Positions 1 through 64,000 of a DNA stretch of 64,000 bases are shown piece after piece. This DNA is from Tomocerus qinae. Its lineage: Eukaryota > Arthropoda > Collembola > Entomobryomorpha > Tomoceridae. Position numbers and translations under genes: made by a program. The first letter of the stretch is position 1, and the number at the start of each line of letters is the position of its first letter. Location: contig CM034546.1 of the NCBI GenBank assembly GCA_020055645.1, positions 11,904,001-11,968,000 on the forward strand. The letters run 5' to 3'. Below the pieces are notes generated by a model. That model saw only the letters and a program-made list of their open reading frames with translations. It was not told where the DNA came from and did not search any database.

Positions 1-1313
1 TTTATTACTACCAGAACAACTACAGCTTCCGTTTAGTCGTATAAGGATATCTAAACCTAAAGCGTACTACCGCATTCGACGGTATTGTCGGGTTAATTTT
101 TAATAATCTCTTTTTGGACTAATAATTAAACATTCATTAAATATTCATTAAATTTTTCCCAGTTTAAGGTCTACAATTCTGCTTACTACAATATATTTTG
201 CGTTGAATTAATATTAAACATTAATAATTGTTGGTTTAAATGAAACACATTTTTATTGCATGTTCAACTTTGACTTTTTAGGAAGTGTGTAGACTGACGG
301 TTGGTTATATTTCTAGAACACGAACATAAAATTCTGGTTGTTATTAATTAATGTTATGTTATTTATTCAGACTCTTTTTATTTCAATGTCGCTCCATTAT
401 TAAAATAAACATATTCAATGAGCATCTTGTGTATAATTTATACGGGTTTTCCAGCAAAAAGTACCTTATGCACGAAAACTCACTTTGACGCTTACCTTGA
501 CTTTGCATAAAATGATTAGCACGTGTATATTATACTAGTGAACCCAGCTAAGGGGCAAATCTAGCACTCAAAAGAAATTCAGCAGGCCACCCATCACAGT
601 AATAAAAACATCCCATTAGGTTATTATGTTAATTTTGTAAATACAAATTATATTTTAATTAATATACTTTTATTTTCTACAGTGAGTGGCAAGGCTGTAT
701 TGAGGGGGGCATAGGGAACAGCCCCCCAAAAAAAGGGAAAATTTTTTCTCAAAATACCAAAATATTTCGCTTTAGGCTATTTTTGACTCATTTTAAACAA
801 AAGAAGCCAAAAATTTTCGCGCTTTGCGCGAATATGCCAAATGCACATAAGTGTATGACGTCATTGCCCCCTCCAAAATCGACTTCTAAGTACGGTGCTG
901 TACAGTGGTTGGAAAAATTAGCTGCAGCCCCAACTTCCTGATAACAAGGAATTTCCTACACCAAATTAATAACTGCAGGCAGTTCGTAGCATCAAATACA
1001 GGGAACAATGAAAAACTCTATTTTCGAAAAAACTCCCAAAAATTTACCAAAACGTTTCCCATTCAAAATCAAATAAATAAGATTCCCCGTGGGATTTTGG
1101 AAAACCGTACAAATCCCATGAGTACAAACCTACGAATAAATATTTTTATAGAATAAATCGTGGCTCTGGCTCCCAGTACTGTTGTTTCATTTTACAAAAA
1201 GATGGTCCAACTGGCCCAATGGAATCAACAGGGTAGTGAACAGTATACCCAGCTCCAAAGAACCTAGAATACAGAAGGAAAGGCAAATAATCATATTTTG
1301 TTGCTATTGGAAA

Positions 1314-1410
1314 GTGACGTCATCTGCAGTACTTTTTAAATGGGATTTGTTAGAAATCAATTTTTCGAAATGAGAATTTCCCATTTAAAATGTACTGCAG
1401 ATGACGTCAC
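1314..1410. repeat. 97-bp hairpin with 32-bp arms
   Basis: Left arm 1314-1345 and right arm 1379-1410 are reverse complements with one mismatch, around a 33-nt loop. Each arm starts GTGACGTCATCTGCAGTAC, so each outer end carries the palindrome TGACGTCA. It lies in the 1.4-kb stretch that is absent from the duplicate of this flank at 20.5-21.1 kb. Confidence 0.8.
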
Positions 1411-1939
1411 AAAAATATTTTTTAATTTTTGAGATTTTCTATGGGGATTTGCCGCGGCTTGCCCAGCTCTACTAAAAAATTGAATAAGTTTGTCGATATA
1501 GCAGAACCAATTTGAATTAGAAGTTTTGAAATTCTATTTAATAAAGCACATTACGATTATTACGAAATGTCCCTTTTCACTAATCATTCCCATTCCATCA
1601 CCACTCACCATTCAACCTTCTTATGTAAATTTCTATTATTATTTTGATGTTATCATAATAATATGAAACGATTCATTTCGGTGGTTTAGAGGAATTGGAC
1701 TGTTGGACTTGCGCATTTTGCTTTTAAGGAGCCTGCATATATTACGTGTGCATAGTTAATGGGAGGAGGAGGTATTCAAAAGTGTTGCAGTCAGCACTTG
1801 CGTTTCACATGGTGGGAGTGGGTTTTGCGTAACGTAATGTATGCAAGTTTCCTTGGTTCTCCCTACCACACGTACAGACATATATATATACATATATAGA
1901 CAGGTAAATTTATTGATTTATCAAGTCTGCGATTATATA

Positions 1940-2480
1940 TAGAGATAGACAGGCGTGCGTTTAGGTGACAATGCTAACAGAATAAATCTCTACAAAGGCT
2001 CAAAGACCTCTATTTAGAATACGACATGTAAAAGCCTGGGTCCTATGTGCAGTTGCTCCATCTGAACTTGGAAATCGTCGAAGATTTTATGACCATTAAA
2101 GCCAAAAATTAAATTTCGGCTTTCTACCTATTTAGAAACAGAAAAGATTCGACTGTTCAAATGCTTACATGAGCATGGTTGGCATTTATTTTATTTTTCA
2201 AGAAATTTTTTTTGAAAAATAAAATTAATGAAATAAAATGCAATCAAGTGAAATAAATGAAATAAAGTTAATAGAAATTAGTTTAAAAAAATTTCCATGT
2301 ATCATAATTTCAATTTTCAACAAAAGCGGAAGTGAAATATTTCTCGAAATAAAGTGATTTATTTCTCTATTTATTTCAAGTGAACTATTTCACTTGCAAG
2401 TACTGCACATAAAGTATAGATCCACTACGTAATTGACTGTGTACTGCTTTTTAAAGCAGTACAGGCATATTAACATAGAA
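1940..2480. repeat. Duplicated flank block, copy 1
   Basis: Closely matches 20640-21130, starting at GACAGG and running through an A/T-rich part with many AAATA and TTTCA words. The block at 420-540 matches 20520-20640, so copy 1 is the same duplicon split by about 1.4 kb of extra sequence. Each copy is followed on its right by an IR-like pseudogene. Confidence 0.75.
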
Positions 2481-2489
2481 TAAGTAGCA

Positions 2490-3170
2490 CTACCAATTTC
2501 TAGTTATGAAAAACAGGAGCATGTCCGTGCGTTTACCGAGGTTATTAAATCTACTTATGATTGTATTCCTCCAGTACAGCCTGATCTGTGTCATCACATC
2601 AAATTTATCTGATCTAATCCCACCTCTAATTGTTCTGACTTTACCCGGCAATAGTAGTATAGGATTTTGTGCCATTGAATCTAGAACAATTAAAGTAATA
2701 TTCATTTTGTTCATACAAAAGAAAATGAAAAAGGGTCAAGATCATTTGAATTTATAATTTCTCCAAGAGCAGCCATATCCGTGAAATAAGCAATCTGCTC
2801 ACAAGACTCAATTTGTTTCACTGAACGTGGCTCTACTAAATAAGTAATAACTATCCCTTTGCATCCGTTAGTCAATACGATGAACATCAGCAACAACGGA
2901 CCGATAACTAACTTGATCCAGAATATTTTATTAGCTTTTGCTGACTGAGAGTAACTGACCTCCAATGCATATGAAAAGCAGATCATAAGAAATGGAATAC
3001 CTTCATCTCCTTTGCAATATGCTACTCCGTGGACGAAAGCTATTACAGCAGCGAGAGTGACAAAAGTAAATTAAAAAGGTCAAATGTTTCGCCATAGAAT
3101 GAAAGACTCTCCTCCTCCAAGAGGACAAAAGAAATAAAATTGAAGGAATCATCCATGATGCCCATCTCAC
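2490..3170 (-). pseudogene. IR-like receptor fragment (pore and S2 region)
   Basis: The minus strand at 2714-2986 reads the pore-loop, M2/M3 and early S2 region of the array's receptors, including VLTNGCKGIVITYLVEPRSV, where intact paralogues have VLTNGYKGIVITDLVEPRPV. Upstream (2987-3165) the M1 and pre-M1 region is recognisable but broken. Downstream (2490-2710) S2 is shifted out of frame. The N-terminal domain and the M4 end are missing. It is close to the fragment at 9436-10085, with the same S2 lesions nearby, so the two probably come from duplication of an already damaged copy. Confidence 0.8.
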
Positions 3171-3249
3171 TTATGTTTACTCAATTTAGAACAAACCAAG
3201 CAAGAAGACTACCATAATTAAATACGGAGTTAATTCGTAAACAATTTAC

Positions 3250-3660
3250 GTTCCTTTTTGATAATGTCGCTAATTGACTAAGCAAGGTTCTAGTGCCACA
3301 TTATGTATTAAATTAAGCATTATTATTGATTAGTTAACCTCAATTCGTAAAGGAGTTTGTAAGTCTAGGAAATGAAAATGTATGACATACAAGGTTGAAA
3401 TTCGTTTAACCTTGCCAGTTCTATGACATTCGTGACTTTCAAAGAAATAGTACTATGTGTATAATTGAATATTTTATTATCTAATTCCCTAAGTAAAAAA
3501 ATATCAAAAGCAGAACATTTAGACATCCGAGTGAATTCTGAAAATCCGAAATATGCCGACTTGTCAAAAGACATTTTCACAAATATGAATTCTACCTTCG
3601 TCGCTATGTAAAACCAACTGCAGAAAGTTGACACTGTCACTTATACCTATTATTAAAATT
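3250..3660 (-). repeat. Receptor-array flank block with small ORF, copy 1
   Basis: Repeated at 10085-10480 and 24700-25060, with a diverged form near 44815-45060. On the minus strand it is open for 91 codons (3365-3640), with the shared text VKMSFDKSAYFGFSEF and LDNKIFNYT. The open frame persists in the 10-kb copy but is shifted in the 24.8-kb copy. No domain is recognised. It includes the short box described in the findings (3458-3500), which on the minus strand contains AATAAA. Confidence 0.6.
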
Positions 3661-3984
3661 GTAAAACTATGAAAGTGAATTTGTCTAAACGCATCTATGA
3701 GCTCGGCAATATGTACATACATGGTAGCTTCTATGGATCGGCAAAATAGATTTTTGTAAATTGCAAGGTAATGTAATAGTTTTGTATTGCTCGCAATTTT
3801 TAATAAATTCTAAACTTTTCAAAAAAATTTCAATAGATTTCAGTTTTTTAAAAACCATTTAATATAAAAATCGCGCGACGTTATTGCCACATTAATTGTT
3901 TATTATTTCCATGTTCAAGTGTTGTTTCAATATGTTCTCTAACAAACATTTAATTATCATATCATGTAATATTTATAGACATAG

Positions 3985-4315
3985 TCACAGTCACAGATTA
4001 AGTTATGCTGCAGCGGGTAATTGGATATTTGAATATGTGTCAGCCAAGTCGCGAGAGTAAAAAGGGACGCATTGTGATAAGCGTGGGGATAGTTAGAGTG
4101 GAAAGCAGAACGGAAAGGTGGTCAATTGGTCTTGGGCTTTGATGGTGTGCGTTTGGCTGACGGGATTAATACAACGGATGTGGCTCTGGACTTCGGATTA
4201 CGTTTCATTTGTGGCATCCAGCACACGGGCCTTTCAGGACGATTCGGTTCCCAGGTTCGGTCGACTTTGACAACGTGCAGGCTTAGCGTCTGAGGCGCAT
4301 CCCTAACCGAACCAT
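3985..4315. other. GC-richer insert of unknown origin
   Basis: About 330 bp of visibly higher GC content sits inside an AT-rich duplicon. The parallel place in the duplicon at 24.7-32.4 kb (around 27.05-27.69 kb) has unrelated sequence. No reading frame, tRNA or terminal repeat could be identified. Confidence 0.4.
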
Positions 4316-4477
4316 ATCTAAATACTTTTGAACCTTCCGATTGTTGTCAATGTAACAAAATGTAACTGAATTAGTTATTACCACATTTTGTTTTTAATAA
4401 TTATAATTAATAATTATTACTAACAATATAATAGTTTTCCTTTAGTAAATTTCTTAGCCATGTAGATAGGATCTTAA

Positions 4478-7021
4478 TTAGTTTCGTCCTCGGCTGATAA
4501 TTGATTGGTAGCACCGACGCATATATATGCGAAAGTTATGGAAAATATTATCTAAGAAAATATTTGTTTTTATTCTTCCAATTGTTGTTACTATTACAAA
4601 ATATAACTGGATTAGTTTTTCTTTCAAAGACACTCGGTTTTCCCACAGAAACGCTGAACTGAACACAATTGCAAGGATCAAAAATATATAAAAAATAGTT
4701 CCGATATTCGAATTGTGAAGTGTCAAAGCTCTGGCGGGAGGTCGGACCCAACAAGTTTTGCACTCTGTGAAATTCCATCTTTTGTAATGTTCTAGCCATA
4801 AATTATAAATTCCTGAATGACTTAAAGCAAACATCTTTCGTCTATAAAATTGATTGAGCATAGGAGATGCAATAGTAGAGAAGCCGGAATAAACTGAAGC
4901 GTATGAAAGTGAGTTTTCTGGCTTCCCACGATATAAGGGATGAATTGGCTGAACTCCTCCATTTCGAGGATTCCAATATGAATCATTGAATAAGCGATTT
5001 AGGGCAAGGCTCGAGAGAATTAATGCCGAATTATTGCATTTTGCTATCCACTGTTGGGGACTAATTGAGGTGGGAAACCCCTGAGGAAATCGAATCTTTT
5101 CACTAATTTTTAACATCATGTTGATAAAATGAGATGCATTCAATGAACTGCGGGCCATTAATCGAAATTGCAATAAATCATCTAGGATAGTATCATTGTA
5201 GCTTTGATATTCTTGCTCAATTTCAGTCTGATCTATGTCATCAATTTGGTAGCCTGTATCCCTTTTGTAATCATCAATTTCGAACCCTGATTTTTCTAAT
5301 TTTTCCATTTTTGCTTTACAGAAAGATGAATTATAGGATTTTGTGCCATTGGATTTCCAACAATCAAAGTAGATTGATTTTAGGAGATCTTCTTGAACAG
5401 GCAAAGTAACTAGAAAAGGGTCCAAATCATTTGAAGCTGTAAGCTCGCCAAAAGCTGTGATACTGGAGAGATTTGCAATCTGCTCAAGAGACTCAATTTG
5501 TTTCACTGGACGTGGCTCTACTAAATCAGTGATAACTATTCCTTTGTATCCGTTAGTCAATACAATGAGCATCAGCAACAACGGACCCATGACCAACTTG
5601 ATCCAGAGTGTTCTATTAGCTTTTGCTGGAAGAGAATAACTAACCTCCAATGCGTATGCAAAGCATATCATAAGAAATGGAATACCTTCATCTCTTTTGC
5701 AGTATGCCATTCCATGGACGAAAGCTATTACAGCAGAGAGAGTGGCAATAATTCCAAGCCAAGCGTAAAGTTGGAAAGGTCGAATGTATCCATAAAAGGA
5801 AAGACTCTCGTCTTCTAAAACGACACAGGAAATAAAATTAAAGGAATCCTCCATGGTGCCAATCACATTTAAATACGGGTTATACTTTATAGTGCGACTG
5901 CCATATGGTCTCGTGTCATTGAGAAAATTGAAATTGTTATAATATGTAGCAGCATATTCTATAGAAAAACATATGTCATCATGATAATAATGATCGTTGA
6001 CTGATATGGTGGAATTCATAGAATTTTCTAACACCGTAGAAACAATCGCAAGGTCGATTCGATTATATTTATTTAAATCATAAGTAGTTAAATATACGTT
6101 CAATAACGGTGGTCCGCAATATGGTTTAATCTCGTATGAATATTGGTCAAGCCACTCTCTAAAGTCTATAGCAACAAATTTCTGTATAAAGTTGTTTTCC
6201 GTCATGACATCTCTTAACACAATTTCACGCAGTGGTCGATTCATTGGACACTTGTTATGAACACATACCGACAGCATAACAAACGGTATTGTGTCTCTGT
6301 CCAAATATGCTGTATTATTAGGCGATATCAAATATATATCTTGTTGACTTTCATCTGATGATGACAAAACAAAACAGGCGATTTTCCAACAATTTGAGAA
6401 TTGGATTTTACCTGCGGGTACACTCGATTTTGACTTTGCAAGCGCAGAAATTTTTTTTTCAACAAAAATATACATAGAACTATGCTCTGCAAAATTGTAC
6501 ATTAACTCCAATTTCCCAATTTCACCTTTACGGCTGTTTATTGTTTTAAGGAATTCGTTTGTTTTCTCTTCATCAGATTTCGCAGTGATAATGTTCAGTA
6601 GTAGAACATCTAGGTGAAAGGTTGGATTGAAATTAAACGCAATATTCACCACACAAACTAAACGGCTTGCTATCAAACGTGGTAATGACAATCTGAATGT
6701 ACCGTTTTTACTAAAGTTCATCTTGCATTTTGAGCAGTATTTTTTCATATAGTAATTTGCATGTTCTTGGGGTAATACTGACATTGATTCTTTCAAATTG
6801 CAGACTTTTTTCTTATACGATTTTAGCTTTGTAAACGCGTATGGAATGTCGATTTGTTGTAATTCGTTAATCGACGGTTCATTTGGTTGTTTATTAAAAT
6901 AATTTGGCCCCAAAATTAAGTTAATGTAGCAGTCGTTTTCCATGTGGACAATATCTTTCAATTTCCACCCTAAAGACAATTCAAGCAGTGGAACAGTGAA
7001 CAATAAAATTGCAATTGACAT
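4478..7021 (-). CDS. Divergent ionotropic receptor-like protein, intact (IR-like 1)
   Basis: A single-exon frame of 847 codons. It has a signal-peptide-like start (MSIAILLFTVPLLELSLGW), a long cysteine-containing extracellular N-terminal part, and then iGluR/IR membrane order. The pre-M1 text VVLEDESLSFYGYIRPF is near residues 397-415, M1 about 420-440, a pore-loop-like stretch PFLMICFAYALEVSYS, M2/M3 ending VLTNGYKGIVITDLVEPR near 485-503, then S2, and M4 (FYIFLILAIVFSSAFLWE) near 773-793. The TDLVEPR element sits where iGluRs carry the SYTANLAAFLT gate, so gating residues are diverged. The family role is a cation channel in chemosensory neuron membranes; the ligand is unknown. The start is the MSI methionine shared by the paralogues. 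The closest relative here is 27857-30374. A lineage-specific iGluR-like family without sensory function cannot be excluded. Confidence 0.85.
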   Translation of the reverse strand: MSIAILLFTVPLLELSLGWKLKDIVHMENDCYINLILGPNYFNKQPNEPSINELQQIDIPYAFTKLKSYKKKVCNLKESMSVLPQEHANYYMKKYCSKCKMNFSKNGTFRLSLPRLIASRLVCVVNIAFNFNPTFHLDVLLLNIITAKSDEEKTNEFLKTINSRKGEIGKLELMYNFAEHSSMYIFVEKKISALAKSKSSVPAGKIQFSNCWKIACFVLSSSDESQQDIYLISPNNTAYLDRDTIPFVMLSVCVHNKCPMNRPLREIVLRDVMTENNFIQKFVAIDFREWLDQYSYEIKPYCGPPLLNVYLTTYDLNKYNRIDLAIVSTVLENSMNSTISVNDHYYHDDICFSIEYAATYYNNFNFLNDTRPYGSRTIKYNPYLNVIGTMEDSFNFISCVVLEDESLSFYGYIRPFQLYAWLGIIATLSAVIAFVHGMAYCKRDEGIPFLMICFAYALEVSYSLPAKANRTLWIKLVMGPLLLMLIVLTNGYKGIVITDLVEPRPVKQIESLEQIANLSSITAFGELTASNDLDPFLVTLPVQEDLLKSIYFDCWKSNGTKSYNSSFCKAKMEKLEKSGFEIDDYKRDTGYQIDDIDQTEIEQEYQSYNDTILDDLLQFRLMARSSLNASHFINMMLKISEKIRFPQGFPTSISPQQWIAKCNNSALILSSLALNRLFNDSYWNPRNGGVQPIHPLYRGKPENSLSYASVYSGFSTIASPMLNQFYRRKMFALSHSGIYNLWLEHYKRWNFTECKTCWVRPPARALTLHNSNIGTIFYIFLILAIVFSSAFLWENRVSLKEKLIQLYFVIVTTIGRIKTNIFLDNIFHNFRIYMRRCYQSIISRGRN

Positions 7022-7069
7022 TTTATGTACTGTTAAATAGAAGCAGTAATATTTCGATTAGTATTGATG

Positions 7070-7076
7070 ATTTATA
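7070..7076 (-). promoter_or_regulatory. TATA-like element of IR-like 1
   Basis: TATAAAT on the minus strand, about 50 nt upstream of the ATG. It lies in a block, followed by CATCAATA and then ATATTACTGCTT, that recurs at the same spacing before the receptors starting at 17538 and 30374. Conservation may simply reflect recent duplication. Confidence 0.4.
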
Positions 7077-7099
7077 ATCGTGAATGATAGATAATTTGG

Positions 7100-9430
7100 T
7101 CACCGTTCACTTGATTCATGATATCACAATTAGATGCACAGCTGGTGGATGTAATTCAAGAGACTAAACTGTACAAACGAGAAAGTAATGGTAAATGAAT
7201 TTTCCAACTTTTTAAATCAGTTTATCTAGTATAATGGCAAAGGTATTGATCTGCAATATGTTCTTACTGCCTCTCTTAAAATCCGATGAAATTAATATTA
7301 GGGAAGCTACAACCATTGCCGAAATTCAGCTCGGATAGCTACTTCTTAAAGTCTCGGTTTTGAAATAACACGAATACAGCAGTTGAAGTTCAATTCTCTC
7401 AGTTGAATTCAATTCATTGTTACGCACTTTGCGATGTGGTAAAAGCACAAGTGGAACACAAATATTAGTGTATGCAATGGGGGTAGGTTCAAGAATCCTT
7501 ATACAATTATTTATTTTCGCATAATATTATAATAACAATCTTAAATGTCAGTAAAGTGTAATTCCAAATACTAACTCGTCCTTTAATATAGTTGAGTAGA
7601 AACTAAAGGCTAAAATTGATTTTTAAATTTGTGTTTCCAAATATCTATGAAACCTGATGTTAGAAGTCGTGTTTGGCACATCTGAAAAGATTGTGACTTC
7701 CAAAGGGAAAGAAAGCCCAGTACCTATTTGTATAGAGAAACTGAATATTTTATTATCTAATCAACAAAGTAAGAAAATATGATAAGTAGAACATACAACC
7801 ACAGCCACCATCGTAGCTCGCCTGACGATATTATAGAACTCCACAGGTTTTTCGTCCGTACCAACGATAACTTTTGAACGCCAACAAAATAGTTGGCCAA
7901 ACTTGGAATAAAGAATGGCTAAGGAAGGTCCTAATTACGTTAATTAAGTTTCCATTACATTAGTAAATTAAAAATCGTATGATTGTCCAAGCTATTGAAA
8001 AGGTCTAATTTAGAGACCCACAAATGTTTTATTGTCATTTTTAATTTCCACTAACAGGATCTGTTGTAAGTGGAATGGTTTTTTGGGACCATAAAATTAT
8101 CTATAGATTAGGCAGAAAAATGTATGGTCAATTGGAACCCAAAATTATGTTAACCAATAATTTAGCAAATAGTACTTAATGCGTGTAATTTAAGAGCAAA
8201 AAATTCATGTTTGGAAAGCGCAAAGATTTATTTTGGTTTTACGACCATTTTAAGTATTTCATCCATTGTTAGTTTTTTAATAAAAGCGGCATTATTCGAA
8301 TTAATAGTAAAATTTTTCCATTTTTTGGGTAATGATTTACTAACTGTTGGACATTTTTCAACAATTAATAGGGATAGTTATAAGCCCACGGTTAACGTTT
8401 TTGCCAAGTTTGGTCAAATTCCGTCAACTGTGGGAGTTATCGTGGGTACGGATTTGGGGTTGTGCGTGCAATCCTTCGGACGGAATTTTGGGATTTTATA
8501 TAACTCGTTAGGCTAGCAAAAAGTTTTACCTTTCTTCCTTCTAATATAACATGTACATTGGAATTCCATCAGCTACACATGATATATTTGTGTCGTCTTA
8601 CAGCAAAGATATACTTACCTTAATTATTAAACCTAACATTAGTGTTAAGTAGTATCTTTAACTCCTAGTATATAATGCTAGGAAAAGGGTTGTATGGTCG
8701 TGCTTCAATCGAGGTTAGTGTTTGTGTGTGACAGTTCCTAGAAATTAGTCATTTTCTAAATGGAGAAAATCTAGTACCAGCATAGAGATATTGAATATTT
8801 TATTACCTAATCTACGAAGTAAGAAAAACGTCAAAAGTAAAACAGGCACAGCACAGTATCTCCTCCCCTATCTAAGTCACTATGTGCTAAATCCACACTG
8901 AAAATTATAGGTCAAACAGATTAACAGCAACACTTTAGTGCCCGGTGGAGAAGAAAATGAATCAATTATCATCGCTAACTTTTTTCGATTAAATATTAAT
9001 TGTTGAAATTTAAAAAAATGTGTACTTGTGGTAATTTTAGAAATGAGTACTACTTGATAAAAACAAATCTAACACAACCAACACATTATTGAAACGGATT
9101 GGTGATCATATACAGCAATCTACTATTCCATTCTCATATTAATTTTACTTATGTACTTTTCTATTTTTCGTTTTTGAATTATTTTGCTGTGTCTAAAAGG
9201 CAATCTAAGTTTGAAACAGTATATATATGTATAAAATATTATATTTAATCAACATTTTCTCATAAGCCTTTTTTCTCAAATGTTTTTATAATAGTACATA
9301 TTCGCTAGAATCGTCGGTAAAGAAAATTGGCCATAAGATATTCAAATTCACCTATAGGTATGTTAAAATCACCTCATAATACATTTAAATCACACCATTT
9401 TCAATTCTTATCTAAAAACTGTCACCTGTT
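7100..9430. repeat. Receptor upstream duplicon, copy 1
   Basis: Most of 7100-9100 matches 30450-32400 with scattered indels, so the duplication that made the receptors at 4.5 and 27.9 kb carried about 2 kb of upstream DNA. The open frame at 8211-8516 is interrupted by indels in the other copy and is not called a gene. The recurrent box occurs at about 7738-7790 and 8790-8830. Bases 9100-9430 are AT-rich with nothing recognised. Confidence 0.7.
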
Positions 9431-9435
9431 TTCGC

Positions 9436-10085
9436 TTAACCTTTCCATTTCCAAGTGTGGTACAATTGTGCATTAGGTAGCAAATTTCTGGTAATGAGAA
9501 GCGGTAGCAACTTATGATTGTATTCCTCCTGTATAGCCTCCTGTTCCATCAAATTTATCTGGTCTAATCCGACCTCTAAATGTTCTGACTTTACCCGGCA
9601 TAATGAGGTAGTATAGGATTTTGTGCCATTGAATTTAGAAAAATTGAAGTAATACTCACGTAGCATCTCTTTTTGTTCATACAAAGGAAAATGAAAAAGG
9701 GTCAATCTCATTTGAATTTATAATTACTCCAAGAGCAGCCATATTTGTGAGATGATAAGCAATCTGCTCAAAATGCTCAATTTGTTTCACTAGAGGTGGC
9801 TATAATAAATCAGTGATAACTAATCATTTGTGTCCGTGGGTCAATACAATAAGAACAAATAAAAACCGACCTATAACCAACTTGATCCATAATATTTTAT
9901 TAGCATTTGCTGATAGAGAATAACTGACCTCTAATATATATGGAAAGCAGATCATGAGAAATAAAATACCTTTGCAATATGCTACTTCGTGGACGAATGC
10001 CATTACAGCAGCGAGAGTGACAATGATTCAAAGCGAAGCGTAAAGTTGAAACGGTCGAATGTATCCATAAAAGGAAACATTTTGA
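9436..10085 (-). pseudogene. IR-like receptor fragment (M1 to S2)
   Basis: On the minus strand, 9436-9711 reads S2-type sequence (FNGTKSYTTSLCRVKSEHLE) homologous to NGTKSYNSSFCKAKMEKLE in the intact gene. Bases 9712-10085 carry the pore and M3 region with several frame breaks, ending at the pre-M1 segment. The N-terminal domain and M4 are absent. It is a duplicate of the fragment at 2490-3170, with additional independent damage. Confidence 0.8.
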
Positions 10086-10480
10086 TAATGTCGCTAATTG
10101 GCTAAGCAAGTTTCTAGTGCCACATTATTTATTAAATTAAGCATTATTATTGATTAGTTAACCTCAATTCGGAAAGGAGTTTGTAAGTCTAGGAAATGAA
10201 AATATATGACATATACAAGGTCGAAATTCGTTTAACCTTGCCAGTTCTATGACATTCGTGACTTTCAAAGAAATAGTACTATATGTATAATTGAATATTT
10301 TATTATCTAATCCCCTAAGTAAAAGAATATCAAAAGCAGAATATGTAGACATCCGAATGAATTCTGAAAATCCGAAATATGCCGACTTGTCAAAAGACAT
10401 TTTCACAAATATGAATTCTACCTCCGTCGCTATGCAAAACCAACTGGTGTAGAAAGTTGACACTATGACAATGATTTTTA
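10085..10480 (-). repeat. Receptor-array flank block with small ORF, copy 2
   Basis: Near copy of 3250-3660. The minus-strand frame 10164-10463 is open for 99 codons and shares VKMSFDKSAYFGFSEF with copy 1. About nine amino-acid changes separate the copies over roughly 80 codons, and a 2-nt indel near the end changes the C-terminus. This looks more like passive duplication than a conserved protein. Confidence 0.6.
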
Positions 10481-10689
10481 CACCTATGCTTCAAATGTAA
10501 ATCTATGAAACTGTCTTAACATTTGTCTAAACGCATCTATGAGCTTCGGTTATACGGTAGTATGCGGAAAAATATTATGGTCAATAAATATTGAGAAAAA
10601 TATACTTCTGTAGCTTTTATTGATCGTCAAAGTAGATTGTTGTAAATTGCAAGATAATGTTGTACATTACTGTGCAATGGTTTTGTATT

Positions 10690-11130
10690 GCTAAATTATA
10701 ATCTCATAGACTAACAGCATTTAAGCACCCGTAAAGGCGTGCTTTGCTATATTCTGTTGACTTTACTGAACTGCCAAAATCGTCCAACCAATTATAATAT
10801 TAAAGTACGCACAATAAGGAAACAGTTCAATGCTTTCCAACTTATGAATGACACTTTACTCTCTACTTATTACATAATTTACTTACTTTCAAAATTACAT
10901 GAAGAACATGTACTCATTTCATCTAGTATGTACCTAGGATCTTCTTGACTTAGTTTGGCACACACACCTGGTGCATATGCTCACATAATTTGTGAAAATA
11001 TAATTTCAAGCATAAGAACCTTTTGCTTTTAATCTTCCGATTGTTGTCAAAGTAATAAAATATACTTGGATTAGTTAATACCACACTTTGTTTTTTATAA
11101 TATTAATAATATAATTATTACTGTGGCTCA
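10690..11130. repeat. Duplicated block shared with 27070-27840
   Basis: Starts with ACTAACAGCATTTAAGCAC and ends in the AT-rich stretch after CTTCCGATTGTTGTCAAAG. The 27-kb copy is longer because of about 350 bp of extra sequence at 27310-27660. The last third also matches 4320-4440, immediately 3' of IR-like 1, so this is the downstream flank of a receptor that is now missing here. Bases 11130-11777 hold nothing recognised. Confidence 0.65.
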
Positions 11131-11777
11131 TTTGTACAGTATTCATTTAAAAATAGTCAATTTTCAAAACACATTTTTACAATTGACCCCTAGCTAAGTC
11201 ACTATTTATTATTTATGTGCAACATCCTTACTGAAAATTATACATCATGCAGAATAACAGTACTTTAGTGCCAGGACGAGAAGAAAATGAATGATCAACG
11301 TCAACGTATTTAAAATTAAATTATTATATTTTACAATAAAGAATATTATATTTACTTATTAATAATTATTAATATGTGAATGGGATAATCCAAACATAAC
11401 GGTTAAAGAGAAATACTATTGCAAATCCACGCCACACTTGTAAAAAGATAAATTAACTCAGAAAAAGAATTTATTATAAATCTTATAATTGCTGGTTATA
11501 ACAATAAAAATGTTGATAACAACAACAACCAGTTGTGGAAAATCAATATAACTCAAGGTTTCGATTTTTTACAACAACTGGGTATTATTTTTTACCTATT
11601 AATCAGGTTGGATAAAACGAGGTTTACCTAAATTTGTGCAAACATGTTTCAACATGTCAACAGTTGCTAACATTTTGCACAATAAGTCAACAAAATCTTT
11701 TCATTCCAATTTTTTTAATTTCTCCATTTGATGCAGTATATTTCACCCGTTTCTGAAACTTAAGGATGAGTTCTCCC

Positions 11778-12430
11778 TCAATCATTCGCCTCAATCAATT
11801 GTGTGAGCTTCAATCTTGCTTTTTGAATTTTGATTCTCGAATCGATTAAATTGACTGGGTAGTTATTCTTTATTAATGCATCAGTAATGTGTTGAATTTC
11901 TTCATCTAGGTGAATATCTTCAAAAATTCTTAATGCACGGTAGACCAAACTGGCAATCACTGATATTTTATGGCACAGAGGGTGGTAAGAGTTGAAATTT
12001 AGGTATGTCTGTGTGTTGGTTTTCTGTATACTTTATAGCCAAAACTGTCATTTTTACGGTATAAAAATATATCTAGAAATGGCAATTCCCCTATTTGTTC
12101 ATGTTCAGAGGTATGGATGGAAGGGTGGAAAGTGTTTATGCAGTTTAGAATTTCATCTTGTTTTTCTTTGTTCACTATTGCATGTGTCATCTACGTATCT
12201 TCGCCAAAATGATATGTCCGGATGGTTTGCGACTCTTTCATTTTCTAATTTTTGTAAAAATAGTTCACTAAAGATTGGAGAAATAGGAGATCCCATGGCA
12301 TTTCCATCTTGTTGTAAGTAAAATTGATCTCTCTAGCGAAAATAGGTTCCTTGTAAACAAAGATGTAATAATTGTAACACATCTTCAGAATCCAATTAAT
12401 ATTTTCCGAGTTATGCCAATCAAAAAAGTC
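11778..12430 (-). pseudogene. Penelope-like element fragment (RT C-terminal half)
   Basis: Minus-strand pieces match the Penelope-like polyprotein at 47-55 kb but from a different subfamily: SLVYRALRIFEDIHLDEEI at 11778-11960, LPFLDIFLYRKNDSFGYKVY at 11999-12190, and the AMGSP palm region near 12290. Frameshifts separate the pieces. No GIY-YIG domain is left. It ends abruptly at about 12430, where plus-strand LINE sequence begins. A block near 11730-11810 recurs at 35475-35560, perhaps a tail of this subfamily. Confidence 0.8.
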
Positions 12431-12434
12431 AATA

Positions 12435-13310
12435 TTTATTATGGGAGATTTTAATTTAAACGAGGACATTGTTAAAGGACTAACATGTAAACTAAACAGA
12501 TTATTAAATAGTTTCGAATTAAAACAATTTGTTGATTTACCAACTAGAGGGTCGTCAACATGAGATCTATACATTAGTAACCGTGATGATAATATAATTG
12601 CAAATACTGAAAACAAATGTTTGGCAGATCATGACTTAGTTAATGCTAAAATAAATTTTCCGGTAATTAACAGAAAAACTAAAACAATTTGTGTACGTAA
12701 AATAACAGATAAGGCTATGGAGAAAGCTATTAATAGTGTTAATCAAATTAGTTGTCTTAATAATAATACTGAAAGTATAGATACTAAGATAAAAAAACTT
12801 TACAGATAATATTCTGACGGTTATGAATGAACATGCTCCATATAAAACTGTTTGTGTTAAAAACAAAGGTGCACGTAAATACCTAACAGCTGAAACACAA
12901 AAGTTGAAGAAGGAAAGAGATATAGCTTATAAGAATTATAAAAAGTACAAATCTATCCTGAATTCAGCTATTCTGAAAGATCTGAATGACAAATTAAAAA
13001 AATGTATAAAAACAGATTCAAGGGATTATATAAATAAACAGGTAGAAGATAAAGGTGTACAAAGAGCGTTAAAAGATATACTTTCAATTAGTAAACCAAA
13101 ATGATCATTGTTCCATAGATATAAGTGTTAATTGTATAAACGAATAGTTCGTTAGCATATGTACTAGTGATAATGAATGTTACGAACTTCCACGAAAACC
13201 AACGCAATTGCCTAATGTGACCACAGAATTTAGACTGACAACGGTGACAGAATCTGAAATGTTAGAAATACGAAATTCTAAATCACTCTTATATTTAAGA
13301 AAAAGTTAAA
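12435..13310 (+). pseudogene. Non-LTR retrotransposon fragment (AP-like endonuclease and linker)
   Basis: The plus strand encodes the second half of an exonuclease/endonuclease/phosphatase-type domain: FIMGDFNLNEDIVKG near 12437 (GDFN motif) and LADHDLV near 12625 (the SDH-type motif). A stop near 12561 and frame breaks follow. The linker region (12823-13104) has APYKTVCVKNKGARKYLTAE and RDIAYKNYKKYK, typical of the stretch between endonuclease and RT. Just before RT the frame ends near 13305. No RT palm is found, so both ends are truncated. The subfamily is not assigned. Confidence 0.8.
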
Positions 13311-13980
13311 ATGTCACTTACTGGAACTACAAGAAAATGATTGTTCAACATTGCAAATACCCGATCCCGCGCAATCGGACTAATTAATTCCTTATTGTAT
13401 TTTTTTCTCTTTAGTTGTATGTTCAAATGTAATCAAAAATTCAAAAAATAGATCAATGTATAACAAGTTTGTATATAACTTTGTATATAATATATTTTTG
13501 TATGACTACCATGTACCCTGTGATATCCTAAACACCTTACGAGGAAGATATGATGTAATAAATATATACATAGGTTACAATCCTTTCATAGTACTAATAC
13601 ATGTCTGAAGTTTATTCCTGCAATTTAAATAAAAATATAGGTTACGGAGAATTTTTTATTTTGACATTTTTAATATACCAGAAGTGTAGTTACAATATCA
13701 AACGTAAAAATAAAGTAAAATCAAACGTGATGCATCTACTAAAATACATGTATGCACATCATTGTGCTTTGATTGATTATGATGTTTTTGAGAATTAAGT
13801 GATTAGACTGTCTTCATAATTCTCGTGGATAAAAAGTGAGGCGTCGCCACTATTTACCTTCAAACAACTATTGTAATTGGATGAAGTTACAAAGTTTGAA
13901 GATACGCAAATACTAGGGATTTTTCAAAAGTGTGGTCTGCACAAAATTTTTATGGCAGATAGGCAAAATACCGATAGACA
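13311..13980. other. Intergenic, no gene seen
   Basis: AT-rich sequence after the LINE fragment. The 65-codon frame at 13601-13798 has no recognisable domain. Part of this may be the 3' tail of the LINE, but no boundary is visible. Confidence 0.5.
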
Positions 13981-14232
13981 GTTATTACCCTACTCAGATA
14001 AGTTTTCCAGTTCATTTTTAATCCTGTTAATTGGTCCTTTTTCGTGGCTGGCGTAGCAGAGAGCTGTGAAGGAATCGTGAGTGGAGAAGAATAGGCCACT
14101 CAATTAACTTGATATGTGGTCTATTGGTTTTCAATCCCGATTGTTTTGCAGCTCACCGATTCGCCAGCCAAGAAACAAAGATCAATTAATAGGATTAAAA
14201 ATGAGCTGTAAAACTTTACTGAATAGGTTACT
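13981..14232. repeat. Foldback element with about 95-bp imperfect arms
   Basis: Left arm 13981-14077 and right arm 14138-14232 are imperfect reverse complements. For example, CATTTTTAATCCTGTTAATT on the left pairs with AATTAATAGGATTAAAAATG on the right, and GGCTGGCG pairs with CGCCAGCC. About 60 nt lie between. No coding capacity; no target duplication was resolved. Confidence 0.75.
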
Positions 14233-15013
14233 AAAAGGTAATACTTATATCGTTTATGTGCCAGTATTAAATATTGAGTTAAACATTAATGTTAAGTATG
14301 AATTTTATTTTCTACTTAACATATGCCAGAAGTAGGAAAGCATGGCCAAGGCCCGCGCGTCCAGTTAATATGGTGTTTGGCAGTTCGATGAAATTAGCTA
14401 TTTTCCAAATGGAGAAAATTTAGTACCTACGTATATAGAGAAATTGAATGTTTTATTATCCAATCAACTAAGTAAAAAACATCAAAATTAAAACAGACAC
14501 GCACAGCAAACTACTGATATTACTTAATAATAATCATAAATACAGCATTCTGGATTTTAAAAATACGTTTTCACAAAAATGACCTCTAGTTTACCTTGGC
14601 TCAGTCACTATATGCAAATTGGTGTAAAAATTATTATACGAACTGAAATTTTTAAAACTATACCAACAAAACTATTGACTAATTAAATGTTTTGTAAAAG
14701 TTTCTGATCTCCTGTTGCTAAATGTGCAGGAAAATTAATATTATTGTAAAGAAATACTGAGAAGCCTAAATCTCTGTAGTTTTTAAAAATGGATAAAGAA
14801 GATTTTAATTTCGTAATTGCAAAAGAATGTTGTAGATTGGTACAATTGACAATTTCTTAGCATTTCCTATTTTTTGAATACATTATAATATTGCCAATAA
14901 TTTTTAGAATGTAAAAATATGAGACGTTAATGCAGGATTCAGGCACAGTCGTCGAAGACAGTTCAATACCTCTTAGCTTAAGAAAATTATTACTTTACAG
15001 TAAGAATTTTTAC
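14233..15013. other. 3' flank of IR-like 2
   Basis: Holds the array-specific boxes: the TTAAGTATGAATT form of the recurring GTGTTAAGTAGTAAC box near 14285 and the GAATGTTTTATTATCC box near 14445-14480. No gene is seen. Confidence 0.5.
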
Positions 15014-17538
15014 TTACAATCGATGTTTCTGGGATCTCCTAGTCTTGGTTGGATGAAAATATTGACGCAAATAGACTTTACACCTGAGAAAAGCATAATC
15101 TAAATCAAAAGAATATCTTGCATTTAATTTTCTGATTTCTGTTATTGTAACAAAATGTAAATGGATTAGTTTTCCTTTCACGGAAACTCGATTTTCCCAC
15201 AAAAACGCTGAACTGAACACAATTGTGAGGGTCAAAAATATATAGAAGATAGTTCCAATATTCGAATTGTGAAATGTCAAAGCTCTGGCGGGAGGTCTCG
15301 CCCAGCAAGTTTTGCACTCCGTAAAATTCCATCTTTTGTAATGCTCCAGCCATAAATTATAAATTCCCGAATGACTTCTCGTCTATAAAATGGACTGAGC
15401 ATAGGAGATTCGCCAATGGAAGAGAACCCGGAATACACTAAATTTGAAAAAATTGAGTTTTCTGGCTTTCCACGATATAAGGAATGAATTGACTGAACTC
15501 CTCCACTTTGAGGATTCCAATAAGAATCATTGAGAAGGCGATGCAGGGCAAGATTTGAAAGAATCAATACTGAATTATTGCATTTTGCGATCCATTGTTG
15601 GGGACTGACTGAGTAGGGAAATCCAGGAGGAATTCGAATTTTGTCGCTAATATGTAACATCATTTTGATAATAGGAGTCACATTAGATGGACTGTTAGCC
15701 ATTATTTGAAATTTAAAAATAATATGTTGGATCAAAGAAAAGTAAGCTAGGAAGTTTTCCACAAGTACTGCTCGATCTGTATGATCAAATTCGAAACTTG
15801 AATGTTTTAAGTTTTCTAACTTCGCATTGCAATATGATGAATTAAGGGATTTTGTGCCATTGGATTTGGAACAATGGGAGTAGTATTCAACTAGCAGATA
15901 TTTTTGTTCTTCAAAAGGAAACATAAAAGGGTCAAAATCATTTGAATTTACAGTTTCTCCAAGAGCAGTCATATCGGAGAGATTAGCCATCTGTTCAAAA
16001 GTCTCAATTTGTTTCACTGGACGTGGCTCTACTAAATCAGTGATAACTATTCCTTTGTATCCGTTGGTCAATACAATGAGCATCAGCAACAACGGACCGA
16101 TGACCAACTTGATCCAGAGTGTTTTATCAGCTTTTGCTGACAAAGAATAACTAACCTCCAATGCATATGCAAAGCAGATCATGAGAAATGGAATACCTTC
16201 ATCTCTTTTGCAATATGCCATTCCATGGACGAATACTATCACAGCAGAAAGAGTGGCAATGATTCCAAGCCAAGCGTAAAGTTGAAAAGGCCGAATGTAT
16301 CCATAAAAGGAAAGACTTTCGTCTTCTAAAACTACACAGGAAATAAAATTAAAAGAATCCTCCAAGATTCCAATCACAGTTAAGTACGGGTGATAGTTTA
16401 CACTGAATTTACCACTAAACCTATAATCATAGAGAAACATGAAATTGTTATAATACGTAGTAGCATCGAAGGCAATAAAACATTTTTGGTCTTCATCGTT
16501 CACTGATATGGTCGAATTCATAGAACTTTCTAATACAATAGAAACAATCGCAAGATCGATTCTATTGTATTTTTTAAAATCATAAGTAGTTAAATATGTG
16601 TTTATCAGCGGGGGCCCACAATATGGTTTATATTCGTATGTATATTGGAAATTTTCTTCCTCTATATAGTCTATAGCAACAAATTTCTGCACAAAGAAAT
16701 TTTCCCTCATGATATCGCTTAACACCATTTCACGCAGTGGTCGATTCATTAGGCATTTGTTTTGGAGGCATATACGCCTAATAGAAAACGGTATTGTTTT
16801 TCTGCTCCGATATGCTGTATACTGAGGCCATATCAAGTATATATCTTGCTCATCTTCGTCTGATGATGGCAATACAAACCAAGCATTGTCCCAAAAATTT
16901 TCGATATTAGAAAAAGTTACGCCTATACTCGATTTTGACTTTGCGAGTGCAAAAGCTTTTTTATCAAGAAAAATGTACACTGAAGAATATTCTGCAAAAT
17001 TATACATGTAATCCAAATACCAATTTCCAACACTTCTAGCATCTGGATAGCCGTTTACTGATTTCATGAATTTGTTTATTTTATCTTTCTCATCAGATTG
17101 CATGGTAATAATATGAAGTAATAGAGCATCTGGGGTATACGCTGGATCAAAATTAAAAGCAATATTCACCACACAAACTAAACGGTTTGCTATTAATCGT
17201 GGCGATGACAATCTGAATGTATCGTTTTTAATAAACTTCGTTTTACATTTTGAGGCGTATTTCGTCTCTAAGTGTGCAAATATAGGGAAAAATGGCATTG
17301 ATTTTTTCAAATTGCATTCTTTTTTCTTATAAAACTTTAGCTTTGTAAAGGCGTATGGAATGTCAATTTTTTGTAATTCCTTAACAGACGGTTCTGATTC
17401 CCTATTTAAATATTTTGGCCGCAAGATCAAATTAATGTAGCAGCCCTTTTCAAGGTTAACAACATCTTTTAGTTTCCACCCTAAAGAATATCCAATCACG
17501 ATTAGTTGAAGAGTGAACAATAAATTAATAATTGACAT
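15014..17538 (-). pseudogene. Ionotropic receptor-like 2, single 13-bp deletion before M4
   Basis: Single-exon receptor with the array's usual layout: signal peptide from the MSI start at 17538 (an upstream in-frame ATG at 17559 is not shared by paralogues), cysteine-bearing N-terminal domain, VVLEDESLSFYGYIRPF pre-M1, M1, pore loop, VLTNGYKGIVITDLVEPR and S2. Near 15376-15380 it lacks 13 nt present in the paralogues (the codons for KMFAL and neighbours). The frame then ends after about 40 out-of-frame residues at 15277. The correct M4 frame (HNSNIGTIFYIFLTLTIVFSSAFLWE) resumes and stays open to 15014. Everything else is intact, so the lesion is recent, polymorphic, or an assembly error. Confidence 0.8.
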
Positions 17539-17592
17539 TTTAGCGTAGAAGCAAAGCATATAAAAGCAGTAATATGTCGATTTGGATTGATG

Positions 17593-17599
17593 GTTTATA
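17593..17599 (-). promoter_or_regulatory. TATA-like element of IR-like 2
   Basis: TATAAAC on the minus strand, about 55 nt upstream of the MSI start, followed by CATCAATC and CGACATATTACTGC. It is positionally equivalent to 7070-7076 and 30426-30432. Confidence 0.35.
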
Positions 17600-18067
17600 A
17601 TAACGGATGTTGATGAACTACAAAAAAGGTAATTTGATTGAATTTTTTACTGTTTCTAAAATCAATTTCCTCTTCTTGAAGAGGCAACGACGAATACAGA
17701 GGCAACGATAAACCGCTGCCTAAATTCAGCAAGTGTATAGGTTTCTTTTAAAGTTCCGTTAATTAAATAGCACATCTACAACAGCGGAAAATCAATGAAT
17801 TGTCAGATTGCCACAAACTTTACGATATGGTAAAAGCACAAGGTCTTGTTATAACAATACAAATACTGATATAGTTAATTGGGATAGGTTCAAAATTCCT
17901 TATACCATTATTTATTTTCGCACACACTTAAAAAAAGTAAAATTTCTTTATAGTCAAATAAGTACATCAGAAACGTCAGATTTGAATCAATAGGCAATTG
18001 TCACTGCTTTCCAAACCATGAGTACGACACCTTCTGAATTTGCAGATTAAATAAAGGTGGATTACTA
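17600..18067. other. Upstream flank of IR-like 2
   Basis: Contains a short match to the upstream regions of the other receptors (CACTTT/ACTTTACGATATGGTAAAAGCACAAG near 17815), so the upstream region is shared but more diverged. No gene is seen. Confidence 0.45.
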
Positions 18068-18611
18068 CACTCTTAAAAATGACAACAGTCATTCCTGTCG
18101 TTTTTAACATTATTCCCAGTTATTTATCCTGTTTTTTTGGACTTACATTTTTTCCCGTTAAAATGACATGATTCAAGACTGTCAATTTTCTAACTTTACT
18201 TAATGTCAGCTTTTAACAGTAGATCACGTATCCATAACGTGAACTCCTGTGAAAAAATAACGTGACAAAATGTCATCAAAGCAAAAAATTGTACCGTGAC
18301 AGAGGTTTGAACCACATACGTACACTTGTGTATTCATCCATTTTAATCTCGTCAAATGCCACTCTGCTACCAATGCTCTATGCACTGAGGGTAGACTTTT
18401 GACGATATATATTCTGTTCGCAGCTTCCAAAATATCTACATTAATATTTCTTGTTATTTTAACAGTAAATTTTGTCAATATTTTGACATCGATAAAGTTG
18501 TCATTTTAAAATCGTTTAACATTATTTTAATGTCATTTTTACAATCATTAATGTTACAAATGACATTGTGGAGACCGCGTTAGCACAATTTGACGTTTAT
18601 TTTTAAGAGTG
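18068..18611. mobile_element. TA-flanked terminal-inverted-repeat element, non-autonomous
   Basis: Outer ends read CACTCTTAAAAATGAC on the left and are mirrored on the right, with about 15 matching terminal bases. TA flanks each end (18066-18067 and 18612-18613), as for Tc1/mariner-type insertions. The interior is rich in TGACA/TGTCA words on both sides and encodes nothing recognisable. On the minus strand, bases 18304-18369 carry A-box-like (TAGCAGAGTGGC) and B-box-like (GGTTCAAACC) sequences 44 nt apart, but no tRNA fold is evident. Confidence 0.65.
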
Positions 18612-18613
18612 TA

Positions 18614-19754
18614 TCTAGTTTTAACAGACTTATAGTGGGTCAAGCCTTACCAATCTGCATTTCCAAGGTAGAGATACTCGTGCCAGTAGATTGTCGAAGT
18701 AAGGCATATAACTATTCCACTTTATGGCACTTTAGGAGTGAGGCAACTTTTAACGGTATTTAAGGAACTCGACCTCCTCCGCGGACAGATATACACCGAG
18801 TCAGAGTACTACCTAGCAAGCAATCCCGAAAAACATCTTGACAGTGGCAGGGAACTAACCCGAGAGTCCGACAATAGTGAGATAAATACAGTATATTAGT
18901 AGTATTAATGGCAAGTAATAAATATTGCTGGAAATTATGACATGTAATTTCCAATTATAAAGAAACAAGTATTTTTGATTAGCTAAAAACTAAGCTTAAT
19001 AATAATTATTTTCTTTTGAGGTTTACTAAAACTCGGCTAAAACTTAAAACCTGATTAACAGTCAAACGTATTTTTCTTTATATCGTTTTGGCTTATCTGC
19101 TTGGAGTCTGGAGTGATAGTAAGTACGGAACTAGAAACATTGCGTGTGCATAGATATTGGAATATACATTTAATTAATATTTGTAAGGTACTAATAATTT
19201 TACAGGTACGCGAATCAGTGTTTGATTTTAGCCGTCTATTTTACATTTAAGCCAGCCGATACTGCCATTTTGGCAATTAAATCTATTTGTAGCTATTTTG
19301 CAGGTTAAAATTGATTTTAGGCTGGCTAAAAATGTCTTAAAAGGGTACTATCTACCATTTTTTTAAATTTTTCCTCTACCTAATTCAACCGTTACATTAC
19401 GGTTCTATCCATCCGTGCAACTACACTTTAATGCATAGTATATTTGTGTCGCCTTTAAGTAAAGATCATTAAATATTAAATTAAGCATTAGTGTTAAGTA
19501 GTAACTTCAATTTCTAGTATAATGCTTAAAATAGGAAAGTGTGGTATGTTTCAAGCGAGATTAGTATGGTGTTTGATAGTTCCGTGAAAGTAGTCATTTC
19601 CTAAATGGAGAAAATCCATTACTTATCGGAATAGAGAAATTGAATGTTTTATTAATTTATCAACGAAGTAAGCAAAATAACAAAAGTAAAACAGCCGCGG
19701 CAGAGTACTCAATTAAGAAAAAAATCTTCTGTGTATGGTTCTCCAGTGATAATA
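18614..19754. other. Intergenic, no gene seen
   Basis: Holds array flank boxes near 19485-19545 (GTGTTAAGTAGTAACTTCAA) and 19635-19670 (GAATGTTTTATTAAT). These indicate that receptor-flank DNA was duplicated here. A slightly GC-richer stretch at 18760-18890 is unassigned. Confidence 0.45.
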
Positions 19755-19830
19755 CTCCTATTATGCTCAATCCATTTTATAGGCGAAAGTTGTTTATACG
19801 TTAAGTCAATCAGGAATTTATAGTTTATTG
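19755..19830 (+). pseudogene. Inverted IR-like fragment (pre-M4 segment)
   Basis: The plus strand reads MLNPFYRRKLF followed by a disrupted match to ALSHSGIYN, the segment just before M4. Every other receptor piece in the window lies on the minus strand, so this scrap has been inverted. It is about 75 bp and has a stop in frame. Confidence 0.65.
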
Positions 19831-20519
19831 TTTATTGACCCAGTTACTTCTTTTTATGGACCGTTGGACTATTTACTAAAAGCCTTATTTTTATGGACAA
19901 AAACCTTTTTCTATTTACCCGGTGAACCCTATCCATTATTTTTTACTTGGACCAAATAATAACCGGTTTTCCGGTACCTCTTAAAATATTTTGTTACAAT
20001 TTCTAAAATTGAGATGAGGTATGTTTAATTTTTATTGCGGAAAAACTAAGCAAAGTCTTAACTAACATGGTAGTATCCAATGTGTAAGAAATGTACCACA
20101 AAAGAGTGTTCTTTTCTGGGGTGGTACAATTTTCTACAGTTGGACATAATGTGAGCGACAAAAAATGGTATAGTGAGTGAAAATGTGAGTTTAACTAATT
20201 CGAAATTATCATTGAAATCATTGATTATTGTATAACCGATAGGTATTGATTGTTATCTTAATTCAAAACCATGTATTATACAAAAAATATATAAATTCAA
20301 AGTTTTTAATCATCAACTATAATCCCACAAACTACATATTTAATTTCAACATCATCGACATTAATCATCGACAATAAGCCATTATAAAGCATATTTGCCT
20401 GGGTGTTTTAAGTTGCGGTTGAGGAGAAATATCGGTGAAATTCCACGCCACACTTGTAAAAACTTTTTCAACTCACTAGCTTTGTGGTTATATTATAATA
20501 GGGCCTGGGTCCTGTTATC

Positions 20520-21130
20520 GGCTAGTCTTATGTATAATTTATACGGGTTTTCCAACAAAAAGTACCTTATGCACGAAAACTCACTTTGTCGCTTACCTTG
20601 ACTATGATTATCATTATTATAAAAAATGATTATCGCGTGTATGTAGACAGGAGTTTTGGTGACATTGCTAACAGAAAAAATCTATACAAAAACCTCTATT
20701 TAGAATACGAGATGTAAATCCCCGGGTCATATATACAGTTGGTCCATCTGCACTTGGAAATTGTCGAAGATTTTGTGACGATAAAAGCCAAAAATTAAAT
20801 TACAGCTTTCTACCTATTTAGAAACAGAAGAGATTCTACCGTTCAAATGCTCAAATGAGCAGGGTTGGTATTTGTTTCATTTTTCAAGAAATTTTTCTTG
20901 AAAAATAAAATTAGTGAAATAAACTGCAACCAAATGAAATAAATTAACTGAAATTAGTTAAAACATTTGAAATTGTGTATGATAATTTCACTGTTTAACA
21001 AAATCGAAATTGAAATATTTCTCGAAATAAAGTAATTTATTTGTGTAAATTTATTTCAAGTGAAATACTTCACTTGCATTCACTGCACATAAAGTATAGA
21101 TGCACTGCATAATTGCAATGGCTGTGTACT
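20520..21130. repeat. Duplicated flank block, copy 2
   Basis: Matches 420-540 joined to 1940-2480. It precedes the receptor fragment at 21375-22292, as copy 1 precedes 2490-3170. Just upstream (about 20476-20527) is a palindromic motif around GGGCCTGGGTCC that recurs in reverse near 32400-32445. Bases 19831-20519 hold nothing else recognised. Confidence 0.7.
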
Positions 21131-21374
21131 GCGTTTTAAACCTTTATTATTATGTTTGCCTAAGGAAATCAATCTTTTTCCACTTAAAGGTTTGTTAGGA
21201 CATCCGTGGCCATGTTTAGTTGTGGTTAGGAAAGTTATCAGAACTCTATATTGAATCATGTATTTTATGGCAAACATGTAAATACAGTAAATCAATAAAA
21301 TCCAAGAATAAAATTTAAAAATTCCAATAAATTAACCAATAAAGTAGTAAAGGTAGACAAACTAAAGAAACCAA

Positions 21375-22292
21375 AGAAGAGCCACTCCAGGAAGAGAACC
21401 CAAAATAAACTAATGTAAATAACAATGGGTTTTCTGACTTCCCACGATATAAGGGATGAAATGGCTGAATTTCTCCCTTCTGAGGATTTCAAGAAGAATC
21501 ATAAGTATCATAATCAATCATCATTTGAATGACAATGAAGAATCATGGAGAAGGCGATGCAAGGTAAGGTTTGATAGAATAAATACCGAAATATTGCATT
21601 GTGCGATCCATTGTTGAGGACCGGTTGAGTACGGAAATCCCGGAGGAAATCGAAATTTGTCAATAGCATCATTTCAAAAATATGATATTCCCTCAATAAA
21701 AATCTGACAATTATTATAACTTTAAACACAATATGTAGGAAGTAAATATTAATAAAGTAAGCTTAAAAGTTTATAATATGAAGTAGTATATAGTAGCGCC
21801 GGCAATATGAAGTAGTATACGATTTAGTGCCATTGAATTTATAACAATTGGAGAAGTATTCATGAGGCATCCCTATTTTTCATACTAAGGAAAATGAAAA
21901 AGGGTCAAGATCATTTAAATTTTTTATTTCTTCTAAAGAGCAGCCTTACCGTGAGATAAGAACTCTGTTCAAAAGACTCAATTTGTTTCACTGGACGTTG
22001 CTCTACTAAATCAGTGATAACTATTCCTTTGTATCCGTTGGTAAATATAATAAGAACAAGTAACAATGGACCGATAACCAACTTGACACAGGCTATTTAA
22101 TTAGCTTTTGCTGAGAGAGAATAACTGACATCCAATGCATATGCAAAGCAGATTATGAGAAATGGAATACCTTCATCTCCTTTGCAATATGCTCCCCCGT
22201 GGACGAATACTATTACAGCAGCGAGAGTGACAATGATTCCAAGCTAAGCGTAAAATTGAAAAGGTCGGATGTATCCATAGAAGGAAAGATTG
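21375..22292 (-). pseudogene. IR-like receptor fragment (pre-M1 to pre-M4), decayed
   Basis: Minus-strand similarity to the intact receptors runs from the region coding GKPENS near 21440 through LHRLLNDSYW near 21550 and QQWIAQCN near 21605, and then the M3 segment (ITDLVEQRPVKQIES) near 21970-22035, to M1 near 22250. Several stops and indels break every frame, and about 200 bp of S2 is deleted or unalignable. It has no N-terminal domain and no M4. Confidence 0.8.
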
Positions 22293-23300
22293 TGATAATG
22301 TCTCAAATTGACTAAACAAGTTTCCAGGGCACAAATTTTATTAAATTAAGCATTATTAAAAGAGGTTCGCTCTTATTCATGCGAGTAGTTTGTGTTTCTG
22401 TCTGGATGTCTGTCTGTCTGTCTGTGGTCCACTCCTCCATGCATAAGCTGTATGGTCAATAACTTTTGACAGAAGTAAAATTTTTAAATTCTGTCTTCGG
22501 ATCCTGAAACAAGACGTATGATTTAAGATCGAGTTTGTTAATGGGCCACATCGGTCACACCCACAGGTCATGGGGAGTGACTTAATGTCGATGACCGTTA
22601 CATTCCATTGTAGTTACAATATGATGCGACATTACAGTTTCCCGCAGACCCGCCACATGTCTTACTTCTTCCTCTCATTCAACCGTGACTTAAACTTTCG
22701 TATATCCACTGCGTATTCTACTTTACGTCCCTGTCAAGCGTCACTTTACAATGCGTACTTCAATTTTCGCGTATTTTACATTTCGTTTCACCTATTTAAC
22801 GTTGATTTCGTCATTAAATTCACCTTCACAATTCAACAGTTATCTCAATCGTCGTGAAATTATTTGTTTTATTTCGTTTGTTACACGTATCACACGTCAA
22901 AGGTACTTTTCTTTCACCTTTTTTTACATTACATTTTCTTCACACATATTTTAAGTCGATTTCATTACATTTTACCTCCACATTTCAACAGTTCTCTCCT
23001 CCCCATTACGTTTGTTATTTCATCATTCATCGAAGATACATCCCTTTGGGTACTTCATTTTGACTACACTAAGCCGTTGAAGTAATCACGAGCTACCATT
23101 TATGACGAATTCGTTTTACACTTAACTAATACCCCTTATTTTATTTTACTTTTCACATATTTTACATTTCGGTCTTCCTATTGACGTTAACTGCTTTAAT
23201 CAGCGGTAATTCAATTATTTTACTTCAGTTGTTTTTCCATCACTCATCATCATACTCTACATTGACTCACCTTGAATTACCACATTAAATTTTACTTTTG
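22293..23300. other. Intergenic with simple-sequence tracts
   Basis: A (TGTC)n microsatellite is at about 22402-22428. From about 22590 to 23290 the plus strand is pyrimidine-skewed, with recurring TTTCA, TTACATTT and CATTTTAC words. Several overlapping short open frames in this stretch result from the skew and are not called genes. Confidence 0.5.
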
Positions 23301-23307
23301 AATGCAG

Positions 23308-23720
23308 ATCATGCCCAAATTAAAAAAGAAAGTGTACAAGAAAATCTGCAAGAAGACCGAGAGAGAAAGAAGCAAATGCAAAAACAAAAAGGATAGTGAT
23401 TATTTAAAGTTTCAATTACTGGAGGAACACGCCTCAAAACAAAATAGATCTGCGCGATTATCACCGAAAAAATAATGTTGGATGTATGACGACATGTAGA
23501 GATGATCCAGTAATGCGAACACAAAGCAAAATGATGCAATGGATCATCCAATAGCAAGACCATATCCAGCAATCCTTTCACCAGAAAAGCAAGGGATGCA
23601 ATAGCTCATAAAAATGCAAGACTGGATCCAGTGATACGTACACCAGAAAATCAGAGGGATGCAAAAGCTCATAAAATAGATCAAGACTGGATTCCCTAGT
23701 GTGCACATCGGAGAAGCAGA
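23308..23720 (+). repeat. Degenerate 60-65 bp repeats coding DPVxRTxE...RDAxAHK
   Basis: After a lysine-rich short frame from 23308, about four degenerate units of 60-65 bp follow (starting near 23504, 23568, 23630 and 23695). The plus strand reads DPVMRTQSK, then PEKQRDAIAHKNARLDPVIR, then TPENQRDAKAHK, with frame changes between. Charged repeats of this style occur at the N-terminus of Helitron Rep/helicase proteins, but no Rep or helicase motif is seen, so that assignment is a suggestion only. Confidence 0.4.
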
Positions 23721-24699
23721 AGGATGCCGTTGCTACGATTTTGTAGATAAAAACATTGACTATGCAGCACCTGACAAAATACAGTAAATCGAAAGCTTGG
23801 GAAGGGCAGCGTTTCCATCGTTTTGCAACGTTGCCACATTGACAATACGGAACTCTGATTTTGGATATTTCGGGGTGGCCATGTACCATCACATTCGAAT
23901 TCGGTAGTCATCGAAAAATTATTTCATATTTACATTTTAAGTATTATCAGCCGTACAAGTTAACGATCATCGTAAAATTATTTTCGTAAATCGTGTGAAA
24001 ATCAGCTGCTTATTTATTTACCATAAGAAAGTCACCCAACCCATATTTACGGCAGGAGTAACTATGACTCTTATGGCTACCAAATGCCTCGTCATCTAAT
24101 TTGTGACGCGCATGAATTCCCATTGTCTCTGTCAACTATCTACCGAAACCACAGTCAAAGGGATTGATATGGGCGGTGGGAAAACTAATGAAATGAAATC
24201 TAGTTCTTCATTATGGGAAAACACGAGAGGTGTAGAAAAGTGGAACATCTGGGTCAACTTTGAAATATTACTACTTCACTCTCACTGACGTCACTTTTTG
24301 TCACTCACTCAGTGAGGTGGAATTCGGCTAGATTCCCTTCGGGTCTTTTAGTTCAACAGCGTCTGTTTTCAAAATTCAGTTGGTTTTGTACATCGTATGA
24401 AGTCATGTAATGGTTCTTCAAAAAAAGCTTCTTAAACAACTTTTGAAATACTATATGACAAATACCTTAATCCCCCGCCTGGGGAAGTAGATAACTTTTA
24501 TTCTGTACATTCTAACCACTTCTTTTGACTCCGAAACACTTATCATGTTACCGAATGATTCAAAAAACATTTCAGGGCCGGTCTGTCGTGGGGGCTAAAT
24601 GGTCAGCCGCCTGAGGCCCCATGATGTTTAACACAAAATTTTACCGTCTTTTTTAACCTTTTTTGAACCTCTTATTGCTTACATCCTGTGTGTAACACA
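23721..24699. other. Intergenic, no gene seen
   Basis: Nothing coding is supported. At about 24573-24625 the text CAGGGCCGGTCTGTCGTGG, followed by GCCGCCTGAGGCCCC, looks like one end of an old hAT-type element. The matching second end was not found. Confidence 0.4.
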
Positions 24700-25060
24700 G
24701 TTTATTATTGATAAGTTAACCTCAATTCGTAAAGGAGTTTGTAAGTCTAGGAAATTAAAATGTATGACATACAAGGTTAAAATTCGTTTTACCTTGGCAG
24801 CTCCATGACATTCGTGACTGTCAAAGAGACAAAATGCAGTACCTATATGTATAATTGAATATTTTATTATCTAATCCACTAAGTAAAAGAATATCAAAAG
24901 CAGAACATTCAGGCATACGAATGCATTCTGAAAATCGGAAATATGCCGACTTGTCAAAAGAAATTTTCGCAAATATGACTCCTACCTCCATCGCTATGTC
25001 AAACCAACTGGTACAGAAAGTTAACACTGACACTTATACTTATTATTAAAATTGTAAAAC
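24700..25060 (-). repeat. Receptor-array flank block, copy 3
   Basis: Matches 3290-3660 and 10150-10480. The small minus-strand frame is shifted here by an insertion near 24832-24840, so it is not conserved as coding sequence. It marks the left end of the large duplicon that contains IR-like 3. Confidence 0.65.
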
Positions 25061-25346
25061 TATGAAAGCAAATTTGTCTAAACGCATCTATAAGCTCCAT
25101 TTAGTGAATCTAGTGAATCATTTTATCTAGTGAATAAATATAAATACTGAGAATAATATATACCTGTATATAGCTTTTATAGATCGGCAAAGTAGATTTT
25201 TGTAAATTGCAAGGTAATGTTGCACATTACTGTACAATAGTTTTGTATTGCTCGTAATTTGAAATAAATTCTAAATTCTTCAAAAAATTTAGAATATTAA
25301 AATTCGCGAAGTTATTACCACATTAAGTGTTTATTATTTCCATGTT

Positions 25347-27028
25347 ATAAGTTACTTGGTTTTACAATGGACAAATCATTGCCTAACCTTTCTGTGTTGA
25401 GCTTTGTTGACGATACTGCTACAATAACAAGTTCACGAGCTGCTGCTAGAGAATTGTATTATATTGCTGAAAATGCCTTTGCTATTACTGAACTGAAAAT
25501 CAGCCCAACCAAACAATTGTAATAATAATAGAAGACGGTGAACTATCGTCAGATGATCTCGTAATCAACAATGATGTCTGTATTCATTCTATAAATGAAA
25601 ATGAGGAGGTTAAATACTTGGGTGTTACATCAAACAAAAGCAAGTATTTAATGAAACTAGAATTTTACGTAAAATTCAGTCGTCTCTTAATAAGTCGTCA
25701 TCCCGATCAGAAATTGAATATACTCAATCAGTACCTATGGCCTGTAATTGTCTATACTTTGCAAACATGTCCGATTTCAAAATTTAGAAAATCATTCTTA
25801 CTAGATACTGATCGTATGATTACAAGTTCAGTGAAGAATATTCTTGTAGTCCCAGGTGATTTACCATCCTCCATGATATATTCCTCTAAAAAATGGAAAG
25901 GATTGGAAATACCTAATTGTGAATATGAGGCTTTTATCCAAAAATACAATATTTGTGAAACTCTACCCAATCAAAATGATCCTTGCGTGCAAGTCAGTCG
26001 GCAGCTTGAAAAAGAAATGCGTAAGTGTCTAGCAACATTATATGTAGAATCTGGGGAAATTGAAAAAGTCCGAATGTCTAAGAAATCAAAGACAACCATA
26101 AAGACCTCAAAGATTTTACGAGACATTCTTCGAGAAAGGGAGTTTGAGAAATGGAGTGAATTAAAATCAAAAGGCAAGGGTGTGTTATTATTCAAACAGG
26201 CTCCGTACTCAAATTTTTGGATTAGTAATAGGAAAGGACTAACTTCGGCTAAATGGACATCTGCCATCAAAATGACTGGTTGTGTAGCTGCAGTCAATTC
26301 GATTCCTGGAAGAAACCAAAACACTACCCGTTGTTGCTATCCAGCTTGCAACGAGATCGAAACTCTTGAACAGACTCAGGTTTTTGTCAGAAGAATGAAT
26401 TACTCCGTAACAATCGTCATCATGCCGTAAGAACAATGATTGCTGATGCTCTTAGGGAGAAACAATTTAAAGTGTTCGAGGAAGTACATTGCAATTCTGA
26501 TAATGGGTCTAACCGCCGAGTTGACATACTAGCTATAAGAGGAAAAATGGGTAATATAATTGATCCAACAATCAGAATCGAAAATCATTTTGGACAACCT
26601 GAGGAAGTTGATGTTGAGAAGAAGTCAATTTATGAACCCTGCATCCAATATTTTATCAGTAAACACAAATTAGCTAATATCGAGGTCATTGGTTTAATCT
26701 CGTGGTACCATTCCATTATTTTTTGATGATTTCCGCAAGCGATTCTCGCTGTCTAAAGAATTAGTTAAAAGCATAGTACTATCTGTGATTAGAAGTTCAA
26801 GTATGATACTTCATAATCACTTATTTAGTCCAAATCTAAATTGAATATTATATGCAATAGTTTTATATTTTATGTTGAAATAGTTAATGATTTTATTATT
26901 TTGTTTTCTAATCATACTCATTTTGTAGTTTGAAACTTATTACTGTGTCATTATTGGCAAACTTTAAATATGAAGTCAGTAGACCTAATAAAGTCAATAT
27001 ATATATAAATGTTATTTTAATATTTATT
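25347..27028 (+). mobile_element. 5'-truncated LINE with restriction-like endonuclease, ends set by empty-site comparison
   Basis: The receptor-flank duplicon at 3880-3945 is continuous, while here the same flank is split. CATTAAGTGTTTATTATTTC leads into the element near 25346, and CTAACAAACATTTAATTA resumes at about 27030. The element is therefore about 1.68 kb, beginning within the RT palm. About 20 bp of the target differs or is missing. The 3' end reads ATATATATAAATG then TTTAATATTT, with no long poly(A). Confidence 0.75.
25367..26726 (+). pseudogene. LINE reverse transcriptase C-terminus, zinc knuckle and restriction-like endonuclease
   Basis: The first frame carries LSVLSFVDDTATITSS (RT palm motif C with FVDD) at 25367-25519 and then stops. 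The second (from about 25618) has the RT thumb region, with LNILNQYLWPVIVYTLQT and CCYPACNEIETLEQ (a CCHC-type knuckle) near residues 240-255 of that piece. A +1 shift near 26390 leads into ELLRNNRHHAVRTMIADALR and the endonuclease block RRVDILAIR...IIDPTIRIE. RT followed by CCHC and a PD-(D/E)XK-type endonuclease is the layout of the R2/R4/NeSL group of non-LTR elements. It is not active here: at least one stop and two frame breaks. Confidence 0.85.
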
Positions 27029-27856
27029 TCTAACAAACATTTAATTACCAATACACAAAAAATCATATATCTCACAGACTAACAGCATTTAAGCACTCGT
27101 GGAAGCATGCTTAGATATATTCTGCTGGCTTTATTCAATTGCCAAAATCGTCCAAAAATAAAATATAATATTAAAATGCGCATAGCAGAGAAACATTTCA
27201 ATACTTTCTAACTTATGAATGACACTTTACTCTTTACTTATTACATAATTTACTTTCTTTCAAAATTACATGAAGAACATTATATCTACATACTCATTTT
27301 ATCTAGAACTAGTAGCCCCAGCATGAGTGACTCGATTTCGAAAGATAGGCATGCAGCATAATCATGTGTATTGGTTTATTTCGAAATACTTTTAACCCGT
27401 GGCGGCCTCATTGTTATGCGTTTGCGCATTGCAACAAAAAGCCGCAAAGTCCAAGAGACATGGATACATAGAACATAACAATAAATATTTTTATTATATA
27501 CGGATGTACCTAGGATATTCTAGATTTGGATGGGTATATATATCCCTTTATTGCCACTGACCTTACAATTAAGGTTTGCCAAAACTGACACAGTAATAAG
27601 TATAATACATAAAATAAAACTGATTAAATTTTAAAATATAATATGTATAAAATACAATAATACCTAAATTTAATTACCTGTGCAAATGTACACATAATTT
27701 GTGAAAATTAATTTAAAGCATAAGAACCTTTTGTTTTTAATCTTCCGATTGTTGTCAAAGTAAAAAAATATAAATGGATTAGTTATTACCACACTTTGTT
27801 TTTTTATAATATAAATAATATAATAACAATATTATAGTTATCCTTTGATAAAGTTG
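27029..27856. repeat. Downstream flank of IR-like 3
   Basis: Bases 27070-27310 and 27660-27840 match 10690-11130. The part next to the gene also matches 4320-4440. The 27310-27660 insert contains ACTAGTAGCCCCAGC, similar to text near 530-545, and may be an old LINE or SINE tail. No gene is seen. Confidence 0.55.
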
Positions 27857-30374
27857 CTATCCGTGTTGATAGGATTTTAATTGGTGTGGTCGTCGGCTGA
27901 CGATTGATTGGCAGCATCGACCCATATACACGAGGAAATGGTGAAAGAGATCATTATCTAATATCAAAGAAATATTTGTGTTTATTCTTCTGATTTTTGC
28001 CAATATAGCAAAATATAACTGGATTAATTTCTCTTTCAAAGACTCTCGGTTTTCCCACAAAAACGCTGAACTGAATACAGTTGCAAGGATCAAAAATATA
28101 TAAAAGATAGTTACTATATTCGAATTGTGAAGTGTTAAAGCTCTGGCGGGAGGTCGAACCCAACAAGTTTTGCACTCTGTAAAATTCCATCTTTTGTAAT
28201 GTTCTAGCCATAAATTATAAATTCCTGAATGGCTTAAAGCAAACATCTTTTGCCTATAAAATGGATTGAGCATGGGAGATGCAATAGTGGAGAAGCCGGA
28301 ATAAACTGAAGCATATGAAAGTGAGTTTTCTGGCTTCCCACGATATAAAGGATGAATTGGTTGAATTCCCCCACTCCGAGGATTCCAATAAGAATCATTG
28401 AAAAGGCGATGTAGGGCAAGGCTCGAGAGAATTAATGCCGAATTATTGCATTTTGCGATCCATTCATGGGGATTAATTGAGTTGGGAACACCCAGAGGAA
28501 ATCGAATCTTTTCACTAATTTTTAACATAATTTCGATAAGATGAGAGACATTCGATGAACTGTGGGCTATTAATCGAAATTGCAATAAATAATTCAGGAT
28601 ATCATTACTAAGACTCTGAAATTCTTGCTCAAGTACAGTCTGATCTATGTCATCAAGTTGGTAACCTGACTGATCTACTTTTTCCATTTTTGCCTTGCAG
28701 AGTGATGAATTATAGGATTTTGTGCTATTAGATTTCCAACAATCATAGTATAAATATCCTAGGAGTTCTTTTTGTGCATCCAGAGTATAATGAAAAGGGT
28801 CCAAGTCATTTGAATCTGTAAGCTCCCCAAGAGCTGTCATATCCGAGAGATTTGCAATCTGCTCAAGAGACTCAATTTGTTTCACTGGACGTGGCTCTAC
28901 TAAATCAGTGATAACTATTCCTTTGTATCCGTTGGTCAATACAATGAGCATCAGCAACAACGGACCGATGACTAACTTGATCCAGAGTGTTTTATCAGCT
29001 TTTGTTGGCAGAGAATAACTAACCTCCAATATGTATGCAAAGCAGATCATAAGAAATGGAATACCTTCATCTCTTTTGCAATATGCCATTCCATGGACGA
29101 AAGCTATTACAGCAGCGAGAGTGAGAATAATTCCAAGCCAAGCGTAAAGTTGAAAAGGTCGAATGTATCCATAAAAGGAAAGACTCTCGTCTTCTAAAAC
29201 AACACAGGAAATAAAATTAAAAGAATCCTCCATGGTTCCAATCACATTTAAATACGGGTTATAATGTACATTGCGACTGGTCATTGGTCTCGTGTCATTG
29301 AGAAAATTGAAATTGTTATGATATTTAGCAGCATAATCATCGAAAAAACATGTGTCATTATAATCGTTTACTGATATGGTTGAATTCATAGAACTTTCTA
29401 ATACAATTGAAACAATCGCAAGATCGATTCTATTGTATTTATTTAAATCATAATTAGTTAAATATGTGTTCAACAACGGTGGCCCGCAATATGGTTTAAT
29501 TTCGTATGAATAGTGGTCAACCCACCCAATATGGTCTATAGTAACCAATTTCTGCACAAAGGTGCTCTCGTTTATGATATCTCTTAACACAATTTCACGC
29601 ATTGGTCGAATCATTGGACACTTGTTATGGAGGCATACCGAATACAAAGCAAACGGAGTTGTGTCTGTGTCCCAATATGCTGTTTGATCAGACCATATTA
29701 AATATATATCTTGTTGATCTTCATCTAAAGATGACAAAACAAACCAGGCTTTTTTCCAGCAATTTGACAATATTCTGTCACCTATGGGAACACTCGATTT
29801 TGACTTTACTAGCGCAGAAATTTTTTTTTCAACAAAAATATACATTGAACTATGCTCTGCAAAATTGTACATAAACTCGTCTAAGAATTCGTTTTTTTTT
29901 CTCTTCATTAGAATTCATAGTGATAATGTTAAGTAGTAGCACATCTTGGGTAAAAGTTGGATTAAAATTAAATGCAATATTCACCACACAAACTAAACGG
30001 CTTGCTATCAAACGTGGTGAAGACAATCTGAATGTATCGTTTTTACTAAAGTTCATCTTGCATTTTGATGAGTGACTTTTAATATATTTTGCATAATAGT
30101 TTTCAGAGTGATTTTGAGGTAATAAAGACAGTGATTCTTTTAAATTGCAGACTTTTTTCTTATATGATTTTAGCTTTGTAAACGCGTATGGAATGTTGAT
30201 TTGTTGTAATTCGTTAACCGTAAGTTCATCTGATTGTTTATTAAAATAATTTGGCCGCAAAATTATGTTAATGTAGCAGTCCTTTTCCAGGTGGACAATA
30301 TCTTTCAATTTCCAACCTAAGGACAATTCAAGCACGAGCAGTTGAAGAGTGTACAATAAAATAGCAATTGACAT
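27857..30374 (-). pseudogene. Ionotropic receptor-like 3, one frameshift in the N-terminal domain
   Basis: Sister of IR-like 1. From the MSI start at 30374 (an ATG 21 nt upstream is not shared) the frame is open through the signal peptide and first 160 residues, to a T9 run at 29892-29900. There the paralogue reads GTTTGTTTTC, and one extra nucleotide shifts the frame. About 33 nt just beyond are also missing. The second frame is open to the stop at 27857 and holds the rest of the N-terminal domain, VVLEDESLSFYGYIRPF, M1, pore loop, VLTNGYKGIVITDLVEPR, S2 and M4 (FYIFLILATVFSSAFLWE). A single homopolymer slip could be a sequencing error, so the gene could be functional. Confidence 0.8.
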
Positions 30375-30425
30375 TTTATCTACTTTTAAATACAAGCAGT
30401 AATAATATGTCGATGAGTATTGATG

Positions 30426-30432
30426 ATTTATA
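30426..30432 (-). promoter_or_regulatory. TATA-like element of IR-like 3
   Basis: TATAAAT on the minus strand, about 52 nt before the MSI start, in the same block (CATCAATACTCATCGACATA) as at 7070-7076. Confidence 0.4.
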
Positions 30433-30449
30433 ACCGTGAATGATAGATA

Positions 30450-32400
30450 ATTTCGTCTGTGTTCACTTGATTCATGACATACCTTTTAGATGCACAGTTT
30501 GTGGATGTAATTCAGCAGATGAAACTGTAGAACGAGAAAGTATAGTAATTGAATTTTTCAAAATTCAGCTCTTGGATAGCTACCTTTTAAAATCTTGGTT
30601 TTGATATAGCACAGAAACAGCAGTTGAAGTTCAAATTCATTGTTACACACTTTACGATGTGGTAAAAGCACAAGTAGAAACTCGCAGAAAACGCAAACAT
30701 AAGCGTATGTGATTGAGGTAGGTTCAATCTAGATCCCTTATACTGTTTTTTATTTAAGCATTATACTAACCATCTTAAATGTTATTAAAGTGTAATTTCA
30801 AATACTATCTTGTCCTTCAATATAGATGAGTAGAAAATAAAGGCTTAAATTTATTTTTTTAAAGTTGCTTCAAAATATATACGAAACACAATGTTAGAGG
30901 TCAATTGTGTTTGGCACATCTGAAAAAATTGGGGCTTCCAAAGGGAAAGGAAGCCCAGTACCTACTTGAATAGGGAAACTGAATAATTTATTATCTAATC
31001 AACAAAGTAAGAAAATATGAAAAATAGAACATACAAGCCCAGCAACCATCGTAGCTTGCCTGATGAGATAATAGAACCCTACAGTTTGTTCGTCCGTACC
31101 CACGATAACTTTTGAACCCAAAGACGGCAGTTGGGAAAACTTGGCACAAGCAATACCTTATAGGAATACTGACTATCATTAATTGCGTTTCCAATAAATT
31201 AGTAAATAAAAAATCATATTGTTGGCCAAACTATTGAAAAAGGTCCAATTTAGGCCCCCACAAATATTTTCTAATGTCATTTATAATGTTTACTAACAGG
31301 ATCTGTTAAAAGTGGAAATGTTTATTGGGACTATAAAAATACCTATATCAGCAAGCAGAATAAAATGGGCAATTTTAAGCTGTAATTATGTTAAGCAATA
31401 ATTTGGCAAATAAAACTTACACATTTATACATGTAATTTCAGAGCAGAAAATCATATTTAAAAAGCATACATATTTATTTTGGTTTTACAACCATTTCTA
31501 GTATTTCAACTATTTTCAGTTAATGTAACAAAAGCAGCATTATTCGAATCAACAGTAAGCATATAGCATTTTTGGGTTTTACTAATTACTAACCTTTGGA
31601 CATATTTTTTCAACAATTAACAGGGTTCGTCAAAAGCACATGGAAAACGTCTTTGCCAAGTTAGATCAAATTCCGTCAATTTCGTGTGTTATCCTTGGTA
31701 CGGATTTGGGAGTACTATGGTAGTGCCATCTCGCGGACGGATGGACTGTATCATTTTATATAACTCGTCAGGCGAGCTAAAAGTCTTCTTTCTAATATAA
31801 CATGTACATTGAAATTCCATCAGCTACACATGATATATTTGTGTCGCCTTACAACCTAGATATACTAACCTTAATTATTAAACTATGCATTAGTGTTAAG
31901 TAGTGCCTTTAATTCCAGTATAATATAATGCTTGAAAACGGGTCGTATAGTTGTGCTTCAATATAAGTTAGTGTTTGTGTTTGCCATTTCCGTGGAATTA
32001 GTCATTTTCTAAATGGAGAAAATTTAGTACCTATCTACGTAGAGAAATTGAATATTTTATTACCTATAATCAACAAAGTAAGAAAAAGTAAGCAATACAA
32101 AGCACAATATTTATTTAAAAAATTAGAGATTGTCAAAATACATTTGTGTCAATAGTATGTCCCCTAGCTAGGTCTCTATGTGCACCATCCCCAATGAAAA
32201 TTATATACCTAATTGATTAACAGCGGTTTAGTGCCCCGACGAGAAGAAAATTAATGATCAGCGTTAAATTTTTCGCATTAAAATATTAATTGTTAAAATT
32301 TGCAATTGCATTTGTGGTAATTTTAGAAATGAGTACCACTTAATAAAAACAATTCGAACACAACATTTATCGAAAAGGATTAGTTATTATATACTACTAG
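30450..32400. repeat. Receptor upstream duplicon, copy 2
   Basis: Matches 7100-9100 throughout, with many small indels. These also break the frame that is open at 8211-8516 in the other copy. Recurrent boxes are at about 30973-31015 and 32045-32090. Confidence 0.7.
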
Positions 32401-32554
32401 CCGCTCACAGGGCCCAGGCCCTGTTATAAATAAAGCTAGTGTGTATTCCGGGGCAATATTGTCAGATGGATAGAAAGTATTTCAGAAACTTCTTCCCGTC
32501 ACCCACCTGGTGCGTGATGGGAGGCAGTTTATTTGCTTGGTCGGATAAAACAGA

Positions 32555-32865
32555 ATAACACTTGGCGGCATAGATGTAAGTCGTAGGTAAACATCCCATC
32601 CAATGCAAAAGATGGAACATCCAACCCCATCCATCCCATCATCACCAAACACCCAAGAAAAGATCAACATCCTATCCAGCCCATCACCAACATCCAAATA
32701 AGCTAAACCATCCCGTTAAGCCCATACCAATATCCAAATAAAGTAATCCATCCAATACAGCCATCACCAACACATCCCTTCCAGCCCATCCAAACACCTG
32801 GATGGGGATTTTGGGTAAAATGGATGGGATGCTTACATCTATGCTTGGCAGTATGCATAATGATG
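32555..32865. repeat. Foldback repeat with CATCC-rich interior
   Basis: GGCGGCATAGATGTAAG near 32564-32580 is mirrored by CTTACATCTATGCTTGGC near 32833-32850. ACATCCCATCCA (about 32590) is mirrored by TGGATGGGATG (about 32820). The interior is a degenerate run of CATCC/CATCAC/CCAAATA words, strongly C/A biased on the plus strand. No coding sequence is supported. Confidence 0.65.
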
Positions 32866-33298
32866 AGCCAGAGTAACGTAGACGTAACTTTATACCCCAA
32901 GTCAAAAATGTGACCCTAACGGCTGACCAGAGTAAGTGCAGATAGCCTCAATACAATTCCAACACAAAAATATTGGCTCTTGGTCGTAATAAGGTGAAAT
33001 TTTAGAAAAATTCATTTTAACTCCAGGTTTGGAATAACTAGTAACATATACTACCATTAATTTATAGTGTCAATGCAAGAAAAATGTCAACTTCCATGAC
33101 ATTCATGACTATGACCAACGAAAATGGCATCACATTAAAGAAATATTCTATACTCATTTGTTAAGGGCTACTTATACTCTTCCTATTCCTATCATCATCA
33201 CGATTTGTGACGTCATATCAGTTGATTTTAAATCTACTAAAAACTGTTTCCAATGAGACATGACGTCATTTTGACGTCACGAAGCATGATAATGAGGG

Positions 33299-33530
33299 CA
33301 GGGTGACTCGAATGTTATAGGGTGAAGACAATAGGATGTTTTGCTCTTTTTCTGCAGCCAGTTTAGATAGGAAAACTGGGTGCAGGCCAAGGGGGGATCG
33401 GAGGCTGTATCCATGACCATGGGATTTTTCACAGCTAAAAGTCAACTGAATGCACCCAAACCTCAAACTGGTTGCAGAAAGAGAGCAAAACATTCTACTG
33501 TCTTCACCCTATGACGTTCGAGTCACCCTG
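33299..33530. mobile_element. hAT-like MITE, about 66-bp terminal inverted repeats
   Basis: Left end CAGGGTGACTCGAATGTTAT is mirrored at 33530 with few mismatches. The inverted arms are about 66 bp (33299-33364 and 33465-33530). Flanks AATGAGGG (33291-33298) and AATGAAGG (33531-33538) form an 8-bp duplication with one mismatch. CAGGG termini plus an 8-bp duplication fit the hAT superfamily. No transposase is present; 232 bp in all. Confidence 0.75.
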
Positions 33531-33538
33531 AATGAAGG

Positions 33539-34817
33539 AATAAGATGAGTCTAAAGTGGCCTTCAGTCACCTGCGAAAATTAGGAAAACTGGGAAATGTA
33601 TGGAAATCAAAATGGAAAGGTGTTATAATAGAAGTCATAATTTTATGATAATAAATCTCTTTAACACATAGGTGGCACATTCAAAACGTACACATTTGAA
33701 GTAATAAAATAGTTTACCACTTCATCCCTCTCTGAATATTTTCTATTTAAGAATGGACTTAGCTTTTCTATTTAAGACGTAAAACATTGTATTAGCTTAA
33801 AACCATTTGTGAATTGAAAAAAATTGTTTCAATATGAATAGCCAAGTTTTAAATTTTCCTGCATGTAAAATAAGGTCATTTAAATTTAAATGTAAATTTT
33901 CTTGCACGGTATATTATATTGAAGGAAGGACTTTCAAGTACCACGTCGCACAACAGTGACTTTCATAATTTTTTCACCGCGCAAGCGCGTATGCATAAAC
34001 CAAGTTCCATCTGGATGGAATTTAGCATCTTTAGCAAATAAACCAATATATATAAACTATATAAATAATCTATAATGAAACATTGAGAAAACTACAATCA
34101 GAATCATTTTGACATGGCTAAAATATTTTAATGCTCATATGAAGATGGGGTTTTAGTCACCGGTTGTAGTCACTGTATGTAAATATATTGCAGTTCAGTT
34201 TAAAAGATTGCGGAAAAGTGCTCCGCTCATGACGTTTTTAACAGTGCTGTAAATAGATCATTCATAGTATAGTTTTTATATATATGGCGTACATACAAAC
34301 ATCCGGACATCCAAAAAATATTTCGATCACGTTTATATTATAGAGTGATTATCTACTACACTATCCTTTAATCACAAGTCTTTGTTGCCAAATTTTATTT
34401 ACTGCAATATTACATATTCGCTACAATCGAAGAGAAGATTTTTCCCAGGAAAAAGCCAAAAACAGCAAAAAAATTTCGTCCATTGCGCGAATGTCTCATT
34501 TTACATTAATTTTGTTTGCGCCCCCTTTAAATTTCTGGATACGCTTCTGGAAAGCAGCAAAGCATTTTTCTCACAAACCGACGTCCCAATTCTTGCACAT
34601 GTCAGGATTTTTGCTCACATCGTCATATTTTATTGTCGACCGTCTGTGCAGCGTAAAACTCATCTGAACATTTGTAAGCTTGCTTGGTAAAACCAACGAC
34701 GTCAACTAATGATAGCGTATTCAGAGTCTGCCTAGTGCTGTAAAACCTAAACCGTCCCAACTCTTTCGACTCCCTTCCAAGGGATACTTCAAAAGAAGGG
34801 GGACTGGTTTTAGACAG
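33539..34817. other. Intergenic, no gene seen
   Basis: AT-rich. The 102-codon frame at 34382-34690 lies partly in a repeat whose end resembles 780-890 (GCGCGAAT, then GCCCCCT, then a TACG segment) and is not called a gene. Confidence 0.5.
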
Positions 34818-35164
34818 CGTGATCTCGTTCCCCCAATTGTCTCCGTTGCGTCTGCACCCGTGGCCCCAAGTTTGGCCACTTAACCTATTACCTTAATTTA
34901 TTTCCCTCGTTGCCTCAAGTGTTTCTAATGTGCATTCCAATCTATTGAATTTGTTGCCCCATCTGCCCCTAATATAATGCACATACATTACTATTTACTA
35001 CGCTTGGGGCGACGGCGGCAACGAATCCAATAGATTAGATAGGCACATTAGATTAATATAAAAGTACTTGGAATAACGGGGAAAAATTAATGTAGTAAGT
35101 TGGCCAGGCTAGTAGTGGCCAAACTTGGAGCAACGGGGGAGGAGACAATTGGGGCAACGTGATC
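34818..35164. repeat. Foldback element, about 150-bp imperfect inverted arms
   Basis: The left outer end CCCCAATTGTCTCC (34830s) is mirrored by GGAGACAATTGGGG at 35140-35154. CCCAAGTTTGGCCACT is mirrored by AGTGGCCAAACTTGG, and CTAATGTGC and CAATCTATTGAAT also have mirrored partners. The whole element is GC-richer than its surroundings. It looks like a non-autonomous DNA element; the target duplication is unresolved. Confidence 0.7.
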
Positions 35165-36449
35165 GATGCCTAAATCCAACCTAAAAGTGGTTCGGAGGGG
35201 GTGAAGATGGGTAAGGATTTGTTCAATGGGTCGATATCTATCCAAATCCAATGGAATCTTAAATTAAATAAATTAATGAAATTCATTAAAACTTCAATTA
35301 CATGTTCTTTAGTTGAAGATGTTTCTTTCTCTTCTCCACTGCAAATTATGGACTTATTTTTTATCATAATGGCAAACCGCGGTACTTCGTACTTATCTCT
35401 CCTTCCTAGTTTCAATTTGACAATGGAAATAAGCCAACAAAATTTTTTCATCTCAATTTGTGTTTTTTTCTGTATTTGATGCAATTTATGCCATCCGTAT
35501 CTGAAACCTGAGGACGAATTCTCCCTCGATCAATCGCCTCAATCAATTGTAAATGCTCTCAGCAGTATCCACTGCGTTTCGTAATGAAGATTGTCATAAA
35601 GTCAAACACTAAATTCCAATAACAATAAAATGACAAGGTTATTATCGCCAGTCTTTGGAGACTGGACATTTTAAAGACAATTTGAAGAAAATGCGACCAT
35701 AATTCAAACGTTTAACAGATATCAATCAATCACCAATTAAATGCAATTAGAAGACTTCCATGGGTTTTTAAAGACTTGTATGAAAACTCGTTCTGAACAT
35801 TTTGAATATTGACACTGATTTGGCAACCCTATAAATAAATTAGATTTTTATATTATAGCCACTACTACTTGTATATCATCACCCTATTTTGAATTATTGT
35901 TTTCTGTTATGATCATGCATTGAGGAAAATTGGGACTTGAGAAAATTTTTTATTTACAATAGGATGGTGAAACAGAGCATGTAACTTTTTGTCTACAAAA
36001 TGCGTTGACTGTGCGGACTTCCAGTTACGGGGATGTTTCTTATATTTCTATCTCGATATTTCGTTCAGTTTAGTGATAAATGACCAGTGCCGCTCCTGCA
36101 AGGTTCCCTATCAATAAAGTGCTGAGCAAAAACGAATGTGTAATTTTATCCATTGAATTACACAAACACACAGTGCAATCCCACTATTTCAATAATAACA
36201 TTCAATTCAATAATATCAAAATATCAATAAATCCAATGTTTCAAACAATGAGAATAATAATTGAAAAACCACAAAGAGACGCTGTCAAATCGATTCTGAT
36301 TCTTTTTTTCACGATCACTCTCGCTCGCACACTTCATTCCCTTTGTTCTCAGTCTTCTCCCTGCTCTGTCTCGGTGGCATTTTCTGATTGGTTGTTTTAA
36401 TCAAGGTGCTCTAGACGCGCGGCATCAGAGCAGATATTCAGATATTTAT
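35165..36449. other. Intergenic, no gene seen
   Basis: A segment at 35475-35560 matches 11730-11810 next to the older Penelope fragment, sharing GCCTCAATCAATTGT. It may be that element's tail, with CTGAGGACGA resembling the start of the ribozyme-like motif of the 47-55 kb element. Open frames at 35170-35484 and 36080-36400 have no recognisable domain. Confidence 0.45.
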
Positions 36450-38681
36450 TTAATTGTGTCGAGGAACTACTAAAATTTTATTAGTATCATGTGTTCTCTG
36501 AATTAATATTTCTCCTTGATGGCTTAATGTGGAGATCCGGTCAATGATTATACGAAACAATACACGTTTACCTTCCCAAAAAAGTACTAATAAGGCCAAA
36601 ATTAGACCTGAAATATAAATAGCGAAAATAGTAAAAATGTTTGAATTATAAAAATTCAAAGGGCGTGGTTGGTCTCTATCGAAACAATGTTTACATTGGA
36701 TATAATTAAAATGATTGAAGACATCCATCCATTTATCTTGTAGTCCAGATTGGGATAGAATATAAAGTTTTCGTTTTATGTATCCGAGAAGAAAAATAAA
36801 TTTGCTTGTTACTTTCGTAACATCAGTAAAGGTATTGTTATCGGGAACTCCAAAGTACAACTTTCGAATAGGCTTAATCCCCTTTTTAACGTTCCAATAA
36901 GAATCGTTTAAAAATCGATGAATTGTGCTTTGTCTATCTACCAACACTGATCTGTTACATTGAGATATCCATTGTTGAAGAGTCAAATACGGAGGATAAT
37001 ACAGCTTGTTAATAATTCCTTTAAACTTTTCCCTAATTCGATACCAACCTGAATCCCAATAAAGAGAAAACTCTCTTTGAGTATCGTCAAGATGGTTAGT
37101 ATGGTATGGCAACTCTTGGCGAAGTGGACTGACAACTGAAATATGGTCCAGCGTTGCAATTTCTTGAAATGACTCAATTTTTCTTGTGGCTCTGGGCTCA
37201 GTTAAATCTGTTATGACGATTCCTGCATAGCCATAGGTGAGGACGATTAGCATTAGTAAATATGGACCCAGTACAATTTTGAACCAAAAATGTTTCTCCA
37301 ATTTGTTGGGGTATCCGCAATTGTTACTAACGACATAAGCACAGCAAGTGAAGATAAATTGGTGGATTTGATTGAACTTCAAATACAAAGTGAGTTGGAA
37401 GAAAGATGTGACAATGAATATTGTGGACAGAATCCCAATCCACGCAGGGAGTTGAAATGGACGGATGTAGCCGTAGAACGACAGACTCTCATCCTCAAGG
37501 ACCACACAAGATATATAATTATAACTGTCTGTATGAGTTGGAATTATTGTTTCAGAAGCTCTATTGTCTTCCTGTTGAATTGACCATCCGAAGTATATTG
37601 AAGATATATGACTTTTCAAATAACACGGTTTCAATGGAGTATAAACTGTTGAATTAATAAATCTGTGGAACACAATAGAAGACAAAATAACAACCACGTC
37701 CATCTTTTTTCCACTGAAAGCTGTTAAAAAGGATTCGTTCTTTATTATGGGCCCACAGTAATGACTTATTCTGGTTCCTGAGTAACGATAAATCTCAGAA
37801 TTCAGTTTTTCCTTAACGTAATCACTGTTCAAAGTAATTTCTGCACGGATTTTTCTTAAGAGTGTCCAGTCAAGTGGTCTTCCTCCCGTGGTGACATTGT
37901 GTGAGAAAACCAAATTGTCTTTAAATACATTTGATTCTTTTGGACTGTTCTTAACTTCCCGTTCACAATTTCCACAAATAAAAAATATTCTTTCGTCTTC
38001 TTCTGCTAACGAATGTACAAAGTAATGTCCTTCCAATCCAGAGAAAGGAATAATGTCACTCAATTTGGTTTGATTGCTCAGTGAACCAATGATTTCTTTT
38101 TTTATCAAGAAATAAACATTTGTATAGTCTTCAAATTGAGACTGATGCATCCGATTGTAATAACAGGTTTTTCCAAATGACAGGTAAGGCTTTTGAAATG
38201 CAGTATTGTCTTCATCGAACCGGAAATTAACTCCTACATAGTCTAATATATATTTTGTCAATTCAATGTCAATCCAGTTGTTGGAATTTACATCTACAAA
38301 AAGATGCACGATGCATGTGAATCGGTTATTCAAGTACGGTGAATAACTAATAGGTTTTCCTTCAGGACACACATACGAAAGACCTATAGCTCTATTCAAT
38401 CTTTGTTCTTGTTCCTCTTCTGTAATATTTGAATAATTTAAAGCAAAAATTCTTTTCATAAAATTAACATTTGTTAAAGAATATGGAGTATTTGTTTTCA
38501 TTAAATCCCTCAAAACTGTTGTAGTTTTTAAGGAGTACGGTTTGTAAACTATAATGTTGATGTAGCAATTTTTCTCTGTTAACATTAACTTTTCTAATTT
38601 TCCTGATTGAACAATACTCCGTATTGCAAAAATAGCCAACAAAGTAAATTTTATGCAATTTATATTCCAGTTTTTAATCAT
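36450..38681 (-). CDS. Divergent ionotropic receptor-like protein, intact (IR-like 4)
   Basis: Single-exon frame of 743 codons, about 100 shorter than its neighbours and clearly the most distant member. A hydrophobic signal-like N-terminus (KFTLLAIFAIRSIVQSG) precedes a cysteine-rich extracellular domain. VVLEDESLSFYGYIRPF is retained unchanged near residues 393-410. M1 (AWIGILSTIFIVTSFFQL), a pore-loop-like stretch, LTYGYAGIVITDLTEPR near 480-497, S2 and M4 (IFAIYISGLILALLVLFWE) near 675-697 follow. S2 is about 80 residues shorter than in IR-like 1. No stop or shift is present, so it is probably functional. It lacks the flank duplicons of the other copies, so it likely predates the recent expansion. 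Ligand unknown. Confidence 0.85.
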   Translation of the reverse strand: MIKNWNINCIKFTLLAIFAIRSIVQSGKLEKLMLTEKNCYINIIVYKPYSLKTTTVLRDLMKTNTPYSLTNVNFMKRIFALNYSNITEEEQEQRLNRAIGLSYVCPEGKPISYSPYLNNRFTCIVHLFVDVNSNNWIDIELTKYILDYVGVNFRFDEDNTAFQKPYLSFGKTCYYNRMHQSQFEDYTNVYFLIKKEIIGSLSNQTKLSDIIPFSGLEGHYFVHSLAEEDERIFFICGNCEREVKNSPKESNVFKDNLVFSHNVTTGGRPLDWTLLRKIRAEITLNSDYVKEKLNSEIYRYSGTRISHYCGPIIKNESFLTAFSGKKMDVVVILSSIVFHRFINSTVYTPLKPCYLKSHISSIYFGWSIQQEDNRASETIIPTHTDSYNYISCVVLEDESLSFYGYIRPFQLPAWIGILSTIFIVTSFFQLTLYLKFNQIHQFIFTCCAYVVSNNCGYPNKLEKHFWFKIVLGPYLLMLIVLTYGYAGIVITDLTEPRATRKIESFQEIATLDHISVVSPLRQELPYHTNHLDDTQREFSLYWDSGWYRIREKFKGIINKLYYPPYLTLQQWISQCNRSVLVDRQSTIHRFLNDSYWNVKKGIKPIRKLYFGVPDNNTFTDVTKVTSKFIFLLGYIKRKLYILSQSGLQDKWMDVFNHFNYIQCKHCFDRDQPRPLNFYNSNIFTIFAIYISGLILALLVLFWEGKRVLFRIIIDRISTLSHQGEILIQRTHDTNKILVVPRHN

Positions 38682-40790
38682 TTTGAAATGTATTTTATGG
38701 TTGTGATTATGGCTCTAAAATGTCAATGTTTTGAACTTACATTAAACCAATAGTTTTAAAATATATTTACAGAACCACAATACCTCTATCATAGTCTGTA
38801 CCAAATACACAGATACGTTTTGTTACTATAAATTCTAGAATATTTTTTGATTTGCCGATGGTTTCAGTTCAGTTTCAAGAAACTCGGCACTGTTTCTCTC
38901 AGACGTCAATATCTTGTTCTTCTATAATATTGTAAGGATAACTAGTATAAATAATAATAATTTTTATTTTAAAATCCACTTGCAGCTCTTTATACTAGTA
39001 TATAAAGTTAATCGTTTACTTCGTAGAAATAAGGTTATGTTAGATATAGATTATAGGAATTAGATTAGGTTCACATAATTGAGGGTTTCATTGAAATGGA
39101 CAATTATTTCAATACAGCCAATAATTTTTCCAATTTGAAAATTTAGTATTTACATGTATAATATTATTTTAATTAACGCATCTTAGTCTCTGAAAATAAA
39201 CATTTCAAAAAGTATTTTGAGCACTAACAACTACCATCATAATCTACCGTGAGAATATTTCATATAATGTTTTCATATTTGAAGGCATATAGAAACAAAG
39301 TTAGCTTTACTTCAACATTCTCATATCAACATTTGGAGGTGGAAGAAACCATGTCAGAAGAAAAATGGAGACACTGGGTGATGTTTGTACTAGAGACTCT
39401 AGGTCACAACATCTAAATTATTCAAGGAAAGGTCTTTTGGCTTCATTAGGCATGACTAGCCGCTAATACATTGCCTTTTCATATTTAAAACCATACCCTG
39501 TTAATGTCGTATTAGTCAATATATATTCCTATACTGCTGAAAATGATTTTACAATATATAATATAAGAAGTCTTCGCCTTAAAAGCTATACATTTCAGAT
39601 GGACAATTAAAACTGCCTTGTGTATTTACATTTTAGCTGCTTACTGGTTATAACTATAGTTTACTTGTTTGACATTGAGCTAAACCGATTTACGATATAC
39701 TATTGCTACATACTATATGTAAATATACAAGGGGAAATTGTATGGTCACTTACTCGTCGACCCTAACAACTAAGTCAAGCCAATAATAACATTACGTGCA
39801 TCATTAAATGTCTTCTATTTTACTTGTTGCATCACTACATTACATGACTATTAATGTTGTAGTCATTTCTTTCTGTTCTACTTTAACTTGGTCATATACT
39901 TATAATTATTTTGACATCGAAATATAGGTTATAGCTAATATTGTAATAAGACGAATAATACTTAGTATTTCTTTCTAAGAATATTTACTCTATCTTCCAC
40001 AAGACTTTACCTACGATCATGTAATCACGCATATTTAGTTCGTAGGACTTCATCGGCTCAAGGAATCTAAAGTTTATTGAAGCTCTGTGCCATTTGTCCA
40101 ATTAAATAAAATCCTTCAAAAGTGTCCCTAAAAGTGATAACTAAAACGGATGCCTAATTAAAAGTAAGATGTATTAATATTAATAACTTTGCGATTTTAA
40201 CTTTCTGTACAAGTGGAAGTTGAAAGCTAACCACGCAAAAATCTACAAGTTCTACAATAGATGTTATACGATTGAAGCACGAATGGTCATGCTCGATATT
40301 TCTCATATGAACATTATATTGACATTATATTCAACTTATCCTATTTTATAGCCTGAAAATAGGTATAAGTTCGCTTAAAGAAATTAGTATGTACATATTT
40401 CAACCATTTCCCAAAATTCTCTAAATTTATTTCCCGTGGCAACGTCACATTTTTTTGGGAATTTTTAGTATATCAGGGGTTCGTCGTAATTTTGTTTCAT
40501 GCACATGGACAGTCAAAAGATAATACCTAAACAATTTCAACTTCCTTAATGCAACATTAACACTGCGTTTAACGGCACATTAATAAACAGTTACCTATAT
40601 ATATTTATGTCTTCTTACAGCAAAGATATACAAGCATTAAATATTAAGTTAAACCTTAGTGTTGAGTAGTAACTTCAATTCGTAGTAATGTTAATTGAAA
40701 TAGAAGTATGGTCATGTTTCAATTCATGTTAGTATTTGTGTTTGACAGCTAATTTTCCAAATGGGGAAAATCAAGTACCTATGTGTATAG
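38682..40790. other. Intergenic, no gene seen
   Basis: About 2.1 kb of AT-rich DNA with no open frame of note. The box GTTGAGTAGTAACTTCAATT occurs near 40660-40680 and the TGTGTATAG target of the MITE at 40783-40790. Array-flank DNA therefore begins again at about 40600. Confidence 0.6.
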
Positions 40791-41083
40791 CAGACATGGC
40801 ACTTGAAATATTTCTCGGAAATAAATAGGCGAAATTTTTGAAATATTTCGCAAAATATTTCACTCCCAACTTCCTTGAAAAATTAAATATTTGAAATAAA
40901 TGAAATAAATAGGGTACATGGCATTTATTTCAATAAATTTCAATAAATTTCGCGCGAAATAAATGAATTGCGCATGCGTGTACACATGCGCATTGTCTTT
41001 TTTTCATTTATTTCATTCATTAATTTCAAATATTTCATTTTTCAAGAAAAAATCCTTGAAATAAGAAATTAATGCCATGTCTG
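40791..41083. mobile_element. hAT-like MITE with perfect 8-bp target duplication
   Basis: Ends read CAGACATGGCA on the left and TGCCATGTCTG on the right. GTGTATAG is duplicated exactly at 40783-40790 and 41084-41091. The 293-bp interior is built of GAAATA/TATTTC words around a central palindrome-like GCGCATGCGTGTACACATGCGC. The insertion split the receptor-flank box, which reads uninterrupted (GTGTATAGAGAAATTGAATA) elsewhere in the array. There is no coding capacity. Confidence 0.85.
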
Positions 41084-41091
41084 GTGTATAG

Positions 41092-41678
41092 AGAAATTGA
41101 AATATTTACTATCCAATCAACAAAGTAACGAGAAAAGCAAATAAATGTAGAACATACAGACAAATGACGCATTTTGAAAATAAGCAAAAAGTCCGGTTTA
41201 TTAAAAGACATTTTCACAAATATGACCACTAGCTATAAGTCACTACATGAAAACAACTAACCAGGAATAATTGACATTTATATCCATTATTAAATTTGTA
41301 AAACTGTGATGAGTGGTTTAAGTGGTTTAAAATTTTGGTAGATGTTTCTGATTTCCTTATGCAGAGAACAGAGAATAAATAATATTATGGCGAATAAATT
41401 CTGTGAAGATTAAATCTCTGTAGCTACTTCAGATTGGCAAAGAATATTTCTTAAATCCGAGGGATTGCTGTATATTGGTACAATGCACTTTTGTAATATT
41501 TCCCGTGTTTTACATTACATTCGAATTTGTCAATTCATCATATACTTTTTAGACTATAAAAATGTGCGACGTTAATCATATTTTGTGTCGTAATAATATT
41601 AATAAAATAATTATATTGCTAAAACAATAAAATAGTTTTCCTTTGATAAATTTCCTAGCCATGTAGATAGGATCTTAA
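41092..41678. other. 3' flank of IR-like 5
   Basis: Starts with the GAAATTGAAATATTTACTATCC form of the recurrent box. A degraded match to the small frame of copies 1-3 (VKMSFNKP) lies on the minus strand at about 41170-41229. No gene is seen. Confidence 0.5.
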
Positions 41679-44195
41679 TTAGTTTGGTCCTCGGCTGACG
41701 ATTGATTGGTAGCACTGACGCATATACACGCGAAGATTATGAAAAAGGTTATCTAATACCAAGGAAATGTTTGTTTTTATTCTTCCAATTGTTGCCAATG
41801 TAACAAAATATAACTGGATTACTTTCTCTTTAAAAGCCACTCTGTTTTCCCATAGAAATGCTGAACTAAAAACAAGTGCAAGGATCAAAAATATAAAAAA
41901 GATAGTTCCGATATTCGAATTGTGAAATGTCAAAGCTCTAGCGGGAGATCTCACCCAACAAGTTTTGCACTCTGTGAAATTCCATCTTTTGTAATGTTCC
42001 AGCCATAAATTATAAATTCCTGAATGACTTAAAGCAAATAACTTTCGTTTATAAAATGGATTAAGCATGGGAGAATAAATAGTTGAGAACCCGGAATAAA
42101 CTAATGTATTTAAAAATGAGTTTTCTCTCTTCCCACGATATAAGGTGTGAATTGGCTGAACTCCTCCACTATGAGGATTCCAGTGAGAATCATTAAGAAA
42201 GCGATGCAGTGCAAGGTTTGAGAGAATTAATATCGAATTGTTGCATTTTGAGATCCATTGTTGAGGACTGTTTGAGTCGGGAAATCCCGGAGGAGCTCTA
42301 ATCTTTTCCTTGAGCTTTAACATCATTTTGACATTATTTGCATTAGCAACATGAGTTAACTCCAATAAACTTTGGATCATTTTTCGAAATTTGAAAGATT
42401 CGTCCAGGTGATCATTATTGAATGTCTGAAATGTTTCCTTAATTACCTCCTCATCTATATTATCAAATTGGAAACCCGATTGTTCTAGGTGTTCTAATTT
42501 TGCCTCGCAAAATGATGAGTTATATGATTTTGTGCCATTATATTTGCGGCAGTCGTAGTAGTAGGAAATTAGCTGTTGCTTTCGATGAAACAAAGAAAAA
42601 TAAAAAGGGTCAAGATCATTTGATTTTAAAGTTTCCCCAAGAGCAGTTATATCCGAAAGATTTGCAATCTGCTCAAATGACTCAATTTGTTTAACTGGAC
42701 GTGGCTCTATCAAATCAGTAATGAATACTCCTTTGTATCCGTTGGTCAATACGATGAACATCAGCAACAACGGACAAATGACAAATTTAATCCAAACTTT
42801 TTGATTGACTTTTGCTGATATAGAATAACTTATCTCCAATGCATATGCAAAGCAGATCATAAGAAATGGAATACCTTCATCTCTTTTGTAATATGCCATT
42901 CCATGGACGAAAGCTATTACAACAGACAGAGTGACAATGATTCCAAGCCAAGCGTAAAGTTTAAACGGTCGAATGTATCCATAAAAGGAGAGACTCTCAT
43001 TTTCCAAAACGACACAGGATATAAAATTAAAAGAATCCTCCACGATGCCAATCACATTTAATCCGGGATGGTACATTAAATTTATGATACTATAAGGCCC
43101 AGTGACGTAAAGGAAATTAAAGGAACCATGATATATTGCAGCATAGTCTTCACTAAAACATGCGCCATCGTTGACTGACATGGTCGAATTGATAGCCTTT
43201 TCTAATACAATAGAAACAATGGCATGATCGATTCTATTGTACTTATTTAAATTATAAGTAGTTAAATATGTGTTTAACAGCGGTGGCCCACAATATGGTC
43301 TATATTCGTATGAATATTCGCCTTCTGCCATTTCGTGTATATAGTCGATAGCAACGAATTTCTGCAGAAAGATTATCTCCCTCATTAATTCGCTTAGCAC
43401 AATTTCACGCAGTGATCCATTCATAGCGCAATTCCTTTGGAAGCATAAAGACCGCATAACAAAAGGTATTGTTTCCCTATTCTGATATGCTGTATAATGT
43501 GGCAATATCAAATATATATCTTGCTCATCTTCATCTGATAATGGCACCACAAACCAGGCTTTTTCCCAAAAATTTTCGAATATGGGCGAAGTTGCACCTA
43601 CACTCGATTTTGACTTTGCGAGCGCAAAAGTTTTTTTACCAAGAAAAATGTACACAGAAGAATATTCTGCAAAATTGTACATATTGCGCAATCCCCAATA
43701 GGTAGAGCGGTCCATTGTTTTAAGGAATTTATTGGTTTTTTCTTCATCCGATTTCTGACTCATAATATGAAGCAATAGAATATCTGGTGTGTACGTTGGA
43801 TTAAAATGAAATGCAATATTCACCACACAAACCAAACGGCTTGCTATTAATCGTGGTGATGACAATCTGAATGTATCGTTTTTACGAAAGTTTCTCCTAC
43901 AATTTGAATAGTATCTGCTCAATGGCACTGAAAATATTTGAGGCATTATCACCATTAATTTTTTTAGATTACATTCTTTTTTCGTATAAAATTGTAAATT
44001 TGTAAACGCGTATGGAATGTCCATTTGCTGTAATTCGTTAATTGACGGTTCTTCTGATTGTCTATTATTATATTTTGGACGCAAGATCAAATTAATGTAA
44101 CAGTCCTTTTCAAGATGGACAACATCTTTCAATTTCCATCCTAAAGACAATTCAATCACGATCAGTTGAAGACTGAACAGTAAAATAATTGACAT
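41679..44195 (-). CDS. Divergent ionotropic receptor-like protein, intact (IR-like 5)
   Basis: Single-exon frame of 838 codons with no lesion. Signal-like start MSIILLFSLQLIVIELSLGW, N-terminal domain with the same cysteine spacing as IR-like 1 and 2, pre-M1 VVLENESLSFYGYIRPF (one change, D to N) near 392-410, M1, pore loop PFLMICFAYALEISYS, VLTNGYKGVFITDLIEPR near 482-499, S2, and M4 (FFIFLILALVFSSAFLWE) near 755-778. S2 carries an extra AxANNVKMMLKLKEK-type stretch. Upstream, the TATA block of the other receptors is not recognisable, although CGACATATTTCTAG is retained next to the ATG. It is nearest to IR-like 2 in sequence. Ligand unknown; it probably works with a co-receptor, as other IRs do. 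Confidence 0.85.
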   Translation of the reverse strand: MSIILLFSLQLIVIELSLGWKLKDVVHLEKDCYINLILRPKYNNRQSEEPSINELQQMDIPYAFTNLQFYTKKECNLKKLMVIMPQIFSVPLSRYYSNCRRNFRKNDTFRLSSPRLIASRLVCVVNIAFHFNPTYTPDILLLHIMSQKSDEEKTNKFLKTMDRSTYWGLRNMYNFAEYSSVYIFLGKKTFALAKSKSSVGATSPIFENFWEKAWFVVPLSDEDEQDIYLILPHYTAYQNRETIPFVMRSLCFQRNCAMNGSLREIVLSELMREIIFLQKFVAIDYIHEMAEGEYSYEYRPYCGPPLLNTYLTTYNLNKYNRIDHAIVSIVLEKAINSTMSVNDGACFSEDYAAIYHGSFNFLYVTGPYSIINLMYHPGLNVIGIVEDSFNFISCVVLENESLSFYGYIRPFKLYAWLGIIVTLSVVIAFVHGMAYYKRDEGIPFLMICFAYALEISYSISAKVNQKVWIKFVICPLLLMFIVLTNGYKGVFITDLIEPRPVKQIESFEQIANLSDITALGETLKSNDLDPFYFSLFHRKQQLISYYYDCRKYNGTKSYNSSFCEAKLEHLEQSGFQFDNIDEEVIKETFQTFNNDHLDESFKFRKMIQSLLELTHVANANNVKMMLKLKEKIRAPPGFPDSNSPQQWISKCNNSILILSNLALHRFLNDSHWNPHSGGVQPIHTLYRGKRENSFLNTLVYSGFSTIYSPMLNPFYKRKLFALSHSGIYNLWLEHYKRWNFTECKTCWVRSPARALTFHNSNIGTIFFIFLILALVFSSAFLWENRVAFKEKVIQLYFVTLATIGRIKTNISLVLDNLFHNLRVYMRQCYQSIVSRGPN

Positions 44196-45641
44196 TTTTT
44201 GCAGTGTTATATAGAACTAGAAATATGTCGTATATGTGTTGCTTTGTATATTGTGTTATACGTTATTGTATATGTCTTTCTTTATGTGGGAAAAGGTTTA
44301 CGTAAATATTGACAACATGTTTAATTTCTCATAATAGTACAGATGATAAAATTTTTTTAATGTTCACTAGACTTATTGTGTCTCAATTATATACACAGCT
44401 TATTTGGTGGAGGTGGATGGAATTAAAGTATTCATGCTACTTTACCAATTTTTAAGTTTAATGAGGAAAATCAAATTAGAAAAGGAAGTCGCGATCAATA
44501 AATAAAGTCATATACACAATTAAGATAGGTTAAAAATATCCTTTGTTTTTCAATCTTGTCCAATTGAAATATCATTTACAGTACAATTTGATTCTCACAC
44601 TGATAGACCGTTCCAGATTCGATTTATTCGATCACTTACAAAGGCTGTCGAACAAAATAACTTGCTCATATTGGATGATCTCTGTGTAATATTTAACGTG
44701 GTCATTTTATAAATTAGGACAAACACAAGCAGGCAAGACAAACTCCTAAGTTTGCTTTCATAGAAAGATCATTAAATATGTATTTGTATTTCGTAAATAA
44801 TATATATGCTGCCTTTTGCTAGTGTCGCTAAATGACTATAAGCAAGGTCCAAGCAGCAGAACCATTAAATTAATCGGAAATTAACATAGCATTAAGTAGC
44901 ACTACCAATCTCTAGTAATGAAAAATGGACGTATGTTCGTGCGCTTAACAAGGTTAGAAAAACTTTAATTTAGCAGCTCCGGGAATTCCGTCACTTTCAA
45001 AATGAAGAAAGCTCGGTACCTATGCCTATAGAGAAGCTGAATATTTTATTAGTTAGCCCGAACCACCCGAACCTATTAAGGAAAATAATACTCTTGAAAG
45101 AACAGCCTAGGAACACCGAAAGTGTTTAGATTGTAAAATTTTCGAAAATAAAACAATTCGTAAATTAATATTTACAAATTGCAAGAAAAATTATGTATAA
45201 TTGGCGATGTGAGAAAATTGTAGGTTTTTTCTAAGAAAAAAATTCCATTTTTTTCTATTTTGAGTAGGTACAGAGCACGAAGCACCTATACCAGTGCAGT
45301 CGACCTATAGCAGAGGCGTCACAATCACAATTTACAGGGATAATTATTTATCAAATTATTTTTAATGTAGTATTATGTTTTACCACTATGAAATCTAAAT
45401 TTCCTTGGGTCGCATTTTGAACTACTTATTATCATTCAAATCATAGAAGGAATTCTCTTGTAATGTATTATTATTGGTGAGTTAATATTTGATAGGAGTG
45501 GATTCGGATACAGTGTATTTATTTCCACTTGTTGTGGTAAGGTCGGATAAATGTTTTGTTGGCCAGCGGGGGAGTTCTAAAAGGACATTACAAGAGAATT
45601 CCTACTTTGATTTAAATACATATTTTACGGAAGGTATTTTA
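44196..45641. other. Intergenic between IR-like 5 and the GR-type gene
   Basis: Bases 44815-45062 are a diverged copy of the array flank (match to 2478-2530 at 44888-44945, and to 3260-3310 at 44820-44875, with the box at 45035-45062). This is the last trace of the receptor array on the right. The frame 45489-45812 overlaps the GR exon on the other strand and is not called. Confidence 0.5.
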
Positions 45642-47046
45642 CTACAATTTGGGATAAGAAATGAGAAGGGATGTTACAATATTGAGCCCAGCATCGAAGC
45701 AGTCCAAAGTGTGCTTATGTTTCACTGCTTTAAAAACTCCGTACCTTACGCCAAATTCAGTTGTACTTGCCAGTACCTTTTGAAAATATCTTTTGTTAGG
45801 AATATCAGCTAACAATTCCATTTGCAAAGCATTCAAAGTGTCAGCGGAGCTTTTTCCACAGGAGGAATAGCAGAGTAACAGAAATAATAGACAAAATGCG
45901 CACAGGGGAAATATAGTGGCTAACAAAGCTAAGTGCACAAGATTATCAGAGCCTTGCCGTATAAGGGCGAACAAATCAAGTGACCCAAAAGACAATGCAT
46001 AATACAGTATGGCAGGAACAAAATATTTCAAAAGACTGTCGTTGAATAGTATGTTCAAAATCTGCACTCCGTTGTAGGTTCTTATTTTTTCTTGCAGGCT
46101 GGCGTTGCTTTCTCTGAATAGGGATTACAGCATACGATTAAAAAATGCATTCTATATTTATTTAATTCTATTGTAAATTATGAATTAATAATTGCAAACT
46201 TAGAACGGAATCAAATAAAGTAAATATTCTTAATTTTGCTTGCCTTACCGGATCATATACAAGTAGAAACATGTTCTGGCTGAGTATATATACGTAAATG
46301 CCAGCATTTGGAACATTACAAAATGTGAGGTTGCAATGACGACCCAAGTTTGTGTAAAGCTGACGATACTCAAAATATCTGCTCTATGAACGCCCATTTC
46401 TTTAAGAACAACGGCCACACTATGTTTTCCAGGAACAATAGAATTGACCAGGTACGAAGCCATCCATGAAGAGGTAATACAATTTCCAACAAAACATTTT
46501 GACAACAAAAATTCCATGTAAACGAAAAATTTGAATTTTTTCATTGATGTTTTTCGCCAACCTATTAGAGTGAAATAAAAATTGTAATACATGCTTTTTT
46601 GCTTTAAAAGTAATATTAGTTGTACCTTCATTTAGAATTGGAAATCCTTTTAGATTCAGTTGATTGAGGACATGCACCATTTCAGAACTCTTGCGCTGGA
46701 AATTGCGTGAAATAATGGCTGGCATTATCGCAGTTGACAAAACAAGGAAAATAAGAACCGTATTGAAGCTGATCGTGTCTTCGGATTTGAGAAGATTCCA
46801 AAATTGGACGGCCTCGTATACGATGAGGGCATATAAGGCTTTGTTGTGCAGGCTTAGTGCTGTGGGTTTTGAGGTTTGAAATAGTTTACTCGATTTATTG
46901 TATTTTATAGGAAGGAATCCTAAACTTAAATTAAAATAGTCCCCTATCCATTGTAATGCTTCATCTCCAGTTAAGTTTTCCGTACGTGGGAAGAATTTGG
47001 CTTTCATTTTATGTGGCAAATCACTAAGATTGGAAATAACTTTCAT
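45642..47046 (-). CDS. Gustatory receptor-type seven-transmembrane protein, three exons
   Basis: Exons 47046-46626, 46561-46249 and 46113-45642 join with GT-AG introns of 64 and 135 bp and matching phases, giving 401 codons, the usual size for insect-type GR/OR proteins. The N-terminus is cytoplasmic-like. Hydrophobic segments include NTVLIFLVLSTAIMPAII (TM2 area) in exon 1; ILSIVSFTQTWVVIATSHFV in exon 2; and LALLATIFPLCAFCLLFLLL plus LNIVTSLLISYP in exon 3. The multi-pass layout with a conserved short last segment fits 7tm_7 (ligand-gated cation channel, inverted 7-TM). The canonical C-terminal TYhhhhhQF motif is not obvious; the end reads NIVTSLLISYPKL. An alternative last splice at a GTAACATC site in the final segment cannot be excluded. 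It shares no sequence with the IR-like array beside it. Confidence 0.7.
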
Positions 47047-47469
47047 GCTGACTATTTTCCTAAATTTATAAATTTGATCACTCGTACTGCTTTAAATCAA
47101 AAAATCATTTTTAAATACAGATAATTCTTTGGCACATCTTTACAAAAATGTTTAGAAATATTATAAAGCTATTTAGGTGCAATTATAAATTACTTTTATA
47201 TTCAATGTTCTTGGTTTATCTTTCACTTGATCTACAAACTTGGGAGCATTTTCAGTATATGGTTTGGTAAAGAAAAGGTCTTGACCCTAGTTTGTTTTAA
47301 ATGGCATGGATAAACTATGCAATTGTTTGTCAGTTTAAAGAGTAACCACCTGCATGTGAAAACAGCCACTAAAATACCACGGAATATTATTTTATAATTA
47401 AAAAGCATAAAACAATTTACATGTTTGCCTTCATTTCAAATGTACAAGATAGTAAGTGCCTACCAGACA
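47047..47469. other. Upstream of the GR-type gene, no gene seen
   Basis: AT-rich sequence ending at the Penelope insertion site. It presumably includes the GR promoter. The insertion lies about 420 bp from the start codon. Confidence 0.5.
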
Positions 47470-47482
47470 TAATTATTTTTTA
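47470..47482. repeat. Target site duplication, left (13 bp)
   Basis: TAATTATTTTTTA, repeated at 54959-54971. The outer two bases on each side could also belong to the element, so the true length is 9-13 bp. Confidence 0.75.
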
Positions 47483-47567
47483 ATGATTTTATATGCTTCC
47501 AGCCTTTGATTTCATAATTCATTTTTGACGGAGAAAGGCTATTAATTATGATATATTTATTAAAATC

Positions 47568-47608
47568 GTTCAAGCTTTCGACAAAATTCTATTGTCATCC
47601 TCAGGAAC
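47568..47608 (-). ncRNA. Hammerhead-ribozyme-like motif, left end of copy A
   Basis: The minus strand reads GTTC, CTGAGGA, an unpaired T, a GACAA/TTGTC stem with a 7-nt loop, GAAA, GCTT, then GAAC. CUGANGA, stem II, GAAA and a UH site before the stem-I partner GAAC give the hammerhead core with almost no stem III, the minimal form reported for Penelope-like pseudo-LTRs. Confidence 0.5.
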
Positions 47609-47758
47609 TGGAGTTAACACTACAATTACATATATTAATGGATATAGGAGGAATATTATGTTATTTTAGTTTGTAACAGAAAATATTAGACAAATGAACA
47701 ATAAACAAATAGTAGGTAGCCAGGTTACAAATTCAATCAGTTTTAGATGCTGTAAGAC

Positions 47759-50180
47759 CTAAAGAATGGATTCTAATAGAGATGACCATAGCGGATTTAG
47801 AGATAAACCTGAATCCAGATTCATCGTTTGTGCTTTTGAACGGATGTACAAACCTTCTTTGACTTTCCTAATGAATGGGTTTGCTTCTTTATCAATTAGT
47901 TGTATAGACGGAGCATTTTTGATGTGTGTTTCATTTTCAGCGAAATGTAGGGCAACTGCTGAAGATAATACTCGATTATGACGTATATCAGCCAAATGTT
48001 CTTTAAATCTAACATTATAATCTCTTCCAGTTTCTCCTATATAGCTTAATTGACAATCTTCGCATTTTAATTCATAAATTCCTGAATTGATTTTTTTGGG
48101 TTGATCTTTATGGTTACAGAGTTTACTGTAGAGTTTGGGTCCAGGGTAGTAGCCAAAATCAGAATCTAGTTCCGACTGTATAACTTTAGTTATCTTTTTT
48201 GTAGCATTGCCAATAAACGGTAGAATTAGACGTTTTCTGTATTCCTTATTACCATTTTGTGAGTTGCTTATTCTTGATTTTTGAACTTTAATTCTGGAGT
48301 CTATTAAATTGATAGGATAATTGTTATTTATGAGAGCCTTCGTTATATGTTCAATTCCTTCATCGATATGTATGTCTTCGCAAATTTTGAGAGCTCGGTA
48401 AACCAGACTGTCTATTACTGAAATTTTGTGACAAAGAGGATGGTAAGAGTTGAAGTTGAGATATCTATCTGTGTGTGTTGCTTTTCTATAGACTTTGTGA
48501 CCAATTCCATCATTTTTTCGGTATAATAATATATCAAGAAACGGTAATTGTCCATTATTTTCTGTCTCAGAAGTGAATTGGATTGAAGGGTGATAACTAT
48601 TTATATCAACTAGAATATCCTTTTGTTTGTCTTTGTCCACTATTGCCAAAGTATCATCTACATACCTCCTCCAAAAAGATATATTCGGATGGTTAATGAT
48701 TACTTCTGTCTCTAATTTTTGTAGAAATAATTCACTGAAAATTTGGGGATATAGGTGAACCCATAGCATTCCCGTCAAGTTGCAAATATAGATCATTTCT
48801 CCAACTAAAGTATGTACCTTCTAGACAAAGGCTAAGGAGATTTAAAATATCTTCAGAATCTAGATGGGTAACAGATTTCCACTTTGAAGTTTCATCCAAA
48901 AGCGATTTGACGTATATGACTGTCTCTTTGATAGGGACTTTTGTGAATAGGGAAACTACATCATAAGATACCATTATATCTTTTTCAGTTAGTTTTATAC
49001 TGTTAATGTCCGAAATAAGATCATATGAATTCTTAATTGGTAAGGAATCATTGGAGATTAGAGATGTCAATATCGGTTTTAAGAAAATAGCTAAATTATA
49101 GCTTGGAGAATCTCTGAAGTCGACAATCGGACGTAGTGGAATATTGTTCTTGTGAATTTTTGGAGATCCATAAAAAATTGGACATTTATAAGTTGATTTT
49201 GATATAAAATCTTTGTTATATTTTGATATTTTTTCCTGTTTGAATAATGTACTGCATTGTGTCCTAATTCTTTTCCCTTGGTTTTCAGTGGGGTCCTTTT
49301 GAATTTTCTTGTACGGACCTTCATTTAGCATTTGGATGATTTTGTCATCGTATTCATTTTTATTTATGATAACTGTGGCATTACCCTTATCTGCTTTGCA
49401 AATTACGATTGTTGGATCTGATTTTAAGGATGTACAGACAGAATTGATTTTTAATAAGGTTTTATCTGGTTGTTTCTTTCTGACTTCGGTTTTTAGTATT
49501 GAACTAATTTTGTCGCGAATTTGATCTTTTATATTTTCTTCTGTCTTTTCATACCGAGACAGATGACTTTCCACATTCGTAATTATTTGAAAAATGGCAT
49601 TTCGATTATTTTTATGAGGAGTAGCATAATTAAGACCTAATTTGAGTATTGTTGTTTCTTCATCTGTCAGAATTCTCTTACTCAGGTTAATGACTGTATT
49701 ATTTTCGGATGGACTTGTTTCTCTTTTCATTTTGTAGATAAAAAGTGAGTCGAATTTTCTCATCTGAGTAGTTTTGATTATGTTATTTAGTTTCCGGCAG
49801 TTATACGAAATTAATTGAAATAGATATGGCCATAGAATAGTGTAAAATCTTCCGCAATAAACTTTGGATTTTGAAACTTCTTGATCAATTTTGTGAAGTT
49901 CATTATATTTTTGACGATATAATTCCTTCACCATTCTTAAATTGTGACGCTCCGTTAGTTTGTTCATACATGGTGAGTTGAATTGTGGAGCCACTATTCT
50001 TAATCCTTTAGGTATAATACCATTATTATAGCATCTCTTGAGGAAAATGATATCATTTTGTAACCTAACTTGCTTCAAAAAAATTGTTTCAATCTTCCTT
50101 ATTCTACTAAAGTCAAACACCCCGTAGTGTAATCGAAATAATGATTTTATATGCTTCCAGCCTTTGATTTCATAATTCAT
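47759..50180 (-). pseudogene. Penelope-like RT/GIY-YIG protein, copy A (one frameshift)
   Basis: The start is taken at the ATG of MNYEIKGWKHIKSL (50180); the open frame continues upstream only by a TTG. The N-terminal Penelope domain (FLKRCYNNGIIPKGL) is followed by RT: GSPKIHKNNIPLRPIVDF, ISYDVVSLFTKVP-type motif A (MVSYDVVSLFTKVPIKE), YLQLDGNAMGSPISP, then FWRRYVDDTLAIV (catalytic YVDD) and LPFLDILLYRKNDG. The C-terminal GIY-YIG nuclease has YELKCEDCQLSYIGETGRD and RFKEHLADIRHN. One extra A/T at 48742-48744 (AAATTTT where copy B has AATTTT) shifts the frame between AMGSPISP and YVDD. All downstream residues are open in the second frame (48796-47759). Confidence 0.9.
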
Positions 50181-50225
50181 TTTTGACGGAGAAAGGCTAC
50201 TAATTATGATATATTTATTAAAATC

Positions 50226-50266
50226 GTTCAAGCTTTCGACAAAATTCTATTGTCATCCTCAGGAAC
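50226..50266 (-). ncRNA. Hammerhead-ribozyme-like motif, A/B shared pseudo-LTR
   Basis: Same 41-nt layout as 47568-47608, with identical core residues. It lies between the stop of copy B and the start of copy A. Confidence 0.5.
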
Positions 50267-50416
50267 TGGAGTTAACACTACAATTACATATATTAATGGA
50301 TATAGGAGGAATATTATGTTATTTTAGTTTGTAACAGAAAATATTAGACAAATGAACAATAAACAAATAGTAGGTAGCCAGGTTACAAATTCAATCAGTT
50401 TTAGATGCTGTAAGAC

Positions 50417-51881
50417 CTAAAGAATGGATTCTAATAGAGATGACCATAGCGGATTTAGAGATAAACCTGAATCCAGATTCATCGTTTGTGCTTTTGAACG
50501 GATGTACAAACCTTCTTTGACTTTCCTAATGAATGGGTTTGCTTCTTTATCAATTAGTTGTATAGACGGAGCATTTTTGATGTGTGTTTCATTTTCAGCG
50601 AAATGTAGGGCAACTGCTGAAGATAATACTCGATTATGACGTATATCAGCCAAATGTTCTTTAAATCTAACATTATAATCTCTTCCAGTTTCTCCTATAT
50701 AGCTTAATTGACAATCTTCGCATTTTAATTCATAAATTCCTGAATTGATTTTTTTGGGTTGATCTTTATGGTTACAGAGTTTACTGTAGAGTTTGGGTCC
50801 AGGGTAGTAGCCAAAATCAGAATCTAGTTCCGACTGTATAACTTTAGTTATCTTTTTTGTAGCATTGCCAATAAACGGTAGAATTAGACGTTTTCTGTAT
50901 TCCTTATTACCATTTTGTGAGTTGCTTATTCTTGATTTTTTGAACTTTAATTCTGGAGTCTATTAAATTGATAGGATAATTGTTATTTATGAGAGCCTTC
51001 GTTATATGTTCAATTTCTTCATCGATATGTATGTCTTCGCAAATTTTGAGAGCTCGGTAAACCAGACTGTCTATTACTGAAATTTTGTGACAAAGAGGAT
51101 GGTAAGAGTTGAAGTTGAGATATCTATCTGTGTGTGTTGCTTTTCTATAGACTTTGTGACCAATTCCATCATTTTTTCGGTATAATAATATATCAAGAAA
51201 CGGTAATTGTCCATTATTTTCTGTCTCAGAAGTGAATTGGATTGAAGGGTGATAACTATTTATATCAACTAGAATATCCTTTTGTTTGTCTTTGTCCACT
51301 ATTGCCAAAGTATCATCTACATACCTCCTCCAAAAAGATATATTCGGATGGTTAATGATTACTTCTGTCTCTAATTTTTGTAGAAATAATTCACTGAAAA
51401 TTGGGGATATAGGTGAACCCATAGCATTCCCGTCAAGTTGCAAATATAGATCATTTCTCCAACTAAAGTATGTACCTTCTAGACAAAGGCTAAGGAGATT
51501 TAAAATATCTTCAGAATCTAGATGGGTAACAGATTTCCACTTTGAAGTTTCATCCAAAAGCGATTTGACGTATATGACTGTCTCTTTGATAGTGACTTTT
51601 GTGAATAGGGAAACTACATCATAAGATACCATTATATCTTTTTCAGTTAGTTTTATACTGTTAATGTCCGAAATAAGATCATATGAATTCTTAATTGATA
51701 AGGAATCATTGGAGATTAGAGATGTCAATATCGGTTTTAAGAAAATAGCTAAATTATAGCTTGGAGAATCTCTGAAGTCGACAATCGGACGTAGTGGAAT
51801 ATTGTTCTTGTGAATTTTTGGAGATCCATAAAAAATTGGACATTTATAAGTTGATTTTGATATAAAATCTTTGTTATATTT
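50417..51881 (-). pseudogene. Penelope-like RT/GIY-YIG protein, copy B (5'-truncated, one frameshift)
   Basis: Begins within the RT, at the YNKDFISKSTYKCPIFYGSP region; everything upstream is missing. It is in frame through AMGSPISPIFSELFLQKLE, where copies A and C are shifted, and contains YVDD and LPFLDILLYRKNDG. A T6 run at 50936-50941 (T5 in A and C) then shifts the frame, ending it at 50907. The GIY-YIG domain resumes in another frame to 50417. The left half of B therefore preserves the correct reading of the region broken in A and C. Confidence 0.9.
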
Positions 51882-51888
51882 CTTCATT
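51882..51888. other. Inversion junction between copies B and C
   Basis: Seven nucleotides (CTTCATT) that match neither copy separate the truncated head of minus-strand copy B from the plus-strand pseudo-LTR of copy C. This is the expected footprint of an untemplated or template-switch join. Confidence 0.7.
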
Positions 51889-52302
51889 CACACATCAAAA
51901 ATGCTCCGTCTATACAACTAATTGATAAAGAAGCAAACCCATTCATTAGGAAAGTCAAAGAAGGTTTGTACATCCGTTCAAAAGCACAAACGATGAATCT
52001 GGATTCAGGTTTATCTCTAAATCCGCTATGGTCATCTCTATTAGAATCCATTCTTTAGGTCTTACAGCATCTAAAACTGATTGAATTTGTAACCTGGCTA
52101 CCTACTATTTGTTTATTGTTCATTTGTCTAATATTTTCTGTTACAAACTAAAATAACATAATATTCCTCCTATATCCATTAATATATGTAATTGTAGTGT
52201 TAACTCCAGTTCCTGAGGATGACAATAGAATTTTGTCGAAAGCTTGAACGATTTTAATAAATATATCATAATTAATAGCCTTTCTCCGTCAAAAATGAAT
52301 TA
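51889..52302 (+). repeat. Pseudo-LTR of copy C, 5' side (414 bp)
   Basis: Matches 54547-54960 at a constant offset of 2658. It contains the last codons of a GIY-YIG protein, the 3' UTR, the ribozyme-like motif, and the first codons of the next copy, so it is the tail of a tandem partner. Confidence 0.85.
52209..52249 (+). ncRNA. Hammerhead-ribozyme-like motif, 5' pseudo-LTR of copy C
   Basis: CTGAGGA at 52213-52219, GAAA at 52238-52241, flanking GTTC/GAAC pair at 52209-52212 and 52246-52249. It ends about 45 nt before the RT start codon, so cleavage would set the RNA 5' end just upstream of the ORF. Confidence 0.5.
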
Positions 52303-54716
52303 TGAAATCAAAGGCTGGAAGCATATAAAATCATTATTTCGATTACACTACGGGGTGTTTGACTTTAGTAGAATAAGGAAGATTGAAACAATTTTTTTGA
52401 AGCAAGTTAGGTTACAAAATGATATCATTTTCCTCAAGAGATGCTATAATAATGGTATTATACCTAAAGGATTAAGAATAGTGGCTCCACAATTCAACTC
52501 ACCATGTATGAACAAACTAACGGAGCGTCACAATTTAAGAATGGTGAAGGAATTATATCGTCAAAAATATAAGGAACTTCACAAAATTGATCAAGAAGTT
52601 TCAAAATCCAAAGTTTATTGCGGAAGATTTTACACTATTCTATGGCCATATCTATTTCAATTAATTTCGTATAACTGCCGGAAACTAAATAACATAATCA
52701 AAACTACTCAGATGAGAAAATTCGACTCACTTTTTATCTACAAAATGAAAAGAGAAACAAGTCCATCCGAAAATAATACAGTCATTAACCTGAGTAAGAG
52801 AATTCTGACAGATGAAGAAACAACAATACTCAAATTAGGTCTTAATTATGCTACTCCTCATAAAAATAATCGAAATGCCATTTTTCAAATAATTACGAAT
52901 GTGGAAAGTCATCTGTCTCGGTATGAAAAGACAGAAGAAAATATAAAAGATCAAATTCGCGACAAAATTAGTTCAATACTAAAAACCGAAGTCAGAAAGA
53001 AACAACCAGATAAAACCTTATTAAAAATCAATTCTGTCTGTACATCCTTAAAATCAGATCCAACAATCGTAATTTGCAAAGCAGATAAGGGTAATGCCAC
53101 AGTTATCATAAATAAAAATGAATACGATGACAAAATCATCCAAATGCTAAATGAAGGTCCGTACAAGAAAATTCAAAAGGACCCCACTGAAAACCAAGGG
53201 AAAAGAATTAGGACACAATGCAGTACATTATTCAAACAGGAAAAAATATCAAAATATAACAAAGATTTTATATCAAAATCAACTTATAAATGTCCAATTT
53301 TTTATGGATCTCCAAAAATTCACAAGAACAATATTCCACTACGTCCGATTGTCGACTTCAGAGATTCTCCAAGCTATAATTTAGCTATTTTCTTAAAACC
53401 GATATTGACATCTCTAATCTCCAATGATTCCTTATCAATTAAGAATTCATATGATCTTATTTCGGACATTAACAGTATAAAACTAACTGAAAAAGATATG
53501 ATGGTATCTTATGATGTAGTTTCCCTATTCACAAAAGTCCCTATCAAAGAGACAGTCATATACGTCAAATCGCTTTTGGATGAAACTTCAAAGTGGAAAT
53601 CTGTTACCCATCTAGATTCTGAAGATATTTTAAATCTCCTTAGCCTTTGTCTAGAAGGTACATACTTTAGTTGGAGAAATGATCTATATTTGCAACTTGA
53701 CGGGAATGCTATGGGTTCACCTATATCCCCAAATTTTCAGTGAATTATTTCTACAAAAATTAGAGACAGAAGTAATCATTAACCATCCGAATATATCTTT
53801 TTGGAGGAGGTATGTAGATGATACTTTGGCAATAGTGGACAAAGACAAACAAAAGGATATTCTAGTTGATATAAATAGTTATCACCCTTCAATCCAATTC
53901 ACTTCTGAGACAGAAAATAATGGACAGTTACCGTTTCTTGATATATTATTATACCGAAAAAATGATGGAATTGGTCACAAAGTCTATAGAAAAGCAACAC
54001 ACACAGATAGATATCTCAACTTCAACTCTTACCATCCTCTTTGTCACAAAATTTCAGTAATAGACAGTCTGGTTTACCGAGCTCTCAAAATTTGCGAAGA
54101 CATACATATCGATGAAGAAATTGAACATATAACGAAGGCTCTCATAAATAACAATTATCCTATCAATTTAATAGACTCCAGAATTAAAGTTCAAAAATCA
54201 AGAATAAGCAACTCACAAAATGGTAATAAGGAATACAGAAAACGTCTAATTCTACCGTTTATTGGCAATGCTACAAAAAAGATAACTAAAGTTATACAGT
54301 CGGAACTAGATTCTGATTTTGGCTACTACCCTGGACCCAAACTCTACAGTAAACTCTGTAACCATAAAGATCAACCCAAAAAAATCAATTCAGGAATTTA
54401 TGAATTAAAATGCGAAGATTGTCAATTAAGCTATATAGGAGAAACTGGAAGAGATTATAATGTTAGATTTAAAGAACATTTGGCGGATATACGTCATAAT
54501 CGAGTATTATCTTCAGCAGTTGCCCTACATTTCGCTGAAAATGAAACACACATCAAAAATGCTCCGTCTATACAACTAATTGATAAAGAAGCAAACCCAT
54601 TCATTAGGAAAGTCAAAGAAGGTTTGTACATCCGTTCAAAAGCACAAACGATGAATCTGGATTCAGGTTTATCTCTAAATCCGCTATGGTCATCTCTATT
54701 AGAATCCATTCTTTAG
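52295..54716 (+). pseudogene. Penelope-like RT/GIY-YIG protein, copy C (one frameshift)
   Basis: Same protein as copy A in plus orientation, from the ATG at 52295. The first frame runs to 53743 and includes the N-terminal domain, GSPKIHKNNIPLRPIVDF, MVSYDVVSLFTKVPIKE and AMGSPISP. The extra nucleotide at 53731-53733 (CCCCAAATTTT) then shifts it. The second frame (53679-54716) carries YVDD, LPFLDILLYRKNDG and the GIY-YIG nuclease with paired cysteines (CEDC) ahead of SYIGETGRD. The shift is identical to that in copy A, so it was present in the common template. Penelope-like elements use target-primed reverse transcription with a GIY-YIG nick. This copy should be dead unless the shift is bypassed. 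Confidence 0.9.
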
Positions 54717-54960
54717 GTCTTACAGCATCTAAAACTGATTGAATTTGTAACCTGGCTACCTACTATTTGTTTATTGTTCATTTGTCTAATATTTTCTGTT
54801 ACAAACTAAAATAACATAATATTCCTCCTATATCCATTAATATATGTAATTGTAGTGTTAACTCCAGTTCCTGAGGATGACAATAGAATTTTGTCGAAAG
54901 CTTGAACGATTTTAATAAATATATCATAATTAATAGCCTTTCTCCGTCAAAAATGAATTA
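54547..54960 (+). repeat. Pseudo-LTR of copy C, 3' side
   Basis: Direct repeat of 51889-52302, ending at AATGAATTA just inside the right target duplication. Confidence 0.85.
54867..54907 (+). ncRNA. Hammerhead-ribozyme-like motif, 3' pseudo-LTR of copy C
   Basis: CTGAGGA at 54871-54877 and GAAC at 54904-54907, identical in layout to the other three copies. Confidence 0.5.
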
Positions 54961-54971
54961 ATTATTTTTTA
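54959..54971. repeat. Target site duplication, right (13 bp)
   Basis: TAATTATTTTTTA, identical to 47470-47482. Confidence 0.75.
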
Positions 54972-56740
54972 CTTATGCTGCTAGAAGTCTTTTAGTTTCT
55001 TATGGGCACTAAAATTTTACTTCATTGACCTTTTGTATAAAATGAATTTTAAATAACATTTAAAGTAAAACTGTCATTTCTACGTCAATGTCTAGCATAA
55101 ATATTTAACAGAGTGATAGTGATAGTCCTTTACCTATATATACTTTATTGAGAATATCAGCGAATGTATTTCCTTTCTGTATGTCTTTTCGTGTTCTAAG
55201 TTTATAATGAATAAAGTGACAATGTTTTTAGAGTAGTATCTATCTGTAATGATCACTTATTGATCACATTTTAATTTCATTCCACTGATTATGTTGCACT
55301 TAAAAGTATCATGATCTTACTTTCAAGGTGTATTAACCAAACACATTGAATTTTAATACAGTATCAGTATCGACGTCTTAAGACACTGGAAATCGAAGAA
55401 CTGTGAATTCCATTATGACGATGACGGAGTACGAAAAAGCAACTAAATTTATTATTCAGAGTAAATTTAATCGTTTTTTAGATAATTTTCGCTTAGACGC
55501 GAGGTGATTAAAAATAAATCCAAGTTCCATTACAGAATATTACAATATTTACGATCCCACTGAGTTGGAAAAAGTATAGCTATTATATATTTTTTATGGA
55601 TGGGAATATCTCACAAGAAATACTTACACGCTACTGTAGCTATAAATGTTATTCTTTCATATTGATCTTGTGGGAATGTTTTTAATTTCAGAAGTATATT
55701 CGCCAATATCCCCAATCCGTATATAAACCTGGACTTATTCATTAATCATTACTTCCTTGCTTTCGTAAGACGCTAAAACTGGTTTTAATGTAATGTGATT
55801 TCTTCATTCTATTTTACTATTGATTTATGTGACATTGGCGATGGTATTGAAAGTAAATGCCAATGTATTTTTAGCAGGCTTAAAAAGTGTTAACTATATT
55901 AGGGATAACGCATTGAATTGGGTTTGAAAATCATTAGGAATCGATCTAATATTATTATTGAACTGAAACCTATAAGCTTGTGCTGTGCTATTATTATTAC
56001 AATGTAATGATATAAATAGAAATAGGATATGGCGAGTTTATAAGGTTTGGTATAATCCCTTACCCAGTTTGCAATATCCAATGTAAATCAAAAAATCAAA
56101 ACAAAATGTTATGAAACTTTAAAATTTTCCATAATTTCAATTCTAATTAACCTGCAATGTTGCATTTATATTTTATATTATGAATAAGTGCATTGTAGTA
56201 AATTAAGATGAAACTCTCATTAAATGTACACTATCAAATCTTAGGTTCACAGATTCGCTGCGTGCGACATATACGGGAGATTGCTGGTTTTCAAAAATAC
56301 ATAAGTCCCTATTTATAACACTGACTCCTATACCGTAGACCGTAGTCTAAAGTAACCAACACTCATGTATTAATTCATTTGAAAAAGAGAGAACAAAAAG
56401 TACGTTAATGAGAGTCTTAGTAATTCTTAGTTATGTTAGTATGTCTGTACTAGTTTTTAATAGCTGTTTAAAGTTTTAAAAAAGAACGAATAAAGCTCAA
56501 TAGCAGTTTTTAGCAAGGTAATTTTAATACGAATATATAGCGTAGAAAAAATATTTTTGGAAGCATGCAAACACGTGACTAATTATTGAACGGTTACAAT
56601 TAACTTGTTTAAACTTATACTACTACGTACTTAATACGAACATTGTGAACTAATTTTTATATTCTTTGAATTTTTATACTTACAAAAGTTTTCCTAGATA
56701 GCCATGCTGAGCATTCCGTTGACAAGACAAATAAATTGAA
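54972..56740. other. Intergenic, no gene seen
   Basis: About 1.8 kb of AT-rich sequence with no supported frame and no recognised repeat. It includes the 3' UTR of Rad17 at its right end. Confidence 0.6.
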
Positions 56741-59490
56741 TTAATCATCAAAATCCTCAATGTTAAACTCAGCTTCGTCTTCCATATCTTGGTCTTCTTG
56801 GAGATCAATGTTGTTTGCAGGGCAGTTGTTCCAGTTTACCTCATCCTTCGTTTCTTCATAAGTGTGATCCAATTGAGTATCATTCATTCTGATTTTCAGA
56901 AATAGAAGCCATTATATTTTACATACTTACATTTTTTACTCTACACTATACGAAACATTGATGTTCTACCTGTATCTTCCCTTTCCGTATCCAAACACAA
57001 CAGAATCAAGAAGAATTTTTTGATCTGAAAAGTTAAGAAATATTAATACATTCCAGGTAATTGATTGTAATATTCCAAACGTTTAAATAAACAACGTATA
57101 AAATTACCACCGGTGAATTTTTTAATTTTTGAAAAATATGGGAAGTAATCAGTGAAAAAATTTGATTGCTGACATTCCTTTGGCGCTGCACACAAACTTT
57201 GGTAAGAATCGGCACTACAATATTTAAAAAAAATTAGCAATGTTACACAAATATAAAACTAAAAAGAAATAAATATCCAATGGCCTACATATTAAACCGC
57301 TACTACTATATATCATGTAATTCAACTCGTCTTCGTCTACCTTTTTTGAATTCGTTTGTTTAAATCAGTGCAAATCGGTTTTCTTAATGGCAGGAATGAA
57401 TTAGAAACAAGCTTTGTGTTGGAATGCATCAATCCCCTTGTCGCCACACTTACAGCAACTTCTTCTTTGTTTTCTTTGACCTTTATTATTTAGTATTGAA
57501 TTTATATTCAATATTATTCATTTAAATTTACAATACTAATTTAGAACAATAGTATTGAAATAGAAAATTGAATTACTACGTACCTTAAAACTTTTTTCGT
57601 TACTAGAAGTATCAAAAGCCCAATTGGATAAGATATGTTCCGCATCTGCCAAATGTGCTGACGCTTTTGCACACTCTTCCAAATTAGTGAAAAACTGGAC
57701 GTAGTTCTGCTGCAAGAAATAGACAAATGTCTCAGCAGAAACTTCAATCATGTTGCACAATTCTTCCGGAGATTCAGTGGGTGGATGAATCCGTCTTTCT
57801 GCACTGAGACGTTCCACTAATTCATATTCCGCTTTACTAATATCACCAGTATTTCCTAAATTGCATTTTAAGTGACAAAATAAATATACACTATACACCA
57901 TAAGCCTAAGACCAAGACCATTTAATGAGAATAAATATTTAATACCTAATATTGACTTACTTTTCCCATATAGCACTTTTCCCAACGCGTGAAATAAAAA
58001 TAAACTCTCATCCTTGGTGGCTTTCGCTTTCTTACTCCCTTTTTGTTTTACTGGAAATGGTTTCTTGAACATTGGCTTTTCTCGAACACCAACTGAAGGA
58101 AAATATAGTTAATAGTAACCATTGGAAATTATAAAGGAATTTCTATAATCATTTGAAAACTAAAATGTTTTCCTACTTGTTTTTTGGTGACCAAATTGAA
58201 GTGAATTAATAGCAGACCTCATGTCACCTCCAGATACAGCAGCGATTTCTTCAATAGTACTCTTGTCCACATTTATGTTTTCTTTGATGCTCAAAGCTGT
58301 CAAATATTTGACCATAAATGTTGTAGCAATCGCATTGAATCTAAAACCAAAATAAGTCTTTATTTTTTGGACAATTTGTATGTAGATACAACATATAAAT
58401 CATCAAAGATTATAAATAAAAACTCTACATACGTGATAAAGCGTATTCCCAGTTCATTTCGAATGTCATTGGGAAATAATTTGTTGGTAACACTGTCACT
58501 GGCAGAAGAATCACCGATTATGAACACAACTGGAGTTTGTGTAGTGGACAAGTTCCTAATGTAACAAAGATGCAGTCATTATTCAGTCATTGTCTTAGTC
58601 TTAGCTGTATAGAGTATGATCCATTAATGTTTATATTTCTGTACAAGAAAGGCCTACCTCAAAATATTGTGAAACATTGAAGTATCTCTGTAAAATGCAT
58701 TAGGAAAATCTTCGACGATTGTTACACATTTTTGTTGCGTGGTACGCCCTTTGATTGGCAAGGTCGAATATTGGCTAGACCTGAACAAAAAATTAGCGAA
58801 TAAATCTGTCTGACTTCGGCCAGTAACTTCATCCCCATAAACGAAGACTAGGTTTAGAACAAAATGCAAGATAAAATTATTAATTGGGATGGATTTATCA
58901 CAACAATAAAGAGTATATATGTGCAAGCAGTTATAGATTTATACCATAGGATTTAAATGAAGCTACAAAATAGCCATTAAAATATTATTACCTTTTGTTG
59001 CATCAAATTCTGTTAGATCTACAGGGTTTATCCACTCTTTAATTTCAATATTGTTTTGTTTAGCGATTGTCATAATACAAGCTGTCTTCCCACTGCCACT
59101 TGGTCCTGTTAGAACGCATATTTTTGATGACTTATCATTCGGATTCGGTTCTAAAGTACCTCGCAGCCAAAAAAGTACTTCGTCTACTTTCTTTCTGTTG
59201 ACAAATAATTCATCAATATTGCTAGGATAATGTTTCTCCACCCAAGGCACATGATTTGAACAAGTAGCTGGTTCAGTCTCGTCGTATTTCGACGCCGCTT
59301 CAGCAAACTTTCTTAGCTGGGATTTTCCCTTTACTAATTTAGGCAGATCCAGTGCTTTTGAATCCCTACCAGAAGTTTTCCCAACAGCCACAGAACTGCC
59401 CTGTATTCTTCCTAGATTAGTTGGTGTAGGAATTCCAGAACCGTTTGACAACTTGGAGTTGGCATTTCCTTTTTTTGCAGATCGACTCAT
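56741..59490 (-). CDS. Rad17: Rad17, DNA-damage checkpoint clamp loader (10 exons)
   Basis: Loads the 9-1-1 clamp at damaged DNA with RFC2-5 in the nucleus. Exons (minus): 59490-58992, 58847-58658, 58555-58433, 58340-58177, 58092-57961, 57855-57584, 57480-57341, 57214-57108, 57024-56970, 56888-56741. All junctions are GT-AG with matching phases, giving 609 codons. Visible features: WVEKHYPSNIDELFVNRKKV (residues 83-102), Walker A GPSGSGKT (129-136), EWINPVD, the AAA+ lid text SGGDMRSAINSLQF in exon 4, FHALGKVLYGKR in exon 5, SVATRGLMHSN in exon 7, and an acidic tail ending EFNIEDFDD. Exon 8 is taken to end at a GGTG|GTAATT donor because the next visible donor gives a stop. Residues 1-75 are low-complexity and basic. 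Introns are short (66-144 bp). The identity is secure; the exon 8 and 9 joins are the least certain. Confidence 0.9.
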
Positions 59491-60442
59491 TTTGAATTGG
59501 CAATGGAACCTCTGACATCTGATGTCTGACTGCTAATAAAAAATGTTAACCGTTATTTCAGAGATATGTCACCATCTTGTAACACGCCTGAGTTATCACA
59601 AGCAAGGCAGTAAGTTTTTAGTAATTTTTTGGCTAGTAACTAATTATTGATTCTTTTATAACGTAAATATTTACATATTTATTTATTATTTATATATATT
59701 AAGCCCTTCACCCTTTGTCAACTTACTCAGAAAAATTCAAATCAAACAATGATTTGACCCGTAAACTAATGTTATTACGTTAAAATGACCAGTAAAATTT
59801 TGCATTTGGGCGGAAATTAATAAATCACAATGACTGGTAAAAGTAACCTTACAATTTCCATTCCAAGCAGGTAATTCAAAATTGACAAATAAACTGTTCA
59901 ACTGCCAATACTATTTTGAACTTACCGAGCAGCAAGAATTTCTTAAGTTCTCCTGCAATCTCACAGTACCCCAGTCCCAGTATACAGAATACAGTAAAAG
60001 ACAGACACATAAAACTCCTGACGGGCGGGGTAACAGGAGACATTTATACCTAAGCACTGATCTCTAATCTCAGTTGTTGATATGCCGGTACGGTTTAAAA
60101 TTCTACATTAGTAAAAGATGAAAAGTAAATATTTAAATATCATTCCAAAGTTTGAATAACACAAAATGTGAATTAAAGATGATGAAGTCCATTTTTTAGG
60201 AACCATCCCCAAATTACAGAAAAACGTTTCAAGAAACTTTGGATTCTAAAATGTCAAAAACTTTGACGTAAATAAAGGGTTAGTCGTGTTTATTTTTGAC
60301 ACTGTTCAGATTTTGCATTGTAATTTGAATTAAGGATGTAGTAAATAATAGTGATTCATAATTTGACTGATTAGACTTAATAAATTATTAATTGCTTTTT
60401 GCTTCTAGATTGACAATTGAGTTCGTTGCTTCCTCAAGCACT
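59491..60442. other. Divergent intergenic region between Rad17 and the zinc-finger gene
   Basis: About 950 bp between two start codons on opposite strands, so it presumably holds both promoters. A TTCTAG acceptor-like site at 60402-60407 suggests that the zinc-finger gene may have an upstream non-coding exon. No other gene is seen. Confidence 0.5.
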
Positions 60443-63400
60443 ATGTCATCGGAAGGGAAATTTTATAAACCAGAGTCAAATGAGAAAAGGAAGTGGAAGA
60501 CAGGTTACGAAGAGCTTCCTAAAAACTTGTCCAAAGAAGAACAGCTTTTACTCCGAATAGAAAATTCAATTAAGAAAAAGAAAATCGAAACAGAGAAGAT
60601 CAAAGAAGACCCTTTAAGCGATAATGAAAGTACTGATACACGGGATGCCTTACTGGAGATAAATAGATTGCAAACATCTGTTAGAGCACTAAAGATAGCT
60701 GCTGTGAAAGTAATTAAGAAAAATATCCAACGTTCTGTCAAAAGTCTGAAAGGTATTCTCCTTGGTTGAATTTCGAATTCCAAATTTAAAATTCGGATTC
60801 TGGTTTTCGTCTATTTAAATTAAAATATTTTAATAAAACATTTCTTTCTAATACTGACAAGCTTTGAAAACTGTGAAATAATATTTCAAATCTAAATGAT
60901 TTAATTATTTAAATGACTCTTTACATAATCACATTCTACTGCCATTACAGGTGTTCCTAAAGGTGGATATAAAGATGTAACTCGATCGGTTGACAAGGAA
61001 CCTCCAAAAAAGCGTCGGTCGGTTAATAAGAAAGTTTTAGAAGGAAATCCGTCGGTGGACAAGGAACCTCCAAAAAAGCGTGGACGTCCACCACTGGAGA
61101 AGGGACCTATGAAACGGCGTAAATGGACTGGACTGCGAGAAAGGTTGCAGAAATACGCGCATCGTAAACCTGTAGTAAGGAAGATCCCTGATTTAACCGC
61201 CTCAAATGAAAAAAAAGGTAATCGAGACAAAGATAGAGCTTTAATACGAAGGGCAGAGCGCTCTAAATTCAAAGACACAGAAGAACGTCTTCGGCTTCGA
61301 AGGAGACAAATCGAACAAGCATTTAAAGATGCAGACGTCGAAGAATATCCAATTGCAATAACCAAGAATGAAGGAGGACAATTCACATGCATGGTTTGTA
61401 ATAATGAATACGATTTGGAAATTGGGATGCGACGACACTATATTTATAACCACACTGCATCTGAAGTCTCGGAAGCAAAGCAAAAGAGAGGCACTAATTC
61501 AGAAGAAGGCAATAAGGAAGGAACGTTTATGGTCCGAGTGTACAAATGTGAATTATGCGAAGAAAAATGTTATACAGTACCGAATTTCAGAAGACACATT
61601 ATTGCTACTCATAAAGCCAGCAAGGAATATTTGAACAAATTTTGTTTCGTATGTTCTCTCTGCGGCGATGCATTTTATATGAAAGTGCAGATGGTAAAAC
61701 ACAAGAAAAATTACCACGACATTTTCACAGAATGTCCAGTTTGTAATGAAGACGTGAAAACCGAAGAACTGTTTAAGCAGCACTTGAAGGAAATTCATCC
61801 CGAACTTGGTGATAAGGACGAAATTATAGTCCGGTTTGAAAAAGGCTACTTTTGTAGGATTTGCGGATTTGACGATGAAGCATACTCCACGTTAGAGACA
61901 CATATCAAAAATCATTCCCTCAACGAATCCTATCAATGTGATTTTTGCGGGCTGAAGTATGACACTGTAAGACAGCTGGAGACTCATAAGCAGAGATTTC
62001 ATGAAGAAAAAGCATTTTGTTGCGAATTGTGTGGGAAAGGATTTGTTACCGAATATTCACTTCGGTGGCACAAACGAAGACACGCGGCTGCAGCTGCGCC
62101 TAAGGATAACGATAAAAGAGTTGCATGCGAAAAATGCGGAAAAACATTTTCAACCCCATCAGGATATAAAGTACACCATATGACTGCCCATGAAAACAAA
62201 ACTTATGAATGCACTGTCTGTGGAAAGGTATTTACCAATCAGCCAAATCTTCACATGCACAAAACTATGGTGTGCGAAAAAGACAAAGCAATTCCAAGAG
62301 ATTGTCCTATCTGTGGAAAAACATTGGCTAATTATATCTTACTCTCCCATCACAAAACGAATATTCATAAATTTGGAAATCCCACAGAAACTTTTTGCCA
62401 CCTGTGCAATAAAACTGTCAAATCCTCCGAAATGTTAGTCATGCATAACAATTCAAAACACACACCAAAAGTAGACCGTGGAAATAAAGGACACAATATT
62501 ACTCTAACGTGTGCTGTATGTCAAAGTGCTTTCCACAACAAGAGAAAAATGTTGGAACATTATCGAATGCACAGAGAAGAAAAAACATTCAAATGTAACT
62601 CTTGTGAAATGGTTTTCAGATATCCTTATCAGTTTTATGCTCACAGGAAAAAAGATCATCCAGATACATTGGTAATTACTATTTTACTCTATTCAATTTT
62701 TTGATGCTATAATAGATTTAAATCATTCATTTATTGTTTAACAGTTAAAAATTTACTGTTTTTACAGAAATATACAAAGATAATTGTGGATTCCGAAGCT
62801 GACAAAAAATTTAAGCAAGCTTTCTATGAGGCCCACGCCAATCAGATTATTGAAAAACCTCGCGGTAGAAAAGCACTAACGCTGCCAAACGTCGAAACTC
62901 AGAAAATTGTCAATTCCTCAATGGATGGTGGAAATAATGTTAATATTGGTCCAGTTCGCGTTTTCGTCGACTATTACGAAGGGGAAATCTTCACCAGTCC
63001 CCCAAGCGCAACCCATGTTGCTACGAATCCACCAGCTACAAATAGTGACAGAAGTTACGCAGACATTTCGATAGCTAATACATCCGGTAATCACAATATT
63101 TATTTCTCCTATCTAATTTCCAATTAGTCTTCCATTATTACTACGTTAATAAAATATTACCTAAAAATAAAAAAAATAGTTCATTGTTTTTGTAAATCGT
63201 TGCAGGCACTTTTGGAAGTGGTGAGAGTGTCAATTATATCGACATTAGTCCACCAGCTACCGAAATTAATAAAAGTTACCTAGACTTTCTGAAGGCCAAT
63301 GTTTCCGGTAATCAGAAATAATCAGAATATTTATAAATAAAACGTTATTTATTTGGTTAATTTTTTGATCTGCTATATAACAGATAAGTACCATTAGTAA

Positions 63401-64000
63401 ATTGGTTTTCCTTTTCCTAATGATTTCTATTGCTGTTTTCTATTAATATATTTCTGTTTCGGCACATTTAGGACAAGAAGAGAGAATGTTAATAGACTGT
63501 CCCAAGGTTGCGACTAATATATATTGCCAAGAAAGGATTGTTGAAGATACTTTTGGAAGAGACCAAAATGTCAGTCATATAACTATAAATCCTCTTGCGA
63601 TAAACCAAACTGACAAAAGTTACGTAGACTTTTCGAGAGCCAATGTTCCCGGTAATCATAATGCTTGTTATTACAAATGAATATTTTTTCGCTTAATTTC
63701 TTGGGCTATTGCCTAGAATTATTTACTTCACCTTTTTCATATTTTCGCTTTTAATTTCATTGCTTCTGTTTTGATAGTTCTAGGACAGGGAGAAAGAATA
63801 CTAGAAGACTGTCCCAATTTTGAATCTGATATATATTGCAAGGAAAAGGAAATTGCTAATGCAAATGTGACAAAGGAGAAAGATTTAATTAAAGAAAATG
63901 TCGGTGATTTAGAAACGGGAATGGATGCGCCCGAAGATGATCTACCTTATCCAACGGATATTGCAGCTTGCGATTATTCGGACAATGAATCACTAGTAGA
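60443..64000 (+). CDS. C2H2 zinc-finger protein with AT-hook and repeated C-terminal exons, incomplete at window end
   Basis: Likely nuclear DNA-binding protein. Exons: 60443-60752, 60951-62671, 62768-63086, 63206-63307, 63472-63651, 63784 to beyond 64000. The start is the ATG of MSSEGKFYKPES; exon phases agree at every join. Exon 1 is lysine/glutamate-rich and probably coiled-coil. Exon 2 begins with tandem VDKEPPKKR motifs and an AT-hook-like KKRGRPPLEKG (about residue 145). Thirteen C2H2 fingers follow from about residue 247 to 674, the ninth with a terminal Cys in place of His (HMHKTMVC). Exons 3-5 each end in a related text (SYADISIANTSG, SYLDFLKANVSG, SYVDFSRANVPG), and exons 5-6 begin alike (GQEERMLIDCP, GQGERILEDCP). 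The C-terminal part is acidic. The orthologue is not identified; finger number suggests an arthropod-specific transcription factor. Confidence 0.8.

Follow-up and report, generated by a model that had tools for sequence, protein, structure and literature searches.

A probable array of highly divergent, single-exon ionotropic receptor genes in Tomocerus qinae

What kind of protein is encoded by a run of similar, seemingly intronless membrane-protein genes, and how do such genes multiply and die? The question is raised by a window of 64,000 nucleotides of Tomocerus qinae (the whole stretch of DNA that was analysed), in which a first-pass annotation, made from the letters alone, had described an array of ionotropic receptor (IR)-like genes caught in birth and death. 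The locus very probably holds highly divergent ionotropic receptor genes, each of a single exon and lying in tandem, and is one node of a family that runs to several hundred copies.

Copies, duplicated blocks and decay in the window

With the P0001 protein as query, tblastn recovers eight homologous copies between 2.6 and 44.2 kb, all on the minus strand and each at E <=1e-19 (Table 1). Of the nine copies or fragments in 42 kb that had been proposed, these eight stand, while the ninth, an inverted scrap, is a weak match of 19 residues and is not established. In the plus-strand translation at that place, the string MLNPFYRRKLF looks plausible by eye. The three genes that had been called open are all open, but P0002 is not a clean intact member, because it lacks 62-67 residues of the S2 region that are present in 8/8 fetched relatives, and because it falls in clade B, the sister of clade A. 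The two copies with one lesion each and the three decayed minus-strand fragments were found as described, the former with a single frameshift apiece. The 3′ flank remnant of a further copy is seen by blastn (10966-11115 against 27676-27824, 91% over 151 columns), and the tail-like tblastn match at 10943-11122 is weak (E 0.01 and 0.06). The claim that the genes are intronless is borne out as far as open frames show. Specifically, P0001 and P0003 are single open frames from the signal peptide to beyond M4, in keeping with the single-exon structure of the divergent IR subfamily (Croset et al. 2010), and single open frames were also found in 14/14 and 8/8 fetched relatives, which were picked from rows listed as open.

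Table 1. Receptor copies, remnants and paralogous blocks in the window
Feature	Position	Strand	Basis
Decayed clade-A piece in two frames, covering about aa 384-576 of P0001	2624..3174	-	tblastn, translation
P0001, intact single-exon receptor gene, 847 aa	4478..7021	-	open frame, tblastn
Decayed clade-A fragment, starting just before FYGYIRPF and ending in S2	9463..10138	-	tblastn, translation
3′ flank remnant of a further copy	10943..11122	-	blastn and tblastn
Clade-A copy with a 760-aa open frame (15277-17559) and one frameshift near 15.37 kb	15038..17559	-	tblastn, translation
Possible inverted scrap, 19 residues, weak	19739..19795	+	tblastn, E 0.09 (P0003) and 0.53 (P0001)
Decayed clade-A piece in several frames, covering about aa 406-716	21390..22291	-	tblastn, translation
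Clade-A copy with open frames 27857-29908 and 29850-30395 and one frameshift near 29.88 kb	27857..30374	-	tblastn, translation
P0002, open single-exon gene, clade B, 743 aa	36450..38681	-	open frame
P0003, intact single-exon receptor gene, 838 aa	41679..44195	-	open frame, tblastn
Block of fragment, spacer, gene and about 2 kb of 5′ flank, whose paralogue lies piecewise at 21.8-32.4 kb	2553..9113		self-blastn
Second, paralogous block	21799..32394		self-blastn

Self-blastn pairs the two blocks in four pieces, namely 2645-3106 with 21799-22289 (81%), 3320-3915 with 24702-25346 (76%), 4326-7207 with 27734-30561 (84%) and 7322-9113 with 30561-32394 (76%). The decayed pieces at 9463-10138 and 21390-22291 have their upstream breakpoint in common, which implies that one of them arose as a copy of the other when that was already dead. 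For both single-lesion copies dN/dS is 0.45-0.58, compared with 0.41 in the intact pair, so their death looks recent. The birth-and-death reading is thus supported by the block duplications, frameshifts, deletions and decayed pieces of the window; the family would have grown by block duplication, mainly inside one chromosome, and would have been pruned by frameshifts, deletions and decay.

Kinship with ionotropic receptors

The iGluR/IR membrane order that had been read from the sequence is confirmed by hydropathy, which shows M1, M3 and M4 in 3/3 open proteins, with a signal peptide in P0001 and P0003. The IR order S1-M1-P-M3-S2-M4 is found from hydropathy and from the profile match at the S2 end and M4, the pore loop being placed by alignment only. 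The predicted protein would consist of a signal peptide, an extracellular N-terminal/S1 half, M1, a pore loop, M3, an extracellular S2, M4 and a short tail.

The Pfam Lig_chan search that had been proposed as a check gave no match in 6/6 window frames and none above the cut-off in 17 clade members; a direct Lig_chan match is a diagnostic of the IR family and not its definition. Neither P0001 nor A3, a profile of 17 family members, found a match in PDB sequence searches, and the weak Pfam matches of A3 members are scattered across unrelated families (the best, TseB-like, in 1/17 at E 0.0003). For the N-terminal/S1 part, hhalign gives a probability of 0.1 against other IRs, so that no profile match is detectable and a bilobed ligand domain is putative here. 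The AlphaFold2 model from the three open window proteins (mean pLDDT 28.5) is useless and counts neither way.

A3 was compared with A2, a set of 17 ordinary IRs that are likewise encoded in this genome by single exons (from L009-L027), all 17 of which match Pfam Lig_chan, with a best glutamate receptor structure match at E 5.2e-43. Profile-profile alignment by hhalign scores 88 (E 1.3e-9) from before M1 to M3, whereas none of the 21 controls exceeds 28 (one reversed, ten column-shuffled and ten block-shuffled, the last roughly keeping the hydrophobic layout), and the score is still 49.0 against A2 without its three closest relatives. The C-terminal S2/M4 part scores 32.4 against at most 19.5 in ten controls, and among 22 sequences compared, P0001 and L024 form a pairwise bridge at E 7e-9. 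Because the A3 profile matches 17 Lig_chan-positive proteins far above the controls, the window family is assigned on sequence grounds to the divergent IRs; this homology, the controls and the membrane order together uphold the identity given in the first-pass annotation. It is highly improbable that the genes belong to an unrelated multi-pass membrane family that is IR-like in membrane order only, as the lack of Lig_chan, PDB and S1 matches would suggest, since the ten block-shuffled controls stay far below the observed score and a second region, S2/M4, matches independently. The ordinary IRs resemble the family in their single open frames and in having alignable M1-M3 and M4, and differ in their length (592-748 aa, compared with 838 and 847 aa in P0003 and P0001), their detectable Lig_chan domain and their pore-loop residue.

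Gate, pore loop and selection

The motif that had been quoted for the gate position, LTNGYKGIVITDLVEPR, is present in the sequence. Where canonical iGluRs carry SYTANLAAFLT, clade A reads GYKGIVITDLV and P0002 reads GYAGIVITDLT, the canonical motif being absent from all 17 A3 members. Within this genome it occurs in L001, L002 and L004 but in none of the 17 A2 proteins, whose M3 motif is degenerate (e.g. YKTNLVSFLTFP), a point shared with the window family. An altered gate is therefore no anomaly for divergent IRs; that it was unusual, as first supposed, is not borne out, and novelty of the gate motif was rejected. The pore-loop Q found in 16/17 A2 proteins is V, I or N in 17/17 A3 members, with positions matched by eye and placed a few residues away by hhalign, and therefore ion conduction is not assured.

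Purifying selection acts on the clade-A genes and is strongest in the pore block, where median dN/dS is 0.13, compared with 0.50 in the N-terminal/S1 part and 0.38 in S2 (120 pairs, 16 genes). Median pS is similar across these three parts (0.53-0.58; 0.53 in the pore block against 0.56-0.61 elsewhere). Gene conversion was considered as the main cause of the uniform pore and rejected, given this near-equal pS and a pore dN/dS at most one third of that in S1/S2. For 5/5 close pairs that were computed, the pore block has a smaller dS than the N-terminal/S1 part (e.g. 0.165 vs 0.345), and gene conversion may therefore add to the uniformity.

These results bear on the possibility that the proteins are IR-derived but non-conducting, serving as decoys, chaperones or dominant-negative subunits, or else as surface receptors that are not channels. 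The changed gate and the replaced pore-loop residue would fit such a role, which is nevertheless unlikely, as the pore block is the most constrained part of the protein and the ordinary IRs of this genome do without SYTANLAAFLT too. Under the preferred reading, that of divergent IRs, the proteins would serve as the tuning subunits of cation channels that ligands open in neurons of contact chemosensation or olfaction, a use carried over from other IRs. Their constrained pore block may be where they join conserved IR25a/IR8a/IR76b-type co-receptors, with ligand specificity residing in the freely varying S1/S2 lobes. By analogy, then, the family members are probably taste or smell sensors.

Family size, placement and known systems

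A degenerate FYGYIRPF pattern has 393 exact matches in the genome, and its reversed form has none. Among the 112 motif matches listed in full, 105 lie on one chromosome (C1), seven on small contigs and none on C2-C5, where Lig_chan-positive open frames are also present. The family thus comprises at least several hundred copies, and nearly all placed copies are confined to one chromosome. In two lists of best-scoring genome matches, 49/58 and 116/119 rows have no internal stop; such lists favour good copies and leave frameshifts uncounted. It is quite unlikely that the clade is mostly a graveyard, spread by passive segmental duplication with few copies in use. In keeping with such a history, the window has just two fully intact copies out of eight, and when a live gene was duplicated a dead fragment went with it, but stop-free rows abound in these lists, even if biased to good copies, and 16 open clade-A genes (the fetched relatives among them picked from open rows) are under purifying selection.

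A bolder proposal, which we regard as doubtful, is that clades A and B form an unrecognised IR superclade of at least several hundred loci, invisible to Pfam and almost wholly on one chromosome across >130 Mb, whose rebuilt gate and filter would make it a channel of different gating or permeation, or a receptor for something other than ordinary chemoreception.

Among the matches listed in a search of open-licence PMC papers, none concerned a large collembolan IR expansion. What is new here is a Pfam-invisible clade and its near-confinement to one chromosome; birth and death itself is known from Campodea and Blattella. The clade may be undescribed and lineage-specific, as had been suggested. 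Because the motif occurs at 393 places and Pfam recognises 0/17 members tested, we infer that counts of chemoreceptors made through domain searches may fall far short in animals like T. qinae. The near-confinement also makes this a clean system in which to ask how a receptor family of such size can expand in cis but not in trans.

The closest likeness is to other large, mostly intronless IR expansions. Campodea augens has 2,424 mostly intronless divergent IRs, 37% of them pseudogenes with mostly single lesions, along with many shorter fragments and tandem and segmental duplication (PMC6938034), all features shared with the present family; in Campodea, however, vast numbers are singletons on scaffolds or distant from others, whereas here 105/112 fully listed matches share a chromosome. 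Blattella germanica is similar in its large family of 897 IRs, with a mostly intronless clade and 43.8% pseudogenes that mostly have single lesions (PMC6175461), an expansion that the Campodea paper terms an independent event (PMC6938034). The divergent IRs of Drosophila are likewise mostly single-exon, arranged in tandem arrays and subject to birth and death; they are species-specific and under weaker purifying selection than the antennal IRs (PMC2924276). D. melanogaster has far fewer IRs, 62 (PMC6175461), and the Drosophila IR94 clade lies on several chromosome arms (PMC2924276), unlike the family of T. qinae with its near-restriction to one chromosome.

Receptor copies of the window and the growth of the array

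Eight receptor copies, all on the minus strand, are recovered when the window (C1:11904001-11968000) is searched (tblastn) with its three open proteins, P0001 (847 aa), P0002 (743 aa) and P0003 (838 aa), the surrounding assembly comprising 334.4 Mb in 115 contigs. The receptor array described by the first-pass annotation is thus recovered, but its inverted copy comes down to a best plus-strand match at 19739-19795 (E 0.09 with P0003), which alone among six plus-strand matches at E <=10 looks credible by eye.

Receptor copies and other annotated features of the window
Feature	Position	Strand	Evidence
Receptor fragment	2624-3174	-	tblastn
Open receptor gene (P0001)	4478-7021	-	tblastn
Receptor fragment	9463-10138	-	tblastn
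Receptor copy with single frameshift	15038-17559	-	tblastn
Receptor fragment	21390-22291	-	tblastn
Receptor copy with single frameshift	27857-30374	-	tblastn
Open receptor gene (P0002)	36450-38681	-	tblastn
Open receptor gene (P0003)	41679-44195	-	tblastn
Possible further exon beside Rad17 (RAD24_helical, under its cut-off)	57536-58072	-	Pfam
Rad17 P-loop exon	58963-59490	-	Pfam, E 8.9e-16
C2H2 zinc-finger protein	61055-62704	+	Pfam

Seven of the eight copies belong to clade A of the divergent single-exon receptors. The exception, 36450-38681, shows 28-30% identity to P0001 and forms clade B in the tree together with its relatives (A, B and A+B are each supported at 100/99); it lacks 62-67 residues directly past M3 that 8/8 fetched relatives hold, and may therefore be disabled despite its open frame.

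In self-comparison (blastn), the block at 2.55-9.1 kb, which comprises a fragment, a spacer and a gene together with roughly 2 kb of 5′ flank, is paralogous, piecewise, to 21.8-32.4 kb (84% in the gene part, 76% in the flank), and a third, shortened version is found at 9.5-11.1 kb. The fragments 9463-10138 and 21390-22291 have similar letters (HYQN and HYHN) ahead of SFYGYIRPF at their break, and match each other to 10149/22358, past the point where the match to other copies ends (10083/22289), which argues that a dead fragment was copied after its death, along with live genes. The array would then have grown by duplication of blocks through unequal crossing-over and not by single-gene retroposition, and the pattern fits this.

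Within the array, a 270-aa plus-strand frame (25618-26430) that reads CCYPACNEIETLEQTQVF close to its end has no Pfam match at E 0.01 and is perhaps, judged by eye, the end of a non-LTR retrotransposon. The region 47481-54960 holds two inverted, 100% identical arms of 3072 nt plus further partial copies; its open frames match Pfam DUF2441 weakly and carry the stretch YIGETGRDYNVRF, which we take to be a GIY-YIG-like motif, the whole presumably being a Penelope-like retroelement. A 208-aa minus-strand frame (46420-47046) resembles by eye part of a gustatory-type receptor and has no Pfam match at E 0.01.

Derivation of the proteins from ionotropic receptors

The Pfam check proposed in the first-pass annotation came back empty: Lig_chan is matched by 0/6 window frames and by 0/17 members of the wider clade, whose weak matches are scattered among unrelated families (lowest E 0.0003, TseB-like, in 1/17), and PDB sequence searches with P0001 and with the wider clade gave no match. 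The same genome has at least 144 Lig_chan matches, counted per exon after scoring 150 of 256 candidates, many of them within single open frames roughly 580-760 aa long, and 14 named control genomes gave 0. From the 22 open frames found, 17 ordinary single-exon IRs were aligned (set A2), omitting L006 (same gene as L009), the shorter L010:1465-3168, L015:2020-3597 and L015:5934-7511, and L028 (891 aa). All 17 carry Lig_chan and seven also Lig_chan-Glu_bd, and the A2 profile finds glutamate receptors with solved structures (best E 5.2e-43).

Pairwise, P0001 matches L024 (7e-9), L017:5233-7104 (5e-6) and L021 (1e-4) among the 22 sequences, the remainder giving E >=0.003 or no match. Profile against profile, the three-sequence window alignment matches A2 at E 8e-11, and the 17-sequence alignment of the wider clade (A3) at a score of 88 (E 1.3e-9) over a stretch from pre-M1 through M1, the pore loop and M3 into the first part of S2, against scores of 14-28 in 21 reversed or shuffled controls. 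The score is still 49.0 (E 8.7e-5) when the three closest members of A2 are removed, and the end of S2 with M4 alone reaches 32.4, where none of 10 controls exceeds 19.5; no profile match to other IRs is obtained for the N-terminal half. Because the matches to Lig_chan-positive proteins exceed the controls, the proteins are IR-derived, as first proposed; a bilobed domain is predicted for them. The Lig_chan-positive L017:5233-7104 and L024:1437-3683 bridge ordinary IRs and the two clades; L024 joins A and B in the tree (100/98); its branch is long, however, which leaves this placement unsure.

The gate motif that had been flagged as replacing SYTANLAAFLT is indeed altered, clade A reading GYKGIVITDLVEPR or a near variant, but it is hardly unusual, as 0/17 ordinary IRs have SYTANLAAFLT; these read YKTNLVSFLTFP and similar, L017 reads GYKSTLRNDITFPRP at M3, and SYTANLAAFLT itself occurs in L001, L002 and L004 of the same genome. 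Since the ordinary receptors lack it too, the clade A motif is one more step in a drift common to both. The M3 tyrosine is retained in 17/17 sequences of both A2 and A3. The pore-loop tip is Q in 16/17 ordinary IRs and V (13), I (3) or N (1) in A3, and would set A3 apart more than the gate motif does if LEQ and LEV are paired by eye, a correspondence that hhalign sets some residues off.

Family size, placement and selection

Protein searches, in which 53 of 1461 first-look candidates were scored with P0001 and 60 of 1381 with P0002, list at least 58 and at least 119 matches, respectively, among the best candidates; all scored matches lie on contig C1 bar those on C16. The latter score the same as the loci at C1:13.54-13.58 Mb and share two of three motif spacings with them, which makes C16 a probable second, unmerged haplotype. 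More broadly, C16 mirrors C1:13.54-13.60 Mb in scores and most motif spacings. FYGYIRPF, searched as a degenerate 24-base pattern, is matched exactly at 393 places in the genome (0 when the pattern is read backwards); this number includes haplotype copies as well as fragments, and copies whose motif has changed escape it. Two codon subsets placed in full (77 and 35 of the 393, chosen by codon and not at random) fall on C1 (105), C16 (4), C53 (2) and C74 (1), seven being off C1 and none on C2-C5; clade B codons lie mostly outside these subsets, and its placing rests on the P0002 search. C1 makes up 42% of the assembly, contigs beyond C1-C5 sum to at most about 17 Mb, and C2-C5 hold at least 15 Lig_chan-positive single open frames of at least 480 aa. 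On C1, family members are spread between 0.8 and 137.5 Mb. Motif places occur in recurring pairs, almost identical in letters and alike in spacing, at C1:1.82-1.84 and 2.01-2.03 Mb and at C1:10.73-10.75 and 10.78-10.80 Mb, which suggests that receptor blocks outside the window also underwent recent segmental duplication on this contig.

Among 16 open clade A genes (120 pairs), the pore block has a median dN/dS of 0.13, compared with 0.50 for the N-terminal/S1 part, 0.38 for S2, 0.24 for M4 (usable in 101 pairs) and 0.91 for the tail (usable in 107), values that are rough because median pS (0.53-0.61 across parts) is near saturation. Five close pairs give 0.18-0.23 in the pore block versus 0.41-0.53 in S1; the pore block likewise has the lower dS in 5/5 (0.165-0.404 versus 0.345-0.583), so that gene conversion may act there alongside purifying selection. 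The two single-frameshift copies compared with P0001 and P0003 give 0.45-0.58, and the intact pair P0001-P0003 0.41. In clade A the channel part is constrained and the part facing the ligand varies more freely, the pattern that tuning receptors should show, a function that we infer.

Comparison with known receptor arrays

In the literature searched, no description was found of a Pfam-invisible IR clade so large and almost wholly on one chromosome, and this combination would be what is new here. The array itself belongs to an already known kind, given what earlier reports describe: 2,424 mostly intronless IRs, 901 of them pseudogenes, in Campodea (PMC6938034), 897 IRs in Blattella (PMC6175461), at least 15 in the springtail Holacanthella (PMC5644144), and, in drosophilids, divergent single-exon IRs in tandem arrays undergoing birth and death (PMC2924276).
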